From Clytia hemisphaerica (lineage: Eukaryota; Cnidaria; Hydrozoa; Leptothecata; Clytiidae): 64,000 nucleotides of DNA. Positions 1 through 64,000 of this stretch are shown piece after piece. The notes below the pieces were generated by a model. That model made no database searches and was not told the DNA's origin. It was given only the letters and a program-made list of their open reading frames with translations. Position 1 is the first letter of the stretch; every line of letters begins with the position of its first letter. The DNA is taken from the NCBI GenBank assembly GCA_902728285.1, contig CACVBU010000948.1:573190-637189 (forward strand), in the 5' to 3' direction. A program made the translations under genes and the position numbers.

Positions 1-308
1 AAGAATGAGCTAATTTGCTGTCTGACTGGTTCAATCAAAGACATATACTGTACTTGGTACAAAAATTGTACTTGATGCCTCTCTGCGTGAGCTCAGCAAT
101 TAAAGAGAAGGGGAAATGGTCAGTGGGTCAATCCAGGCATGACAAGAGAGAACGAGTGACGCCCTCCCTTAGCTATCGAAAGAGGAGTCTTCGGGTCGTC
201 GTCGATGCATTCGCAAGACTTATTTAGGAATCCCTTATTTATACTCTCTTTTAATTAACAATTACTGTATTAGCAAAAGTTAGTCTTGTTTGCTTCTTTC
301 TTCTTTAG
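1..308. other. Partial mTOR intron
   Basis: Three hundred bases before the first visible exon. It holds a small ORF of 70 codons that looks like chance, and ends in a polypyrimidine tract and AG at 307-308. No exon or repeat is recognised. Confidence 0.6.
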
Positions 309-431
309 ATATTGACTGAATTAGAGTACAGTGGAGTCGGTAGAAACAAAGAACAAGGTGCCAAAATGCTGGCTCATCTTGTGTACAACGCACCAAAGCT
401 CATTAAACCTTACATGGAACCTATTCTCAAG
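309..431 (+). CDS. MTOR: mTOR exon 1 of window (HEAT)
   Basis: Forty-one codons, [11 protein letters not shown] to PYMEPILK, phase 0 at both ends. Preceded by a T-rich tract ending TTTAG and followed by GTCTGG. It matches the conserved HEAT segment with the [11 protein letters not shown] helix. The preceding exon is outside the window; I see no candidate in 1-308. Confidence 0.93.
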
Positions 432-3400
432 GTCTGGTTTTATTATTCCATTAATTAACCAATCAATAAAACATATCCTTCTTCAAAATCATTACGGGGC
501 CTCATTACTTTTAATGGGCATCCCAATTTTTATTATGTATTCGCAAATGATTTTTAATCAGCAATTTCTTTACGCAAACGCTTAAACCCCCCACAGTGCC
601 TTAGTTTCTGGCAGCACTACTTTGAAAACGAGGCCCGCAAAATAATTTTTTGCATTACTAGAGTATTTAAACTTATATTCATTCAACTTATATCACTTTC
701 TCGATTAGTAGTGTTTGAAAGAATGGCTTAACTTCACAAAAATGATAAACACTTTCTAGGCTCTTGTACCAAAGCTGAAAGATCAAGATCCAAACCCAGG
801 AGTTGTGACCAGTGTCCTTGCAGCTATTGGTGAACTTGCTCAAGTAAATATTTCTTAATATTTTGCCCATCATAGTTTCAACCCATCAGACGCTGAAATA
901 GCAACATCAAGTAACCACTTCTAATATTGCCTAATGGTTAACTTGGGAAGATGCATAGTAAAAACATTGTTAAAGCTCTTTCCGTCCAAGTGAAGTATAT
1001 AAAGAGGCTTTTCCGTTACATTCACAAAACCCTGCAAAGTTTACCAAAAATTCAAGAGTATGTTCTAATTAACTGTTTGAAATTCATTCTCTGTGTCAGG
1101 CGAAAATTCGGTTTGACCTTCCCTGACCAATGTAAAGTAAAGAAACACGAATTCTTTAGCAATAGTTTGGGGACGCTCAACTAGCTGCACGAAGAAGAGG
1201 TTTTGTTTCAACATATTCGTCTGGCTTCTCCCCTGAGCGGTGAACTGACTTGTCATGTTAAACCTACTGGGAGTCAAACTCACGCCAGTCTTTTAATTTG
1301 AATTAAGCACTCCTTGATGACTTTTTTACCCTTCTTATTTTGATAGGTCAGTGGTCTTGAAATGAGGAAGTACATCGACGAGTTATTTCTGGTCATAATT
1401 GATATGTTACAAGACGCATCCTCATTGGCTAAGCGAGAGGTTCGTAGTAATTGCTTCCAGACTTAACTAAGTTTATCGCTTTATCATCATTCCTAAATTT
1501 GCCTACCACGTCTTTGTTCTGTGTGGCGCTGCAGTTGACTCTCTCTCATTCGATCTTCAAGGGACCAAATATTTTCTTCGAATTGGACAAAAATTCGAAT
1601 TATGATCCCCCCTTGACAGGAACGAATAGAAAGATTCGAAGAATTGAAGTTCGATTTTGCGAGAGATAAATGCTTGCCATCACTTCTAAAGAAATAGTTT
1701 CAAATTATTCCTTAGCCTTTTGTATCTTTTCTAGGTTGCTTTATGGACCCTGGGTCAGTTAGTCGAGAGCACAGGGTAAGGCCATTCGTATATTTCTCAT
1801 TAAATACGAGTTACCTTTAGGTTTGTAGCTTCAGACATATGAATGACTGGTCAATCAATGTCGTGATGAGCAAACTATTCAAAAATTAAAACTACTATTA
1901 ATACTACAGGCTGTTTCACGCTTACGCGATCATCGGGTAAAAAGTCTATAAACAAATCTATGAACAAACCTTCTTTCAAAATATTATAAATGCCTAAGGG
2001 AATATCTGCAGAGATCATAGAAAGAGTAATGCAACAAAACTTCGTCGACCAGCAAGAAGTTTTATTCGGTGACAGGTTTTGCTAGTTTTTACAATCGATT
2101 TACTACTCTTCTTTTTATAGTTACGTGGTTGAGCCATACAAGAAGTATCCAAATCTACTTGAAGTGTTGTTGAACTTTTTGAAAACTGAACAATCACCTG
2201 GAATCCGAAGAGAGGTAATTTTGACGTTTCTTATCTTTCAAAAAATATCAAATTGTGTCAGATAAAAGTAAAATAACGCGCCAATAGACCATCACCATTC
2301 GAAAATAGCAACGAATGAAAGGGAATTTTAAATCCTCTCTCTTTAACGGTTTCCTGTCGGTCAGATGTTTAATCTCTACAATTTTGGACCAACAAAAAGT
2401 TCTGAATACCCAGAAAGCATTGCAGGGACCTTGAAACGGTCCATTACCAGACATATCTAGATTCTCAACTTATTGAAGAGAACCTGAAACCCTCAAAACT
2501 TTAAGCAGTGTTGAAAGTTTTTCCATCACCGACGGATTTTCGTTTCGAAATTGTGCATTAATTCACCAAATGTTAAAGAATATCAAAATCTATTTTCCGT
2601 CTCAGATGAAAGACTTTCTTTGACCACTCTTTTAAGAGCTTTTCTCGATCATCCTCCCTTCCTTTACTTTCCAGGCAATCAGAGTGTTAGGTCTGTTAGG
2701 AGCATTGGATCCTTACAAATACAAAGAAATCGCACTGGGAAACAAAGAAGCAAAAGCTAAAGCAGCGGCAAGCGAACCTGTCAACTCTAATGATCAAGTC
2801 AACGAAACAGGTAGGTTTGTCAGTGTGGTTGACCTGGTGAAAGTAATTTGGTATGTTGTCCTGGCTATAGTTCGATCAAATTTTGCAAAATTAAACTAGA
2901 TCAAATGTCAAGTACGAGCATGCACTATTTTGCCATTTATATCTGCATAATTACATGGACTTAATTTTTCCGGTTTGAGTTTCAAAGTCGTTAAAAAAAC
3001 GGCCAATAGAACTACAAGGCTTCAAACATTACATTGTCAAATGCAATCCGTTTGATCGGTGGTAAATCCACCATCTTTGAGAGCTATAGATTTAGAAAGT
3101 CATTTTACCATTTACCATTTCAGTTTTGATACATCTAATTCCCAAATGGGAAAACACAATCAGAGAATCAAAGTATTTTCCCAGCATGCCTACCTATACT
3201 TCAGTAATGCAATTTGAAATGTCATTTATCTTAGAAACGAGCACTAGCGAGATGCTTGTCAACATGGGTAGCACCAACATTGAAGAATTCTATCCAGCTG
3301 TTGCCATTTCTGCTTTGATGAGGATCATGAGAGATCCAGCACTGTCTAACCACCACACCACAGTCATACAAGCTATCCAATTCATCTATTCGTCCAGTCT

Positions 3401-6400
3401 CGGAATGAAGGGCGTCCAATATTTGCCACAGCTGATGCCGTCCTATATGAACGTCATTAGGACGTGTGAACCAACCTTTAGAGATGTAAGCTCTCCTCTT
3501 TGTGACAATCTCGAGGGAGTCTCGATAAGATTCAATCATTTTTTACATTCTATACACTTCTGCACATCTTCGAAACTTCCCTGTAATAGCCCTTTCTATC
3601 CTCAAGAAGCTATATTTAAGCACCAAACTTTGCCCATCACCTCGTTTCAACGCATATATTAGGGCTTTTGGAAATAGTTTACTCGCTTATTAGGTCGTAT
3701 TTTTACGCCTTTTGCTATTAAACGCGTCCTTTAAAGAAGTCCTCAAGGACTCACATAACGTTGTAAGGGATGTTACGACGTTTTTTTTGACGTCTCGTGT
3801 CAACTTTCTTGATCAAAATGAAGATATCCTCAAGAAACTATAGAACCTATAGAAGCTAGAAGCTTTGCCCATCACGTAGTTTCAATGGTCAGATGTTATG
3901 AACGTTAGATAGACGTTCTTTTGACGTTTTGTTTAACTGTTAACTTTGAAATATCTCCGTCAAAAGGGAGTTTAAAACATCGACCAGAAATGACGACCAC
4001 TATCAGCGACCACGACCGGCGAGCAGACTAAATTTGGGTTATCGAGTTTTTATTCTTCTCTATGTTTAGAAACTCCCCCGTCATAAGGCGAGTTGACTAA
4101 ATGGCTCTTTCTTTTTTTCGATCACCCTGAAATTCTCACATTTACCATTGTCTTTCAGTTCATGTTGCAAATGCTTGGCAAATTAATATCCGTTGTCAAA
4201 CAACATATTCGAAACTACCTGGACGAAATCTTCGATCTTATTAAGGTATATCAAATAAATGCTTTGTATTGTATTACATGTTAGAAAGATTCAACCCAAA
4301 TTTGTCGCTCTTTTTTCTGTGTTTTTAAAATTTCCTCCGTTTCAGACGGATCTCCGTCTCAAAATTCTGCATAATTCACTGAAATTTCAAGAATATAAGC
4401 TCGTTTTTGACAAAAAAACCCATTTCTTTGACCACTGCTCTTTCATATCTTTGTAGACAATATGGTAAATGTAAATAATTGTAACAATTTAGCATGATAT
4501 ACGATTGCCGGCTGTACATTAACATCTGATTTAGCACATTTCCTTTACAATTTCTTTCTTTTCTTCCACAAGGAATATTGGGTTCACACAAGTCCATCAT
4601 CCTTACAAAATACAATCATTGATTTGATCGAACAACTTGCCATCGCTTTGAGCGGAGAATTTAAGGTAGGTTTTTCATTAGTCAACTTTATTGATTTGTT
4701 TTCAAGTGACCGGAGGTATAATCGATCCTAAAAATGGAATTCCATACCTTTATCAATATTTTTGAAATTGTGGTAGTCTTTAAATATCTGCGAAGAGTGA
4801 CACTCTAGAAATTATTTCGCTTCAAGATTTACGTTTCTGTACACATGTTATGAATTTTATGATATTCTTTCCTCTAAGGTTTACTTGCCACAAATCTTAC
4901 CACATATGCTCCGATTGTTGATCAATGACCGAAGTGAAAACCGGGTGGTCACATGCAAAGTAAGAAATTTGTACCTCTAAGTATTTCCTCCACAATAAGG
5001 TAATTGTAGGCTAACCAGGCTATTTAGACCAAAAATAAGGGTCTCCACTTTTGATAGGTGAAAATGTTTTTAAAAATTGGAATAACCGAAACGAGTAGAA
5101 AATTGGCCGAAGACGAAAATTTTGTTGAAATTTTGTACTTTGGCTCGCTAAATAACTTTCACGTTATCAATTGTAAGCCGTCTCGGCTATCTTTGAATAC
5201 ACACAGCGACCGTATGTACTGAGCGTGAAAAGTTTGGTCCTGGAACCCACTGTTTGTTGACCAAGACCACTCGAAATCATAATGAACAAATAATGATTTC
5301 CTTATACTAGCTTTTATCTGGCATTCAAAAGTTCGGTCAAAGTTTTGACGATTACTTGCATTTGCTGATACCTCGTGTTGTCAAATTGTTCGATTCTAAA
5401 GACTCGCCGAGAGAAGTTCGACAGTAAGTTCTTATCACTTACTTTGAGAGAATTTTAAGTGTGTTTTTGGTTCTAAAAATGAAAGTCTTTTATACTAATG
5501 TTGTGTGTTTGAAAACCGACTTTTTGCATAGTGCTACATTTATTTTGAATTCTAAAAATCCACAGTCACAAGTTTTGAAGCTGGACTTCACGGAGTGTTG
5601 AAACTGGAACTAATCAAACCGGAATTATCGCCTTTGAAAAGGAAAACCAAGAAGATTCACAGTTCTATTCCCTCATCTTAAACAACTATTTAAGAACTGG
5701 CTGATATAACTTGTCATTCTTTTGCCAGAGCTGCATTGGAAACGCTTACGAAGCTGTGTGATTCAGTGGACCTTCGTGAATATGCTGCTTGCATCATCCA
5801 CCCTTTGATCCGTGTTATCGACACTGCACCAGAACTCCGTGGTAACGCAATGAACACACTAACAGCTATCGTCACACAGATGGGGAAGAGCTTTACTGTT
5901 TTTATCCCTGCTGTTTTCAAAGTAAGTGTTACTTGCTATGCTTTTGACTTCATGAAGGTAATATTGCATTCCTGTCCTATGACATTAAACTAAAAGATTC
6001 TTTTTAAAAACGGTGCCTTGTTTTTTGCCTTGGAATCCCGGTCCGGACTAAATTTTAAAGAACCTTGTAAGCATATCATTGACAAATGTATCTTGCCTCA
6101 TTTTGAAAATCCATAACAATTTTGTTCATTCAATCGTTAGGTGATCACCAAACATCGAATCTCGCATCAACGGTACGATTGCATCGTCAACCGTATACAA
6201 AAAGGTACTCTCAAGTTGATTTTCTCATTTTTTGTTTTTCCAATGCTCCTATCATTTCCACATAAAAATAAATAGATTAAATCTTTTTTACCAAATCTTT
6301 TTCATGGCTGGAACCCCCCCTCTGGCCTGAGGGGGGCTAAAAGGTCGAGCAGCAATCGGTACCTGATTTTAGCCTGTGGCTAGGGGGGGGGGCTAACCAT

Positions 6401-9400
6401 GTTAGGGGTCACCTAAATTTTTTCAGGTAGATGGGGGAGGGGGCAAGATGAATAATTTTTTCAAAAATGGTTATTTTGCAAAATGCAAAGTTTCTTTTTT
6501 TAAATTTGTCATAATTGTCTTATAAGTGGATGTTTTGAGTGCATTTTCAAGCCATCTAGAGCTCAAATTTTCAAAATCCCCCCCCCTCGGGCCAAACCAT
6601 GGTTGGCCTTCGCGGTGTCACTAAACTTCAGCCCCCCTGATTTGAAAATGCTTCCTACGGCACTGATCTGTAAAAATTCTTTAATCCTGTTGCATTAACT
6701 TAGATAAAAAATCTGTCTGGCAAGGGATTTGCAACCTGACTTACAAAACCTTGATAATCTGGCATGAACCTTCAGTACTTAGCTTATCTCTTATTTCTTA
6801 GGGCATTTATTTTATTTAGCAATAAGCTAAACTAACTGTTGTATTTGTTTGATTGTTTGAAAAGGATTTTTGAAAAAATTTGATGTGTCATTGGCTTAGG
6901 GGTCACCTGAATTCTTAGAGGGCACCTAAAACCTGCTGCCAAGCCATGTTTTTACCAAATCTTGATTCCTAGATTAATACTTTTTTACCAGCCCTTTTTT
7001 CCTCGCACGTCTGAATAACCCTGCTCTTTGAAATATTGCCGGCATTTGCATTTGATAACATTTATGCTTACATAGGTGGTGTCACACTCGATTATGACAA
7101 CGACCCTGCACAGCGGCGTGCGAAAGCGGTCCGCGCAAATGTACAAGACGATCAATCAGGAGCCGCCGGTGACGGTGTTCGTAAAATCGGTGTCAGTGCA
7201 AGCACTCTTCAAAAGGTTCGTAATTTTTTATTATGGGTAAGCTAGGATTACGTCATTTTTAACGGAACCACACGGAAAAGCCAAAATCTGGCCTCTGCTT
7301 CGCTATTGTTGGTAACAGGCAGGAGTCACAAACACATTCTGACTTTTTGGGCTGTTCGGTTAAAAATTACGTAGTGTTAACTTGCGCATGTACAGAACTA
7401 TTTCTTGCAGCTACTGCTAAACTAGCTTATTCTACCAGATTCTACCAGCCCGAATACAGGGACCTTTTCCTTATCACGACGATGATAGATGGAATAATGG
7501 AGAGAGGAGAGATTACTTGCAATATCTCGACAAGCCCAAACTGCTTCAAAAATGAAAATAAGTTTTGGTTTCGGTTTGAAACTTTCACTGTTTCTAGTCG
7601 CCAATCCATCTAAATACCCCCTTTCAATCACTGCTGTTTACAGGCTTGGCAAGTATTACGTAGAGTATCCAAAGATGATTGGACGGAGTGGTTGAGACGA
7701 TTGAGTGTTGAATTGTTGAAAGAATCTCCTTCTCCAGTGTTGCGCTCATGTCAAGTGTTGGCTCAAGAATATAATCCTCTTGCTAGGTAAATGATGATAT
7801 GTTTATTTTAAGTCCAATACAAATGTGAAATTGTACCATTGATAGTATGATGAACTTTTACTGTTTTGGTTTTCAGCACTAAGTACACTTGCCTGTATTG
7901 CCACTCATTTGACTGTATACTAAGTGTGTTTTTTGTCTGTTCTACCATGAATAATTCTTTTATTCTTTTTTTAGAGAAGTGCTTATAAACCTATTTTCTT
8001 TCTTTGGCTACCTTTTCGAGTAGCTGTATAAGAGCAACCAAGAAACTTGAATAAAAGTTTTATCAAAGTTCCTTGGAGCAACTAAAGATTATGAATTTAA
8101 CAATCTCAATATCCTCCATTTAGGGACCTGTTCAACGTGGCTTTTGTGTCATGTTGGTCAGAATTAGTGGAAGAGCAACAAGACGAGTTAGTTCAATCAT
8201 TGGAGCAAGCATTGAAATCACAAAATATTCAACAAATTACACAAATTCTCCTCAACCTCAGCGAATTTATGGAGCATTGCGAAATAAAGGTATCATTTCT
8301 TCTTTCTTTAGCTACAACCAAAATCGAGACTCGATATTTTGCCACCATATTCATAGATGAAATGTTTCACTAAAATTTGTCTCGTACAGGCAGCTGTGCA
8401 TTTTAATCTTTCTTTTATCTTGTTTTGGGATCAGCTCAATTTCTAACTAATTTTGATAACTTCAAGCATAAATTACTTGATATCAAAATATTTTTTATAT
8501 AACCTGATTTCGCGATGTCCTTCAGGTTAAGTTAAAGTCATATAAAAGCGAGTTCCAATATAAATTTGATTTCAACATTACGATAAATATTCCATTGAAT
8601 AAACAAGGAATATATTCATTAGATTAATTAGTTTGTGATGTGTTGCATGCTGGAGAAATCACCATTAAGATAAAAACACTAACATCATTTGAAATGAAAT
8701 TGTTCAATTTATCCCAATGGTGAAATATCATAGTCGAAGTAAAAGAGACAGGGGTGTTACAGGTCTTACCAACAATCAAGACAAACGGTTTTATAGTCCC
8801 CAACAATGAAATGACCATTGATAATCGTAAGAGGTAAAATTCCCTCTCGATCATAAACGAAGTATGATAATAAATATATGCAAGTAAGTCTATCACAAAG
8901 TATAGCTAAAGTAAATCCTAATTCAATATTTAATGCTCATGCATTGACTTGCAAAAGAGTTGAGTTGAAAAAAACTTTCTTAAGTAAGAAGATATATTCC
9001 AAACGACTCTATCGTGAATCAAAATACACCGTCTTCAATTTCTTACATTGTGTGCCTTGAACGCAGTTTAAAACACCAATTTTGATGTTAAATAGACTAC
9101 TGAAGAAAAAAAGTTGGGTGTAAATTATGTATAAAAGTTTGCTTCCTATTAGCATTTTTCTGTAGTCGAGTCACTTGACATTTTTTTCGCCACTAAGATG
9201 CCTTCCTAATGAATAAAAAATATACACAAAGAGTAGTTCAAAACCTGTCAACTTGTTCAGTGTTATTTGCAAACCTCTTAACTTCTTTAACTTGAACGTG
9301 TTTCTGATCCTTTTATGATCATGATAGAACAATTTGAAGAAAGTTATTCTGCAATGAGAAAAACTTTACAAATCTGCTCTATGGTTAACCACAGTTCATC

Positions 9401-12400
9401 AATTATTTACAGTACTCCCTTAATCGCATTTAAGACAAAAGAAGCGCAGTGCATTTCAAATGAACAAAGCAATTCAATGGCCTCAATGGAGAAAAAGCAT
9501 GGTGAATTTTCAAGAAAACAGGGGACTCAACCAACAAGGTGGATCAAATTAAATTCAAATAGGAAATATTTTTCGGTGAGCTAACAGTACTCGCTTAATC
9601 GCCTTTGAGATAAAAACACCATTGTTCATTTCAAATGAGCAAAGATATTTAATTGTCTCAATTGAGAAGAAGCATAGTCGTCATAATTGAAGTCCAAGAT
9701 ACAGGCCCCATCATCCAAATGGATCAAAGTTAATAATGGTCAATTTACCCTAAAAGTAATTTTCCTGATGTGGATGTACCGGGTGGTGCCTTCTTTACTT
9801 TACTGATTTTATTTTGAGTCAGCACGTTTCGGATAGGAATTCTGACCACCGATACTCTTGTATCCTGGTTGTTAGATTATCACCAATGCCTTCACAATGG
9901 AGTTGAAAACATCAGTTCCTTCAATTAGAGAATCAGGCCCGATCTTTCCAGCTTTATTTTGAAGCACAAAGTCAATAATTTCAGATCTTTGTCCAACATC
10001 TTCATAGATGAAAAGCTTCACTAAAATTTGTCTCGTATATGCAGCTTTTAATTTTAGTCTTTCTTTTATCTTGTTTTGGAATCAGCTCAATTTCTAACTA
10101 ACTTTGATAACTTCAAAAGTTAAAGCTATGAAAAGTAAGTTACAATACAAATTTGATTTCAACATTACGTTCCATTGAATTAACAAGGAATATATTCAAT
10201 AGAATAATTAGTTTGTGATGTGTTGCATGCTGGAGAAATCACCATCAAGATAAAAACCAACAACTACATCATTTGAAATGAAATTGTTCAATTTATCCCA
10301 ATGGTGAAATTATCATAGTGTCGAAGTAATAGAGACACCCATTAACCAACAAGATGGATGAAATTAAGTCAAAGTTATTCTATTGTTGATTTTCAAACAA
10401 TGACATTACTATAAGTTTCTAATGTCTGCATCAAACAACCGCAAGAGCAAAAATCTTTTCCTAAACCAGTAACGAAGTATGAAAATAAATCATCTTTATG
10501 CAAGTAGCTCTATCACAAACTATAGCTAAAGTAAATCCTAATTCTTAATTCAGCATTTGATGCTCATTCATTGACTTAGGATTTACTTTAGTTATAGTTT
10601 GTGATAGAGTCACAAACTATAACTAAAGTAAATCCTAATTCTTAATTCAGCATTTGATCCTCATGCATTGACTTAGGATTTACTTTAGTTATAGTTTGTG
10701 ATAGAGTCACAAACTATAACTAAAGTAAATCCTAATTCTTAATTCAGCATTTGATCCTCATGCATTGACTTGTAAAAGAGTTGAGTTGGAGAATTCATTC
10801 TTAAATAAGAAAATATATTCAAAATCGACTCTATCGTGAATCAAAATAAATCATCTTCAGTTTTCTACACTGTACACATTGATTGCAGTTTAAAACATTA
10901 ATTCACTTGAACCTTGAATTTCACTTGATAGGAAATTATTCTGAGAAATTTGTTTGACTTGACTTTCAAGCTATTAAAAGATTCCCGGGCGTGCCCGAAG
11001 CTAACCTTTCGCAGGCAAATTTAATGAATTACAAATTTGTTGACAGGGGCTTATAAGGAAAAATTCAGATTTTTTTGTAGTAATATTTTTTGTTCACTAG
11101 ATGGTCCTCTTTCAAACGAAACAAAAAATTTTCAATTTTGACGATTTTTTGATTGTCGATGACGTCATCGATGACGTCATTTTTAAAGCTATTTTCCTTA
11201 TCAGCTTCTCAAATATTGATTTTCAGGTATATGTTGTGATATTTTTTGGAATCCTTGGATAAAATATCTTTCATTTGAGCCATTTTCGAGCTTCTAATTT
11301 TCACTTTCATTTTCAAGCCCCAGCAAAAGTGATGACGTCACATGGGGATCAGCAAAATGGTCAAAATTTTTCTCACCACTCGTTTTTGTGATCTTATGGA
11401 CCTAATTGATCATTTAAAAAAGTTAGTTTGCTTTGAACAACTCTGTGCACACGAAGAATGTTTTCAGAACATAGTGGCTCTCACATAGAACAATTTGGAA
11501 AAGTCCTTCTACGATGAGGGAAACTTTCTAAATCTGCTCTATGGCGAAATCACTATCATCGATCGAACAAGGCGATTCATTGGCCTCGATGGAGAAAAAG
11601 CATTGTCAATTTCCAAGAAAACAGGGGACTCAACCAACACCAACAAGGTGAATTAAATAACAAATTAAATTCAAATAGGAAATATTTTTTTGTGAGCTAC
11701 AGTAATCGCCTAATCGCCTTTGAGACAAAAAACACCAAAGATTCATTTCAAATGAACAAAGCTATTTAATTGTCTCAATAGAGGAGTAGCATAGTGGTCA
11801 TAACTAAAGTCTAAGAAACAGGCCCCGTCATCCAAATGATTTATCAAAGTTGATAAAGGTCAATTTACCCTATATAAATTTCCTGATATGGTTGTATCGG
11901 GTGGTGCCTTCTTTACTTTACTTTACTGATTTTTGTTTTGAGTCTGCACTTTTTTATGTGAATGTTTCAGTGTTTCATTTTTTACCAAAAAATATGTGAA
12001 CTTACTTTTCTGAAACTCAGCATCCCATATTAAAGGAAATTTTCAATTTCCTGTTCTCTTTTCCGATTCCAGTTATTTCTTATAAGTTAGTAGAAACCAA
12101 AGTGCGCAAACTTATTCATTGAATGCATAAAGCCATGTGAAGTGAGCTCTACCAAAGTAACATAATATGAATGCAACATCTTCTTTACACCATAGGTTCA
12201 GATCATTCGGGAACCAAATTGAACTATTCCTTGTGCAGCAAATCTTGAGACCAAGCAAAAAGTTTAGAATATCTTCTAAATCTCGAAGTTTTCCAGTCCT
12301 TTGATAATTAAAACAAACAATGACTCTAAGTGGAGCCAAATAGAAGAGAAAATTTCTGAAAAAAAAGTCTTCTGAATTATCTCCATTGTGAATCAACCAA

Positions 12401-15400
12401 GCAATTTTGTGAACATGGTAGGCATATCGGTTGCAAACTCAGCAAATTTTTTAGTCCTTTGATAATCATGGTAAAAATAAACTTCACAATAGAGCTAAGC
12501 AGACAGAGAGAGCTAACTAACGATTTTTCCAAAAAGAAAAGCCCTTTTAGATTAGCTGCATTGTGAATCACTATTAAGCAATAATTGTGTGACCATTGTC
12601 AATGTTAGTTGAACTCTATGATTTGAATGAGTTTTTTAATCCTTTGACGGACACTATAAACAAAGACTTCACAACTGAGCCAAACAATCGAGGTGCATTT
12701 CGTAAAGAAAAGCCCTTCCAGATCAACTCTATTGTGAATCACTATGAAGCAATAATTGTGTGGGCATGCTCTATGTAAGTTTCAGAGTCTCTAATTCGGT
12801 TCTCCATAACTCGACAAATTTCGTTCTTTTGATGAACGCGATAAACAATGACTAATAGAAAGGGTGATTTCTGAAAAAAGTCTTCTGAATTAGCTCCATT
12901 GTGAATCAATCAAGCAATTTTGTGAACATGTAACATATCGGTTGCAAACTCGACATAATAAAATAAGACTTCACAATAAAGCGAAGCAAATGAAGAAGAA
13001 AAGAAAAGCTTTTCTAGATTAGCTCTATTGCGAATCACACATATGAGAGTATGCTGCTCTATATAAGTTATACAGTGTTGACATTTGATGAGTCGTTCAA
13101 CTGCCGATGACAGAAATGAGGATAAAGCAACAATTTTGGAGAGCAAAATTTCTTTACCTACAATCTCTATCAGCGTACAGCCCGCAGACACATTTGTACG
13201 TTTCGAAAGATTTACAAAATAGTTTTGTTGCCAGTTTGTTCGTACGCTGGATCCAAAACCCAATTCAAGATTCGGAACCTGAAACACTCTGATAAAAAAT
13301 TGAATTATTTTGAATTTTCATTGCGTCAAAACATTGTCACGTGATAATCTCGTGTTTCAAAATTCAACAGCAGAACCAAATCCTAGTGTCGTCATAGAAA
13401 TCAAAAGCAAGACTTTTTTTTAAAAGAAGATTTCTATCATCAAACAATAGATGATGATTGGTTTCACTTTTTGAGTACCGTTCTTTTTGCAACTCTCGCA
13501 AACACGTTTTATTTAGCCACCAACTCATTGGTAGTCGATTATAATCAAAGAACAAAATTATGTTTGCTTCTCAATTTCGATCACCAAACAGTTTATTCCT
13601 AATCCAAACTTCAGCCAGCTGTGGTGGCTTTTTTAGTATTTCAGTCAGTAGCAAGCACCATTGATTTCTGGAAAAGACCCACTCAACTATCCCTTTTTCG
13701 ATAATCTTATCTATCAATCTACATTTTTTTTTAGTACAATGTTGCGGTCTCCTCTTTGAGCACGATGAATTTGCCATTTCTCATTAGTAGAAATTCTAAA
13801 GAAGAAACTTTCTGTGTAAGAGAAGCTATAATATTTTGCAAAGTAATTTTATTTACTTTAAAAAATCTAATATATACCGTTTAGTGGGGGTGAAATAAGG
13901 GTGAAAAGTCGAAAATTTTCTTCGTCGCGCAACCATGGTCGGCGACATAGTTTTTTGGCCCCCTCAATTCGATTCGCACGCCGGGGGCCATGAACCAAAC
14001 ATTTTTTTTTAAGATTTGATATCTCTCTAGATGCAATCTTTTGGACTCAACTTTAAACACGACAAATTCATTAGTAGTAGTAGGTCCATTTGTAATCCAA
14101 ATAACTTATTTTGACCAAAATTTTATTTTACAGACCAGACTACCACTGGTCCACTATTTGCCCAAAATCCTCGACTGGTCCACTATTTGCCCAAAATCCT
14201 CGACTAGTCCACTATTTACCCCAAATCCTCGACTGGTCCACTATATACCCAAAATATGTCACTGGTCCACTATTTACCCAAAATATGTCACTGGTCCACT
14301 ATTTACCCAAATTGTCTCACTGGTCCACTATTTGCCCTAAATCCTCGACTGGTCCACTATTTACCCAAAATATCTCACTGGTCCACTATTTACCCAAAAT
14401 ATGTCACTGGTCCACTATTTACCCAAAATATCTCACTGGTCCACTATTTACCCAAAATATGTCACTGGTCCACTATTTACCCAAATTGTCTCACTAGCCC
14501 ACTATTTACCCAAAATATGTCACTGGTCCACTATTTACCCAAAATGTCTCACTGGTCCACTATTTGCCCTAAATCCTCGACTGGTCCACTATTTACCCAA
14601 AATATGTCACTGGTCCACTATTTACCCAAAATATGTCACTGGTCCACTATTTACCCAAAATATGTCACTGGTCCACTATTTACCCAAATTGTCTCACTGG
14701 TCCACTATTTGCCCTAAATCCTCGACTGGTCCACTATTTACCCAAATTATCTCACTGGTCCACTATTTACCCAAATTGTCCATCGTTTACCCAAAATATG
14801 TCACTGGTCCACTATTTACCCAAAATATGTCACTGGTCCACTATTTACCCAAAATATGTCACTGGTCCACTATTTACCCAAATTATTTCACTGGTCCACT
14901 CTTTACCCAAAATTCCTCGACTGGTCCACTATTTACCCAAAATTCCTCGACTGGTCCACTATTTACCCAAAATATGTCACTGGTCCACTATTTACCCAAA
15001 ATATCTCACTGGTCCACTATTTACCCAAAATTCCTCGACTGGTCCACTATTTACCCAAAATATGTCAGTGGTCCACTATTTACCCAAAGTATAAGCATAT
15101 CTAGGTGTATGCCAAAAACTCTTGAAGCTTTCTGAGCCTGATTTAAGGAGACTGATTGTTTGTAATTTTGTGTGAACATTGTCTATGTTAGTAACTCTCT
15201 AATTCGAATTTTCATAACTCGGAAAGTTTTCTATTCTTTTGATGAACATGATAAACAAAAACTTCACAATAGAGCCAATCTATCGAGGTGCATTTCGTAA
15301 AGAAAAACCCTTCTTGATCAACTCTATTTTGAATCAATATCAAGCACCTATGTGAATATGCTCTATGTTAGTTGCAAACTATCCATAATTCGAATTTTCA

Positions 15401-18400
15401 TAACTCGACAAGTGTTCTGGTCTTCTGATGAACATGATAAACAAAAACTTCACAATAGAGCCAAACAATCAAAAAGCAATTCAAAAAGAAAAGCCCTTCT
15501 TGATCAACTCTATTGAGAATCAATAATAAGCAATTGTTTGCTCCGTGTTACCTACAGGCAAGTTTTCTGGTCTTTTGATGAACATGATAAAAAAAACCTT
15601 CACAATAGAGCCAAACAATCAAAAAGCAATTCAAAAAGAAAAGCCCTTCTTGATCAACTCAATTGAGAGTCAATAATAAGCAATTGTTTGCTCTGTGTTA
15701 GCGACAGGCTCTCAATCTACTACTTCCTTTACTCGACCAAGTGTTCTGGTCTTCTGATGAACATGATAAACAAAAACTTCACAATAGAGCCAAACAATGA
15801 GAGGTGAATTTCGTAAAGAAAAGCCCTTCTTGATCAACTCTATTGAGAAGCAATAATAAGCAATTGTTTGCTCTGTGTTAGTGATAGGCTCTCAATCTAC
15901 TACTTCCTTTACTCGACCAAGTTTTCTGGTCTTCTGATGAACATGATAAACAAAAACTTCACAATAGAGCCAAACAATCAAAAAGTAATTCAAAAAGAAA
16001 AGCCCTTCTTGATCAACTCTATTGAGAAGCAATAATAAGCAATTGTTTGCTCTGTGTTAGCGATAGGCTCTCAATCTACTACTTCCTTTACTCGACCAAG
16101 TTTTCGGGTCTTCTGATGAACATGATAAACAAAAACTTCACAATAGAGCCAAACAATCAAAGTGTAATTCAAAAAGAAAAGCCCTTCTTGATCAACTCTA
16201 TTGAGAATCAATAATAAGCAATTATTTGCTCTGTGTTAGCGACAGGCTCTCAATCTAGTACTTCCTTAACTCGACCAAGTGCTCTGGTCTTTTGATGAAC
16301 ATGATTAACAAAGACTTGACAAAAGAGCAAAGCAGAGGAACTTTTCAAAAAGAAAAGCCCTCTAGACAGCTCTATTTTGACTTAATATTAAGCAATTGTG
16401 TGAGCATGCTCTGTTAGCTACAGGCTCTCAATCTCGAATTTTCATAATTCGGCAAGTTATCTGGTCCTTTGATGAATATGATAAACAAAGACTTCACAAT
16501 AGAGTCAAACAATCGACTTGCATTTCGTAAAGAAAAGCCCTTCTAGATCAACTCTATTGTGAAACACTATTAAGCAATTGTGCGAGTATGCTTTATGTTA
16601 TAGTTTCAGATTCTCAAATTCAATTCTCCATAAATCGAACTTCCGTAACTCGACAAAGTTTAATGAACATGATAAACAAAAACTTCACAATAGAGCGAAG
16701 CAAGTGAAGTTCTTTCAGAAAAGTAAAACCCTTTTAGATAAACTCTATTGTAAATCACTATTAAGCAATAATTGTGTAAAGAAAACCCTTCAAGGTCAGC
16801 TCTACTGTGAATTACTGTTGAAAATTTCTGATTTCAGTTCACTGTTTTACCAAACATCTCCCTTACGGAACTTCCACGCGTTTTAAATTCATTTCTTCTA
16901 GGTTCCCCATTAGAGAAATCTATTTTTTTTGTAAGGGGTTATCCTGCTGTGTTGCAGCGAAAAATATATTCAATTCAATTCAATATTCATAGCCAGAGAA
17001 ATTCTGTTTGTGCCTTGGGATTAGTTTTGTCTTAGTTTTGTTGATAGGAACTTGAAAGACTCAAAGAATAATACTATAATACTATAATACTATAATAAGT
17101 ATAAGTACTATAATACTTAATAAGTTTCTACTAATTCTATCACCACCACTGAAACCTTTTCATTTCAAATTAACGAACTACACTTACCAAATTGACCAAG
17201 CTCTCACTTCGTTTTCTCAACAAACTGATTATAGTGTATGTAATAGTTATCGGACAGTTGCGAGTACAATATGAGAAATATTTTACGAGTTCCGAGAATT
17301 TTCCGTACAATATACGGAAAATCTGGAACGAGTAAGATATTTCCATATTGTGCGAGCAAATGTCTGATAACTGGTTTATCGGTGACCCAAAAAATGCACT
17401 TTTTGTGTTGGAAAAAAGCCCAGGGCACTTTTGTAGCAAAGCGACGTTAGATTGCTTCTACCGCTACAATGCAACAACATCTTTTCGTCAATTTATATTT
17501 TTACATGTAAAATACAAGATATATTGTACTCTTTTTAACCACTCAGATTGCAGATATTTTTTGGATCGCCGATAAAGACAAAAAACAAAATTCTTCCAAG
17601 TGGACTTTAAAAGACTTTAAAAGTTATTACTGACGTCAAATATTTTTTTAAAGTATTGACGTCAAATATTTTTTAAGTATTGGAGTCATTTTCAGAAATT
17701 TCAGGGTTCATCTTCATACCCCTTAATGTAATTGAAAGTTTTTTGTCACTAAACGAAACCCACACGTTGGGTAGTTCTTCAGAAAATGTTTACCCTTTCC
17801 AAAAAAATTGCGTTTATTCCAATCATCTGTTTATCGAGCCCCTGATTGTTTTGGATTCAAATATTTTTCAACACAGATGAATTATTATTCTTACTGCTGC
17901 CGCCCGGGTACAGCCTTGTTTCATAAAAAAAAAAAAAACCATTTCGGTTTATGACACAACAGAGCCTAATACTGAAGTTGAATCTACAAAACAAAACTCC
18001 TTTACGACTTCAATCATCATCCATCTTGAAAAGGATTGACTCCTTATTTAAAAGCTAGAGCAGACGAATATGCTGTTTTTTGTCGATTAGAAACAAATCA
18101 TACCATTACCACAGATCGGTATTTCACTTCAAATTGAATCATCTCTAAACAAACTTTTTTTACGATTGGTGCTAACGGAAACTTCACCAAAATTGTTCAC
18201 TGTAATCATTTATCGGTGATTGAACATGAAAATAATTTGGCTTTATGATTGAAAAGAACAAACTATTCCCAATTTCAATCATCAAACAAATTATAGATCG
18301 TAGATTCTTAAATGAAATCAATCCACTTATACTAGCGTTTATTTTGGAGGCATTAAAAACTCTGATTTGCTGAAAACCTTGCACATTAACATATTATCCA

Positions 18401-21400
18401 ATCAGAGAGTTTGTTTACTTGATATTTTTGGTGCAAATATATGAAGAATTAGAACGAATCAAATTCGAAACCTACTGCTGGCTTAATATCATCGATGCAC
18501 TCGCAATATAACCTGAAATTATCCCGTCGTCAATAAAAGAATATGATGGTATATAATCTCTATTGTTATATACCTGTAGGCAAAAACAGCCATTGAATAA
18601 TTCCTGATATACCATGGGTATCATACCACGGTAGAATTTTTTTAATAAATCTCAATAACCAACTTTTACCCATTGAATATCTGCTTATTATAAATGCAGA
18701 AAACGACAACTGCGTATTAATTCATATTAATTCACTTTACACGGCTTTGCATGTTACATTCAATAGAACCCATTTTAACTCCACCACAAAAACTGTAAAT
18801 TTGTCGAAATCGTAAATCTTATTACACTCTACGTGTTCTTAATTATCACTGTACGTGCCATGGAGAACGAATCACCCTCTTCTGTTTGACCAAAGAACTC
18901 GATTGTATAACAAGCCTCTACTACGGATCATTGGCACGTCCATCACATTTACTGCTTACTCGATATAATTACATTCGCGATAGAACCAAAAGAAATTTCA
19001 ATTCAAACAAGAATAGGTGATTGTAAATAGGCTCTATTGGGAATGATAAAAACGTCAGCTAGTCAATAGCTTCACGCTACTGGTGGCAAAATCATCGATA
19101 TACATACATTTTCAATAGAACCCTAAACAATTTCAAATTCAATAAAAGAACACAACTGTAAATAGGCTCTATTGCAAATGATGAAAAGGTTAGCTCCTCC
19201 AAAGATTCACGACTACTGTTGGCAAAATGATCGATATACATTTGCGATAGAGCCTGAAATGGTTCTCGAATTTAATAAAAGAACACAACTGTAAATAGGC
19301 TCTATTGCAAATAATGAAAGCATCAACAACCAATCTCTTACACTTTGTGAATCTACCATCAAGTCTAGCACCAATCAAATCTATCGCATAATTAAATGGA
19401 AGAATAGGCGAATCCAATATCAATATTTCTTGATTGACAGGACTTTGATACTTTGCTGACAATCTAGCATAGTATCCTCACTGACACTTTTTGTTTGTAT
19501 AGCCTTCATTGTGTTTTCAATAGAGAAATAATAAAGTTCCACCTCTCTTCAAATGGAAAAGGGAAGAACTCGTCACTATTGAAAACCAATATCTAATGGT
19601 ATACTATACTTACAAAAATATGATGTGGACACTTTGTGTTTGTATTGCCTTCATTGAATTTTCAATTGAGAATAAACTTCCATCTCTCATCAAATGAAAA
19701 AGGGAAGAACTCATCTCTATTGAAAAACAATATTTACTTGTATCCTACATTTTTACCCTTTTAAAGGAAATTAGAAGGATACACTTCCATTAAAAGTGCC
19801 TGTCCATCATTTTTAACCATCGATTCACACAATAGGGTATCGTGGAAAATGTTTTCTTCCAGAAAAGAAAATACCTTCCAAATCATTCTATTGCGAATCG
19901 AAATTGCTCCCTATCCATGCTATTTTGTATGCTATCTTTTGTTAATCAATATTAAAATTAAAATATAATAGCCGCATTTTTTTTCCCTGTTTAACACATT
20001 GTGAATCAATATTAAGCAATTGTCTGAAGATTGTCTATGTTAGTAACTCTCTAATTCGACTTTTCAATGATCGTTTGATGAACATGATAAACAAAGACTT
20101 CGCAATAGAGCCAAACTATCGAGGTGCATTTCATAAAGAAAAGCCTTCTTGATCAACTCTATTGAGAATCAATATCAAACACCTATATAGGCGAGTATGC
20201 TATATTTTGGAGGGTCTCATTCTCAAACTTTTATAACTCGAACTTCCGTAACTCGACAAGTTTTTTGGTCTTATGATAACCATGATAAACAAATACTTGA
20301 CAAAAGAGCAAAGCAGAGGAACTTTTCAAAAAGAAAAGCCCTTCTAGATCAACTCAATTGTGAACTAGTATTAAGCAATTGTGTGAATATGCTCTGTGTT
20401 AGCTATATGCTCTCAATTTCGAATTTTCATAACTCGACCAAGTTTTCTGGTCTTTTGATGAATATGATAAACAAAGACTTCACAATAGAGCCAAACAATC
20501 AAAAAGTAATTCAAAAAGAAAAGCCCTTTTAGATCAACTCTATTGTGAATCAATATCAATTACCTAGAGCAATCTATATATTGGAGGCCTTCAATCTCAA
20601 ACTTCTCTAACTCGAACTTCCATAACTCGACAAGTTGTTTGGTCTTATGATAATCATGATAAACAAAGACTTCATAAAGAAAAGCCCTTCCAGATCAACT
20701 CTATTGTGAACCACTATTAAGCAATTGTGTGAGCCTGTGTTAGCTAAAGGCTCTCAATCTTGGACTCTTTGGATGAACATGATAAACAAAGACTTCACAA
20801 TAGGGCGGAGAAAATCGAAGTTCTTTCCGAAAAGAAAAACCCTTCTAGGTCAATTACTATCAAACATTTACATCAAACATTGGTATGGTATCAAATACCA
20901 ACCATCAACAATACTACAATCATAGCAAAACTACAAGTATAGCAAAACTGACAGTTCGTGTCTTTTTGATGAGATAATCAACACTTCTTCTTCTTCTTTG
21001 ACCCTAAGAAGATTTAAACATCTATGTTCGGAAAAAATGACCTAACTGAACAATTTGTTGGAACTTTTTTCAAGAAGATTTCAAAAGTGACGTCAAATAA
21101 ATTTTAAAAGAACATTGACGTCAATTTTTAAAACTTTTTCCTGCGACACTGACACGAACATCTTTACAAGATTATTTAATTTAGAATTAATTCCGTTTTG
21201 AGGAGAAAAGACAATTGACAATGCTGATGCAAAAAAATACTGTTTGTTTGTCTTTAAACTCAGTTTTGCTAATAGGAACTTGAAGAACTCCTCGTTCCTC
21301 AGAAAAGAATGAAAAGTCTCCTCTAATCCTATCACCACCACTGAAACCTTTTCATTCTCAAATGAACAAAGTACACTTATAAAATTTGCAAGGCTCTCAA

Positions 21401-24400
21401 AAACGAATTCCAAAATTCTTTATCATTTATCGGTGATTGAGCATGAAAACAATCTGGCTTTATGATTCAAAAGAAATTATTCCCAATTTCAATCATCAAA
21501 CAAATTATAGATCGCAGAAATTCACAATAATTTTGGAGCCATTCAAAACTCTGATTTGCTGAAAACTTCGCTCGCACATTAACATATTATCCAATCAGAG
21601 AGTTTGTTTCTTTGATATTTTTGGTGCAAATATATGCAGAATTGAAACGGAACAAATCCGAAACACACAGCTGGCTTAGTATCGTCGATGTACTCGCAAT
21701 AGAACCTAACAGGTTCCCGTCGTCAATAAATGAACATGGTTGTATATAAACTCCATTGCAAATGTAGAAAACGTCAACTGGATTAATCCATATCAACTCA
21801 TTTTACATTAAATGGAATCTATTTTAACGGCAACAAAAAAACTGTAAACCTGTCAAAGTCTTATTTCACTCTGTGTTCTTAATTATAACTGTACGTGCCA
21901 TGAAAAATCTAATCACCCTCTTGTTTCGGTAGACTGTAAAGTAAGCCTCTACTACGGATCATTGGCACGTCTATCACATTTACTGCTTACTCGATATAAT
22001 TACATTCACAATTGAACATAAAACAATTTCAAATTCAATAAAAGAACATGTGATTGTAGGATAGGCCCTATTGCAAATGATGAAAACGTCAAATAGTTCA
22101 TAGCTTCACGATTCTGCTGGCAAAATTATCAATATACATTTGCGATAGAGACCGAAACAATTTCAAATTCAATAAAAGAACACGATTGTAAATAGGCTCT
22201 ATTGCAAGTAATGAAAAGGTTAGCTCCTTCAAAGCTTCACGCCTACTGCTGGCAAATTATCAATATACATCTGCGACAGAGACCGAAACAGTTCAAATTC
22301 AATAAAAGAACACGATTGTAAATAGGTTCAATTGCAAGTAATGAAAAGGTTAGCTCCCCCAAAGCTTCACGCCTAATGTCGGCCAAATTATCAATATACA
22401 TCTGCGACAGAGACATAAACAGTTCAAATTCAATAAAAGAACACGATTGTAAATAGGTTCAATTGCAAGTATTGAAAAGATTAACTAACCGACCTCTTGT
22501 TACCCTTTGTGGAAGTACCTTTTACCATTGAAAGGAAATTAGAACGAAACATTTCCATTAAAAGTGCCTGGCCATCTTTTTTAACCCTCGATTCACACAA
22601 TAGAGTATAATAGAATACTTTTTCTTCCAGAAAAGAAAATACATCCCAAATCACTGTATTGCAAATCGAAATTGCTCAACCATCCACGCTATCTTGTGTG
22701 CTATCTATTGTAAATCAATATTAAGCAATTGTATGAACATTGTCTATGTTACTCTTTAATTTGGACTTCCACAACTCGGGAAGTTTTTTGGTCCTTTTAT
22801 GAATATGATAAACAACGACTTGACAATAGAGTCAAACAAACGTGCATTTCTTAAAGAAAAGCCCTTTTGGATAAGCTCTATTGTGAATCAATATCAAGCA
22901 CCTATGCAAGTATGCTGTATTTTGAAGGTTTTCATTCTCAAACTTTTATAACTCGATCTTCCATAACTCGACCAAGCTTTCTGGTCCTTTGATGAACATG
23001 ATAAACAACGACTTCGCAATAGAGTAAAAAAAACTTGCATTTCGTAAAGAAAAGCCTTTTTAGATCAACTCTATTGTGAAGCAAACTATCCATAACTCGA
23101 ATTTTCATAACTCGACCAAGTTTTTTGTTCTTTTGATGAACATGATAAACAAAAACTTCACAATAGAGCCAAGCAATCAAAAAGCAATTCAAAAAGAAAA
23201 GCCCTTCTTGATCAACTCTATTGAGAATCAATAATAAGCAATTGTTTGCTCTGTGTTACCTACAGGCTCTCAATCTACTACTTCCTTTACTCGACCAAGT
23301 TTTCTGGTCTTTTGATGAACATGATAGACAAAGACTTCACAATAGAGCCAAACAATCAAAAAGCAATTCAAAAAGAAAAGCCCTTCTTGATCAACTCTAT
23401 TGAGAATCAATAATAAGCAATTGTTTGCTCTGTGTTACCTACAGGCTCTCAATCTACTACTTCCTTTACTCGACCAAGTTTTCTGGTCTTTTGATGAACA
23501 TGATAAACAAAAAAACTTCACAATAGAGCCAAACAATCGAGGTTCTTTCTGGAAAGAAAACCCTCGATAAGCTCTATTGTGAATCATTACTAAGCAATAA
23601 TTGTGTAAAGAAAACCCTTCTAGGTCATCAGCTACACAGCAAATTACTATCAAACATTTACATCAATTATTTGCATGATATCAAACAGCAACCATCAATA
23701 GTACTACAAACGTAGCAAAACTACAAGTATAGCAAAACTGATAGTTCGTGTCTTTTTTATAAGAGAATCATCACTTCTTCTTCTGCGACCCTTAGGAACG
23801 AAACATATTTGTTTGACGATATGACCCAAACATTGCAGCCAACATTATTATGAACCAAACCATTTTGAAACCTTTCTCGATCAAATTATAATGCCTTACA
23901 AGGGGTTACGATATACCTGAAAGCACCGGCCGATTTAATTCAAAGAAATGAATAGAAAAAACAACTTTATCAACTCACCTACCTTATCGAGAAGTCTGTT
24001 GAATCTTTTGAAAATTTCTGAATTTAGTTCACTTTTTTTTATCAAACATCTTTCTAGAACATTTTTCTTTGACGTCAAATAACTTCTGATAATGAAAATT
24101 GACGTAATTTTTAAAAGAAAATTTACTTCATTTTCTTTAGCATTGAGAATGTTGGAAAACTTTAATACCACAAGTTCTGAGTGATAGATTCTAAAGTTTA
24201 TATCAATCTAGTATGATGAATTTCAAATGGACTCTTCTATAAGAGAAAAATCTATAAGCCAAATCAAGATCCCCGAGTTTATACTTCACACAATGAAGAG
24301 TCAATACTGTCGATGAGAGAAATAAAGAGAAAAAAGAGGATTCCTTTCCATATTTCCATAGCTTTTTTTGTCCCTGATTTCTACCATCAACAATCTTTCG

Positions 24401-27400
24401 CAAGATTCGAGTCAAGTGTACCCGTGGGTCTTTGCCATTCAAATTTATAAACGAAACATAAGAACCGGGAATTTGTACAATAAAAATCAAACAATACTTC
24501 TTTTCCTAAGTAACCTCCTTACTGTACCTTGCATTATTGGAATCATCCGTCGATAATAGAAATCAAGTTCAAAAGCAACTTTTCCACATGAAAAAAATTG
24601 TTTGGCCTGATCCTAACATCAACAATCCTCCGCAAGAGTCGGGTCGATTTTTTCTCGTGGGTATTTGCCATTCAAATTTGTAAACTAAACTTAAGAACCA
24701 TAAAACAGTGAAAATTCAAACCTTTTTCTTTAAACTAACCACCTTACTGAACCCTGGATTATTGGAATCATCCGTCAATGATAGAAATTAAAGCCAGAAT
24801 TACATTTTGCTCCATATGAAAAGAAGCTGCTTTTTGGCATGATTTCTACCATCAATAATCTTTCGCATAAGTAGTTTTTAAAATATAATCGGACATATCT
24901 TTGTGAATATGCGTTGACCATGTGTTGATCATCGCTTGGCCATAAAAATAGCTGCAAAAACGTTTCATTTGAAAAAAGCTCTTCTTTATTTCAATACCAG
25001 ACAGAAAGAGCCTTGTTGTGCTTGATATATTTAAAACTTGAAGTTATACAGTGTTGACATGAAATGAGTTGTTCAACTGCCGATGATAGGAATGAGGATA
25101 AAGCATTAATTTTTAAGATTACAAATTTCTTTACCTACAATCTCCATCTTACAGCCTTCAAACTATTTATATAATTCGAAAAATTTGCAAAATACATTAT
25201 GTTGTTAGTTTGTTTGTACGCTGAATCGAAAACCCAATTTACGATTTGGAACCTGACACACTCTGATATAAAATAAGTACTAGTTATCGCATGACTTCGA
25301 GTGCAATACGAGAAATATTTTACGAGTTCCGAGATTTTTCCGTAATATTTTTCCGAGCCTTTAGGCGAGGGGGGAAAAATATCGGTAAAATCTCGGAACG
25401 AGTAAAATATCGAGTATTGCACGAGAAGTCATGTGATAACTAATTTATTGTCGACTCAAAAAAATTGTCCTGATATAAGTTTCTTTTTGTTTTTGTTTTA
25501 AAACTTACTTCTTACTTCCGCCTTGCTTCTTTCTTCTGTGTAGTTTCGAATGTTTTTATTCGAAAATCTAATTCGAACGTTAGATTCGAACAATAAAACA
25601 TTCGATATTTTTTTTTTTTTTTTTTTTTTTCTTGTTCTCTTTTGCCACCAATAATCTGGTATATATCAGTATATATAATAAGTCTCTGAAGGTAAATATT
25701 TACATTTAAAAAAAAAGAAGACAAAAATCCTAAATATATCTAGAAAAAAAAAATAAGTTTTCGTTTTTTTAAAGTGCGTGCAAACAGAATAGTGATCAGT
25801 AGACCACTAAGGGCGAAAAGCGGGCTCTGGGAAGAAACAACACTCCGTTGCGGGGCCTATCCGCAGGTGAGGGTTGTTTCTCCCGAGATTACGTTCCGTC
25901 CGGACTGTAGGAATCTCCCTCTTGATAAACAAAAACAAAGTAGAACCTAACCGATTGAGATACTAATATTCAGCAGGAGATTCCCCGAAAATGTAAACAT
26001 AGGACAAAACAGGCAGAAACAGGACGATAGAGGTCCTGAAGAATTCTGTCCTGGAGCTATGGAAAATGCAAATGGATATGTTCCCGCCGAAAATATTCAC
26101 ACAAAAACAAAACAGAGAATAAGCATTTTTGATCATTTTCGATCCAGAAGTTTTGTTTTGAAGAGTTGCAGATTTTTCAGAGATGAAAGTTTCTAGATTG
26201 ATAATTCAAAATGCAGATGGTGTACAGTATTGTTTCGACAGAGAAGAAACCCTTCATCATTGATAACATTCAGTCTTTTTCTATGTTTTTGTTTCGATGC
26301 ATGGAAAAGAATAGCAGAGGAATGGAAAAGAGTTCCATGATGGAAGTTCCATGATGTATGCTTGTAATAATGGTTAAAGAACAACATTTTTTCAAGAGCA
26401 AAACAATTTGGATACTTTCTTAATTATCGTCAAAGATTTAAATGTTTCGAATTTTAGAAGGAAGATGTAATGATTGTTGAGTTGAAAATTCAAGGACGTA
26501 CCTCGTCGAGAACGAGAATTAGGAGAGAACTTTTATAAAAATCACTCGTCATTTGGTTTAATAGAAGACATTTCACTTCCCTTGCTATGTTATGAGAAAT
26601 CTTATTGGCACAACGTTCAAGAATATCAAGTTTTTTTGTATGCATTGATAAAAAACTGTTTGGTTATCACACGGACGAATTTTATACCAAAAGCTGACAA
26701 TATTTGGGTGGTCTCAAGCAGTTTTTTAATTTCTTAGTTCATCAGATTTGATTTTAGTGTCTTTTATGGAAGAACTCCAAAGTAAAAGTTAATCTGAAAA
26801 TATTTTTGTTGCGTTTTTTCCCTTTGACTCCCAGTTCTTTTCGGCTGTTTTGTTTTGATTTTTCTCCCGCCGCTTACCCAGTCCCCCAAAAGTCAACGCG
26901 GTCATATTTCCATACTAGAGAAATATGAAATATCACAAATATCTCGATGCTCTCGACCAATCAAAACGCTGATATTTTTTTGGGTCGGCAATAATGAAAT
27001 ATATTATTTCTGAATTTTCATCGTGTCAAAAAATTGTCATAATAATTTCGTGTTTTAAGATCCAATTTGAGCAACGGCAGAACCAAATCCTAGTGTCGTT
27101 TTAGAAATCAAAAGCAAGACTTTCTTTTATAAGAAGATTTGTCCCTGACTTCTGTCATTAAACAATAACAATGGTTGGTTTCGCTTTTTGAATGTACCGT
27201 TCTTTTTCAACTCTTCTCAGCGTTGTTGAACTATCAACTCGTTGGTCGTTGATAGCAATCGAAACAACAAAATAAAAAGTTTGAAATAAACTTCTGCTTC
27301 TCTCAATTTCAATCACCAAGCAGTTTAATCCTGATCCAAACTTCACCCAGCTGTTGTTGCTTTTTTAGCATTTTAGTCAGTAGCAACAATCCTTCAAGAA

Positions 27401-30400
27401 ATATTTGAGACAAATGGGAAATTCCCCAGGAAGTTTTGAAACCACAATCGATTTGTAAGTGCTCTAAAGTAGGTTCGAAGGGTAGAGTTTTAACTCTGAG
27501 TTTTAACACTAGACTTAAGACATCTGAGGATTCAAAAGTTCAAAAATGGTCCAGTAAGGCTCCGAATATAGCCTGGAAGTCTGTCTACCCGTCTCAAATT
27601 GAAATATTAAAGAGATATAAATTAAATTAAAGAGATAGCCCAAAATCGGCTTTTTCGCCCGAACTTTAAATCTCGAAAAACGTCAAAATAACCCGAATTC
27701 TCAATATATTTCTTGAAAGATTGAAGCACCTTAGGCTATAAGGCGGTCTCCGTCTTTTTGGACCTACCTAAGGGCCGAAAATAGCGGAAATATGCCGGAA
27801 AAACTGGTTTTTCGGCATTTTCTCGAGATTTCATCATTAGTTTTTTCTGATTTTTTGCTCAAACATGCGTATTAACAATGCCCAAAACATGGCCTAGTCC
27901 GATTTTTGAGAAAAAATTTTTTCCGGCCGAAAATGCCGGAAATATGCCGGAAATCGCCGTTTTTCTGGATTTTCATTGGACTTTTCCATATAATTGGTTG
28001 TTTTTTCATTCAAAAAGATTATTAATAGCAATGCCCACTATCAAGCATGTTTCAATTTTCAATAAAATTGATTTTTGAAGCCGGAACTTTCTAGAAATCG
28101 CCGGAACAGCCGATTTTCGCCGGAAAAACGGTATTTCTTGAATTTCTTGAGCTGTACTTCATATTTTTTCATGAAATTTTGTACACTGATGCATATGTCA
28201 ATACCTAAATTTTGACGGAGCCCGATTTTCGAAAAAATTCATTTCCGGCCGAAAATGCCGGAAATATGCCGGAAAAACTGGTTTTTTGGCATTTTCTCGA
28301 GATTTTATCATTAGTTTTTTCTGAATTTTTGCTCAAAGATGAGTATTAACAATGCTCAACACATGGCTGAGTCCGATTTTTAAGAAAAAAATTTTTCCGG
28401 CGGAAAATGCCTGAAATATGCCGGAAATCGCCGTTTTTCTAGATTTTCATTGGACTTTTCCATATAATTTGTTGTTTTTCCACTCAAAAACATTATCAAT
28501 AGCAATGCCCACCATCAAGCATGTTTCAATTTTCAATAAAATTTATTTTTGAAGCCGGAACTATTTTAAAAGTCGCCGGAACAACCTATTTTCGCCGGAA
28601 GACAGTATTTCTTGAATTTCTCGAGCTGTACTTAATATTTTTTTATGAAATTTTGCACACTGATGCAATATGACAATACCTAAAATGTGACGGAGCCCGA
28701 TTTTCGAAAAAAAAATTTTTCCGGCCGAAAATGCCGGAAATATGCCGGAAAAACCGGTTTTTTGACTTTTTCTCGAATTTTCATTCTCAGTTTTTTCTGA
28801 TTTTTTGCAGAAAGATGCGTATTCGCAATGCTCAAAAAATGGCCGAGTTCAATTTTTTGAGAAAAAAAATTTTCCGGTTGCCGGAAATCGCCTTTTTCGC
28901 AGATTTTCATTGGATTTTTTCCTTGTATTTCTATGTTTTTCACACAAAAACATTATTGATAACAATGCTCAATCAAGCATGATTCAATTGTCAATAAAAC
29001 TGATTTTTGCGACCAGAATTTCCTATTTATTTTTTCCCTACAACCCTTCTCTCTCCCCCCATCAACAATCAATGATGAATTTATTGTGTTGTGTATTTTG
29101 CTAAATGCTATATTTTCTGACTGATTTTTTTCATTTTTCTTTTTGCATTGCTAACTAACTTTCATCATCAGGTAGGTCCATTCAGCATGTTGCTTGTCTA
29201 TTTTGTGGATACCGGCTCATGTATTATTAGTGTTCAAATGGCAATTAAATAGTTACTTATTAACTTTGATTTCTGGCTTGACGCTCGACTAATCGGGCAA
29301 CCCTTCTTCGACAATCTTGTTTATCTATCTACATTTTTTTTGAAAATAGTGTTCTCTCCTCTTTGAGCAAGATGAATTGGCCATTTCTCAATAGTAGAAA
29401 TTCTAAAGAAGAAACTTTCTGTGTAAGAGAAGCTCTTCTTCTGATTTCTACCATTTCAAATGCACTTGACCAAAATCTTTTGAAAATTCGATTTACTATC
29501 GGATTGGTAATATGGAAATGCAAATAGAGAGCTGAAAACACCCTTTATCCACTTCAATCACCAAAAATAATTTTATAAAGTTATCCCCGATTTCTACCGC
29601 CCAAAAACGAACTGGTCCACTATTTTCAATAAAAAAGTATTGCATGAGATAATACAGTGTAAGTACGATGAAAAGATCGTAAAATAAAATATCGTGATTA
29701 CAGAGTGTCAAAATCAAGTCGCTCTCGTTGATAGAAGACAAATCGCTCGTCTTTCACAGTAAAGAAATAAGCGGCGCCTTCTCTTCTATCACCAAAAATC
29801 CGCTCAATTATGTTTTTTCAATCAACATAGCAAAATCATTATTTGGTCATGGAAACAAAGTCATTTTCGTTGATAGAAGATAAATCGCCAGATTTTCACA
29901 ATAAAGAAAGAAGCGGCGCCTTTTCTTCTATCACCAAAAATCCTCTCCATCTCCATAATGTTTATTCAATCACCATATCAAAATCATTATATTTGGTCAT
30001 TCAAACAAAAAGCCGTTCTTGTTGATAGAAGACAAACGCCAACTTTTCACAGTAAAGAAAGAAGCGGCGCCTTCTCTTCTATCACCAAAAATCCTCTCCA
30101 TCTCCATTATGTTTATTCAATCAACATATTAACAAAATCATTATTTGGTCATGGAAACAAAGTCGTTCTCGTTGATAGAAGACAAGTCGCTCGTCTTTCA
30201 CAATTAAGAAAGAAGTGGCGCCTCATCTTCTATCACCCAAAATCCTTTCCATCCCCATTATGTTTATTCAATCACCATAGCGAAATCATTATTTAGTCAT
30301 GAAATCAAAGTCGTTCTCGTTGATAGAAGACAAGTCGCTCGTCTTTCACAATTAAGAAATTAGTGGCGCCTTTTCTTCTATCACCAAAAATCTGCTCCAC

Positions 30401-33400
30401 CCCCATTATGTTTATTCAATCACCATATCAAAATCATTATTTGGTCATGGAAACTTAGGGCCATCTTGTTTTGTATAGTCAAAGTCTAGTATGTTATACG
30501 ACTAAGAGTAAGAAAATGCAGGGTATTGTAATGTAAAAAAACTGAAGGACATTATTCAACCAATATTATTTTATAACAGTCTCGGTATTATCATATTACA
30601 TTACTGTATAACCACGCGGGTTACGTGTTTCCGTTGGGAAATGGGCGGCTTCATTCCCCATCCCAAGAGTTTCATATCTGGCTTTGAAGTGAATGGAGAA
30701 TTCACGAACAACCTTGCCGTAATTTATGTTGTTTTTGTTTTATTACATTTGCAATAGAACCAAACACATTCAAAATTCAATAAAAAATAGGTGATTGTAA
30801 ACAGGCGCTATTGGAAATGAAGAAAACGTCAGCTATTGCATAGCTTTAAGCTTCTGTTGGCTAAATTATCGATACATTTGCAATAGAACATGAAACAGTC
30901 AATATTCAATAAAAGAACACATGATTTTAAAACAAGCTCTATTGGAAATGAAGATACCGTCAGCTTGTTCATAGCTTCACGCTTCTACCGTCCAAATTAT
31001 CGATATACATTTGCATTCGCAATAGAACCAAACACATTCAAAATTCAATAAAAGAATAGGTGATTGTAAACAGGCTCTATTGGAAATGAAGATACCGTCA
31101 GCTTGTTCATAGCTTCACGCTTCTACCGTCCAAATTATCGATATACATTTACATTTGCAATAGAACCAAACACATTCACAATTCAATAAAAGAATAGGTG
31201 ATTGTAAACAGGCTCTATTGGAAATGAAGATACCGTCAGCTTGTACATAGCTTCACGCTTCTACCGTCCAAATTATCGATATACATTTGCATTCACAATA
31301 GAACCAAACACATTCAAAATTCAATAAAAGAATAGGTGATTGTAAACAGGCTCTATTGGAAATGAAGATACCGTCAGCTTGTTCATAGCTTCACGCTTCT
31401 ACCGTCCAAATTATCGATATACATTTACATTTGCAATAGAACCAAACACATTCACAATTCAATAAAAGAATAGGTGATTGTAAACAGGCTCTATTGGAAA
31501 TGAAGATACCGTCAGCTTGTTCATAGCTTCACGCTTCTACCGTCCAAATTATCGATATACATTTACATTCGCAATAGAACCAAACACATTCAAAATTCAA
31601 TAAAAGAATAGGTGATTGTAAACAGGCTCTATTGGAAATGAAGATACCGTCAGCTTGTTCATAGTTTCACGCTTCTACCGTCCAAATTATCGATATACAT
31701 TTACATTTGCAATAGAACCAAACACATTCAAAATTCAATAAAAGAATAGGTGATTGTAAACAGGCTCTATTGGAAATGAAGATACCGTCAGCTTGTTCAT
31801 AGCTTCACGCTTCTACCGTCCAAATTATCGATATACATTTACATTCGCAATAGAACCAAACACATTCAAAATTCAATAAAAGAATAGGTGATTGTAAACA
31901 GGCTCTATTGGAAATGAAGATACCGTCAGCTTGTTCATAGCTTCACGCTTCTACTGTCCAAATTATCGATATACATTTGCAATAGAGTCCGAAACAAATT
32001 CAAATTCAATAAAAGAACAAGTGATTGTAAATAGGCTCTATTACAAATGATGAAAAACTGGATTAATTCCTCACTGTGCTACAAGAAAGTTGCATTACAG
32101 TACGATGAATTCAAAATTGAGTCGTTTATCGGTGATAAATAGAGTTAGTCCAATTAGCAAGGGTTTTTCAATTTCAAAGTTTACATAGTTTCATAGATTA
32201 CATAGATTCTTGTTCTGTTCATAGTGGCCCTTCGTGGAAACAATTCATTAGCTGCCTAAAAGCTATTGAATTTTTCGGAGCATGCCACTTAAAACATATG
32301 TTAATAATAATATCCTGAAAAATGCAGCTTGATCTCCGACTTCAAATATCTGTATGAACCATTTATACCAAAGCAAAGAATATTTTGAATCATCTGCTGT
32401 TGATAGCCACTTAAAACGAAACGATCTTCGTGAAAAGAAACATTGGTTGTCCGTGTCCATTACCGAGCAAATGACCTCATTACTTCAGTAAGATTTTATT
32501 TGGAATTTCAGTCATCTGTTGATAATAGAAGAAGATTAGCGGTCGTCATTCTGTGAAAGAAAGAAGTCCGTTATCAACTTCTATTAACAATCAGCTCTCA
32601 TGTATCATTGGTATAAAACTTTCGAGTTCATTACTTCAATAAGATTTCATTTATAATTTCAGTCATCTGTTGATAATAGAAGAAGATTAGCGGTCTTCAT
32701 TCTGTGAAAGAAAGAAGTCCGTTATCAACTTCTATTAACAATCAGCTCTCATGTATCATTGGTATAAAACTTTCGAGTTCATTACTTCAGTAAGAATTCA
32801 TTTAGAATGTCAATCATTTGTTGATAATCGATGAAGATTAGCGGTCGTCATTTTGTGAAAGAAAGGAGTCCGTTATCAACTTCTATTAACAATCAGCTCT
32901 CATGTATCATTGGTATAAAACTTTCGAGTTCATTACTTCAATAAGATTTCATTTATAATTTCAGTCATCTGTTGATAATAGAAGAAGATTAGCGGTCGTC
33001 ATTATGTGAAAGAAAGAAGTCCGTTATCAACTTCTATTAACAATCAGCTCTCATGTATCATTTGTATAAAACTTTCGAGTTCATTACTTCAGTAAGATTT
33101 CATTTAGAATGTCAATCATTTGTTGATATTCGATGAAGATTAGCGGTCGTCATTCTGTGAAAGAAAGGAGTCCGCTATCAACTTCTATTAACAATCAGCT
33201 CTCATGTATCATTGGTATAAAACTTTCGAGTTCATTACTTCAATAAGATTTCATTTATAATTTCAGTCATCTGTTGATAATAGAAGAAGATTAGCGGTCG
33301 TCATTATGTGAAAGAAAGAAGTCCGTTATCAACTTCTATTAACAATCAGCTCTCATGTATCATTGGTATAAAACTTTCGAGTTCATTACTTCAGTAAGAA

Positions 33401-36400
33401 TTCATTTAGAATGTCAATCATTTGTTGATAATCGATGAAGATTAGCGGTCGTCATTTTGTGAAAGAAAGGAGTCCGTTATCAACTTCTATTAACAATCAG
33501 CTCTCATGTATCATTGGTATAAAACTTTCGAGTTCATTACTTCAATAAGATTTCATTTATAATTTCAGTCATCTGTTGATAATAGAAGAAGATTAGCGGT
33601 CGTCATTATGTGAAAGAAAGAAGTCCGTTATCAACTTCTATTAACAATCAGCTCTCATGTATCATTTGTATAAAACTTTCGAGTTCATTACTTCAGTAAG
33701 ATTTCATTTAGAATGTCAATCATTTGTTGATATTCGATGAAGATTAGCGGTCGTCATTCTGTGAAAGAAAGGAGTCCGCTATCAACTTCTATTAACAATC
33801 AGCTCTCATGTATCATTGGTATAAAACTTTCGAGTTCATTACTTCAATAAGATTTCATTTATAATTTCAGTCATCTGTTGATAATAGAAGAAGATTAGCG
33901 GTCGTCATTCTGTGAAAGAAAGAAGTCCGTTATCAACTTCTATTAACAATCAGCTCTCATGTATCATTTGTATAAAACTTTCGAGTTCATTACTTCAGTA
34001 AGATTTCATTTAGAATGTCAATCATTTGTTGATATTCGATGAAGATTAGCGGTCGTCATTCTGTGAAAGAAAGGAGTCCGTTATCAACTTCTATTAACAA
34101 TCAGCTCTCATGTATCATTGGTATAAAACTTTCGAGTTCATTACTTCAGTAAGATTTCATTTAGAATGTCAGTCATCTGTTGATAATCGATGAAGATTAG
34201 CGGTCGCCATTCTGTGAAAGAAAGGAGTCCGCTATCAACTTCTATTAACATTCAGTTCACACATGCATTATAAAAAAGATTTTATTTTGACGTCAGATTT
34301 TGATAGAATACTGACGTCGGTATAATTATTATGACAAGTTTGTGATAGAAATTGTAAAACAAAGTCGCAAAAAGTAATGATTATCATGGCATGGTCATTA
34401 TTTCCATGATAGAGACAATGATTTTCTGTTGTCTTCTAACCACGAGGAGGTTAGGAAAGTCTCATCTGCTGCTGGTAGAAATTCAGGAACCCCTTCTTGG
34501 TCAAAAGATAAGAATTGTACTGTGCAGTATGAATTGTACGAACGCTTTTCGCGCAGTTAATATTGTTTTATGTAGGTTGTTATCATTATACAAGTGCCAT
34601 AAACTCGAAAAGTCATTTGTCAGTAGTAGAAATCATCGAGAGCAGATCCTCTATCATAAAAAGAGATTGATTTCTCTGATTTCTATCACCAACAAGATCT
34701 TTTTTCCTGTTCTATTTTCTGCTGATTTAATTCCAAATTTTAATTGAAACCTCGTGACAAACGAATACCAATGCGAAATGACAAAAGTCTCATATGTCGA
34801 TGATAGAAAAAAACAACGAATTTGTCGGTCAAAAGACAACTGGTAATTTATTTCTATCACCGAACAGGTGCTTTCAACTTTTAACTTAACTAATTATACG
34901 GCAATGCGGAGGGGTTTCACTCTCAATTCACTCTCGACGATTCTCCGTGTATGTCGTCCCCAATAGTATCAATTGATGTTCTCGCCAAAACTTCCCCTTT
35001 CTAAAATCCAGAATTTTGACCCAAATAAAAAAGAAATTCGGAAGTTAGTAATATCCATAACACCTTCCCCTGATTTGAATTTGAGCAAAATCTGAAGATA
35101 TAACTTCCACCCACTTCTGTCTGACTCTAACAGAGAAAGACTCTTAAAGTCTCCATAGAGGCGATCATGTTTTCCTCTGGTGATATCGTTCGTATCACTT
35201 CGAGTTTTAGGCCTCTAAAGTGCTCTTATTTTCACCATTTTGTGAATGTTTTAGAGTCTGCGAAGCCTTATAAAATGTCCTTAATATTTTTGTCATCGAA
35301 ACCTTGTTCTTATAGTAAAAAAAGGTTTATGTCTGTAAAGATTCGTATACTTTCGTTTGTAAAGTGTTGTTTACCATGTAACCATCATCATAAAGAAGAA
35401 AGATGCATCGAGTTACAGTGGTTCTTACCTGCATCAAGTACTGACTCAAAGTCATCATTTGCGATAATAGACTTCGCCTTGAAAATTTCACCTGCCATAG
35501 CAAGCAATTTGCCTTAATCCTGGCTTTTTGACTAAACTCTCCTTAATACATGATCAGTGTTTTTCGTTTTGAGTTTCGTTTGAAAATTTTTTATTTGACG
35601 TCATCTTTTACAAAAAGTTTACGTCACTGAGAGGTATCATTTTCCATGTTTTTAGTGTTATTGGGTTGTTATTTAAAACCAAATTTTTGAGATTTAAACT
35701 ATTTGTTAATGACCAAAATAAGGAGGAATATTCTTTGATGAGACTGTGTTTTTCAGTTTCCATCACTGACAAACTTCTAACTAATCAAAACGTCTACCTT
35801 GATCGAGTTGAAAAAACTAGACCCTTATTGAAAAAAAAAAGAAGCTGCTTTCTGATCTCGATCACCGACAGGCTTCTCGCGATATCAAAAAATTTCATGC
35901 ATCCTTTACAAATGACATAATTTCTAATCTGTACACCATTTTGTAGAGCAGATTGTTTGGAAACAGTTGTTTGAAAATTAGTAATATGAGTGAGGAAATA
36001 ATGCGTCGAGTTATAATCAGAAAACAAAAATATCCCTTCTCACAAGTATTTGTTTCACCTACCTTCTTAAGGGAAGAAATTTTCGCGGAACAAATTTTCG
36101 CGAAATTAAATTCCATCACATATAAAATTGGTCTTTTTAGGGCAAAATAGGCCATATTTTAAGCAAAAAATCCTCTCAATCGCGAAGTTAAATTCCGCGA
36201 AACATCCGAATTTTAAGCTGTGAACTGCGAAATTAAATTCCGGGAAAATTTCTACCCTTAAGGTAATCAATTCATATTTCAAGGTTGAAATTCAGTCATT
36301 CATCGGTGGTAGAGTAAAAATCAATATTTTCTGTGAACAGAAAATATTCATTTCTCTTTCTCTATCACACGTCAAATGAGCTTTCCTTATAGAAAGTCTT

Positions 36401-39400
36401 CCCAAAATTAAACCACATACCCTTCACGGAGGTCTGAGATAGGCAAACTTTTTCTGTATCACGGTGAAAATTTCCAGGTTTGTTGGAATGCCCTAAAGAT
36501 ATCTATTGATTAAAACCTAAAAAAGAGACTAGTTGAAGCATATCTTTGAGTTTGATTGGAGATTAATTCCCGAGGCTTTTTTTTGATATTTTAAAATCAG
36601 TAAGCTAGAACTTGTCAGACTTCTTCTTTGACTTAGAAATTATTATCATAAAAGTATAAAAACTTCATTAAACTTAGATATGTTTTACTTTAATCGTAGA
36701 AATTTTAGCGAGACTAATTTTAGCGTATATTAGCGAGTCAGGAAAATTTTGATTCTTTTTGGATTTATTTTAGCGAATCACGATTTCAAAATTTTCGCGT
36801 GGATAAATTTTAGCGAATACTCGTATTACATTATTGATTTAATTCGTTTTCTAGCATTTCTTTGCACTGAAACCCTTCCTATCGATAAAAATGTATCAAG
36901 GCAATATAACCAGAAATTTCGCTTGGATAGATTTTAGCGATCTGTCGATTCGTTTTAGCGAGATTTATTTTAGCGAAAATATGGAAAACTCGCTAAAACG
37001 CTAAAATTAGTCTCGCTAAAATCTCTACGATTAAAGTAATTGCTAGACTACGGAGTTTTTACGATAGAGAAGTTGAAGACGATGACGGTTATATAATATG
37101 TTTACCTTATGTTTACCCTTTGTCGACTTTCATATCTATCATGAGCACTTAGTCCTACTTACATAATTACAAGAACGTTTTAATCGATAGTTGAAAAAAT
37201 TGAGAAAAATGTTACCTGAGTTTTCTTGGTGAACTTTAAAAATCGACCGATAGATTTTTGTGAAGCCATCTCTTAAGCAAGCTTTCTTTTGTTGTCTTGG
37301 ATCACTAATGAATGTAAGAAATAAAGTTGTCATAGTAATTTGTTTCTATGTAAAATTAAATGTGTCCATTATACAAACTTGCCACCAATGTTCACAATGT
37401 TGAAAATGATATTCAAGTTTTTTGAAATCAACTCTTTTCAATTTTCTTTCATTTATTGACGTCAAATAAATATTTTCCTTTTAAATGAAATTGACGTCAC
37501 CACAAGTTATCGCATCTTCTCAATTAACCGAGCTCCTGTACCCGAAATATAGATTTTTTGTGGGCATTTTCATGTAGCTTTCTTCGGTAAAAAACGGTTG
37601 TTGTAAAGTCCATGTCACACTTATTCCTTAATTACTCATGATGTAATTACTTAAATTCATTTTTTCAAAAGCAGTTTGTTCTACATGTCAAAGAAGCGAA
37701 AACATAAGGTTTTATCTTCAAATTCTGAAATTGATTTTTCACAAAAATTGGGTATATCCAGAGCCCTTAAAGACACTCCATACTGGTTAGAAATGATGTT
37801 GATCCCAAGACAAGCTAATAAAATTTCTTTATAATCATCTTTTGCAACTCGCAGATATTAAGCTCTTCTTTCCAAGACTTTCTACCTATCCTAACTTCTA
37901 ATCTATATTGTTTCTAGGGTACGTTTTCATTGAGTATCGCGCTCCTCGGTGAATGTGCGTCGAAGTGTAGCGCGTACGCTAAAGCTCTCCATTACAAAGA
38001 AGAAGAATTCAAACAAGGTGTTACTACTGAAGTCCTCGAATCACTGATCAGGTATTTATTTAAGTGTATTTTGTCGAATGGTTGTTTGATTTCTGTTCTA
38101 GGATACTGATTTCGTTAACATCTTTCATCGCTGCGTTTACACGTCCTTGGCATTCTGCTTATTATATATGGTTGCAAGGGAATAGTTTTCTTTTATTTAG
38201 AGCAGGTCTTCGTACCCGGAATCGTTTTGCCTTAATTCTATGCCAGACAGGCGGCAGGAAAATTCCGCAAAAGTCATCAGAATTTTGTCCTGGGAGTGGA
38301 ATTATATCCAAAACGGTGATACTATGTAAGGCGATCGTCTTTTACCTTTGCCTATAATGTTCATTCCCATTTCTCATCATTGAACGTTTTTCCTTATATT
38401 TCCAGTATTGTTTTTACTACCTAGTTTTATTGCACAAGTTGTCTCTCTTGTTTCTATTTCCAGTATCAACAACAAGCTACAGAATCCTGAAGCAGCAAAT
38501 GGTGTTCTGATGTACGCCAAGAGAAATTCCAAGGTTGATTATGTAAGTATTATGCTGTAACTTTGATAAATCCATGCTCGATATTGAAAAGACTGTCATC
38601 AGGACACGGCTCAGTGAATCAGCATAATGGACTCTTTTAAACGTTTTTTGGCGATCTTATTTTTGCAATGGGTCAAACACTGTTCCCTTTACGTAAACAA
38701 CCCTAATAAACGAGGCTCTCTAATTTAAAAATTCGAAAAAACTTGCCTGTTCAAATTATGCAGACTTTTTACGAGAAAATCGCATTTTATCATATTTTGT
38801 CCCATAGAAAGTGCAGCAAAGATGGTATGAGAAACTTCACGAATGGGAGAACGCATTAAATGCTTACGATAAGAAACATGCAACACACCCTGATGATCAT
38901 GAAATCTTGTTAGGTCGTATGCGGTGTTTGGAAGCCCTAGGAAAATGGTAAGATGGCCTGGATCGTCTAATGTCTCACCCCCAGCTTTGAGGTCTCGATC
39001 TTTCTTTTCATTTTTCCTTGATTCTTGGAGGGGTTTCCTTTAATACATAGATGACGGTTGAAATGTAACATCTCGGCCTCCGTCTCGGTAGTAGTTACTG
39101 TTGATGTTGTAATGTGAATTTCGCACTAGGTTTGTGTTGGTGTTTTCGGTTTAAATTTACCGATTATTTTAACTACTTTTCTGTTTGATTATGGTAAGGA
39201 AGTTAAAAAACCAAGCAAACTTTTTTGACAGCTTTAAAACTGTTATTAAGACGTGTCTTTAACCTTTTTTTTAGGGGTGAATTGCACAATTTGGCTTGTG
39301 AGAAATGGTCAGCGGTAAGCGATGATGTCCGACATAAAATGGCTAGAACTGCTGCTTCAGCTGCTTGGGGTCTCGGTAAGTTTATGATTATTCGCCACTA

Positions 39401-42400
39401 CATTTTCTCGTGCTTTTTGATAAAAATCTCCCAAGGTGGAACTACACAAATAAGCGGAGTTACCATACAGGAGAAACGCTAACCGTGAAGAGAAAGAATA
39501 TTTTTCTTGATTCATTTTTCATTTCATAGTGGAAAAATATTGACTAATATGAAGGGCTCAAATTGTGTTTCGATATAATAAGATGTGTGGAATACTTCAC
39601 GCTAATATCTATCATCATCCTATATCTTTTCTAAGCCGAATATCTTATTTTCACTAAAGATTGGCATAGAAGCGCCATGAAACTTTGAGTTTGAGGATTT
39701 TAGTCAACCCTTGTCATAACATTTTTCTGTCTTTGACGCTATAAATTGAAGGTCTGTCAGGCGTGCTTTGAATTTTGAACATCACGAATCTATATATTAA
39801 TTCCAGGTGAATGGCTTGGTATGGAAGAATATACGATCATGATCCAAAGAGATACTTTCGAAGGAGCTTTCTTCAGAGCTGTTCTACAAATCCATAAAAA
39901 TCAATTCGTCAGAGCTCAAAGTGTAAGTCTTTGGGATAACTTTTGTCGGCCTAAGTACAAGTGGTAAGGAGATTCCCATTGGGCTTTACCTGAAAAATCT
40001 TTTACGCCTTTTTTTAGGCAGTCATTTTTGGAGTGTCAAATCCCCTCCGAGTTTTATGGTCAATTTTAAAGCATCCCCTAGATTATCATCTAAATTTCTC
40101 TGGATTTGTATTTGGTTTGCCATAACCGTTCTCAACCCTATAATTTAGCACTCTAGCATTTTCAGTTATGTACTAGTAGGTATGAGACTGCTGGAGGGGG
40201 TTGTTCATAAGTTTTCATCCCATTCCATCATACCATTCTTCTTTCAGTGTATCGATAATGCCCGAGACATGTTGGATACTGAATTGACGGCTATGGTCGG
40301 AGAATCCTACAACCGAGCTTACAATGTGAGTACGAAACATAACTAATTGCAGCTGGTCATTCTACCCCTTCTATTGTCATAGTTTCTTCATCTTGTTTTA
40401 TGAAAAAAGTTTTCAATACCCAAATGGACACTATACATCAAACAACGATATTTGACGTTTATGTAATGTTAGATTTCTATTGAAATAACGTTTATTGTGA
40501 ATTGCTGAAGTTGTTATCAGCATACAAGAGTCCAGTATTCAATACCCAACCGTTAATGCATTAGGGTTATAGGGTACCATCGCTTTGATACATTCTCGTG
40601 TGGCCGAGTCAGGTGAGTGCTATCCCTATCCTATATAATGAAGGCTGTCCTGTATAGGGCCTTTTCCGTTCATCAGAAGGACTTAAAAATCTCTCATCAT
40701 GTGTACCGGCTTGGGAATCAAATTTTCTCTCTTTTGCATTTACCTGACTTTCAAAGGCTATGGTGAACGTACAAATGTTGTCAGAACTCGAAGAAGTTAT
40801 TCAATACAAGCTGGTCTCTGAGCGCCGCGAAGCCATCAAATCGGCCTGGTGGAACCGGTTACAAGGTTGTCAAGCCAACGTGGAGGAGTGGCACCGTATC
40901 CTGCAAGTGCACTCGCTGGTCTTGACTCCACAAGAAGACATGAAAACTTGGCTCAAATATGCAAGCTTGTGCAGAAAGTCTGGCCAATTGGTAAGGTTGC
41001 GATATCCATTTGCAAGAAATTTTACACTTATGAAGCCGCTCCTAGCCGCTCCTAGCCATTTATCATCTCTTAATATTTCGAAAATTGCGAACCTCTTAAA
41101 GACACCACAAACTTTACTTAACACGTTCACGAATTTTCTCCACGAAGTCTTTAGGGGACTCTTTACATTAAAATTCTGATAATATTTTCAACCAATTTAT
41201 TTCAGGGTTTATCTCAACAAACCCTTGTGACGTTGCTGGAAGCGGATCCGTATTTGAACCAAGACAAACCCATCCCGTCGACGTACCCTATGGTCACTTT
41301 CGCTTTTATGAAGCACATGTGGAAATCTGGACAACGTGTAAGTTTGATCTTAGAAACATTACTTCTGGGAAGTTAAAAATGGAAGATTTTGGGTAAAAGC
41401 CAAAAAAAAATATTTTAGAAAATTTCCAATTTTCGTTTCAATACATTACTTTTAATGTTATCTTTTCGGTGCTTGAAATGGTGCGAACTGTAAATTTTTT
41501 AGAACATATTTGTTGTTCCTTTTTCTACAGCAAGAGGCTTTCAAACACCTGCAATACTTTGTTCGAACCACTCTTCTTCCACAAGTGTTACCACCTGGTG
41601 ATCTTGATGACGAATCTGAAAAGAAGAGAAACGAAACCATCAGCCTTCTTGCTAAGTACGACATTCCTCATTTTTAAGACCTAGAGACTCTACAGCCTAT
41701 TTCTTATGTAGTGGCTTTTAGTCTTTAGACTATATAAGGCGAAAAATAACGGAAACCGGCCGGGTGAAAAAAAAATTCTGACACGGCCGCAGACTATGAG
41801 TTCATCTATACGGTTCATCATAAAAAAAATCCAGTTGACCGTTCAAGCTATCAAACGTCGTTTGGTTAGATATTCCCGCTTTATTCGTTATTAGTTGATA
41901 CATTAGTATTCAGTGCTCACTTCATACTGTTTGTACATAAAAGTTCTCCTTAAGGTTCTATTTCAATGATCTTAAGTTACCAAAAATAGTATGAGAGCTT
42001 TTTTCCTTCACCCGCATGCCGGAAATACTTTTTTTATGTTCACCTAAAAATACATATTTTTCTAATAAGCAAGTGTCTACCCCTATAGCAGATTCGCATT
42101 ATTTTCATAGAAAAAAAACATGTCCATCAAGATCTCTCAACGAAAATCTCTTTTTGTCAGTTCATGGAAAAGCCCAAACCGCACTAACCGTTCAGATCAA
42201 TATTTTCAAAATAATTCATGCTTTTATTTTAATTAAGATGTCACATGAAACTTGGCGAATGGATGACAATAACAGAAGGGGTCAATTCGAATACCATCCC
42301 ACATATATTGCAATATCATGCCACCGCAACCAAATACGCTGACAAAAGTTACAAGGTACATCTAACTCTCCTTCAGCGTACAAAGCTATTCCATCGCAAA

Positions 42401-45400
42401 ATTTCAAAATAATACTGGCTCATTTGTTTGTGTAAAGTTTATTTACCGTCTGAAACGATATAGAGTTTACTTTCACCACTTTTCCTTCACTCGAACGGGT
42501 TTTCTGTTCCCTGGTGAATTTCGTCGGGCTATGTTTTTTCTTGGCTTTAATTCTCCATATCTCGTACGATTACTGGTTCTCCCTCGGTTTACGAATGATA
42601 GAGACCCAACTTTATTTCTCATTTTGCTTTCTTTACTGTGACAGTATTTGCTTCGTTTCAGTCAGAATGAAGTTGATTATGAATTTCAGGCTTTATACCT
42701 CATTATAGTCATGTCCGTAAAAGTAAAATTTAATAAGGGGAATTTCAATACTGATTGGAATATATTCCATTATTTGTTTTAGGCATGGCATTCGTGGGCT
42801 TTGATGAATTATGAGAGTGTTTTGTATTACAAGAACAGTGATACACCCATTGCACCTCCTACACCAGTCGTTTCCAGTCCTCCTGGATCACCAAGAAAAC
42901 CTCAGGTTTGTATCGTAACCATTGTTTAAATTTCTTCGGGTCAGTGTTTAAGCCAGGCTTCAATAAGGAAATTCTGCCTGTAAATTCAACAAAATGAAGG
43001 AGTCTGGAGAATTTAGTTGTATAGAATCGATATTATGTCTTAAGTTTACATTCGGTTTTGAAACACCAACAAATTCGCATTGATTTTATTCGGACTCTTT
43101 AGTTTGTCAAGCATTGTAGACAGTTTTCCAAATCAAAGAAGAAAGAAACATTCTGGCTGAGATTGTTATCATATTTCAAAGGACGTTTTCTCCTTCAAAA
43201 ATTACCATCACTGCCTGTCACTGCTACTCAATTTATTGTTTTTTTGGTACGTCCGAAAAATAACTTTGTTTTGTTTTATTGTAGCCGTTGGATGCGACGG
43301 TGCATAATTATACAGTACCTGCTGTCAAAGGTTTCTTCCATTCCATTTCCTTGTCACGTGGTAATTCGCTCCAAGACACTCTGAGGTCAGTTCACTGTTT
43401 GGAATTATTTCATCATAACAACAGGAATTCTTTAGGACCTAATAATTGATACTATTTGTTGACGATTCAAAATTGACAAAAATTGTAAATATATAGCGTA
43501 ATGTTAATGGTTTCCCACTTCGCCGTAATGAGTCAAACTTAGTCTTTGTACCACGAACTTTTGGAAGTACCAAGAATTCTCTAGGACTTAATAATTAATA
43601 CTACTTGTTAACGATTCAAAAATATTGACAGAGATTGGAAACTTAATATAGCGTAATGGTTTCCCATTTCGCCGTCATGAGTCAAACTTAGTCTTTGTAC
43701 CACGAACTTTTGGAAGTACCATTGGCATTAGAAGTAAGTCATTAGTTTTTAAAGTAATCTCATTAATAGCTTAAACTACCTTTTTCTGTTCGTCCTATAG
43801 ATTGTTGACGTTGTGGTTCGATTTTGGACATTACGATGACGTGCACAAAGCACTTGTGGATGGATTAAAAACCATTCATATTGATAACTGGCTTCAGGTA
43901 TGTTTTAGTGTAATTGAGCTTTAAGTGGTTCGATTTCATTGTCTTTCAAAATTCACCTAGTGGTTTATATGTTAAATGCTCCTCTCCATCGGGATGGAGG
44001 CTTATCCCACCTACCAACCCCAATCGAACTCGGATACGAATTTATTACTTGAAAGTTTTTCATCACTCGAACACCTTTATTTAATAAAACTTGATAAAGA
44101 CGGGTCAAAACGTCGTATTAATCAACTGTGTTTTACTGGTCTACTATGCGTATAGATTGACTTTATTTTTATTTAATTTGAACGCAGGTGATCCCGCAGT
44201 TGATAGCGCGTATCGATACACCACGACAAATGGTTGGTCGACTGATCCATCAACTCTTATCCGACGTCGGAAAGCAACATCCTCAGGTGACAGAATCTCA
44301 CAATCTTTAGTTTCGTTGTTTCTTTTAGTTCAATAACTTATACTTTTATACTTCATATTTTTAACTTATATTTGTTTTCACATTACATTCATTTACAGGC
44401 TTTGATCTACCCGTTAACCGTCGCTTCGAAGTCAGCCAGTGCTGATCGCCGAAACGCTGCCGAACAAATCCTCTGTAATCTACGCGAGCACAGTCTAGCG
44501 TTGGTAGAACAGGCTATGATGGTAAGCGAAGAGTTGATCCGAGTTGCTATTCTGTGGCATGAATTATGGGCTGAAGGACTGGAAGAAGCATCTCGGTTAT
44601 ATTTTGGTGAACGTAACGTGAAAGGAATGTTTGCCGTGTTGGACCCTTTACATCAGATCATGGAGAATGGCCCTCAAACACTCAATGAAATATCTTTCCA
44701 ACAGGTACTTTTCCTTTCTGCTTCTAATGTTTTTTTATTATAAGAAAGATCTTAACAAAATAGCGAAAAATCATATTAGGATATCCTAGAAGACGTTCCT
44801 AGAAAGTTGAATTCAATAGTAGTTCCCTAAAAGTAGCGAAATTCAAGGCAAAGAAGAAAAACAACGTATTTTGCGTTTAAAGATGTTATATTTGCAAGAA
44901 AAATAGAAGTTATTTTTATGTTCAGATGCGTAGACGTTTGAAGAGCTGCTCAAAATCTTCATTTTCATCATCATGCTCAACGTTTGCCAAAGATTTTCTC
45001 TTCCGTCCTTTTGAGACGTTTGATTTAGCTACGTTAAGTGTTTTAGTGACAAAGTCGGTTGGTGTGAATAGCTTGTTGACTTTGGTTTCTCCTGAGCGGA
45101 CATCTGATGAAATTGTCATTTTATTGGTGAACTGGTCTGTAAGATCTTTGAAGACTTTGTCATCTGTAGATTTGTAGACTGTTGATTCACCCATTTCGAC
45201 ACAAGGAAGTGGACGTTGTTGAATGAGATCATTCGCGTCTCGGCGTTTTGCTTTAATAACAACACGAGCCTCAGTGAAAGGTTGAGATTTGAAGATAGCG
45301 TTCTTGTATGAAGCTTTCAAAACACGATGGTACAACTTCAAATTGATTCGAGAACGTCCAGTGTTCAACTTGTTTATGTTTGAATTCTCCAATGCAAATG

Positions 45401-48400
45401 CCATTGCACGAGGATTCTTGGATTTCCGATCTGATGAAATTCATCTCGGGATTCAATTTTTGAATGCAAATCGACGACTGATTTGCGTTTTGCGGTGAAA
45501 ACTTTTGCACGAGTGATATCGACCTTTGTCTCAGAAGCAATATTGAACAAAGATTTGCTTGAAACGTTCGAGTTTTCACCGAAGACTTTTATTTTACTCA
45601 AAATACACATTTTTCAAGACTTTCTGCGACTGGATTCAACAGAATAAATATTTGAAAAGAACTTTTCAATTGAAAGAAAATAATTGACGTCAAATATTTT
45701 CTGGAAAGATACGTCAGAAGATGATTTTTTTTAAACTGACGTAATTAATCGTGTAAACCCATGGTCGGCAAATTCTTGGCAATCATTGAATTGATAAAAT
45801 ACGCATGCGCTACCTTTCAATTTTTGAATAATACAAATGAATTTAAGAAGACCAGGTGGTGAAAAAGTTTGAATAGACAAGCTACCGATACGCTTGCCAC
45901 CAATGACGCATTTCAAACGTATTGATTGATTTGGAAAAGCTACTGCCAAAATCTGTCTTATCTTCGCTCACTTTTGAGGAATAATTGAGAACAGCTCTTA
46001 AAGCATTAGCTTGTTTTAGTTTAAACTGTGCCATTTGGCTTTCCGATTCACCATCTATCTTATTTTCAATCCTATTACTTCAGGCGTACGGTCGTGATTT
46101 GATGGAAGCAAGAGATTGGTGTCGTAAATACCAGAACACGAAGAACGATAAAGATTTGACGCAAGCCTGGGATTTGTATTATCACGTCTTCAGAAGAATC
46201 TCTAAACAACTACCTCAGGTATCCTCTTTAAACCTTAAGAATGAAATCTGATTGATAGCAGTAAAATCATGTCTAATTTTCTTGTGTTTTGGGTGTACCA
46301 CGATATTTGTTCCACGAAAAGCAATTTTTCTTATGCTAGTACATAATCTGAAAACTCTCTAGGAGAAAGGGGAGAACTTTGGCAAAAAGTCTCCTGCAAA
46401 AATTTTAGTTTCACAAATAACATCACTGAAATCACTTAGAATGAGTTTCCTTTAGTTTACTTTAAATCAATTCTTATGTTTCAATTTACAGCTAACATCT
46501 ATCGAATTGCAATATGCTTCACCGAAACTGTTGGAATGTAAAGACCTGGAACTAGCTGTCCCTGGTACTTACGAACCTGGCAAACCCATCACAAAAATCA
46601 AAACTATCAGTACTACTCTCAATGTCATCACTTCAAAACAAAGACCAAGAAAGTTGAGCATTACTGGTAAGAAAATAGTTCTTAAGTCTGTTTTTGTATC
46701 ACGCCGTTTCGAGCATGTCAAGATCTCTCACTTATCAAAACCACTGAACTTGGACCCTGGGCAAAGTTTCTCGATCCTGGCCTAGCAAAATCTTTGGTCG
46801 GAGTTATTTAAAAATGGTACCCTAAAGACTGTGAGTTAAACGATTTCAACATTTAATCCAACATAGAAATTGAAATGTTGGTCAAATGTTGGATGAATTT
46901 TGGAATGATATTGGATCTCCTTAAAATCGTTTACCCACAGTGTCCAACATCGTTTTCATCCAACATGGGTGTTCATTCATTCGTTTTTTAATTCATTCTT
47001 TTCAAATTAATAATGGCGTCTGCAGAGGATTTTTATAACCAGTGCTGTCATGCCGACATCTGACAGTCTGACAATTGGACCCTTACAGTGCAGAGAAAAT
47101 CTAAGCAAAAATCGACCCTTACGGTGCATTTTGTTTTGTAATTAATTGAGGCAAAATTGTCAGACCAAAAACTTTGCCTCACTTTTTTTCACCCTTACAG
47201 TGCACTTTCCTGAAAAACGTACCCTTAAGGTCTGCACCCTACCTACGGCAGATCGCTTAAGTTCATTACCCCCCCCCCCCCCCCCGGGAGGGTTTTTCCG
47301 AACAAAAATATTCGATCTAATAGCTTCTCTCCAACACAAGAATCGAGAGAGAACACAAAGGAATAGATGTTGGACAAAATGTTTGATGGCGATCAAACTC
47401 CCATCCAACACTTATTTCCTTCTGCCAACATAATTTGTTATTCTTTTCCGATTTTTGTATTCGAGTAAACGTGTCCAACATTCCGTTCAACAGAAAGAAA
47501 TTGGTATGTTGGATGGAATGTTGGAATCGTTTACCCCGGCCTTCATGGTAGCAATTGTCAATGTGGGTGAAATAGTTTTTAAACGGGGAAACTACAATAA
47601 TGGTATTTGACTTGTGTTGCCAAATCTCCAACTTTAGGTATGAACCATTGAGTTTAAAGCCCGAAGGGCTAGAGTTCAATCCCTAACCTTTCTCAGGCAA
47701 GAAAAAGTGAAGCCTTAAAAAATGCGCCGCATTTTTGACGACAGATTGAATCTAGCAATTCCTTTGTTTACGATTGATATTTTTTTCGAAATTTAGCGGT
47801 AAATTTTAGTTTCAATCTTTCATTTGTGTAAAAACCAGGCGAGCCGCTCAAGGCTGCGCAACTTTGGCAGGATTTGTTGGCTTCAAATCCTACCATGGAG
47901 ATGACTTCTAGCCCTTCGGGCTTATACTTCATTGGTATGAACTATATGATGAAGACATCTCCGTCAATAAAACTCGTATGCCCCGAAACTGTGATTTCTA
48001 TAGAATGATAACCTTTGTACCCATATTTTTTACCATTATAGGAAGCAACGGTGCAGAATTCATGTTCTTACTGAAAGGCCACGAAGATTTGCGACAAGAC
48101 GAACGTGTCATGCAACTCTTTGGTCTTGTCAATACACTGTTAGCCAACGACTCGGTTACTTTCAAACGACATTTAAGGTAAGAACGTCAACTCTCTCTAA
48201 TTCGATTCTTTATTATTTGAATCTTCTTGTAATTCGAACTAAAAGATTGGTTCTCTCAAACCCGAAAGGTTATGTAAAAATTATTTTCGTCATCCGAATA
48301 TTTCTATAATTCGAATAATATTTTTGTTCCCTTAAAGATCGAATTATAGAGAGACAAGACAAACAACAATTCTCATAGATTCACTTGTTGTGACCTTGTT

Positions 48401-51400
48401 GTCCATTAGTTTGTTGGGGCTCAAATCTCCTATTTTCAAACCATACTAATTGACAATTTTTAGTATTCAACGTTACCCGGTTATTCCGTTATCAACAAAC
48501 TCGGGATTAATCGGATGGGTACCGCATTCAGATACTTTGCACACGCTCATTCGAGACTATCGTGAAAAGAAGAAGATTATGTTGAACATCGAACATCGAA
48601 TCATGTTAAAAATGACGCCCGACTATGAACATTTGACGTTGATTCAAAAAGTGGAGGTTTTCGAACATGCTTTGAACACAACACAGGGTGATGATTTAGC
48701 GAAAGTACTCTGGCTGAAGAGTCCCAGCTCTGAAGTAAGTTGATTGTTCTAACACTGATTGGATGATAGTTATTTACTTTTCCATAAAAGCTTTAGTTTC
48801 GGAAAACAGTCGTGTTTGATTGAATTACAGTTGACGTTCTCTAATCCGGCGTTCTATTATTTAATAGGCTCCCTTATTCGATAGAAATCCAATTCCCCTT
48901 GAAGGTCGAATTAGAGAGCGTCAACTGTAGTTTTCGAAACTCTTTCCGATCTGTAATTATGTTGTTTTTTTAATTTCAATATATAACCTTTCAATAGGTT
49001 TGGTATGACCGCCGTTTGAATTACACGCGGTCGCTCGCTGTGATGTCAATGGTGGGTTACGTTCTTGGATTGGGTGACAGGTAAGCAACACAATTTTATA
49101 AATAGAGTCTTCATAATTCGAACCTATATAATTCGAATGTCTCCTTAACTCGAACAAGTTTTCTGGTCCCTTCAGTTAACAATGACTTATAAAATACTCC
49201 ATATCTAAAAATTTCCTCAACTTTTTTGTACGATAGAGTCTCTTTAACTCGAACGACGTTTTCTGGTCCCTTCAGTTAACAATGACTTATAAATTACTCC
49301 ATATCTCGAAATTTCCTCAACTCGAACAAATTTGAGTTCCTCGTGCGTGTTCGAGTAATATGCGTTTCCCAAAGAAAATCAGGGATGTACCGTATTCCTC
49401 TTACAGTCTAGGAGGAGTTGGGATCCCGAACGTTAACCCCTGACGCCTCATACATCATAACCATCACTCCTATCTTACACTTCTTTTGTTTTCATCAGAC
49501 ATCCTTCGAATTTGATGTTGGATCGAATGTCCGGAAAGATTTTACATATCGATTTCGGTGATTGTTTCGAAGTGAGAATTTTTTTTTCAAATATACTTTT
49601 ATATTGTATTTCTTCGTTAAAAGTATTGTTAAAAGTATTTTTATGTCGTTTACTTTAAAATGTCTCATATGAGCGAGCTTATGTATTTGCACTTTTGAAG
49701 ACAGTAAAGTGACTGACGCGATTTGGAACAACCCGCACTTTTGACCCGCAAAATGGAGGACGATAAAAGTGCTCATTTATTGTCGTCTTCAGTAAGACAA
49801 ATAAACTCCGTCTCTACATAAACTCGGTATTATATCCTGAGAAAGAATCTTTGTGTCAATTTATTACTTAATTTTACGATCTTTTTTGGACCCACCTGGA
49901 GGTCCTATGAATTAACCTTTGTCCGTCCGTTCGTCCGTCTGTTACCAGCTTTTCTTGAGATTGGCTCATTAGTTTTTTCTGATTTTCATCTTTAGTTTTT
50001 TCCAATTTTTTTGCAAAAAGATGCGTATTTGCAATGCTCAAATTTTTTTTCCGGTTGAAAATGCCACAAATCGCCGTTTTTGCAGATTTTCATTAGATTT
50101 TTTCCTTGTATTTCTATGTTTTTGACACAAAAACATTATTGATAACAATGCTCACCATCAAGCATGATTCAATTGTCAATAAAACTGATTTTTGCGACCA
50201 AAACTTTCTATTTATTTTTCCCTACAACCCTTCCCTCTCCCCTTATCAACAATCAATGATGAATTATGCATTTTCGCTAAACGCTATATTTTCTGACTGA
50301 TTTTTTTCTCCTCGCATTGCTATCTAACTTTCATCATCAGGTAGGTCCATTCAGCATCTAGCTTGTTTAATCTTCACTTTCACCATTTTTAGGTTGCAAT
50401 GACGAGAGAAAAGTTTCCCGAGAAAATCCCATTCCGTTTGACCAGAATGCTGACGAACGCTATGGAGGTTTGTTTGTTTAACTCCATACGGGATATTACA
50501 TAGTTAGCCATACAGCAGCAATATCTTGGTAAACTTTAAAGACTAAAATGGCGAATTGCAGCAATACATTATTTATGCATCCTTCAAAGCTTGTAATGTT
50601 GGGAATGGCTTGAAATCCTTGTCCTTTATAAGCTATCGCAGCTAAAGATAAAGCTATTGTTTTGAGACTTAACTCTGAGCCAAGACATTTTATAAATAAG
50701 TGTTATTTCTAGATAAAAGAATTGAAAGTGAAAAATTGATGTCTTTCAGGTGACGGGTATTGACGGCAACTACCGTATGACGTGTGAAAGTGTCATGCGT
50801 GTTTTACGTGAAAACAAAGACAGTTTGATGGCCGTTCTCGAAGCTTTCGTTTACGATCCTTTATTGAACTGGCGCTTGATTGATAGTAAGTTGTTTTTGT
50901 TACCACTTGTATAGCTCTCGCTAATTTTAATTCAAATTACCTTTCCCATTTTATTACCTTTGGGAATCGAACATCTATCGAATGAACAAAGGATTCTGTT
51001 TCAAGTAAGATAACTAGTCTTGGGGATTTTTCTTTATACAATAGGTATAAAGCAAAGTAAATAGGTCCCGCACTGCAAACAGTGTCAATGGTCACTATTA
51101 ATGTTTTGTTAATTTTTTTTCAGCGGAGAAACGATCAAAAGGAAGACAAGAATCTTATTCAACGCACAATGAAGGTCACGGTAAGAACTTTGGACACTTC
51201 TATAATGCTCCTTTTCTCTTAGAAAATTATGATTTAGAGAGAAAAGCCGAACAACAGATTAAGAGTACTTAGAGTAGGCTTGTATTTCTTCCAAAAACGA
51301 CTGGAATCCTACGAAATTGTATGAAATCAACCTAAACTAAAAAGCTAATGATGTCCTTTATACTTCCAGGCTAGTATGTACTTTTATTAAAAAAATGCTC

Positions 51401-52031
51401 GACAATATTTGAATTACTTGCATTTTGTTGTTACTTTAATTTCTTAGAATTCCAAGATAACGTGGATCGAACGCACGACCGTCCACGTGGTAAAAAGGTC
51501 ACCAATCCGGAACACCCGACACAAGATCCGGAACACAGTAATAATAAACCGGAAGCCGTCAATAAGAGAGCGTTACAAATCGTGAACCGTGTCCGTGACA
51601 AATTGACGGGACGCGATTTCAACAAAGACGAAGCGATAGATGTTGACACACAAGTTGATTTATTGATTCAACAAGCCACTTCACATGCTAACCTCTGTCA
51701 AGCTTATATCGGATGGTAAGTATATTTTCACTATACGTTTTTAGTAAATAAATGAAGTCAGGAGAAAATGTAGCATTCTCTTATCACTACAGGTAATATA
51801 GCATATTCTCTAAATATTCTGGATAACTAAATTTAACCACATTTACAAATTCTCAATAAAAACAAATCACTTACTTTGACCTCTGTTTTTTTTTACATTT
51901 TGATCTTTCCCATCGTATGTTTATTAGATATAAGGTCTAACTTTTTCGGTCTTGAGTGAGGCTTTATCTAGACCTAATCACAAGCAAACTAAAGATTAAA
52001 TCTTTCCTTTTTCAGGTGCCCGTTCTGGTAA
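309..52031 (+). CDS. MTOR: mTOR serine/threonine kinase gene, 42 coding exons, 5' partial
   Basis: Encodes about 1769 residues of target of rapamycin, the PI3K-like protein kinase at the core of TORC1 and TORC2, which controls growth and translation in response to nutrients and acts on lysosomal membranes and in the cytoplasm. Exons join in one open frame with GT-AG introns throughout. In order they encode HEAT repeats (exons 1-14), FAT (about exons 15-30), FRB (31-32), kinase (33-41) and FATC (41-42). Visible motifs are the ATP-binding lysine in [14 protein letters not shown], the catalytic loop [13 protein letters not shown], the DFG in HIDFGDCFE and the terminal GWCPFW. The first roughly 750 residues, by comparison with animal mTOR of about 2550 residues, lie upstream. 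Odd points are an intron of 29.6 kb after exon 16, and a short linker in exon 27 where vertebrates have a long Ser/Thr/Ala-rich insert. The identity is certain; individual boundaries are inferred from frame and splice sites. Confidence 0.97.
760..843 (+). CDS. MTOR: mTOR exon 2 (HEAT)
   Basis: Twenty-eight codons, [16 protein letters not shown] to GELAQ, phase 0 at both ends, between CTAG and GTAAAT. The DPNPGV loop and IGELAQ helix are typical of animal mTOR. Confidence 0.95.
1347..1439 (+). CDS. MTOR: mTOR exon 3 (HEAT)
   Basis: Thirty-one codons, [14 protein letters not shown] to LAKRE, phase 0, between ATAG and GTTCGT. Continues the HEAT solenoid directly from exon 2. Confidence 0.95.
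1735..1775 (+). CDS. MTOR: mTOR exon 4 (HEAT)
   Basis: Forty-one bases encoding [13 protein letters not shown] and the first two bases of a glycine codon. Acceptor CTAG, donor GTAAGG. The split glycine is completed by exon 5, restoring the conserved TGYVVEPY. Confidence 0.95.
2121..2214 (+). CDS. MTOR: mTOR exon 5 (HEAT)
   Basis: Ninety-four bases; encodes [20 protein letters not shown] and ends at RRE. Acceptor TATAG, donor GTAATT, phase 0 at the end. Very conserved HEAT segment. Confidence 0.96.
2530..2640. repeat. Diverged intronic repeat, partner at 4330-4445
   Basis: This stretch in the intron before exon 6 and positions 4330-4445 in the intron before exon 8 share a scattered run of matching words (GACGGAT, TCCGTCTCA, CTTTGACCACT) in the same order. 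They are old copies of one dispersed repeat of unknown class. Confidence 0.5.
2675..2810 (+). CDS. MTOR: mTOR exon 6 (HEAT)
   Basis: Encodes [17 protein letters not shown] followed by a lineage-specific Ala/Lys/Asn-rich loop, and ends with one base of a glutamate codon. Acceptor CCAG, donor GTAGGT. Confidence 0.94.
3235..3485 (+). CDS. MTOR: mTOR exon 7 (HEAT)
   Basis: 251 bases, [20 protein letters not shown] to EPTFRD. It completes the split glutamate of exon 6 and ends in phase 0 before GTAAGC. It contains the [10 protein letters not shown] and DEFYPAV-like blocks seen across animal mTOR. Confidence 0.96.
3590..3890. repeat. Degenerate tandem duplication in intron
   Basis: Two segments (about 3600-3655 and 3827-3885) share CCTCAAGAA, CTATA, TTTGCCCATCAC and GTTTCAA in the same order. 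The surrounding intron, 3486-4158, is otherwise AT-rich with several GACGTT-like words and no gene. Confidence 0.5.
4159..4245 (+). CDS. MTOR: mTOR exon 8 (HEAT)
   Basis: Twenty-nine codons, [18 protein letters not shown] to DLIK, phase 0, acceptor TTTCAG, donor GTATAT. Confidence 0.95.
4573..4665 (+). CDS. MTOR: mTOR exon 9 (HEAT)
   Basis: Thirty-one codons, [20 protein letters not shown] to SGEFK, phase 0, acceptor CACAAG, donor GTAGGT. Corresponds to the conserved EFW-x(5)-STI-x-LIEQ block. Confidence 0.95.
4879..4959 (+). CDS. MTOR: mTOR exon 10 (HEAT)
   Basis: Twenty-seven codons, [15 protein letters not shown] to VVTCK, phase 0, acceptor CTAAG, donor [16 protein letters not shown] is a strongly conserved HEAT helix. 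Confidence 0.95.
5311..5423 (+). CDS. MTOR: mTOR exon 11 (HEAT)
   Basis: 113 bases, [20 protein letters not shown] to REVR plus two bases of glutamine. Acceptor ACTAG, donor GTAAGT. Contains DDYLHLLIP-x-VVKLFD. Confidence 0.95.
5729..5921 (+). CDS. MTOR: mTOR exon 12 (HEAT)
   Basis: 193 bases; completes the split glutamine and encodes [20 protein letters not shown] through the IIHPLIR and [11 protein letters not shown] helices to PAVFK. Acceptor GCCAG, donor GTAAGT, phase 0 at the end. Confidence 0.96.
6141..6204 (+). CDS. MTOR: mTOR exon 13 (HEAT)
   Basis: Sixty-four bases, [20 protein letters not shown] then K and one base of glycine. Acceptor GTTAG, donor GTACTC. HQRYD is the expected conserved motif. 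Confidence 0.94.
6205..7075. other. Intron with G-run-rich repeat remnants
   Basis: No coding exon. Several G or C runs of 6-10 bases (about 6315-6345, 6380-6395, 6430-6445, 6575-6585) and a repeated GGGGTCACCT word (6411, 6898). This looks like old dispersed-repeat sequence; the class is not recognised. Confidence 0.5.
7076..7215 (+). CDS. MTOR: mTOR exon 14 (HEAT, variable loop)
   Basis: 140 bases, [16 protein letters not shown], a poorly conserved acidic/basic loop, then [11 protein letters not shown]. Acceptor CATAG, donor GTTCGT, phase 0 at the end. The loop equals the DEEEDPLIYQ region of vertebrate mTOR in position, with little sequence identity. Confidence 0.92.
7644..7786 (+). CDS. 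MTOR: mTOR exon 15 (HEAT/FAT boundary)
   Basis: 143 bases, [20 protein letters not shown] to YNPLA plus two bases of arginine. Acceptor TACAG, donor [21 protein letters not shown] is diagnostic for mTOR. Confidence 0.97.
8124..8289 (+). CDS. MTOR: mTOR exon 16 (FAT start)
   Basis: 166 bases, [20 protein letters not shown] to [13 protein letters not shown], phase 0 before GTATCA. Acceptor TTTAG. This is the last exon before the 29.6-kb intron; the frame resumes at 37918 with no residues apparently missing from the FAT domain. Confidence 0.97.
8345..9820 (+). repeat. Tandem segmental duplication, copy A
   Basis: Shares an ordered series of matching blocks with 9997-11950: TCACTAAAATTTGTCTCGTA near its start, GTGTTGCATGCTGGAGAAAT in the middle, and GGGTGGTGCCTTCTTTACTT at the end. 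Copy A is about 1.5 kb. It also holds the parent of the palindrome amplified in copy B. Confidence 0.85.
10513..10790. repeat. 97-bp tandem units with perfect 28-nt palindrome arms
   Basis: Three copies at a 97-98 bp period. Between copies lie perfect inverted repeats at 10577-10637 and 10674-10734: 28-nt arms beginning TAGGATTTACTTTAGTTATA around a 5-nt loop TAGAG. Single-copy relatives lie at 8890-9030 and 52600-52800. Confidence 0.9.
10975..11440. repeat. Insertion with repeated GATGACGTCA
   Basis: Absent from the paralogous copy A, so inserted after the duplication or lost from A. Contains two adjacent GATGACGTCAT words at 11158-11180 and another at 11330-11340. The element class is not recognised. 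Confidence 0.5.
12260..13064. repeat. Diverged array of family A hairpin units
   Basis: About five diverged units with the arms TTCACAATAGAG and CTCTATTGTGAA (for example 12482/12561 and 12669/12728). They also carry AAGAAAAGCCCTT and the TTTGATGAAC-like word typical of family A. Older and more irregular than the copies at 15170-16830. Confidence 0.7.
13065..13826. repeat. Segmental duplication, intact copy
   Basis: Starts at AAGTTATACAGTGTTGACAT and ends at TGTGTAAGAGAAGCT. The same series of blocks is found in order, but split into three parts, at 25041-25278, 26990-27440 and 29268-29434. Contains hairpin-like arms around CAGAAATGA and ATTTCGATCACC. Confidence 0.8.
14146..15088 (+). repeat. 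29-bp minisatellite, about 32 copies
   Basis: Unit CTGGTCCACTATTTACCC followed by one of three endings, AAAATATGTCA, AAATTGTCTCA or AAAATCCTCGA. The variants are interspersed rather than grouped. Because 29 is not a multiple of 3 and the unit has no stop in any forward frame, all three frames are open through most of the array (ORFs up to 244 codons). A single stray unit, ACTGGTCCACTATTTTC, occurs at about 29610. Confidence 0.97.
15170..16830. repeat. Family A tandem array (about 179-bp units)
   Basis: Eight or nine units, best at 15396-16300, of about 179 bp. Each has CTCGACCAAGTTTTCTGGTC, TGATGAACATGATAAACAAA, ACTTCACAATAGAGCCAAAC, AAAAAGAAAAGCCCTTCTTG and CTCTATTGAGAATC. TTCACAATAGAG and CTCTATTGTGAA form inverted arms about 47 nt apart. 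Homologous arrays lie at 20000-20870 and 22690-23620. Confidence 0.95.
17245..17372. mobile_element. Palindromic MITE, family P, copy 1
   Basis: Imperfect inverted repeat of about 60-nt arms: AGTTATCGGACAGTTGCGAG on the left and its complement ending TGTCTGATAACT on the right, folding about TCCGTACAATATACGGAAAA. A closely related, more perfect copy is at 25281-25442. Confidence 0.85.
17631..17664. promoter_or_regulatory. Paired CRE-like palindromes
   Basis: TGACGTCA at 17631-17638 and 17657-17664, start spacing 26 bp, with a degenerate third (TGGAGTCA) near 17682. TGACGTCA is the known binding palindrome of CREB/ATF bZIP factors; a role here is inference. It lies between an A array and a B array. 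Confidence 0.5.
18209..18290. repeat. Inverted-arm unit (TCGGTGATTGAA)
   Basis: Arms TTATCGGTGATTGAA and TTTCAATCATCAAACAA about 50 nt apart. Duplicated at 21429-21502 within a larger block duplication. Confidence 0.7.
18953..19323. repeat. Family B array, three diverged units
   Basis: Units carry arms of the type TTTGCAATAGAACC and GGCTCTATTGCAAA around TTCAATAAAAGAACA. The same unit recurs at 21990-22490 (four) and 30735-32050 (about ten). Confidence 0.8.
19488..19745. repeat. Two-copy array with arms TTTTCAATAGAG / CTATTGAAAA
   Basis: Two units of about 155 bp starting GTGTTTGTAT. Each has TTTTCAAT-AGAG or -TGAG, AAGGGAAGAACTC and ACTATTGAAAA. Unrelated to families A and B outside the arm core. 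Confidence 0.75.
20000..20870. repeat. Family A array, second copy
   Basis: About five units with ACTTCACAATAGAGCCAAAC, AAAAGAAAAGCCC and CTCTATTGTGAA, similar to 15170-16830 and more diverged. Followed by TAGCAAAACTACAAGTATAG and a CRE pair, as at 23700. Confidence 0.85.
21088..21123. promoter_or_regulatory. Paired CRE-like palindromes
   Basis: TGACGTCA at 21088-21095 and 21116-21123, spacing 28 bp, just after the second A array. The function is unknown. Confidence 0.5.
21429..21502. repeat. Inverted-arm unit, duplicate of 18209-18290
   Basis: ATCGGTGATTGAGCATGAAA and CCCAATTTCAATCATCAAAC arms. Neighbouring sequence on both sides also matches the 18.2-kb copy, so this is part of a block duplication. 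Confidence 0.7.
21990..22490. repeat. Family B array, second copy
   Basis: Four units with AATTCAATAAAAGAACA, ATTGTAAATAGG and the TTATCAATATACAT word, paralogous to 18953-19323. Followed at 22540-22690 by a TTCACACAATAG block that also follows the first copy at 19780-19960. Confidence 0.8.
22690..23620. repeat. Family A array, third copy
   Basis: Five or six units. The last three are close to those at 15.4-16.3 kb, including CTCAATCTACTACTTCCTTT and CTCGACCAAGTTTTCTGGTC. Followed by TAGCAAAACTACAAGTATAG and a CRE pair. Confidence 0.9.
24070..24107. promoter_or_regulatory. CRE-like pair (one half degenerate)
   Basis: TGACGTCA at 24070-24077 and TGACGTAA at 24100-24107, spacing 30 bp, after the third A array. 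Confidence 0.4.
24290..24870. repeat. Array of three hairpin units (family C)
   Basis: Three units of about 230 bp. Arms at 24309/24391, 24549/24623 and 24774/24855 are of the type GTCGATAATAGAAATCA and TGATTTCTACCATCAAC, with unrelated spacers of 40-60 nt. Each is preceded by TATTGGAATCATCCGT, or in the first case by a diverged form. Confidence 0.75.
25041..25278. repeat. Broken segmental duplication, part 1
   Basis: Matches 13065-13290 from AAGTTATACAGTGTTGACAT to ACACTCTGATA, then is interrupted by the palindromic element at 25281 and about 1.5 kb more. It resumes at about 26990. Confidence 0.8.
25281..25442. mobile_element. Palindromic MITE, family P, copy 2
   Basis: Near-perfect inverted repeat with arms of about 60 nt from TAGTTATCGCATGACTTCGA, complemented at the right end by TCATGTGATAACTA. 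The centre TTTTCCGAGCCTTTAGGCGA is short. It lies at the breakpoint of the duplicated block, which fits an insertion. Confidence 0.9.
25443..26989. other. Inserted segment with T-tract and GC-rich hairpin
   Basis: Absent from the paralogous copy at 13 kb. Holds a run of more than 20 T (about 25608-25630), a GC-rich structured stretch at 25790-25930, a short inverted repeat around GAGGTCCTGAAGAATTCTGT (26030), and no credible ORF. Confidence 0.5.
25827..25886 (+). ncRNA. Candidate structured RNA hairpin (pre-miRNA-like)
   Basis: GGGAAGAAACAAC pairs with GTTGTTTCTCCC and the stem continues inward (CTC/GAG, TTGCGG/CCGCAG) to a 7-nt loop GGCCTAT. By eye this is about 22-24 pairs with a few mismatches and one bulge. 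It is the most GC-rich spot in the intron. Expression is unknown; it may be part of a mobile element instead. Confidence 0.3.
26990..27440. repeat. Broken segmental duplication, part 2
   Basis: Matches 13310-13660, including CAGAACCAAATCCTAGTGTC, TAGAAATCAAAAGCAAGACT and AATTTCAATCACCAAGCAG, then is interrupted by the 27440-29267 element. Confidence 0.8.
27440..29267. mobile_element. Dispersed element family D with internal 470-bp repeats
   Basis: An insertion relative to the 13-kb paralogue. Inside are about three repeats at a 470-bp period with CCGGAAATATGCCGGAAAAA and TTTTCCGGCCGAAAATGCCG (27774, 28252, 28721). The right end, CTTTCATCATCAGGTAGGTC then CATTCAGCAT, is shared with the copy at 49890-50372. 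No coding capacity is evident; the class is unknown. Confidence 0.7.
29268..29434. repeat. Broken segmental duplication, part 3
   Basis: Resumes the 13-kb match at TTGATTTCTGG and continues through CTCCTCTTTGAGCA and TGTGTAAGAGAAGCT. Confidence 0.8.
29700..30455. repeat. Family E tandem array (about 155-bp units)
   Basis: Five units, each with CGTTGATAGAAGACAA, TTTCACA, a GGCGCC palindrome, TTCTTCTATCACC and TTATTCAATCA. GTTGATAGAAGA and TCTTCTATCACC are the inverted arms, with a spacer of about 50 nt containing GGCGCC. Confidence 0.93.
30456..30735. other. Unique sequence between arrays
   Basis: No gene or repeat recognised. Includes the less AT-rich stretch ACCACGCGGGTTACGTGTTT near 30611. 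Confidence 0.5.
30735..32050. repeat. Family B tandem array (about 138-bp units, dimeric)
   Basis: About ten units with GCAATAGAACCAAACACATT, CAATAAAAGAATAGGTGATT, CAGGCTCTATTGGAAATGAA and TAGCTTCACGCTTCTACCGT. Arms are TTTGCAATAGAACC and GGCTCTATTGGAAA. The entry word alternates between CATTCGC or CATTCAC and CATTTGC in successive units, indicating amplification as dimers. Confidence 0.96.
32485..34250. repeat. Family F tandem array (about 151-bp units, higher-order)
   Basis: Twelve units with ACTTTCGAGTTCATTACTTC, GTTGATAATAGAAGAAGATT, AGCGGTCGTCATT, GAAAGAAAG and AACTTCTATTAACAATCAGC. Two main types alternate: a has GTTGATAATAGAAG and AAGAAGTCCGTTATC; b has GATATTCGATGAAG or GATAATCGATGAAG and AAGGAGTCCG. 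The order a-b'-a-b repeats at about 605 bp. Confidence 0.97.
34288..34319. promoter_or_regulatory. CRE-like pair at end of family F array
   Basis: TGACGTCA at 34288-34295 and TGACGTCG at 34312-34319, spacing 24 bp, with a TGATAGAAT word between them. Confidence 0.45.
34621..34695. repeat. Solitary inverted-arm unit
   Basis: CAGTAGTAGAAATCATCGAG and CTCTGATTTCTATCACCAAC form arms about 40 nt apart. The spacer is unrelated to that of other units. Confidence 0.65.
34796..34865. repeat. Solitary inverted-arm unit
   Basis: GTCGATGATAGAAA and TTTCTATCACCGAAC are near-perfect arms, with a 45-nt spacer. Confidence 0.7.
34866..36060. other. Intron sequence with one CRE pair, no gene
   Basis: ORFs up to 116 codons on the plus strand (35167-35517) have no recognisable domain and unremarkable composition; I treat them as chance. 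Weak TCGATCACCGA words near 35859 suggest another decayed hairpin unit. Confidence 0.45.
35596..35626. promoter_or_regulatory. CRE-like pair
   Basis: TGACGTCA at 35596-35603 and TTACGTCA at 35619-35626, spacing 23 bp. Confidence 0.4.
36061..36266. mobile_element. MITE with CCTTAAGGG-type termini
   Basis: Terminal inverted repeats of about 28 nt: ACCTTCTTAAGGGAAGAAAT at the left, AATTTCTACCCTTAAGGT at the right, with internal TTCGCGGAA and GCGAAATTAAATTCC words. Similar termini (TTAAGGGCAGAAA) bound the element at 63069-63375. Confidence 0.85.
36301..36370. repeat. Solitary inverted-arm unit
   Basis: TCGGTGGTAGAG and CTCTATCACAC arms with an inner palindrome AATATTTTCTGTGAACAGAA. Confidence 0.6.
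36685..37039. mobile_element. MITE with TTACTTTAATCGTAGA termini
   Basis: About 40-nt terminal inverted repeats, TTACTTTAATCGTAGAAATT at the left and TCTCTACGATTAAAGTAA at the right, rich in TTTTAGCGA. About 355 bp, no coding capacity. Confidence 0.9.
37040..37917. other. Distal end of giant intron
   Basis: AT-rich sequence with one CRE pair and no gene, ending in the polypyrimidine tract and TTTCTAG acceptor of exon 17. Confidence 0.6.
37457..37499. promoter_or_regulatory. CRE-like pair
   Basis: TGACGTCA at 37457-37464 and 37492-37499, spacing 35 bp; both palindromes are perfect. This is the last pair before exon 17. Confidence 0.45.
37918..38051 (+). CDS. MTOR: mTOR exon 17 (FAT)
   Basis: 134 bases, [32 protein letters not shown] to ESLI plus two bases. 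Acceptor TTTCTAG, donor [15 protein letters not shown] is the expected FAT motif, confirming continuity across the giant intron. Confidence 0.96.
38464..38542 (+). CDS. MTOR: mTOR exon 18 (FAT)
   Basis: Seventy-nine bases, completing a split serine (from AG and T), then [20 protein letters not shown] to KVDY. Acceptor TCCAG, donor GTAAGT. Confidence 0.95.
38808..38947 (+). CDS. MTOR: mTOR exon 19 (FAT)
   Basis: 140 bases, [20 protein letters not shown] to [13 protein letters not shown] plus two bases of tryptophan. Acceptor CATAG, donor GTAAGA. Confidence 0.96.
39275..39375 (+). CDS. MTOR: mTOR exon 20 (FAT)
   Basis: 101 bases; completes the tryptophan, then [20 protein letters not shown] to AASAAWGL and one base of glycine. 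Acceptor TTTAG, donor GTAAGT. Confidence 0.95.
39807..39922 (+). CDS. MTOR: mTOR exon 21 (FAT)
   Basis: 116 bases, [20 protein letters not shown] to FVRAQS, phase 0 at the end. Acceptor TCCAG, donor GTAAGT. GA-F-RAVL-IH is conserved. Confidence 0.95.
40248..40325 (+). CDS. MTOR: mTOR exon 22 (FAT)
   Basis: Twenty-six codons, [20 protein letters not shown] then YNRAYN, phase 0. Acceptor TTTCAG, donor GTGAGT. Confidence 0.96.
40757..40990 (+). CDS. MTOR: mTOR exon 23 (FAT)
   Basis: Seventy-eight codons, [20 protein letters not shown] to SLCRKSGQL, phase 0. Acceptor CAAAG, donor [17 protein letters not shown] and [13 protein letters not shown] are hallmark FAT motifs. Its GC content is visibly higher than the surrounding intron. 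Confidence 0.97.
41206..41337 (+). CDS. MTOR: mTOR exon 24 (FAT)
   Basis: Forty-four codons, [20 protein letters not shown] to KHMWKSGQR, phase 0. Acceptor TTCAG, donor GTAAGT. Confidence 0.95.
41531..41655 (+). CDS. MTOR: mTOR exon 25 (FAT)
   Basis: 125 bases, [20 protein letters not shown], an acidic/Lys loop, then ISLLA plus two bases of lysine. Acceptor TACAG, donor GTACGA. Confidence 0.94.
42238..42355 (+). CDS. MTOR: mTOR exon 26 (FAT)
   Basis: 118 bases, [20 protein letters not shown] to DKSYK. Acceptor ATTAAG, donor GTACAT. The KLGEW and IP-ILQY-ATAT blocks fix the frame. Confidence 0.94.
42783..42905 (+). CDS. MTOR: mTOR exon 27 (FAT, short linker)
   Basis: Forty-one codons, [20 protein letters not shown] followed by a Pro/Ser-rich linker ending RKPQ. 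Acceptor TTTAG, donor GTTTGT. In vertebrates this linker is much longer and Ala/Thr-rich. Confidence 0.95.
43285..43385 (+). CDS. MTOR: mTOR exon 28 (FAT)
   Basis: 101 bases, [20 protein letters not shown] to QDTL plus two bases of arginine. Acceptor GTAG, donor GTCAGT. Confidence 0.95.
43421..43722 (+). repeat. Two-copy tandem duplication (150 bp) in intron
   Basis: Both copies end GTCTTTGTACCACGAACTTT then TGGAAGTACC, and share AATAATT, ACGATTCAAAA and TTTCGCCGT-like blocks. They are diverged by several percent with small indels. Confidence 0.9.
43801..43897 (+). CDS. MTOR: mTOR exon 29 (FAT)
   Basis: Ninety-seven bases; completes the arginine, then [20 protein letters not shown] to DNWLQ. 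Acceptor TATAG, donor GTATGT. Confidence 0.96.
44188..44286 (+). CDS. MTOR: mTOR exon 30 (FAT end)
   Basis: Thirty-three codons, [20 protein letters not shown] to GKQHPQ, phase 0. Acceptor CGCAG, donor GTGACA. Confidence 0.97.
44399..44704 (+). CDS. MTOR: mTOR exon 31 (FAT end and FRB)
   Basis: 102 codons, [57 protein letters not shown] to ISFQQ. Acceptor TACAG, donor GTACTT. Includes the first FRB helices; the serine of [10 protein letters not shown] (human Ser2035, at the rapamycin contact) is present. Confidence 0.98.
44922..45610 (-). pseudogene. Antisense ORF pair nested in mTOR intron 31, frameshifted
   Basis: On the minus strand, an ATG at 45610 opens a 78-codon frame (ends 45374) that overlaps a 160-codon frame (45404 to 44922). 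Read together with a one-base shift near 45405-45435 they give one basic, Lys/Ser-rich protein of about 225 residues, starting [14 protein letters not shown] and ending [12 protein letters not shown], with an RKRKSL basic patch. No intron signals are needed, and GC content exceeds the surrounding intron. A CRE pair lies 75-130 bp upstream of the ATG. No family is recognised. It could be a retrocopy, a decayed gene, or a real gene with an assembly error. Confidence 0.4.
45685..45744. promoter_or_regulatory. CRE-like cluster upstream of antisense ORF
   Basis: TGACGTCA at 45685-45692, TACGTCA at 45710-45716 and TGACGTAA at 45737-45744. On the minus strand this is about 75-135 bp before the ATG at 45610, a plausible promoter position. 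Confidence 0.45.
46084..46218 (+). CDS. MTOR: mTOR exon 32 (FRB)
   Basis: Forty-five codons, [20 protein letters not shown] to RRISKQLPQ, phase 0. Acceptor TTCAG, donor [24 protein letters not shown] includes the Thr, Trp and Phe residues that contact FKBP12-rapamycin in human mTOR. Confidence 0.98.
46492..46666 (+). CDS. MTOR: mTOR exon 33 (kinase N-lobe)
   Basis: 175 bases, [47 protein letters not shown] plus one base of glycine. Acceptor TACAG, donor GTAAGA. KQRPRKL precedes the phosphate-binding loop. Confidence 0.97.
46833..47536. mobile_element. Nested inverted-repeat element in kinase intron
   Basis: Outer arms GTTAAACGATTTCAACATTT and its counterpart ending GGAATGTTGGAATCGTTTAC, with TCCAACAT words throughout. 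An inner stretch (about 47080-47290) with CCCTTACAGTGCACTTT and a C17-type run resembles 61540-61640 inside the MULE-like element. Confidence 0.65.
47637..47942. mobile_element. MITE with 9-bp target duplication
   Basis: The direct repeat GGTATGAAC at 47637-47645 and 47934-47942 flanks an element (47646-47933) with about 32-nt terminal inverted repeats, ATTGAGTTTAAAGCCCGAAG at the left and CTTCGGGCTTATACTTCATT at the right. Each arm holds the palindrome AGCCCGAAGGGCT. A 9-bp duplication fits MULE-type transposition. It inserts about 100 bp before exon 34. Confidence 0.88.
48042..48177 (+). CDS. MTOR: mTOR exon 34 (kinase, ATP-binding lysine)
   Basis: 136 bases; completes the glycine, then [36 protein letters not shown] to HL plus two bases. 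Acceptor TATAG, donor GTAAGA. The lysine of FLLKGHED is the expected ATP-binding lysine. Confidence 0.98.
48187..48360. repeat. Degenerate TTCGAA-rich inverted repeat (pogo-like MITE remnant)
   Basis: GTCAACTCTCTCTAATTCGA at the left, and TCGAATTATAGAGAGACAAG at the right, with several AATTCGAA words between. Related to the intact element at 48828-48927. Confidence 0.6.
48464..48734 (+). CDS. MTOR: mTOR exon 35 (kinase)
   Basis: 271 bases, [57 protein letters not shown] to LKSPSSE, phase 0 at the end. Acceptor TTTAG, donor GTAAGT. Nearly identical in pattern to other animal mTOR kinase N-/C-lobe junctions. Confidence 0.98.
48828..48927. mobile_element. 100-bp pogo/Tc1-like MITE
   Basis: Terminal inverted repeats CAGTTGACGTTCTCTAAT and ATTAGAGAGCGTCAACTG flanked by TA on both sides (48826-48827 and 48928-48929), the target duplication of Tc1/mariner/pogo transposons. 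No coding capacity. Confidence 0.9.
48998..49080 (+). CDS. MTOR: mTOR exon 36 (kinase, catalytic loop first half)
   Basis: Eighty-three bases, [20 protein letters not shown] to GLGD plus two bases of arginine. Acceptor ATAG, donor GTAAGC. The intron splits the arginine codon of the GLGDRHPSN catalytic loop. Confidence 0.98.
49096..49350. repeat. Two-copy TTCGAA repeat with AAGTTTTCTGGTCC
   Basis: Two units share GTTTTCTGGTCCCTTCAGTT, AACAATGACTTATAAA and ACTCCATATCT. The words AACTCGAAC and AAGTTTTCTGGTC are also found in every family A unit of the giant intron. Confidence 0.75.
49499..49571 (+). CDS. MTOR: mTOR exon 37 (kinase, catalytic loop and DFG)
   Basis: Seventy-three bases; completes the arginine, then [20 protein letters not shown] and DCFE. 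Contains the catalytic-loop asparagine and the metal-binding DFG. Acceptor ATCAG, donor GTGAGA. Confidence 0.98.
49890..50372. mobile_element. Dispersed element family D, second copy
   Basis: Shares TTTTTTCCTTGTATTTCTAT, AACATTATTGATAACAATGC and the terminal CTTTCATCATCAGGTAGGTC with 28790-29210. The left end has GTCCGTCCGTTCGTCCGTCT. Ends about 20 bp before the acceptor of exon 38. Confidence 0.8.
50393..50467 (+). CDS. MTOR: mTOR exon 38 (kinase, activation segment)
   Basis: Twenty-five codons, [20 protein letters not shown] then TNAME, phase 0. Acceptor TTTAG, donor [17 protein letters not shown] is the PIKK activation-segment motif. Confidence 0.98.
50750..50885 (+). CDS. MTOR: mTOR exon 39 (kinase C-lobe)
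   Basis: 136 bases, [38 protein letters not shown] plus one base. Acceptor TTTCAG, donor GTAAGT. Confidence 0.98.
51124..51180 (+). CDS. MTOR: mTOR exon 40 (kinase insert/NRD)
   Basis: Fifty-seven bases, [19 protein letters not shown] plus one base. Acceptor TTTCAG, donor GTAAGA. Variable region equivalent to the vertebrate repressor-domain loop; it reads through in frame to exon 41. Confidence 0.9.
51448..51715 (+). CDS. MTOR: mTOR exon 41 (kinase end and FATC)
   Basis: 268 bases; a basic/Pro loop beginning [17 protein letters not shown], then [37 protein letters not shown] and two bases of tryptophan. Acceptor CTTAG, donor GTAAGT. Confidence 0.97.
52016..52031 (+). CDS. MTOR: mTOR exon 42 (FATC end and stop)
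   Basis: Sixteen bases; completes tryptophan and encodes CPFW and TAA. GWCPFW is the invariant C-terminus of TOR kinases, so the end is certain. Acceptor TTCAG. Confidence 0.98.
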
Positions 52032-52590
52032 AACCAGATATATTTTCTTCAAATGAAGACAAACTAATGCATTATTTTTATGGTAAAGATTTTTATAAAT
52101 AGTATATGTATTTTAATTTTCATCTTTTTTCATCTGTCATATATATCTGTTGAGTATCTTAGTCATTAAATCGAATCTATCAAAGCTAGGAGCCTTTGGT
52201 TTGCTTACGATTACGGTCGGAAGACTACTTACTCAGCTCTAGGTAAAGGTCAACCGGCGTTATTTTGAGCTTACTCTTTCATGGTGATAGTTTTTACTCT
52301 GTCCTGTACTGTATGTAACTACTTCCTTCCGATGAAAAGTTGGAGTACCAGGAGAGATTGAGACCGGGATCGATAAAATATGTGCTTTCAAGCGCTAACT
52401 TCAGCGAGAAGATGTTTTAGGAAGGAATTTTGGGCGTTTTATATTCAGTTTTGGTTTTATATATTGTTACTTTAAATGTTGTAATTTGTTTTTGTCTTGA
52501 TTTTTGTTGTGTTTTTCTTCTTGTACATATCATTTTCTATAACAAACGAAATAGAATAGGTAATAATTTTTAACGGAAATCTTCTAACTT
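52032..52590 (+). other. Probable mTOR 3' untranslated region
   Basis: Non-coding sequence after the stop, without recognised repeats until 52600. I see no clear AATAAA in it; the nearest is at about 52728, inside a repeat. The true end is unknown. Confidence 0.4.
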
Positions 52591-52599
52591 TGATTTAAA

Positions 52600-52800
52600 T
52601 ATAGCTAAAGTAAATCCTATTCCTAATTCAGCATTTGATGCTCATGCATTGACTTTGAATTGAGTTGAGTTGGACAATTCATTCTCAAATAAGAAAATAT
52701 ATTCCAAACCGACTCTATCGTGAATCAAAATAAATTATCTTTATGCAAGTAACTCTATCACAAACTATAACTAAAGTAAATTCTAATACACCGTTTAGGA
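52600..52800. repeat. Copy of the GCTAAAGTAAATCC repeat
   Basis: Contains GCTAAAGTAAATCCTA, TTCAGCATTTGATGCTCATG, GACTCTATCGTGAATCAAAA and ACTCTATCACAAACTATAAC in the same order as 8880-9020 and 10500-10860. A dispersed family member outside the gene. Confidence 0.85.
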
Positions 52801-53125
52801 GTCTCGCTATTTCACGGTACTCCATTGCAGAGGCCCGGTAAAAATGGTAGGTAAAAATGCACACTTTAGTACTGTGAAAGGTTAGAGGAATGTAAACATT
52901 GTGAATTTTTTTCTCTCATTTAAAGAGAATAAACCAGCTGCGCTGGAAGGTCAGCCTAAATTGCTTAATATGATTAGAAAGATATGTTGTTAAAAATTGA
53001 TATGATTTACTAAGACGAGAGTAAAAAAATCATCAAATTTACGTTTGTACACAATATGGATTAACGAAAATATGCCATGTTACAATCTGTATGACAGAAT
53101 AATTATTCGTCTCTTAATTAGGATA

Positions 53126-53649
53126 GATATTCAAGAGCAGCCACCGGCTAGGAAGTATGAAATATCTGTTCTTGAGGTTCCTTTCTCCTGGAAAAAACTA
53201 TCTGTTCTGTATCCTGGGGTCTCCTGGATTATATCATCTGTTCTGGGAAAAAATGGGACTCCTGGAAAATGTATATCTGTTCTTTAGAAATATTATGCTC
53301 CTGGAAAAATATAACAGCTATTCTCTAAGAAAGTTAAAATGCTCCTAGAAAATGAGACCTTTTAAGAAAATTATGAAGCCCCCTGAAAAAAAAATCTGAC
53401 ATCTGGTTGTGTTTTTCACAATTTAGATCCTGGATTTTTTGAACAGATTGTCCGCTGGAAAATTGTATGTGTTTTTCCTTAAGATGGGCTCCTGGATTTT
53501 AAGAACAGATGTTTTTAAGGCGACCCCTGGATTTTACCTGGGTGTTTTGAGGAAAGTCTCTCCTAGATTTATCCATAAAATTTACTGTCCTGGAAAAAAA
53601 GAACAGATATTTCAAAAAAATCTGCCGGCGGCTGCTCTTGGATATTTTA
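53126..53649. mobile_element. Inverted-repeat element with CTCCTGGAAAA repeats
   Basis: Termini GATATTCAAGAGCAGCCACC at the left and CGGCTGCTCTTGGATATTTT at the right. Inside are about eight degenerate units around CTCCTGGAAAA and ATCTGTTCT at roughly 60-bp spacing. Two ORFs of 80-82 codons follow the repeats and are not considered genes. Confidence 0.8.
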
Positions 53650-53677
53650 GTAGGGGGAATTTTGTTCGATTTTTTGG

Positions 53678-54294
53678 AATCGCTTGACTGTTTTGTTAGA
53701 AGCACTTGTTATACATTTTTGGAAAGCTAAGGGGTAGGGGAATCGAAATTACTATGTTTCCAATTTTTTTTCGGACACTTTGGTGTGATTTTCGGACAAA
53801 TATGACGGTCTCAGGCAAAAATCATAGGGTTAAAAATTAACAAAAATTTTAGCTCGAGAAAACGGAGACCTGTTGTATATTTTTGGAAAGCTCTCAAAAA
53901 ATTAAGATTAGAGATATATTGCAAGTATAGGTGATTTCTGTACCTAACTCGAGATATTAACCCTTGAAAACCGTGCTTTTCAGCCAGAAACAGCTATTTT
54001 GTCCAGTTTTTTTTAATATCTCGAGTTAGGTACTGAAATCACCTATACTTGCAATATATCTCTAATCTTAATTTTTTGAGAGCTTTCCAGAAATATACAA
54101 CAGGTCTCCGTTTTCTCGAGCTAAAATTTTCGTTAGTTTTTAACCCTATGATTTTTGCCTGAGACCGTCATATTTGTCGGAAAATCACACCAAAGTGTCC
54201 GAAAAAAAATTGGAAACATAGTAATTTTGATTCCCCTACCCCTTAGCTTTCCAAAAATGTATAACAAGTGCTTCTAACAAAACAGTCTAGCGAT
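53678..54294. repeat. Long palindrome, 283-bp arms, 52-nt loop
   Basis: The left arm 53678-53960 and right arm 54013-54294 are reverse complements with few differences, for example AGCACTTGTTATACATTTTT against AAAAATGTATAACAAGTGCT. The loop is 53961-54012. It has the form of a foldback element or self-complementary MITE. A transcript would form a long double-stranded RNA. Confidence 0.95.
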
Positions 54295-54747
54295 TTTACA
54301 AAATGCCCTCTACTATTAGATATACAGATGAACAGCAACAAAAGACTACATCAACAACAGATTCAAGAAAATAAAAATCCTTGCAAGGAAGTTAAATGCA
54401 AGTACTTATCAAAAATCATAAAAAATTTATACACTTATTATTATTTACTAAGCTTAGACTTATAATTATATTCAAGCTCAAGCTGGACAAAAAATCAAAA
54501 AAGTTTCAAAAACAAAGATGCTGTAAATCAGTAAAAGTTAAAATGGTGTCATTCTTATTCATCTTAACTGCAGAAAAATAGTTTAGCTTAAAACTACATG
54601 TTTTTCCAAATTCAAAATAAGGTTTACACTGACATCTAAAATTTATTCAAATTTAAAGTTTTATGATTAGCATACCCGCTGTCGTCCCAGAAAGACTGTA
54701 ATTATTGTACTGTATTTTCCCTAACCTGAGCCTAAATATATATGCTT
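54295..54747. other. AT-rich intergenic sequence
   Basis: No gene or recognisable repeat. Ends at the assembly gap. Confidence 0.6.
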
Positions 54748-54999
54748 NNNNNNNNNNNNNNNNNNNNNNNNNNNNNNNNNNNNNNNNNNNNNNNNNNNNN
54801 NNNNNNNNNNNNNNNNNNNNNNNNNNNNNNNNNNNNNNNNNNNNNNNNNNNNNNNNNNNNNNNNNNNNNNNNNNNNNNNNNNNNNNNNNNNNNNNNNNNN
54901 NNNNNNNNNNNNNNNNNNNNNNNNNNNNNNNNNNNNNNNNNNNNNNNNNNNNNNNNNNNNNNNNNNNNNNNNNNNNNNNNNNNNNNNNNNNNNNNNNNN
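54748..54999. other. Assembly gap (252 N)
   Basis: A run of N. The sequence immediately downstream is a tandem array, so the gap may be unresolved repeat copies. Confidence 1.
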
Positions 55000-55035
55000 C
55001 CAGAATGTATAATGTCCGCCATCAAATCACAGTGG

Positions 55036-55710
55036 AAAAATGCAAGTCTAGAGATAATAATTTGTCAATAATTTGATGAGAATCTTCAGCCTTTCTGAAA
55101 TTTACACAGGAGCTGCACTTTAAATAAACTTGTTAATTTCCATTTACACTTGATCCTAATTATCTCCAAGTCAAAAGAACAAATGCAATTGTCTGCTTTC
55201 AAATCGCAGTGAAAACTTAAGTCTAGAAAAAATCATTTTTACTCAATAATTTGATGAAGAACTTCGTCTTTTCTCAAATTCACATAGGAGCGGTACTTTA
55301 ATATACGTGATCAATTTCCATTAGGCTTTATCATAATTATCTCCAAGTCGGTCCCAAAAAACAACGTAACTGCAGTGAAAAACGCAAGTCTAGAAAAAAT
55401 CATTTTGCGTCAATATAATTTGACAAAGAACGTCGTTCTTCTTAAATTTACATAGGAGGTACTTTAATATCTTGATCAATTTCCATTTACGCTTTAATGA
55501 TAATTATCTCCAAGTCGGTCCAAAAAACAAACATAACTACCAGTGAAAAAGCAAGTCTAGAAAAAATCATTTTTGCGTCAATATATTTGATGAAGACTTC
55601 GGTCTTTCTCGATTCACATAGAAGGGTACTTTATTACTTGATCCCCATTTAGGCTTTATCAATATTATCTCCAATTGTCCAGAAGAACAAGCATATAAAA
55701 TGTCTATAAA
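55036..55710. repeat. Tandem array, about 170-bp units, four copies
   Basis: Units share CAAGTCTAGAAAAAATCATT, TTTGATGAAGAACTTCGTCT, TTCACATAGGAG, ACTTGATCAATTTCCATT and AATTATCTCCAAGTCGGTCC. Abuts the N gap. Confidence 0.85.
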
Positions 55711-56130
55711 TGTATCAAATAAAAAAAACACTCAAGTTCGAGAAAACATTATTTTTGTGAATAAGAATAATCAGATAATTAAGCTGTGAACTGTAATATA
55801 TATACACTCCATCAAATTCCAGCAATTGTTGGTGGTTATTCTATATTCAAGTCCAAAATGAAAAAATATGTTTTCATGCTACAAAATAATGAGGTCTAGC
55901 AGGTAAAACAATAACTCACAATTCAGGAAAAAACTTGAGCAAATAAGTTAAAATCTTCATACTTTAAAGAAAAGAACATCCTAATAATCTAACTCCAGTG
56001 TTGTATCTTCCTTAGTTATAAGTTTAAAAGCCACTTCAACAAAATATAATGATTGTATATAAAATAAAAGCTGGCAAGAGATAAACAACGAACGAACGAA
56101 AAAGCACCGCTTTGGCAGCCATATTGAATT

Positions 56131-56651
56131 GTTTTTAACGGAAAGAACTCTTGTCTATTGCTCGTTCCGACATCGACTTTTTATTTCTGCCTATCTTCTC
56201 TGAGGCTCTTTTCTGACCCCCTGGTGACCTTTCTGACTTGTTTACTATGTTTTCTGACTATTTTAAAGTGTTTTAACTGACCTTGAAATATCGACCTGAC
56301 CGGGATTCGAACCCACCAAATGAAAGAGTTTCTGATCAGAAACCCAGCGCGCTATCCGTTGAGCCACACTCGCACAGCAGAACACAAAATTTGGAAATAC
56401 TTATTGAATGAATAAAAAGACGGGGGTAATGTTATTATAATATGGGTAAAATTACCCCTTTTTTAACCTGACTGAAATTCGAGCCGTTACTAGCAACCCT
56501 GCGGGGCTCAGGGCGCCGAGTATGCACCCGGCACAGTGACAAGCCGTTACTAGCAACCCTGACCTAAACAATCCCAAACAGCAAAACCCCCGGAAAATTT
56601 AAAATGTCGGAATGAGCATTAGACAAGAGTTTTTTCCGTTTTTAACACATA
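56131..56651. mobile_element. Inverted-repeat element carrying a tRNA-like sequence
   Basis: Terminal inverted repeats of about 43 nt, AACGGAAAGAACTCTTGTCT onward to GTTCCGACAT at the left, and ATGTCGGAATGAGCATTAGA onward to TTCCGTTTTTAAC at the right. The interior has the tRNA-like region and two direct copies of AGCCGTTACTAGCAACCCTG (about 56482 and 56542). Confidence 0.85.
56291..56373 (-). tRNA. tRNA-like sequence / tRNA-derived SINE head (probably not functional)
   Basis: On the minus strand: A-box-like TGGCTCAACGGATAGCGC (56349-56366) and B-box-like GGGTTCGAATCCC (56302-56314), the two internal RNA polymerase III promoter boxes, correctly spaced. The acceptor ends do not pair well and the middle is a self-palindrome, GTTTCTGATCAGAAAC, so it does not fold as a normal tRNA. 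It lies inside a terminal-inverted-repeat element. Confidence 0.45.
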
Positions 56652-59060
56652 TCGGGAAACCAAACTTAGCCCGATTGGATGAATTGAAAGCGTATCCCAG
56701 CCGGAACACTGCCCTAAAAAAGCTTGAGAGTAAATACACAGATCGGGAGACCAAACTTAACCCGATCGGATAAAAACTTTAGAAATCGGAATAAAAAAAC
56801 CAAACTCTTAAGTTGCGGCGGCTGGAAAAAAGGGATTTGAAGGGTCATCGGGGCTGACCAATAAAATGGTAGCGAAAGCTAAGAAAATTTTAAACAAAGA
56901 TATGGGGTCCATGATTTGGGGTTTTATTAATGTTTTTGAGCCAAACTAAAAGCTAAAAAGTAACGAAGACATATTCAAAATTGTCTAACCACATTTTTTT
57001 TTCCCATCACCCTATATTTTCTATGTAGTCTGCCAAAGAAAAATATAAACATTTTTTACAAAAGTTATGCCAAGAAAACAAACTATAGCCACTCTACATA
57101 GATCAAATACCGTAAAGGTAATACTGAATTTGAACATAAAAACATACATAGATACTGTGAGTACCTATCTTTTTTGCAAAGAACTGAAGTTAAAACCACT
57201 TTAAAAACAAGATTCCAATCAAACAACTTCTCTCTCACGTTCGAACTCAAAGATCCAAAATATAAATAAAAAACATTCGATTTGTGCAAAAAGAGCTATT
57301 TTGCAATGGAATGTCTTCATTTAGAGCTCTCTTTTATTCCAATTATCAAGAAACCAGTTTTGTTATGCTTGTTATGCATATGCCACTATTTTTCGACAAA
57401 TTTCTATACTTTCTGACAATTCTGACGGCCATTTTCTCTTATCGCCTGCGATTTCTCGCAAAACTCCAACAGCACTCCATGCCATCGCAGCGATCGGTTT
57501 GAGATCTCAAACCAGAAAAGACAATGACAACAGACCCTCTACGGCAATTAATTTTGAAATTAGCCCTAGATATCGGGTCTGTGTACAGACAACGGAGATA
57601 TAAGCCTTTAAAAAAACTTAGATAAAAATTACGGTGGCATTTAAAGGGTTAAAGAACATCTGAAAACCTTCCTAATGGATAAAGGAAATTCTCTGACATT
57701 TTCAGGTAAAAAAGTCTGAATAATGCGGGAATAATGAAAGCCAAATCTTCAAGTCTGAAAACAAAGAATCTTCGAAAACCTACGAAAGAAGCTGTCCGTT
57801 CATCTCTCTTTTGTTATGCTTTGGTTCAAAAGAATCTTTGAAAAAATGTCAACATTCTATTTCATTTGAAACATTCGAAAGAAACATTCGAATCATTTTA
57901 GACCCTATTTAGACTTTAGATATGTGAGAAGATGATATATTTGAATATGGACTTAATGTGATAAATGCGAGTTTTCTTTGGAAACTTTAAAGGTTTATTG
58001 TGTATATATATAAGATACTTTCTTGATAAGATAGACTAAATTTTGAGGTGAAAATTCAGTAAAGATTTTGAAAATTATTGAATTCACTTAAGATGTAGAC
58101 AGAGCTTAAAAGCATTCGATAAACAAAATGAAAATATTCGTTATTTTTTCTTCAGTTTTTTTTCTTCAGCTTTTTTTTCTTCGTTTTTCTAGTTTTCAAA
58201 GTTTTTCTGTTTCGAATAGAATCCCCTGAAAATAACAAAAACGAAAAAAAACGTATTTAAACGCATTTAAATAAACACTAGGCGTTTGTCAGTGTTTTTT
58301 TCGTACCTTTCTCCGGTAAATAAGGTCTCAAAATATCCGAAGGGTTCAAAATTTGGATGCTCTCATAAAAAAAGTGTAAAAGATACTTTTAAGGTTTTAT
58401 TTTTTACGTAAGTGTTCCCGTTTCTTATCAGGACAGTGTCTATCTATTGTTGTATTATGCTTATATAAGCAAAAATGTTTTTCTTTTCCTCTTTCTGACC
58501 AATCTTGCTTCCACATCCGTGTCAATTCAATTCAGTATAAAAAAGCTTGTAGATTAAGATTGATGAGTAAGCAAACGATATCATTACTATATAAAAGCAA
58601 AGCCTTTAAGGGTGAATCCTTTAAGAAGGGCTGAGCCTTCGTTAAAGTTTACTGGCTATTATCAAAACTAAGCGTGCATATCTTGCTACCACTAAAGGCA
58701 AGGGGTCCAATCTCAAAATTAAACAAAAATTAACCTTAAAATTTTTCAAAAACCATGTTCAATCTTACTTATCAACCAACCTGGAAACACTCTCACATTA
58801 CTTAAGACCCCAGGTATAAAAACTGCAGTAAAAAGAAACAAAAACAAAAACAGAAAAGTTTACCAAAAAAGAAGAACTAGATAAGAACAGCAATGTCGAT
58901 CAAAAAATTGGCCCCCTTTTTCAAGTGTAAAAATATTTAACGTGGGAGGTTAACATTAGTATGAAGTTGAAATCTTTAACAAGTTTCAAACCATCTGGTA
59001 AAAATGAGAGAGAACTTGATAAAATAATGAATGCAAATCAGTAGACCACTTTTTTTTAGA
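56652..59060. other. Intergenic sequence without recognised gene
   Basis: AT-rich. Contains a small duplicated word set (CGGGA-ACCAAACTTA-CCCGAT at about 56650 and 56745) and T-rich runs at 58140-58200. No ORF longer than 72 codons and no domain recognised. Confidence 0.5.
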
Positions 59061-59061
59061 A

Positions 59062-59349
59062 TACACGTTTTTTTTTTATAAGGAACCTTAACTTTGCTCT
59101 GAGCCTGGAGTTCCTTATTTTTACAGAGAATTTCAGTCTCAAAGTTCCTTATGGAGTACTACATAGGAAATTTTGAACTTTTTGCCTCTTGAAAGATCAA
59201 AATTTGGTCAAAATAGTCCCAATAAGGTACATTATTTTCAAATCCACTTATTCTCAGTCTGAGCAGTTCCTTAACAATTCCTTATTTTTTGAACCATTTT
59301 CAGCCTCGAGTTCCTTATAAACGTGTTCCTTATTAAAAAAAAACGTGTA
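59062..59349. mobile_element. MITE, TACACGTTTTTTTT termini, copy 1
   Basis: Left end TACACGTTTTTTTTTTATAA then GGAAC; right end GTTCCTTATTAAAAAAAAAC then GTGTA. The interior repeats GTTCCTTAT several times. Confidence 0.88.
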
Positions 59350-59767
59350 AGTAACACTTACAACACTTTCAAATTGTATCTTTTCAAATTATAACGATGG
59401 TAGCAGCAAATACGCATCAAAACTCGTAATATATAAATACTTTCTTTATACGTGTAAACTTTTATCAATCTACACACTCAGTGATATTATTTCATTAAAA
59501 AATATCTCACGCATTTTGTAAAATCATCATTGTTTCTTTACAATAGTTCCAACATACACGTTTTTTTATAAGAACATCCAAAATCTTTTAAAGCCTGAAG
59601 ATGTTCTTAACTTTTTGTGTTTTAAGCCAAAAATATTCTTAACATGTTCTTATTTTCACCATTCTTTAGTATTGATTTATCCATTTTCCTAAGAAATTGG
59701 GCCTTTTAGAGTCTGTAAAGCCGTGAAATATTCTTAACTTGTTTTTAACATTTTTGCCATCAAAGCC

Positions 59768-60128
59768 TACACGCTTTTTTTTTATAAGAATGGTGTAAAT
59801 CCATTTCATCATGGATATTCTTAACTTTTTTTGGGTAAATCATCCTAAAATATTCTTACATCACATTCTTAGGTTAGGAACCTAATTCATTCTAGATTTA
59901 ACATTTAGTTCATACGTCTCAAGCATAAAATGGCACTTTTGTAAAAGGAATGAGCCTAACTTGGGGATAATTGATAATTTATAATTGAAAATGCTTTAAA
60001 AATGGCATTCTTAGCTTTATTAGCATAATTCCATGATGGTGATTATTCTTAGCATATTCTTAGTTTTTTGGCCATTTTCATCATGGACATTCTTATAAAG
60101 TGTATTCTTATAGAAAAAAAAGCGTGTA
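59768..60128. mobile_element. MITE, TACACGCTTTTTTTT termini, copy 2
   Basis: Left end TACACGCTTTTTTTTTATAA then GAAT; right end ATTCTTATAGAAAAAAAAGC then GTGTA. Another left end of the same family lies at about 59556 (ATACACGTTTTTTTATAAGA), so this copy probably inserted into an older one. Confidence 0.85.
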
Positions 60129-60755
60129 ATGTTCTTATTTAAATGTGTATTAACTTTAAGCTTATTTATCTCTTTTCAAATCTTTTTTTTTTTTACCTCA
60201 CAGACATTCGAGAATTTAATCACCTGCTGTTGCAGTGCATTTTTTATTCGATATACTCTACATTTACATCATTGTCTAGGAAATTGCAATGTCCAAAGAA
60301 AGATCATAATTAGTATAATTGACGATTAAAAAGGTTATCGTTACGTTATTTCTAATAGATTCTATTTCTAATAGTCTGGCTCAAAAGAAGCTTTGTTTTG
60401 AAAAAAAAATAATTAGCAATCTAAAACGGCATACCGGATAAGTGGGATGGGGGAACCTGGGAACCTAAAGTGGGAACCTAAATGAACACCTGAAAAGACC
60501 TAAGTGGGGAGAAAAGGGGTGGGGGAACCTAAGTGGGAACCTAAATGAACACCGGAAAAGTGGGATGGGGGAACCTAAGTGGGAACCTAAATGAACACCG
60601 GAAAAGTGGGATGGGGGAACCTAAGTAGGAACCTAAATGAACACCGGAAAAGTGGGATGGGGGAACCTAAGTGGGAACCTAATTTTTTATTTTTTTTATT
60701 TTTTTTTTTTATTTTTATTTTTTTATAGCAATATATTTCGCAGTCTATTGACCTC

Positions 60756-61445
60756 CTATGAAACAGAACTTTTGATTTTACATTTTATAAAGTTTTTTCT
60801 CCCTTTCTTTATCAAACGCTCTTTGAAGACTTGTAAGGATGGTGCTTCAATAATATCTTCTTCTAGATCATTCCAAGGTTTCACACTTCTGTAAAAAAGA
60901 GAGTTGCTTTGGTAGCCTCTCATACCGTCATTAGCAAAGTTCCTTTGAAGCTCGTAATCATGCTGACGTCGTGGTCGTGTTCGAGGAGTAAATTTCTCTG
61001 ATCTTATAGACTCGTCATAAATGTGGAGGTTCTTGAAAACTTCCACCATATCACCAACTTGCCGCCTGGTCTTTAGGCTAGGTAGATTGATGAGTCGTAG
61101 CCGATCTTCGTATGAGTAGTTTCTATAGCAACTAACTAGCCTTGTAGCTCTTCGTTGGACGCCCTCGATTGCATTGATATGGTTGATTAGCCTTGGAGAC
61201 CATACTACATGTGCATATTCCAAATGGGGTCTGACAAATGCAATGAAAAGCGTTCGAAACATATCTGGTGAGAGAAATTCGAAGCTCCTGCTAATCAAGC
61301 CAAGATAGAGTTTAGCTTTCTTGATTTTACTGAATATATGGGCTTCAAAGGTCAGGTCACTATCGATTATCACTCCTAGATCTTTTTCTTGGTCAACATG
61401 TTCTAGAACAGATCCTGATAGGGATGGACATATTTGATGTTCCAA
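60756..61445 (-). CDS. CR1/Jockey-type non-LTR reverse transcriptase, C-terminal fragment
   Basis: An open frame of 229 codons beginning at a non-ATG codon after a stop, so truncated at its N-terminus. It shows the familiar tail of LINE reverse transcriptases: EKDLGVIIDSDLTFEAHI, KAKLYLGLISRSFEFLSPDM, FVRPHLEYAHVVWSPRL, IEGVQRRATRLV and LPSLKTRRQVGDMVEVFK. The catalytic YADD region and the endonuclease domain are missing. It lies within the 60428-62712 element. Probably not functional as an enzyme, yet undamaged over its whole length. Confidence 0.85.
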   Translation of the reverse strand: MEHQICPSLSGSVLEHVDQEKDLGVIIDSDLTFEAHIFSKIKKAKLYLGLISRSFEFLSPDMFRTLFIAFVRPHLEYAHVVWSPRLINHINAIEGVQRRATRLVSCYRNYSYEDRLRLINLPSLKTRRQVGDMVEVFKNLHIYDESIRSEKFTPRTRPRRQHDYELQRNFANDGMRGYQSNSLFYRSVKPWNDLEEDIIEAPSLQVFKERLIKKGRKNFIKCKIKSSVS

Positions 61446-61499
61446 AATTTACCCAGTGTTAAAACATGAAACTGGTTCGGATGAAATTCTAAAAGCCGG

Positions 61500-61650
61500 A
61501 CTGGCTTTGACCAAATTTTAAACCCTTAGAGTGCACTTATTCTCATTTTTGCTAATTTCCACCCTTACAGTGTACTTTGGGAAGCTTGGAAAAAAGGGCC
61601 GCACGTACGGTAGGTCGTTTACCTTGAGTGCCCCCCCCCCCGTGGATCTA
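61500..61650. repeat. CCCTTACAGTG repeat with C run
   Basis: ACCCTTACAGTGTACTTT, ACGTACGGTAGGTCGTTTAC and a run of about 11 C. The same order of words (CCCTTACAGTGCACTTT, CTACGGCAGATCG, long C run) occurs at 47190-47285 in an mTOR intron, so it is a dispersed repeat. Confidence 0.7.
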
Positions 61651-63068
61651 TGCTTATGTGTATTGAAACGTGGCAAGCCGTGCAATATGTTCTATTTTAC
61701 TATCAAACATTTTTAATTAATGAAGTGTATTCACACGCTGTACTGTTTGGTTGGTACAGAAAGAAAAACGAGCTAGAATCCGTTAAATGCTAAGCGACCC
61801 CAGCCCTGACCCGAAAATTGGAGCTGCTAATAAAAAACAATGTGTATTGCATCAAGGAATCAAGAGTGAACAAAAACTAGATCGTAAATAATGTTTTACT
61901 AGATTCTGTATTCAAGCAAATTAGATCCGTGCAAAAGAAAGAAGAGGCTCTAAGTTATCCATCGAGCTATGAACGAACTTCTAATTCCTTCTAGATTTGA
62001 AGATATGACGGTTTAAAGTTTAAAGTTTAAAGTCAATTAAGTCAATTTACTAAAAAGAACCTTTCAAAAAGATGCACTATAAAACTGCTGATAAATAAAC
62101 ATGCTTTTTTGAGCTAATTGAATAAATAAATTCCCTTTGTTTTATTTTCAACATTATTGTTTGCGAACCGTAATGTAAAAAGTAAATAACTGGTGTTCTT
62201 ATTATGATAAAAGGTTTTTTCTTTCCTTGCATATAATATCTTTCTTATCTCTATGTATTTGTTTTTAAAGAAAAATAATAATAATAACAAATTAGGTTCC
62301 CACTTTATGTTCCCGGGTTCCCCCATCCCACTTTTCAGGTAAAAAATATGGGCACATCTTTTCAAAATTTTCAAAATTTGAAAAGTAAACACGAATCGCC
62401 ATTTTCAATAGACCTATTTATTTAAACATAAAGGAATTCTTGCTATCGAGCAAGTCTTATTTTTCGCTTATTTATTTGTTTTTAAAGAAAAATATTTCAA
62501 TTCTATTAATAATTAAACAACTTAGGTTCCCACTTAGGTTCCCCCATCCCACTTTTCCGGTGTTCATTTAGGTTCCCACTTAGGTTCCCCCATCCCACTT
62601 TTCCGGTGTTCATTTAGGTTCCCACTTAGGTTCCCCCATCCCACTTTTCCGGTGTTCATTTAGGTTCCCACTTAGGTTCCCAGGTTCCCCCATCCCACTT
62701 ATCCGGTATGCCATCTAAAACCTGCAAATACAATGGGCGTATTTACACCGGAAGGTTTCCTTAATTAAATCTATCAAAGTCAAAAAAAGAGATATCTAAT
62801 GGATGAATACGCTGGTTTACTACAGTTCAAAAATTGATTTTGCTCAAGGCTTCTCATTGGTTAATTTTACAGTCGCCTGTGATTGGTTGATATTGATATC
62901 CATATATACATCACTCGAAATCCGTAAACATATTTGTTGTAATTGTTGTACTCAATAATTGCAATCGTCTTACACATCATCAACACTGTTTGCACTGTTT
63001 ATAATTTTTTCCTCAGTTCATTCGTGTTTGAAATAGCAAAACTCTTGGTTCATTGCACGCATCCTTTA

Positions 63069-63375
63069 TTAAGGGCAGAAACTTTCATGTTTTTCGCGAT
63101 TTTGATCATTTTTCGCGAAAGTTTCTGCCAGGTAAACCTGAAAACGCGAAAGTTTTTTTTCGCGAAAAATAAACTTTCCTACTTTTGCACTTTTTGCTAA
63201 ATTTTTGCGTGTTTTATGAGTTTTGTCACCAAAAAAGGTAAATTTTATATGAATTCGCGAAAGTTCTCTCTGTGAAATTTCGGCTAAAACCATAATTCGC
63301 GAAACTTAAATTCGCTAAATTTTGCGACTTTTTGACTTCGCGAAACTTTCTGCCGAAGAAACTTTCTGCCCTTAA
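63069..63375. mobile_element. MITE with TTAAGGGCAGAAA termini
   Basis: Left end TTAAGGGCAGAAACTTTC, right end GAAACTTTCTGCCCTTAA, with internal TTCGCGAAA words. Related in design to 36061-36266. Confidence 0.88.
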
Positions 63376-63441
63376 CGTGCTTCCTTAATAAAATCTTTTG
63401 TTTTAAAGGCTGCTCCTATCCTACCTTTAAGACAATGGAGC

Positions 63442-63781
63442 TTACACAGGAAAAAATCCGTGAATCACATGCGTGTGAAAACCAATTTCTGAGCATGTGA
63501 TCCTGCAAAAAATCACATGCGTGTGAAAATGTAATTCACAATCCATCTTTTCTCACTTGTTAAATAGAATAGAAGTGAGTTACTTTTAGGGTATTAAACC
63601 TCTCTCTCTAAGAAAGACAAACAATCCTATTTGTGATTTTAGATCTAGTCAGACACTCAATTTAAGTTGAGAAATGATGGCTTGTGAATTGCATTTTCAC
63701 ACGCATGTGATTTTTTGCAGGATCACATGCTCGGAAATCAGTTTTACCAAGCATGTGATTTCCATGCTTTTTCCTGTGTTA
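63442..63781. mobile_element. MITE with 100-nt arms rich in ATCACATGC
   Basis: TTA at both ends flanks 63445-63778, with termini CACAGGAAAAA and TTTTTCCTGTG. The arms of about 100 nt contain several copies of ATCACATGC, including AAATCACATGCGTGTGAAAA in each arm. Confidence 0.9.
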
Positions 63782-64000
63782 TGACTTTTAATTAAGGAAA
63801 ATCAAATGAAATTGACAAAGCAATGCGGTTAACCTTTTATTGCACGCGTTTCTCGTGACGTAATTTATGAAAATGGTCTATCATACGTATATACGTTGAA
63901 CGATGAATTTTTTTAAGTAAGAAACTGTCATCGTTGAAAGATTTCTTTCATTCTAAAAATGAAAAAAAAAACACTAATCACTTCCTAATGAGTATAGATG
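63782..64000. other. Window end, no feature
   Basis: AT-rich sequence with nothing recognised. Confidence 0.6.

What the first reader, a model, noticed from the sequence alone, without database searches (positions are those of the whole stretch)
12260..36370. Unrelated arrays share one design: inverted ATAGA / TCTAT arms around a 40-60 nt spacer
At least seven repeat families (A, B, C, E, F, the 19.5-kb pair and solitary units) differ in almost all their sequence. Yet each unit has an arm containing ATAGA or ATAGAA (TTCACAATAGAG, TTTGCAATAGAACC, GTTGATAGAAGA, GTTGATAATAGAAG, GTCGATGATAGAAA) and its near-complement 40-60 nt later. Conserved arms with free spacers suggest selection or a mechanism acting on the paired arms, such as an RNA stem, a protein-binding dyad, or ends of very short mobile units. 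I do not know a described family with this form.
Basis: partly seen in the sequence, partly recalled or inferred. Interest (0 to 1): 0.75.

Follow-up and report, generated by a model that had tools for sequence, protein, structure and literature searches.

The report
MicroRNA-like hairpin arrays in mTOR intron
One long intron of an animal's mTOR gene holds about 80 related units that would fold as RNA hairpins much like microRNA precursors and share one short fixed core; whether they are transcribed or cut is not known.

Summary
The arm pairs are real: in the intron 43 of 84 ATAGA have TCTAT 40-65 nt downstream, against 1.5 +/- 1.3 in shuffles; the 34 kb outside have none. All arrays lie in one 29.6-kb intron of an animal mTOR gene. 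The families are not unrelated: a model of one family finds others, mostly in one orientation. The spacers are not free: they continue the stem. Each unit is an approx. 82-nt hairpin, with about 27 nt of stem above and 9 nt below the base before a near-fixed AUAGA, and a 6-nt loop. Across families the arms change in pairs. Wobble pairs point to the strand antisense to mTOR, except in family F. Best explanation (0.55): a tandemly grown cluster of microRNA-like precursors whose conserved 'arm' is a shared seed and its complement; nearest known case, the mouse Sfmbt2 intron-10 cluster. Main rival (0.25): a hairpin-forming repeat without small-RNA product. There are no expression data, no genome and no relatives, so transcription and processing are inferred.

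The parts
8290..37917 (+). mTOR intron (GT donor at 8290, AG acceptor ending 37917, phase 0 on both sides) that holds 79 of the 80 units
   Evidence: sequence; mTOR exons by Pfam; exon correspondence to human mTOR by recall
8654..11554 (-). five upstream units: 8654-8730, 8942-9024, 9312-9394, 10763-10846, 11473-11554
   Evidence: model R2, E 0.019 to 1.2e-8
12318..13040 (-). family A, first group: units at 12318, 12477, 12662, 12964
13098..13593 (-). two weak solitary units: 13098-13182 (E 0.059) and 13522-13593 (E 0.026)
15257..16760 (-). family A, second array: nine units (15257, 15443, 15593, 15772, 15952, 16131, 16310, 16487, 16678), period about 150-180 bp
   Evidence: tandem repeats, R1 and R2
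18207..18291 (-). solitary unit with paired core change (ATTGA/TCAAT); related unit at 21424-21505
   Evidence: alignment, R2
18968..19317 (-). family B, first group: three units (18968, 19103, 19235)
19508..19732 (-). the 19.5-kb pair: units 19508-19591 and 19653-19732
19820..19903 (-). unit S; second copy at 22588-22671
   Evidence: nhmmer with family A, partial match, E 0.0014; R2
20093..20869 (-). family A, third array: units 20093, 20291, 20473, and a weak one at 20788
21260..21344 (-). solitary unit with paired core change (ATAGG/CCTAT)
21424..21505 (-). solitary unit related to 18207-18291
21687..21768 (-). weak solitary unit (E 0.079)
21999..22475 (-). family B, second array: four units (21999, 22133, 22264, 22395); the last two fold poorly
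22588..22671 (-). second copy of unit S
22814..23589 (-). family A, fourth array: five units (22814, 23007, 23151, 23330, 23511)
24304..24861 (-). three solitary units: 24304-24396, 24544-24628, 24769-24861
29382..29463 (-). solitary unit
   Evidence: (E 0.049)
29719..30393 (-). family E array: five units, period 148 bp
30742..32053 (-). family B, third array: ten units, period about 138 bp
32513..34257 (-). family F array: twelve units, period 151 bp, in two alternating types; wobble pattern favours the plus strand
34614..34869 (-). two solitary units: 34614-34698 and 34791-34869
35790..36377 (-). two solitary units: 35790-35874 and 36297-36377 (the latter listed by R1 on plus only)
52647..52730 (-). 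unit outside the intron, downstream of the last mTOR exon found, in a repeat shared with 8.9 and 10.7 kb
   Evidence: R2 E 8.5e-6; blastn 83-90% over 136-146 bp

Best explanation
The intron holds a large cluster of microRNA-like precursor hairpins, probably read from the strand antisense to mTOR. Shown here: about 80 related units of about 82 nt can fold into an imperfect stem of roughly 36 nt per arm with a loop of about 6 nt; across families the pairing is kept by paired changes; a five-base core (AUAGA) stays nearly fixed at a position where a 5p small RNA would carry seed nucleotides 2-6; pairing is strongest at nt 4-7, weakest at nt 9-12 and ends near nt 28. Inferred: a long antisense transcript is cut near the hairpin base, RNAs of about 22 nt beginning (A/G)AUAGA are loaded into an Argonaute, and the many types act as one seed family with differing 3' parts. 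The cluster grew by tandem duplication of units of about 131-180 bp and of larger blocks. Not shown: transcription, cutting, loading, targets.
For: ATAGA-TCTAT pairs 43 against 1.5 expected, one order only, intron only. Whole hairpins of 28 cluster representatives z -3.89 on minus against -0.35 in controls, inner segments -1.29 against -0.03. Covariation across 31 units 0.399 against 0.235 +/- 0.013, slid partners 0.14-0.18; inner pairs alone 0.371 against 0.233. A model of family A alone finds other families, mainly on minus. Geometry in 78 of 80 units with at least 4 of 5 core bases: 27 nt (IQR 26-28) from the base before ATAGA to the last apical pair, loop 6, 9 below, close to published pri-miRNA stems of about 35 bp cut 11-13 from the basal junction (passages). 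Pairing profile with seed peak and central dip. G-U 222 against A-C 75 on minus with strand-neutral scoring; T-rich cores, unskewed spacers in A and B.
Against: No RNA data of any kind. Rfam: no match at gathering. No covariation within family A (0.101 against 0.110). Many solitary units were first noticed because they fold, which favours pairing; the anchor at ATAGA inflates the apparent fixation there. In the count of pairs (not cells) with two-sided change the inner stem does not beat shuffles (15 against 14.0, 193 of 500). Plus-strand hairpins are nearly as significant (z -3.20) and show the same profile more weakly. Family F has 0 G-U and 18 A-C on minus, the opposite of the rest, and half its copies fold badly on minus. 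The 3' flank of family A is as conserved as the hairpin (0.84-0.85), so the hairpin is not singled out there. Several B copies have decayed pairing (22264, 22395). The loop is shorter than the 8-38 nt quoted for pri-miRNAs. At Sfmbt2 a similar repeat block gives 65 annotated microRNA genes in mouse but 1 in rat, so such a block need not be productive.
Confidence: 0.55

Rival explanations
1. A hairpin-forming repeat (satellite or MITE-like) that spreads by tandem and segmental duplication. The inverted arms matter for its spread or are an inherited accident, and no small RNA is made.
For: Tandem arrays and a segmental duplication; a dispersed copy with shared flanks at 52.6 kb; flanks of family A as conserved as the hairpin; some copies with decayed pairing; no covariation within A.
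Against: No flanking direct repeats (4.83 against 4.63 +/- 0.19 in 24 representatives); paired changes across families including the inner stem; mostly one orientation; G-U against A-C asymmetry in four of five groups; near-constant stem length.
Confidence: 0.25
2. Sense intronic microRNAs: the hairpins act in the mTOR pre-mRNA, on the plus strand, and are cut from the host intron.
For: The plus strand is transcribed with mTOR in any case; plus hairpins are significant (z -3.20); family F pairs better on plus.
Against: G-U 222 against A-C 75 favours minus overall; A and B are more stable on minus; the plus pairing profile is weaker.
Confidence: 0.1
3. Hairpin RNAs that feed siRNAs or another structured RNA class, for example decoys or binding sites for a double-strand RNA protein, without a defined mature strand.
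For: Many near-identical hairpins in tandem; no proof of a single product.
Against: Stems of only about 27 + 9 nt with mismatches at nt 9-12, and a near-fixed core at one position, fit single-product precursors better.
Confidence: 0.06
4. A DNA-level dyad: the paired ATAGA/TCTAT half-sites bind a protein dimer and the spacer is irrelevant.
For: The pentamer is the most fixed part and the order is nearly always ATAGA then TCTAT.
Against: Outer and inner positions change in pairs; even the core does in a few units, as ATTGA/TCAAT and ATAGG/CCTAT; inner segments pair; strand asymmetry of wobbles.
Confidence: 0.04

Closest known systems
Mouse and rat Sfmbt2 intron-10 microRNA cluster (C2MC)
   Same: A block inside one intron of a protein gene, built from head-to-tail units (296-nt MSHORT1 with an approx. 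83-nt pre-miRNA part), grown in two phases, 65 annotated microRNA genes in mouse (abstract and passages of PMC3212979; abstract of PMC3110154).
   Different: Host gene mTOR, animal not named; about 28 sequence clusters rather than one repeat kind; probable antisense strand; no B1 or CA/TG origin was looked for; expression unknown here.
Animal pri-miRNA hairpins in general
   Same: Stem near 35 bp, basal part near 9-13, strong pairing in the seed region, mismatches in the middle (passages of PMC8865264 and PMC7174388).
   Different: Loop of about 6 nt is short; UG, UGU and CNNC motifs were not tested; no reads.
MITE- or repeat-derived microRNA genes
   Same: Short inverted-repeat elements giving hairpin transcripts (listing and abstract openings of PMC10004981 and PMC10136691).
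   Different: No target-site duplications found, mostly one orientation, tandem and confined to one intron in this window except one copy.

Membership tests
microRNA gene | Imperfect hairpin of about 35 bp with a single terminal loop | tested here: met
   median 27 nt above and 9 nt below the base before ATAGA, loop 6, in 78 of 80 units; some units, mainly in F and B, fold poorly
microRNA gene | Phased 20-24-nt reads from both arms with 2-nt 3' overhangs and a fixed 5' end | not testable with these tools
   no read data and no named organism
microRNA gene | Pairing maintained by selection | tested here: inconclusive
   across families strong, within family A none; units partly chosen by folding
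microRNA gene | Transcription of the hairpin strand | not testable with these tools
   no RNA data; only indirect wobble evidence
Known microRNA family in Rfam 15 | Score at or above the family's gathering cut-off | tested here: not met
   0 matches; 10 permissive matches, 9 to microRNA families and 1 snoRNA, all below cut-off; 5 of the 10 lie over units (MIR3627 four times over E, mir-1251 once over A)
MITE / DNA transposon | Target-site duplications | tested here: not met
   flanking direct repeats 4.83 against 4.63 +/- 0.19 in 24 representatives; exact ends are not known, so the test is limited
Protein-binding DNA dyad | Fixed half-sites with an unconstrained spacer | tested here: not met
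   spacer pairs and covaries; arms change in pairs

The most novel reading that the evidence does not exclude
A seed-locked small-RNA cluster: about 80 hairpins inside the mTOR intron, antisense to the gene, have diversified in nearly everything except a shared AUAGA seed core, so that the animal would make one very high-dose seed family whose 3' parts and opposite arms turn over fast, as expected of an arms race against a repeat, virus or selfish element, or of feedback on the host gene.
Probability: 0.15. Interest if true: 0.8.

Novelty: new variant of a known kind. Interest (0 to 1): 0.6.

Why it matters
If the hairpins are processed, this would be a large microRNA-like cluster, similar in number to the Sfmbt2 block, placed in the gene of a central growth regulator. 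Some 28 diverged clusters with one fixed core in one locus would show what a precursor must keep (stem length, seed pairing, central mismatch) and what it may lose. If they are not processed, it is a telling case of a hairpin repeat that imitates microRNA genes, which matters for annotation.

Tried and rejected
RNAalifold on family alignments with flanks gave few pairs for A and B and strand-dependent, partly different folds for E and F; I went on with per-sequence pair probabilities. Covariation inside family A: none. Target-site duplications: no excess. Own genome: none held. Text search for six candidate strings gave one paper, an unrelated coronavirus RNA-structure preprint. Searches for a tandem, antisense or mTOR-intron microRNA cluster (two of them, 39 and 63, returned no paper) led to Sfmbt2 as nearest; I saw nothing in the listings that describes this locus, but listings were capped at 10-20 rows and cover only the held open-access library. 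Family E profile: its best match outside its own array is at 47677-47716 (E 0.037), not one of the units. A first inner-segment control returned no number and was repeated with that fault handled. In one search the printed 'E<0.01: 74' was typed in, not computed; recounted from the table it is 74, of which 73 are in the intron. Rows left out: of 85 minus-strand R2 matches up to E 1, I kept 80 (E up to 0.079) and left out 9622, 27246, 20638, 27096 and 45629 (E 0.2 to 0.75). In one search, 28 of 30 representatives were used on minus (two had fewer than 4 core bases); these 28 rows stand for 26 of the 28 clusters. The strand-neutral count used 83 hand-listed cores, not the 80 units. 31 units trained R2, so its E-values for them and their near copies are not independent; R1 is the fairer test. 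Scripts took the intron as 8291-37917; the donor is at 8290.
Full report
WHERE IT LIES. Exons on the + strand encode mTOR: mTOR_dom in 3096-3659, FRB in 44291-44740, PI3_PI4_kinase in 47912-48178 and 48450-48740, FATC in 51375-51716. A 109-residue stretch of one exon matches chains named mTOR at E 5e-42 and chains named TOR2 at 6e-32, so I take the source to be an animal; the species is unknown and no genome is held. The exon ending ...FMEHCEIK is followed by GT at 8290, and the exon starting [12 protein letters not shown] is preceded by AG ending at 37917, both at a codon boundary (exon matching by recall of human mTOR). All arrays of the finding therefore sit in one intron of 29.6 kb.

IS THE PATTERN REAL. 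In the intron 43 of 84 ATAGA have TCTAT 40-65 nt downstream, against 1.5 +/- 1.28 (maximum 6) in 200 block-wise dinucleotide shuffles. The reverse order is at chance (1 against 1.4). The 34 kb outside the intron have none in the ATAGA-TCTAT order. Inverted repeats in general are also in excess in 12.0-36.4 kb, 69 against 16.4 +/- 4.2, partly through other repeats such as poly-T.

THE UNITS LOOK RELATED. Sequence-only profiles on both strands give cross-hits between families A and B, nearly all on minus and many full-length, with E from 0.006 to 8.8, so most are not significant one by one. A finds part of S at 0.0014, and F finds one E unit at 0.09; the E profile finds neither (its best outside match is at 47.7 kb, E 0.037). 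A covariance model of 20 family-A hairpins (R1) finds B (best 4.9e-6), F (1.5e-5), the 19.5-kb pair (6.5e-5), upstream units (4.1e-5 and 1.2e-4), S (0.002), a solitary unit (0.016) and E (0.036), in each case with a higher score on minus than on plus where both are listed. Two intron places scored better on plus or there only: 9594 and 36302. A broader model R2, trained on 31 units, gives 85 minus-strand matches up to E 1; I keep 80 (E up to 0.079), 79 of them in the intron. They form 28 clusters at 80% identity.

THE SPACER IS PART OF THE STEM. With 22 nt cut from each side, the inner segment of 28 cluster representatives folds better than its shuffles (z -1.29 on minus, -1.27 on plus), while 120 control segments of the same intron do not (-0.03, -0.16); p 3e-5 and 8e-4. 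Whole hairpins have z -3.89 on minus and -3.20 on plus, controls about -0.35. On the alignment of 31 units the inner pairs alone have a covariation score of 0.371 against 0.233 +/- 0.018 for shuffles and at most 0.211 for slid partners; but the number of pairs with a two-sided change, 15, is no more than in shuffles (14.0).

PAIRED CHANGES. Over the whole stem the covariation score is 0.399 against 0.235 +/- 0.013, and 167 cells are changed on both sides against 86; slid partners give 0.14-0.18. By eye the outer arms TTCACAATAG...CTATTGTGAA of A read TTTGCAATAG...CTATTGCAAA in some B copies, two paired changes; the core itself changes in pairs in a few units (ATTGA/TCAAT, ATAGG/CCTAT). Within family A there is no such signal (0.101 against 0.110 in shuffles). 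Two cautions: many solitary units were first noticed because they fold, and the shuffle control does not remove relatedness.

CONSERVATION. Among 21 family-A copies pairwise identity is about 0.79-0.82 from the 5p arm to the loop, 0.49 on the 3' side of the loop, 0.87 in the 3' arm, and still 0.84-0.85 over the next 20 nt of flank; in F it is 0.87-1.00 throughout; in E the core block is 1.00. So the hairpin of A is not singled out from its flank.

GEOMETRY. Counted from the base before ATAGA, the last apical pair lies 27 nt away (median; IQR 26-28), the loop is 6 nt, and about 9 nt of stem lie below, in 78 of 80 units with at least 4 of 5 core bases. The mean pairing profile on minus (28 of 30 representatives) peaks at nt 4-7 (0.89-0.98), dips at nt 9-12 (0.54-0.63), is 0.65-0.79 at nt 13-20 and ends near nt 28; the plus strand shows the same shape more weakly. 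Sequence information is concentrated at nt 2-6, but the anchoring on ATAGA inflates this. Published pri-miRNAs have stems of about 35 bp cut about 11-13 from the basal junction, and wobble or mismatch in the seed region lowers cutting (passages of PMC8865264, and PMC7174388). The plan agrees; the loop is shorter than the 8-38 nt quoted there.

STRAND. With scoring that treats G-T and A-C alike, arms of 83 hand-listed cores on minus hold 222 G-U and 75 A-C mismatches: A 68:9, B 44:12, E 6:3, others 104:33, but F 0:18. Hairpin cores of A and B are T-rich on minus (AT skew -0.25 and -0.27) while their own spacers are not (about 0). Against shuffled columns the asymmetry is smaller: in the outer helix G-U 46 of 63 expected and A-C 18 of 39; in the alignment of A alone it is absent. 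The consensus structure for the whole-stem version was itself found on minus, which favours G-U there. I read this as moderate evidence for an antisense RNA, with F unexplained.

MECHANISM. Shown: related hairpins of near-constant size with a fixed core, multiplied in tandem in one intron, whose pairing is kept across families. Inferred: antisense transcription, cutting at the base, and a product of about 22 nt with AUAGA at nt 2-6. The 'conserved arms' would then be the seed and its complement in the opposite arm, and the 'free spacer' the 3' part of the product, the loop and the rest of the opposite arm.

COMPARISON. The nearest published case that I found is intron 10 of mouse Sfmbt2: head-to-tail units of 296 nt, each with an approx. 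83-nt pre-miRNA part, in a 55-65 kb block with 65 annotated microRNA genes in mouse but 1 in rat (abstract and passages of PMC3212979; abstract of PMC3110154). The rat case is a warning that such a block need not be productive. The present locus differs in host gene, in the number of diverged types and in probable strand. Rfam has no match at gathering; of 10 permissive matches 9 are to microRNA precursor families and 1 to a snoRNA, none near its cut-off, and only 5 of the 10 lie over units.

VERDICT. Observation partly confirmed; interpretation partly supported. Best reading: a microRNA-like cluster (0.55); main rival: a hairpin repeat without product (0.25). One stranded small-RNA library would settle it.

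Noticed in passing
14144-15092: 29-bp minisatellite of about 33 copies (CACTGGTCCACTATTTACCCAAAATATCT) in the same intron, open in several frames.
   Followed up: no
10508-10771: 97-bp tandem units with 29-bp perfect inverted arms; a related stretch lies at 52597-52790 beside the unit outside the intron.
   Followed up: partly
17266-17351 and 25317-25408: Two related-looking long, nearly perfect inverted repeats (36-37 pairs) in the intron, unlike the ATAGA units (for the first, for the second).
   Followed up: no
27773-28877: 474-bp repeat rich in GCCGGAAAT, with similar sequence at 49973-50369 outside the intron.
   Followed up: partly
60511-60682 and 62522-62681: The same 46-bp repeat in opposite orientations, about 2 kb apart, around a 230-codon open frame at 60756-61448 (-) that looks like a reverse-transcriptase end by recall; Pfam gave no match at 1e-3.
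   Followed up: no
32513-34257: Family F alternates two unit types; one has an intact and the other a partly broken arm on minus, and its wobble pattern is opposite to that of the other families.
   Followed up: partly
8654-9674 and 10226-11790: Two similar stretches on minus that carry hairpins in the same order, suggesting a block duplication (seen by eye).
   Followed up: no
9872-10081: 69-codon open frame on minus inside the intron, not identified.
   Followed up: no
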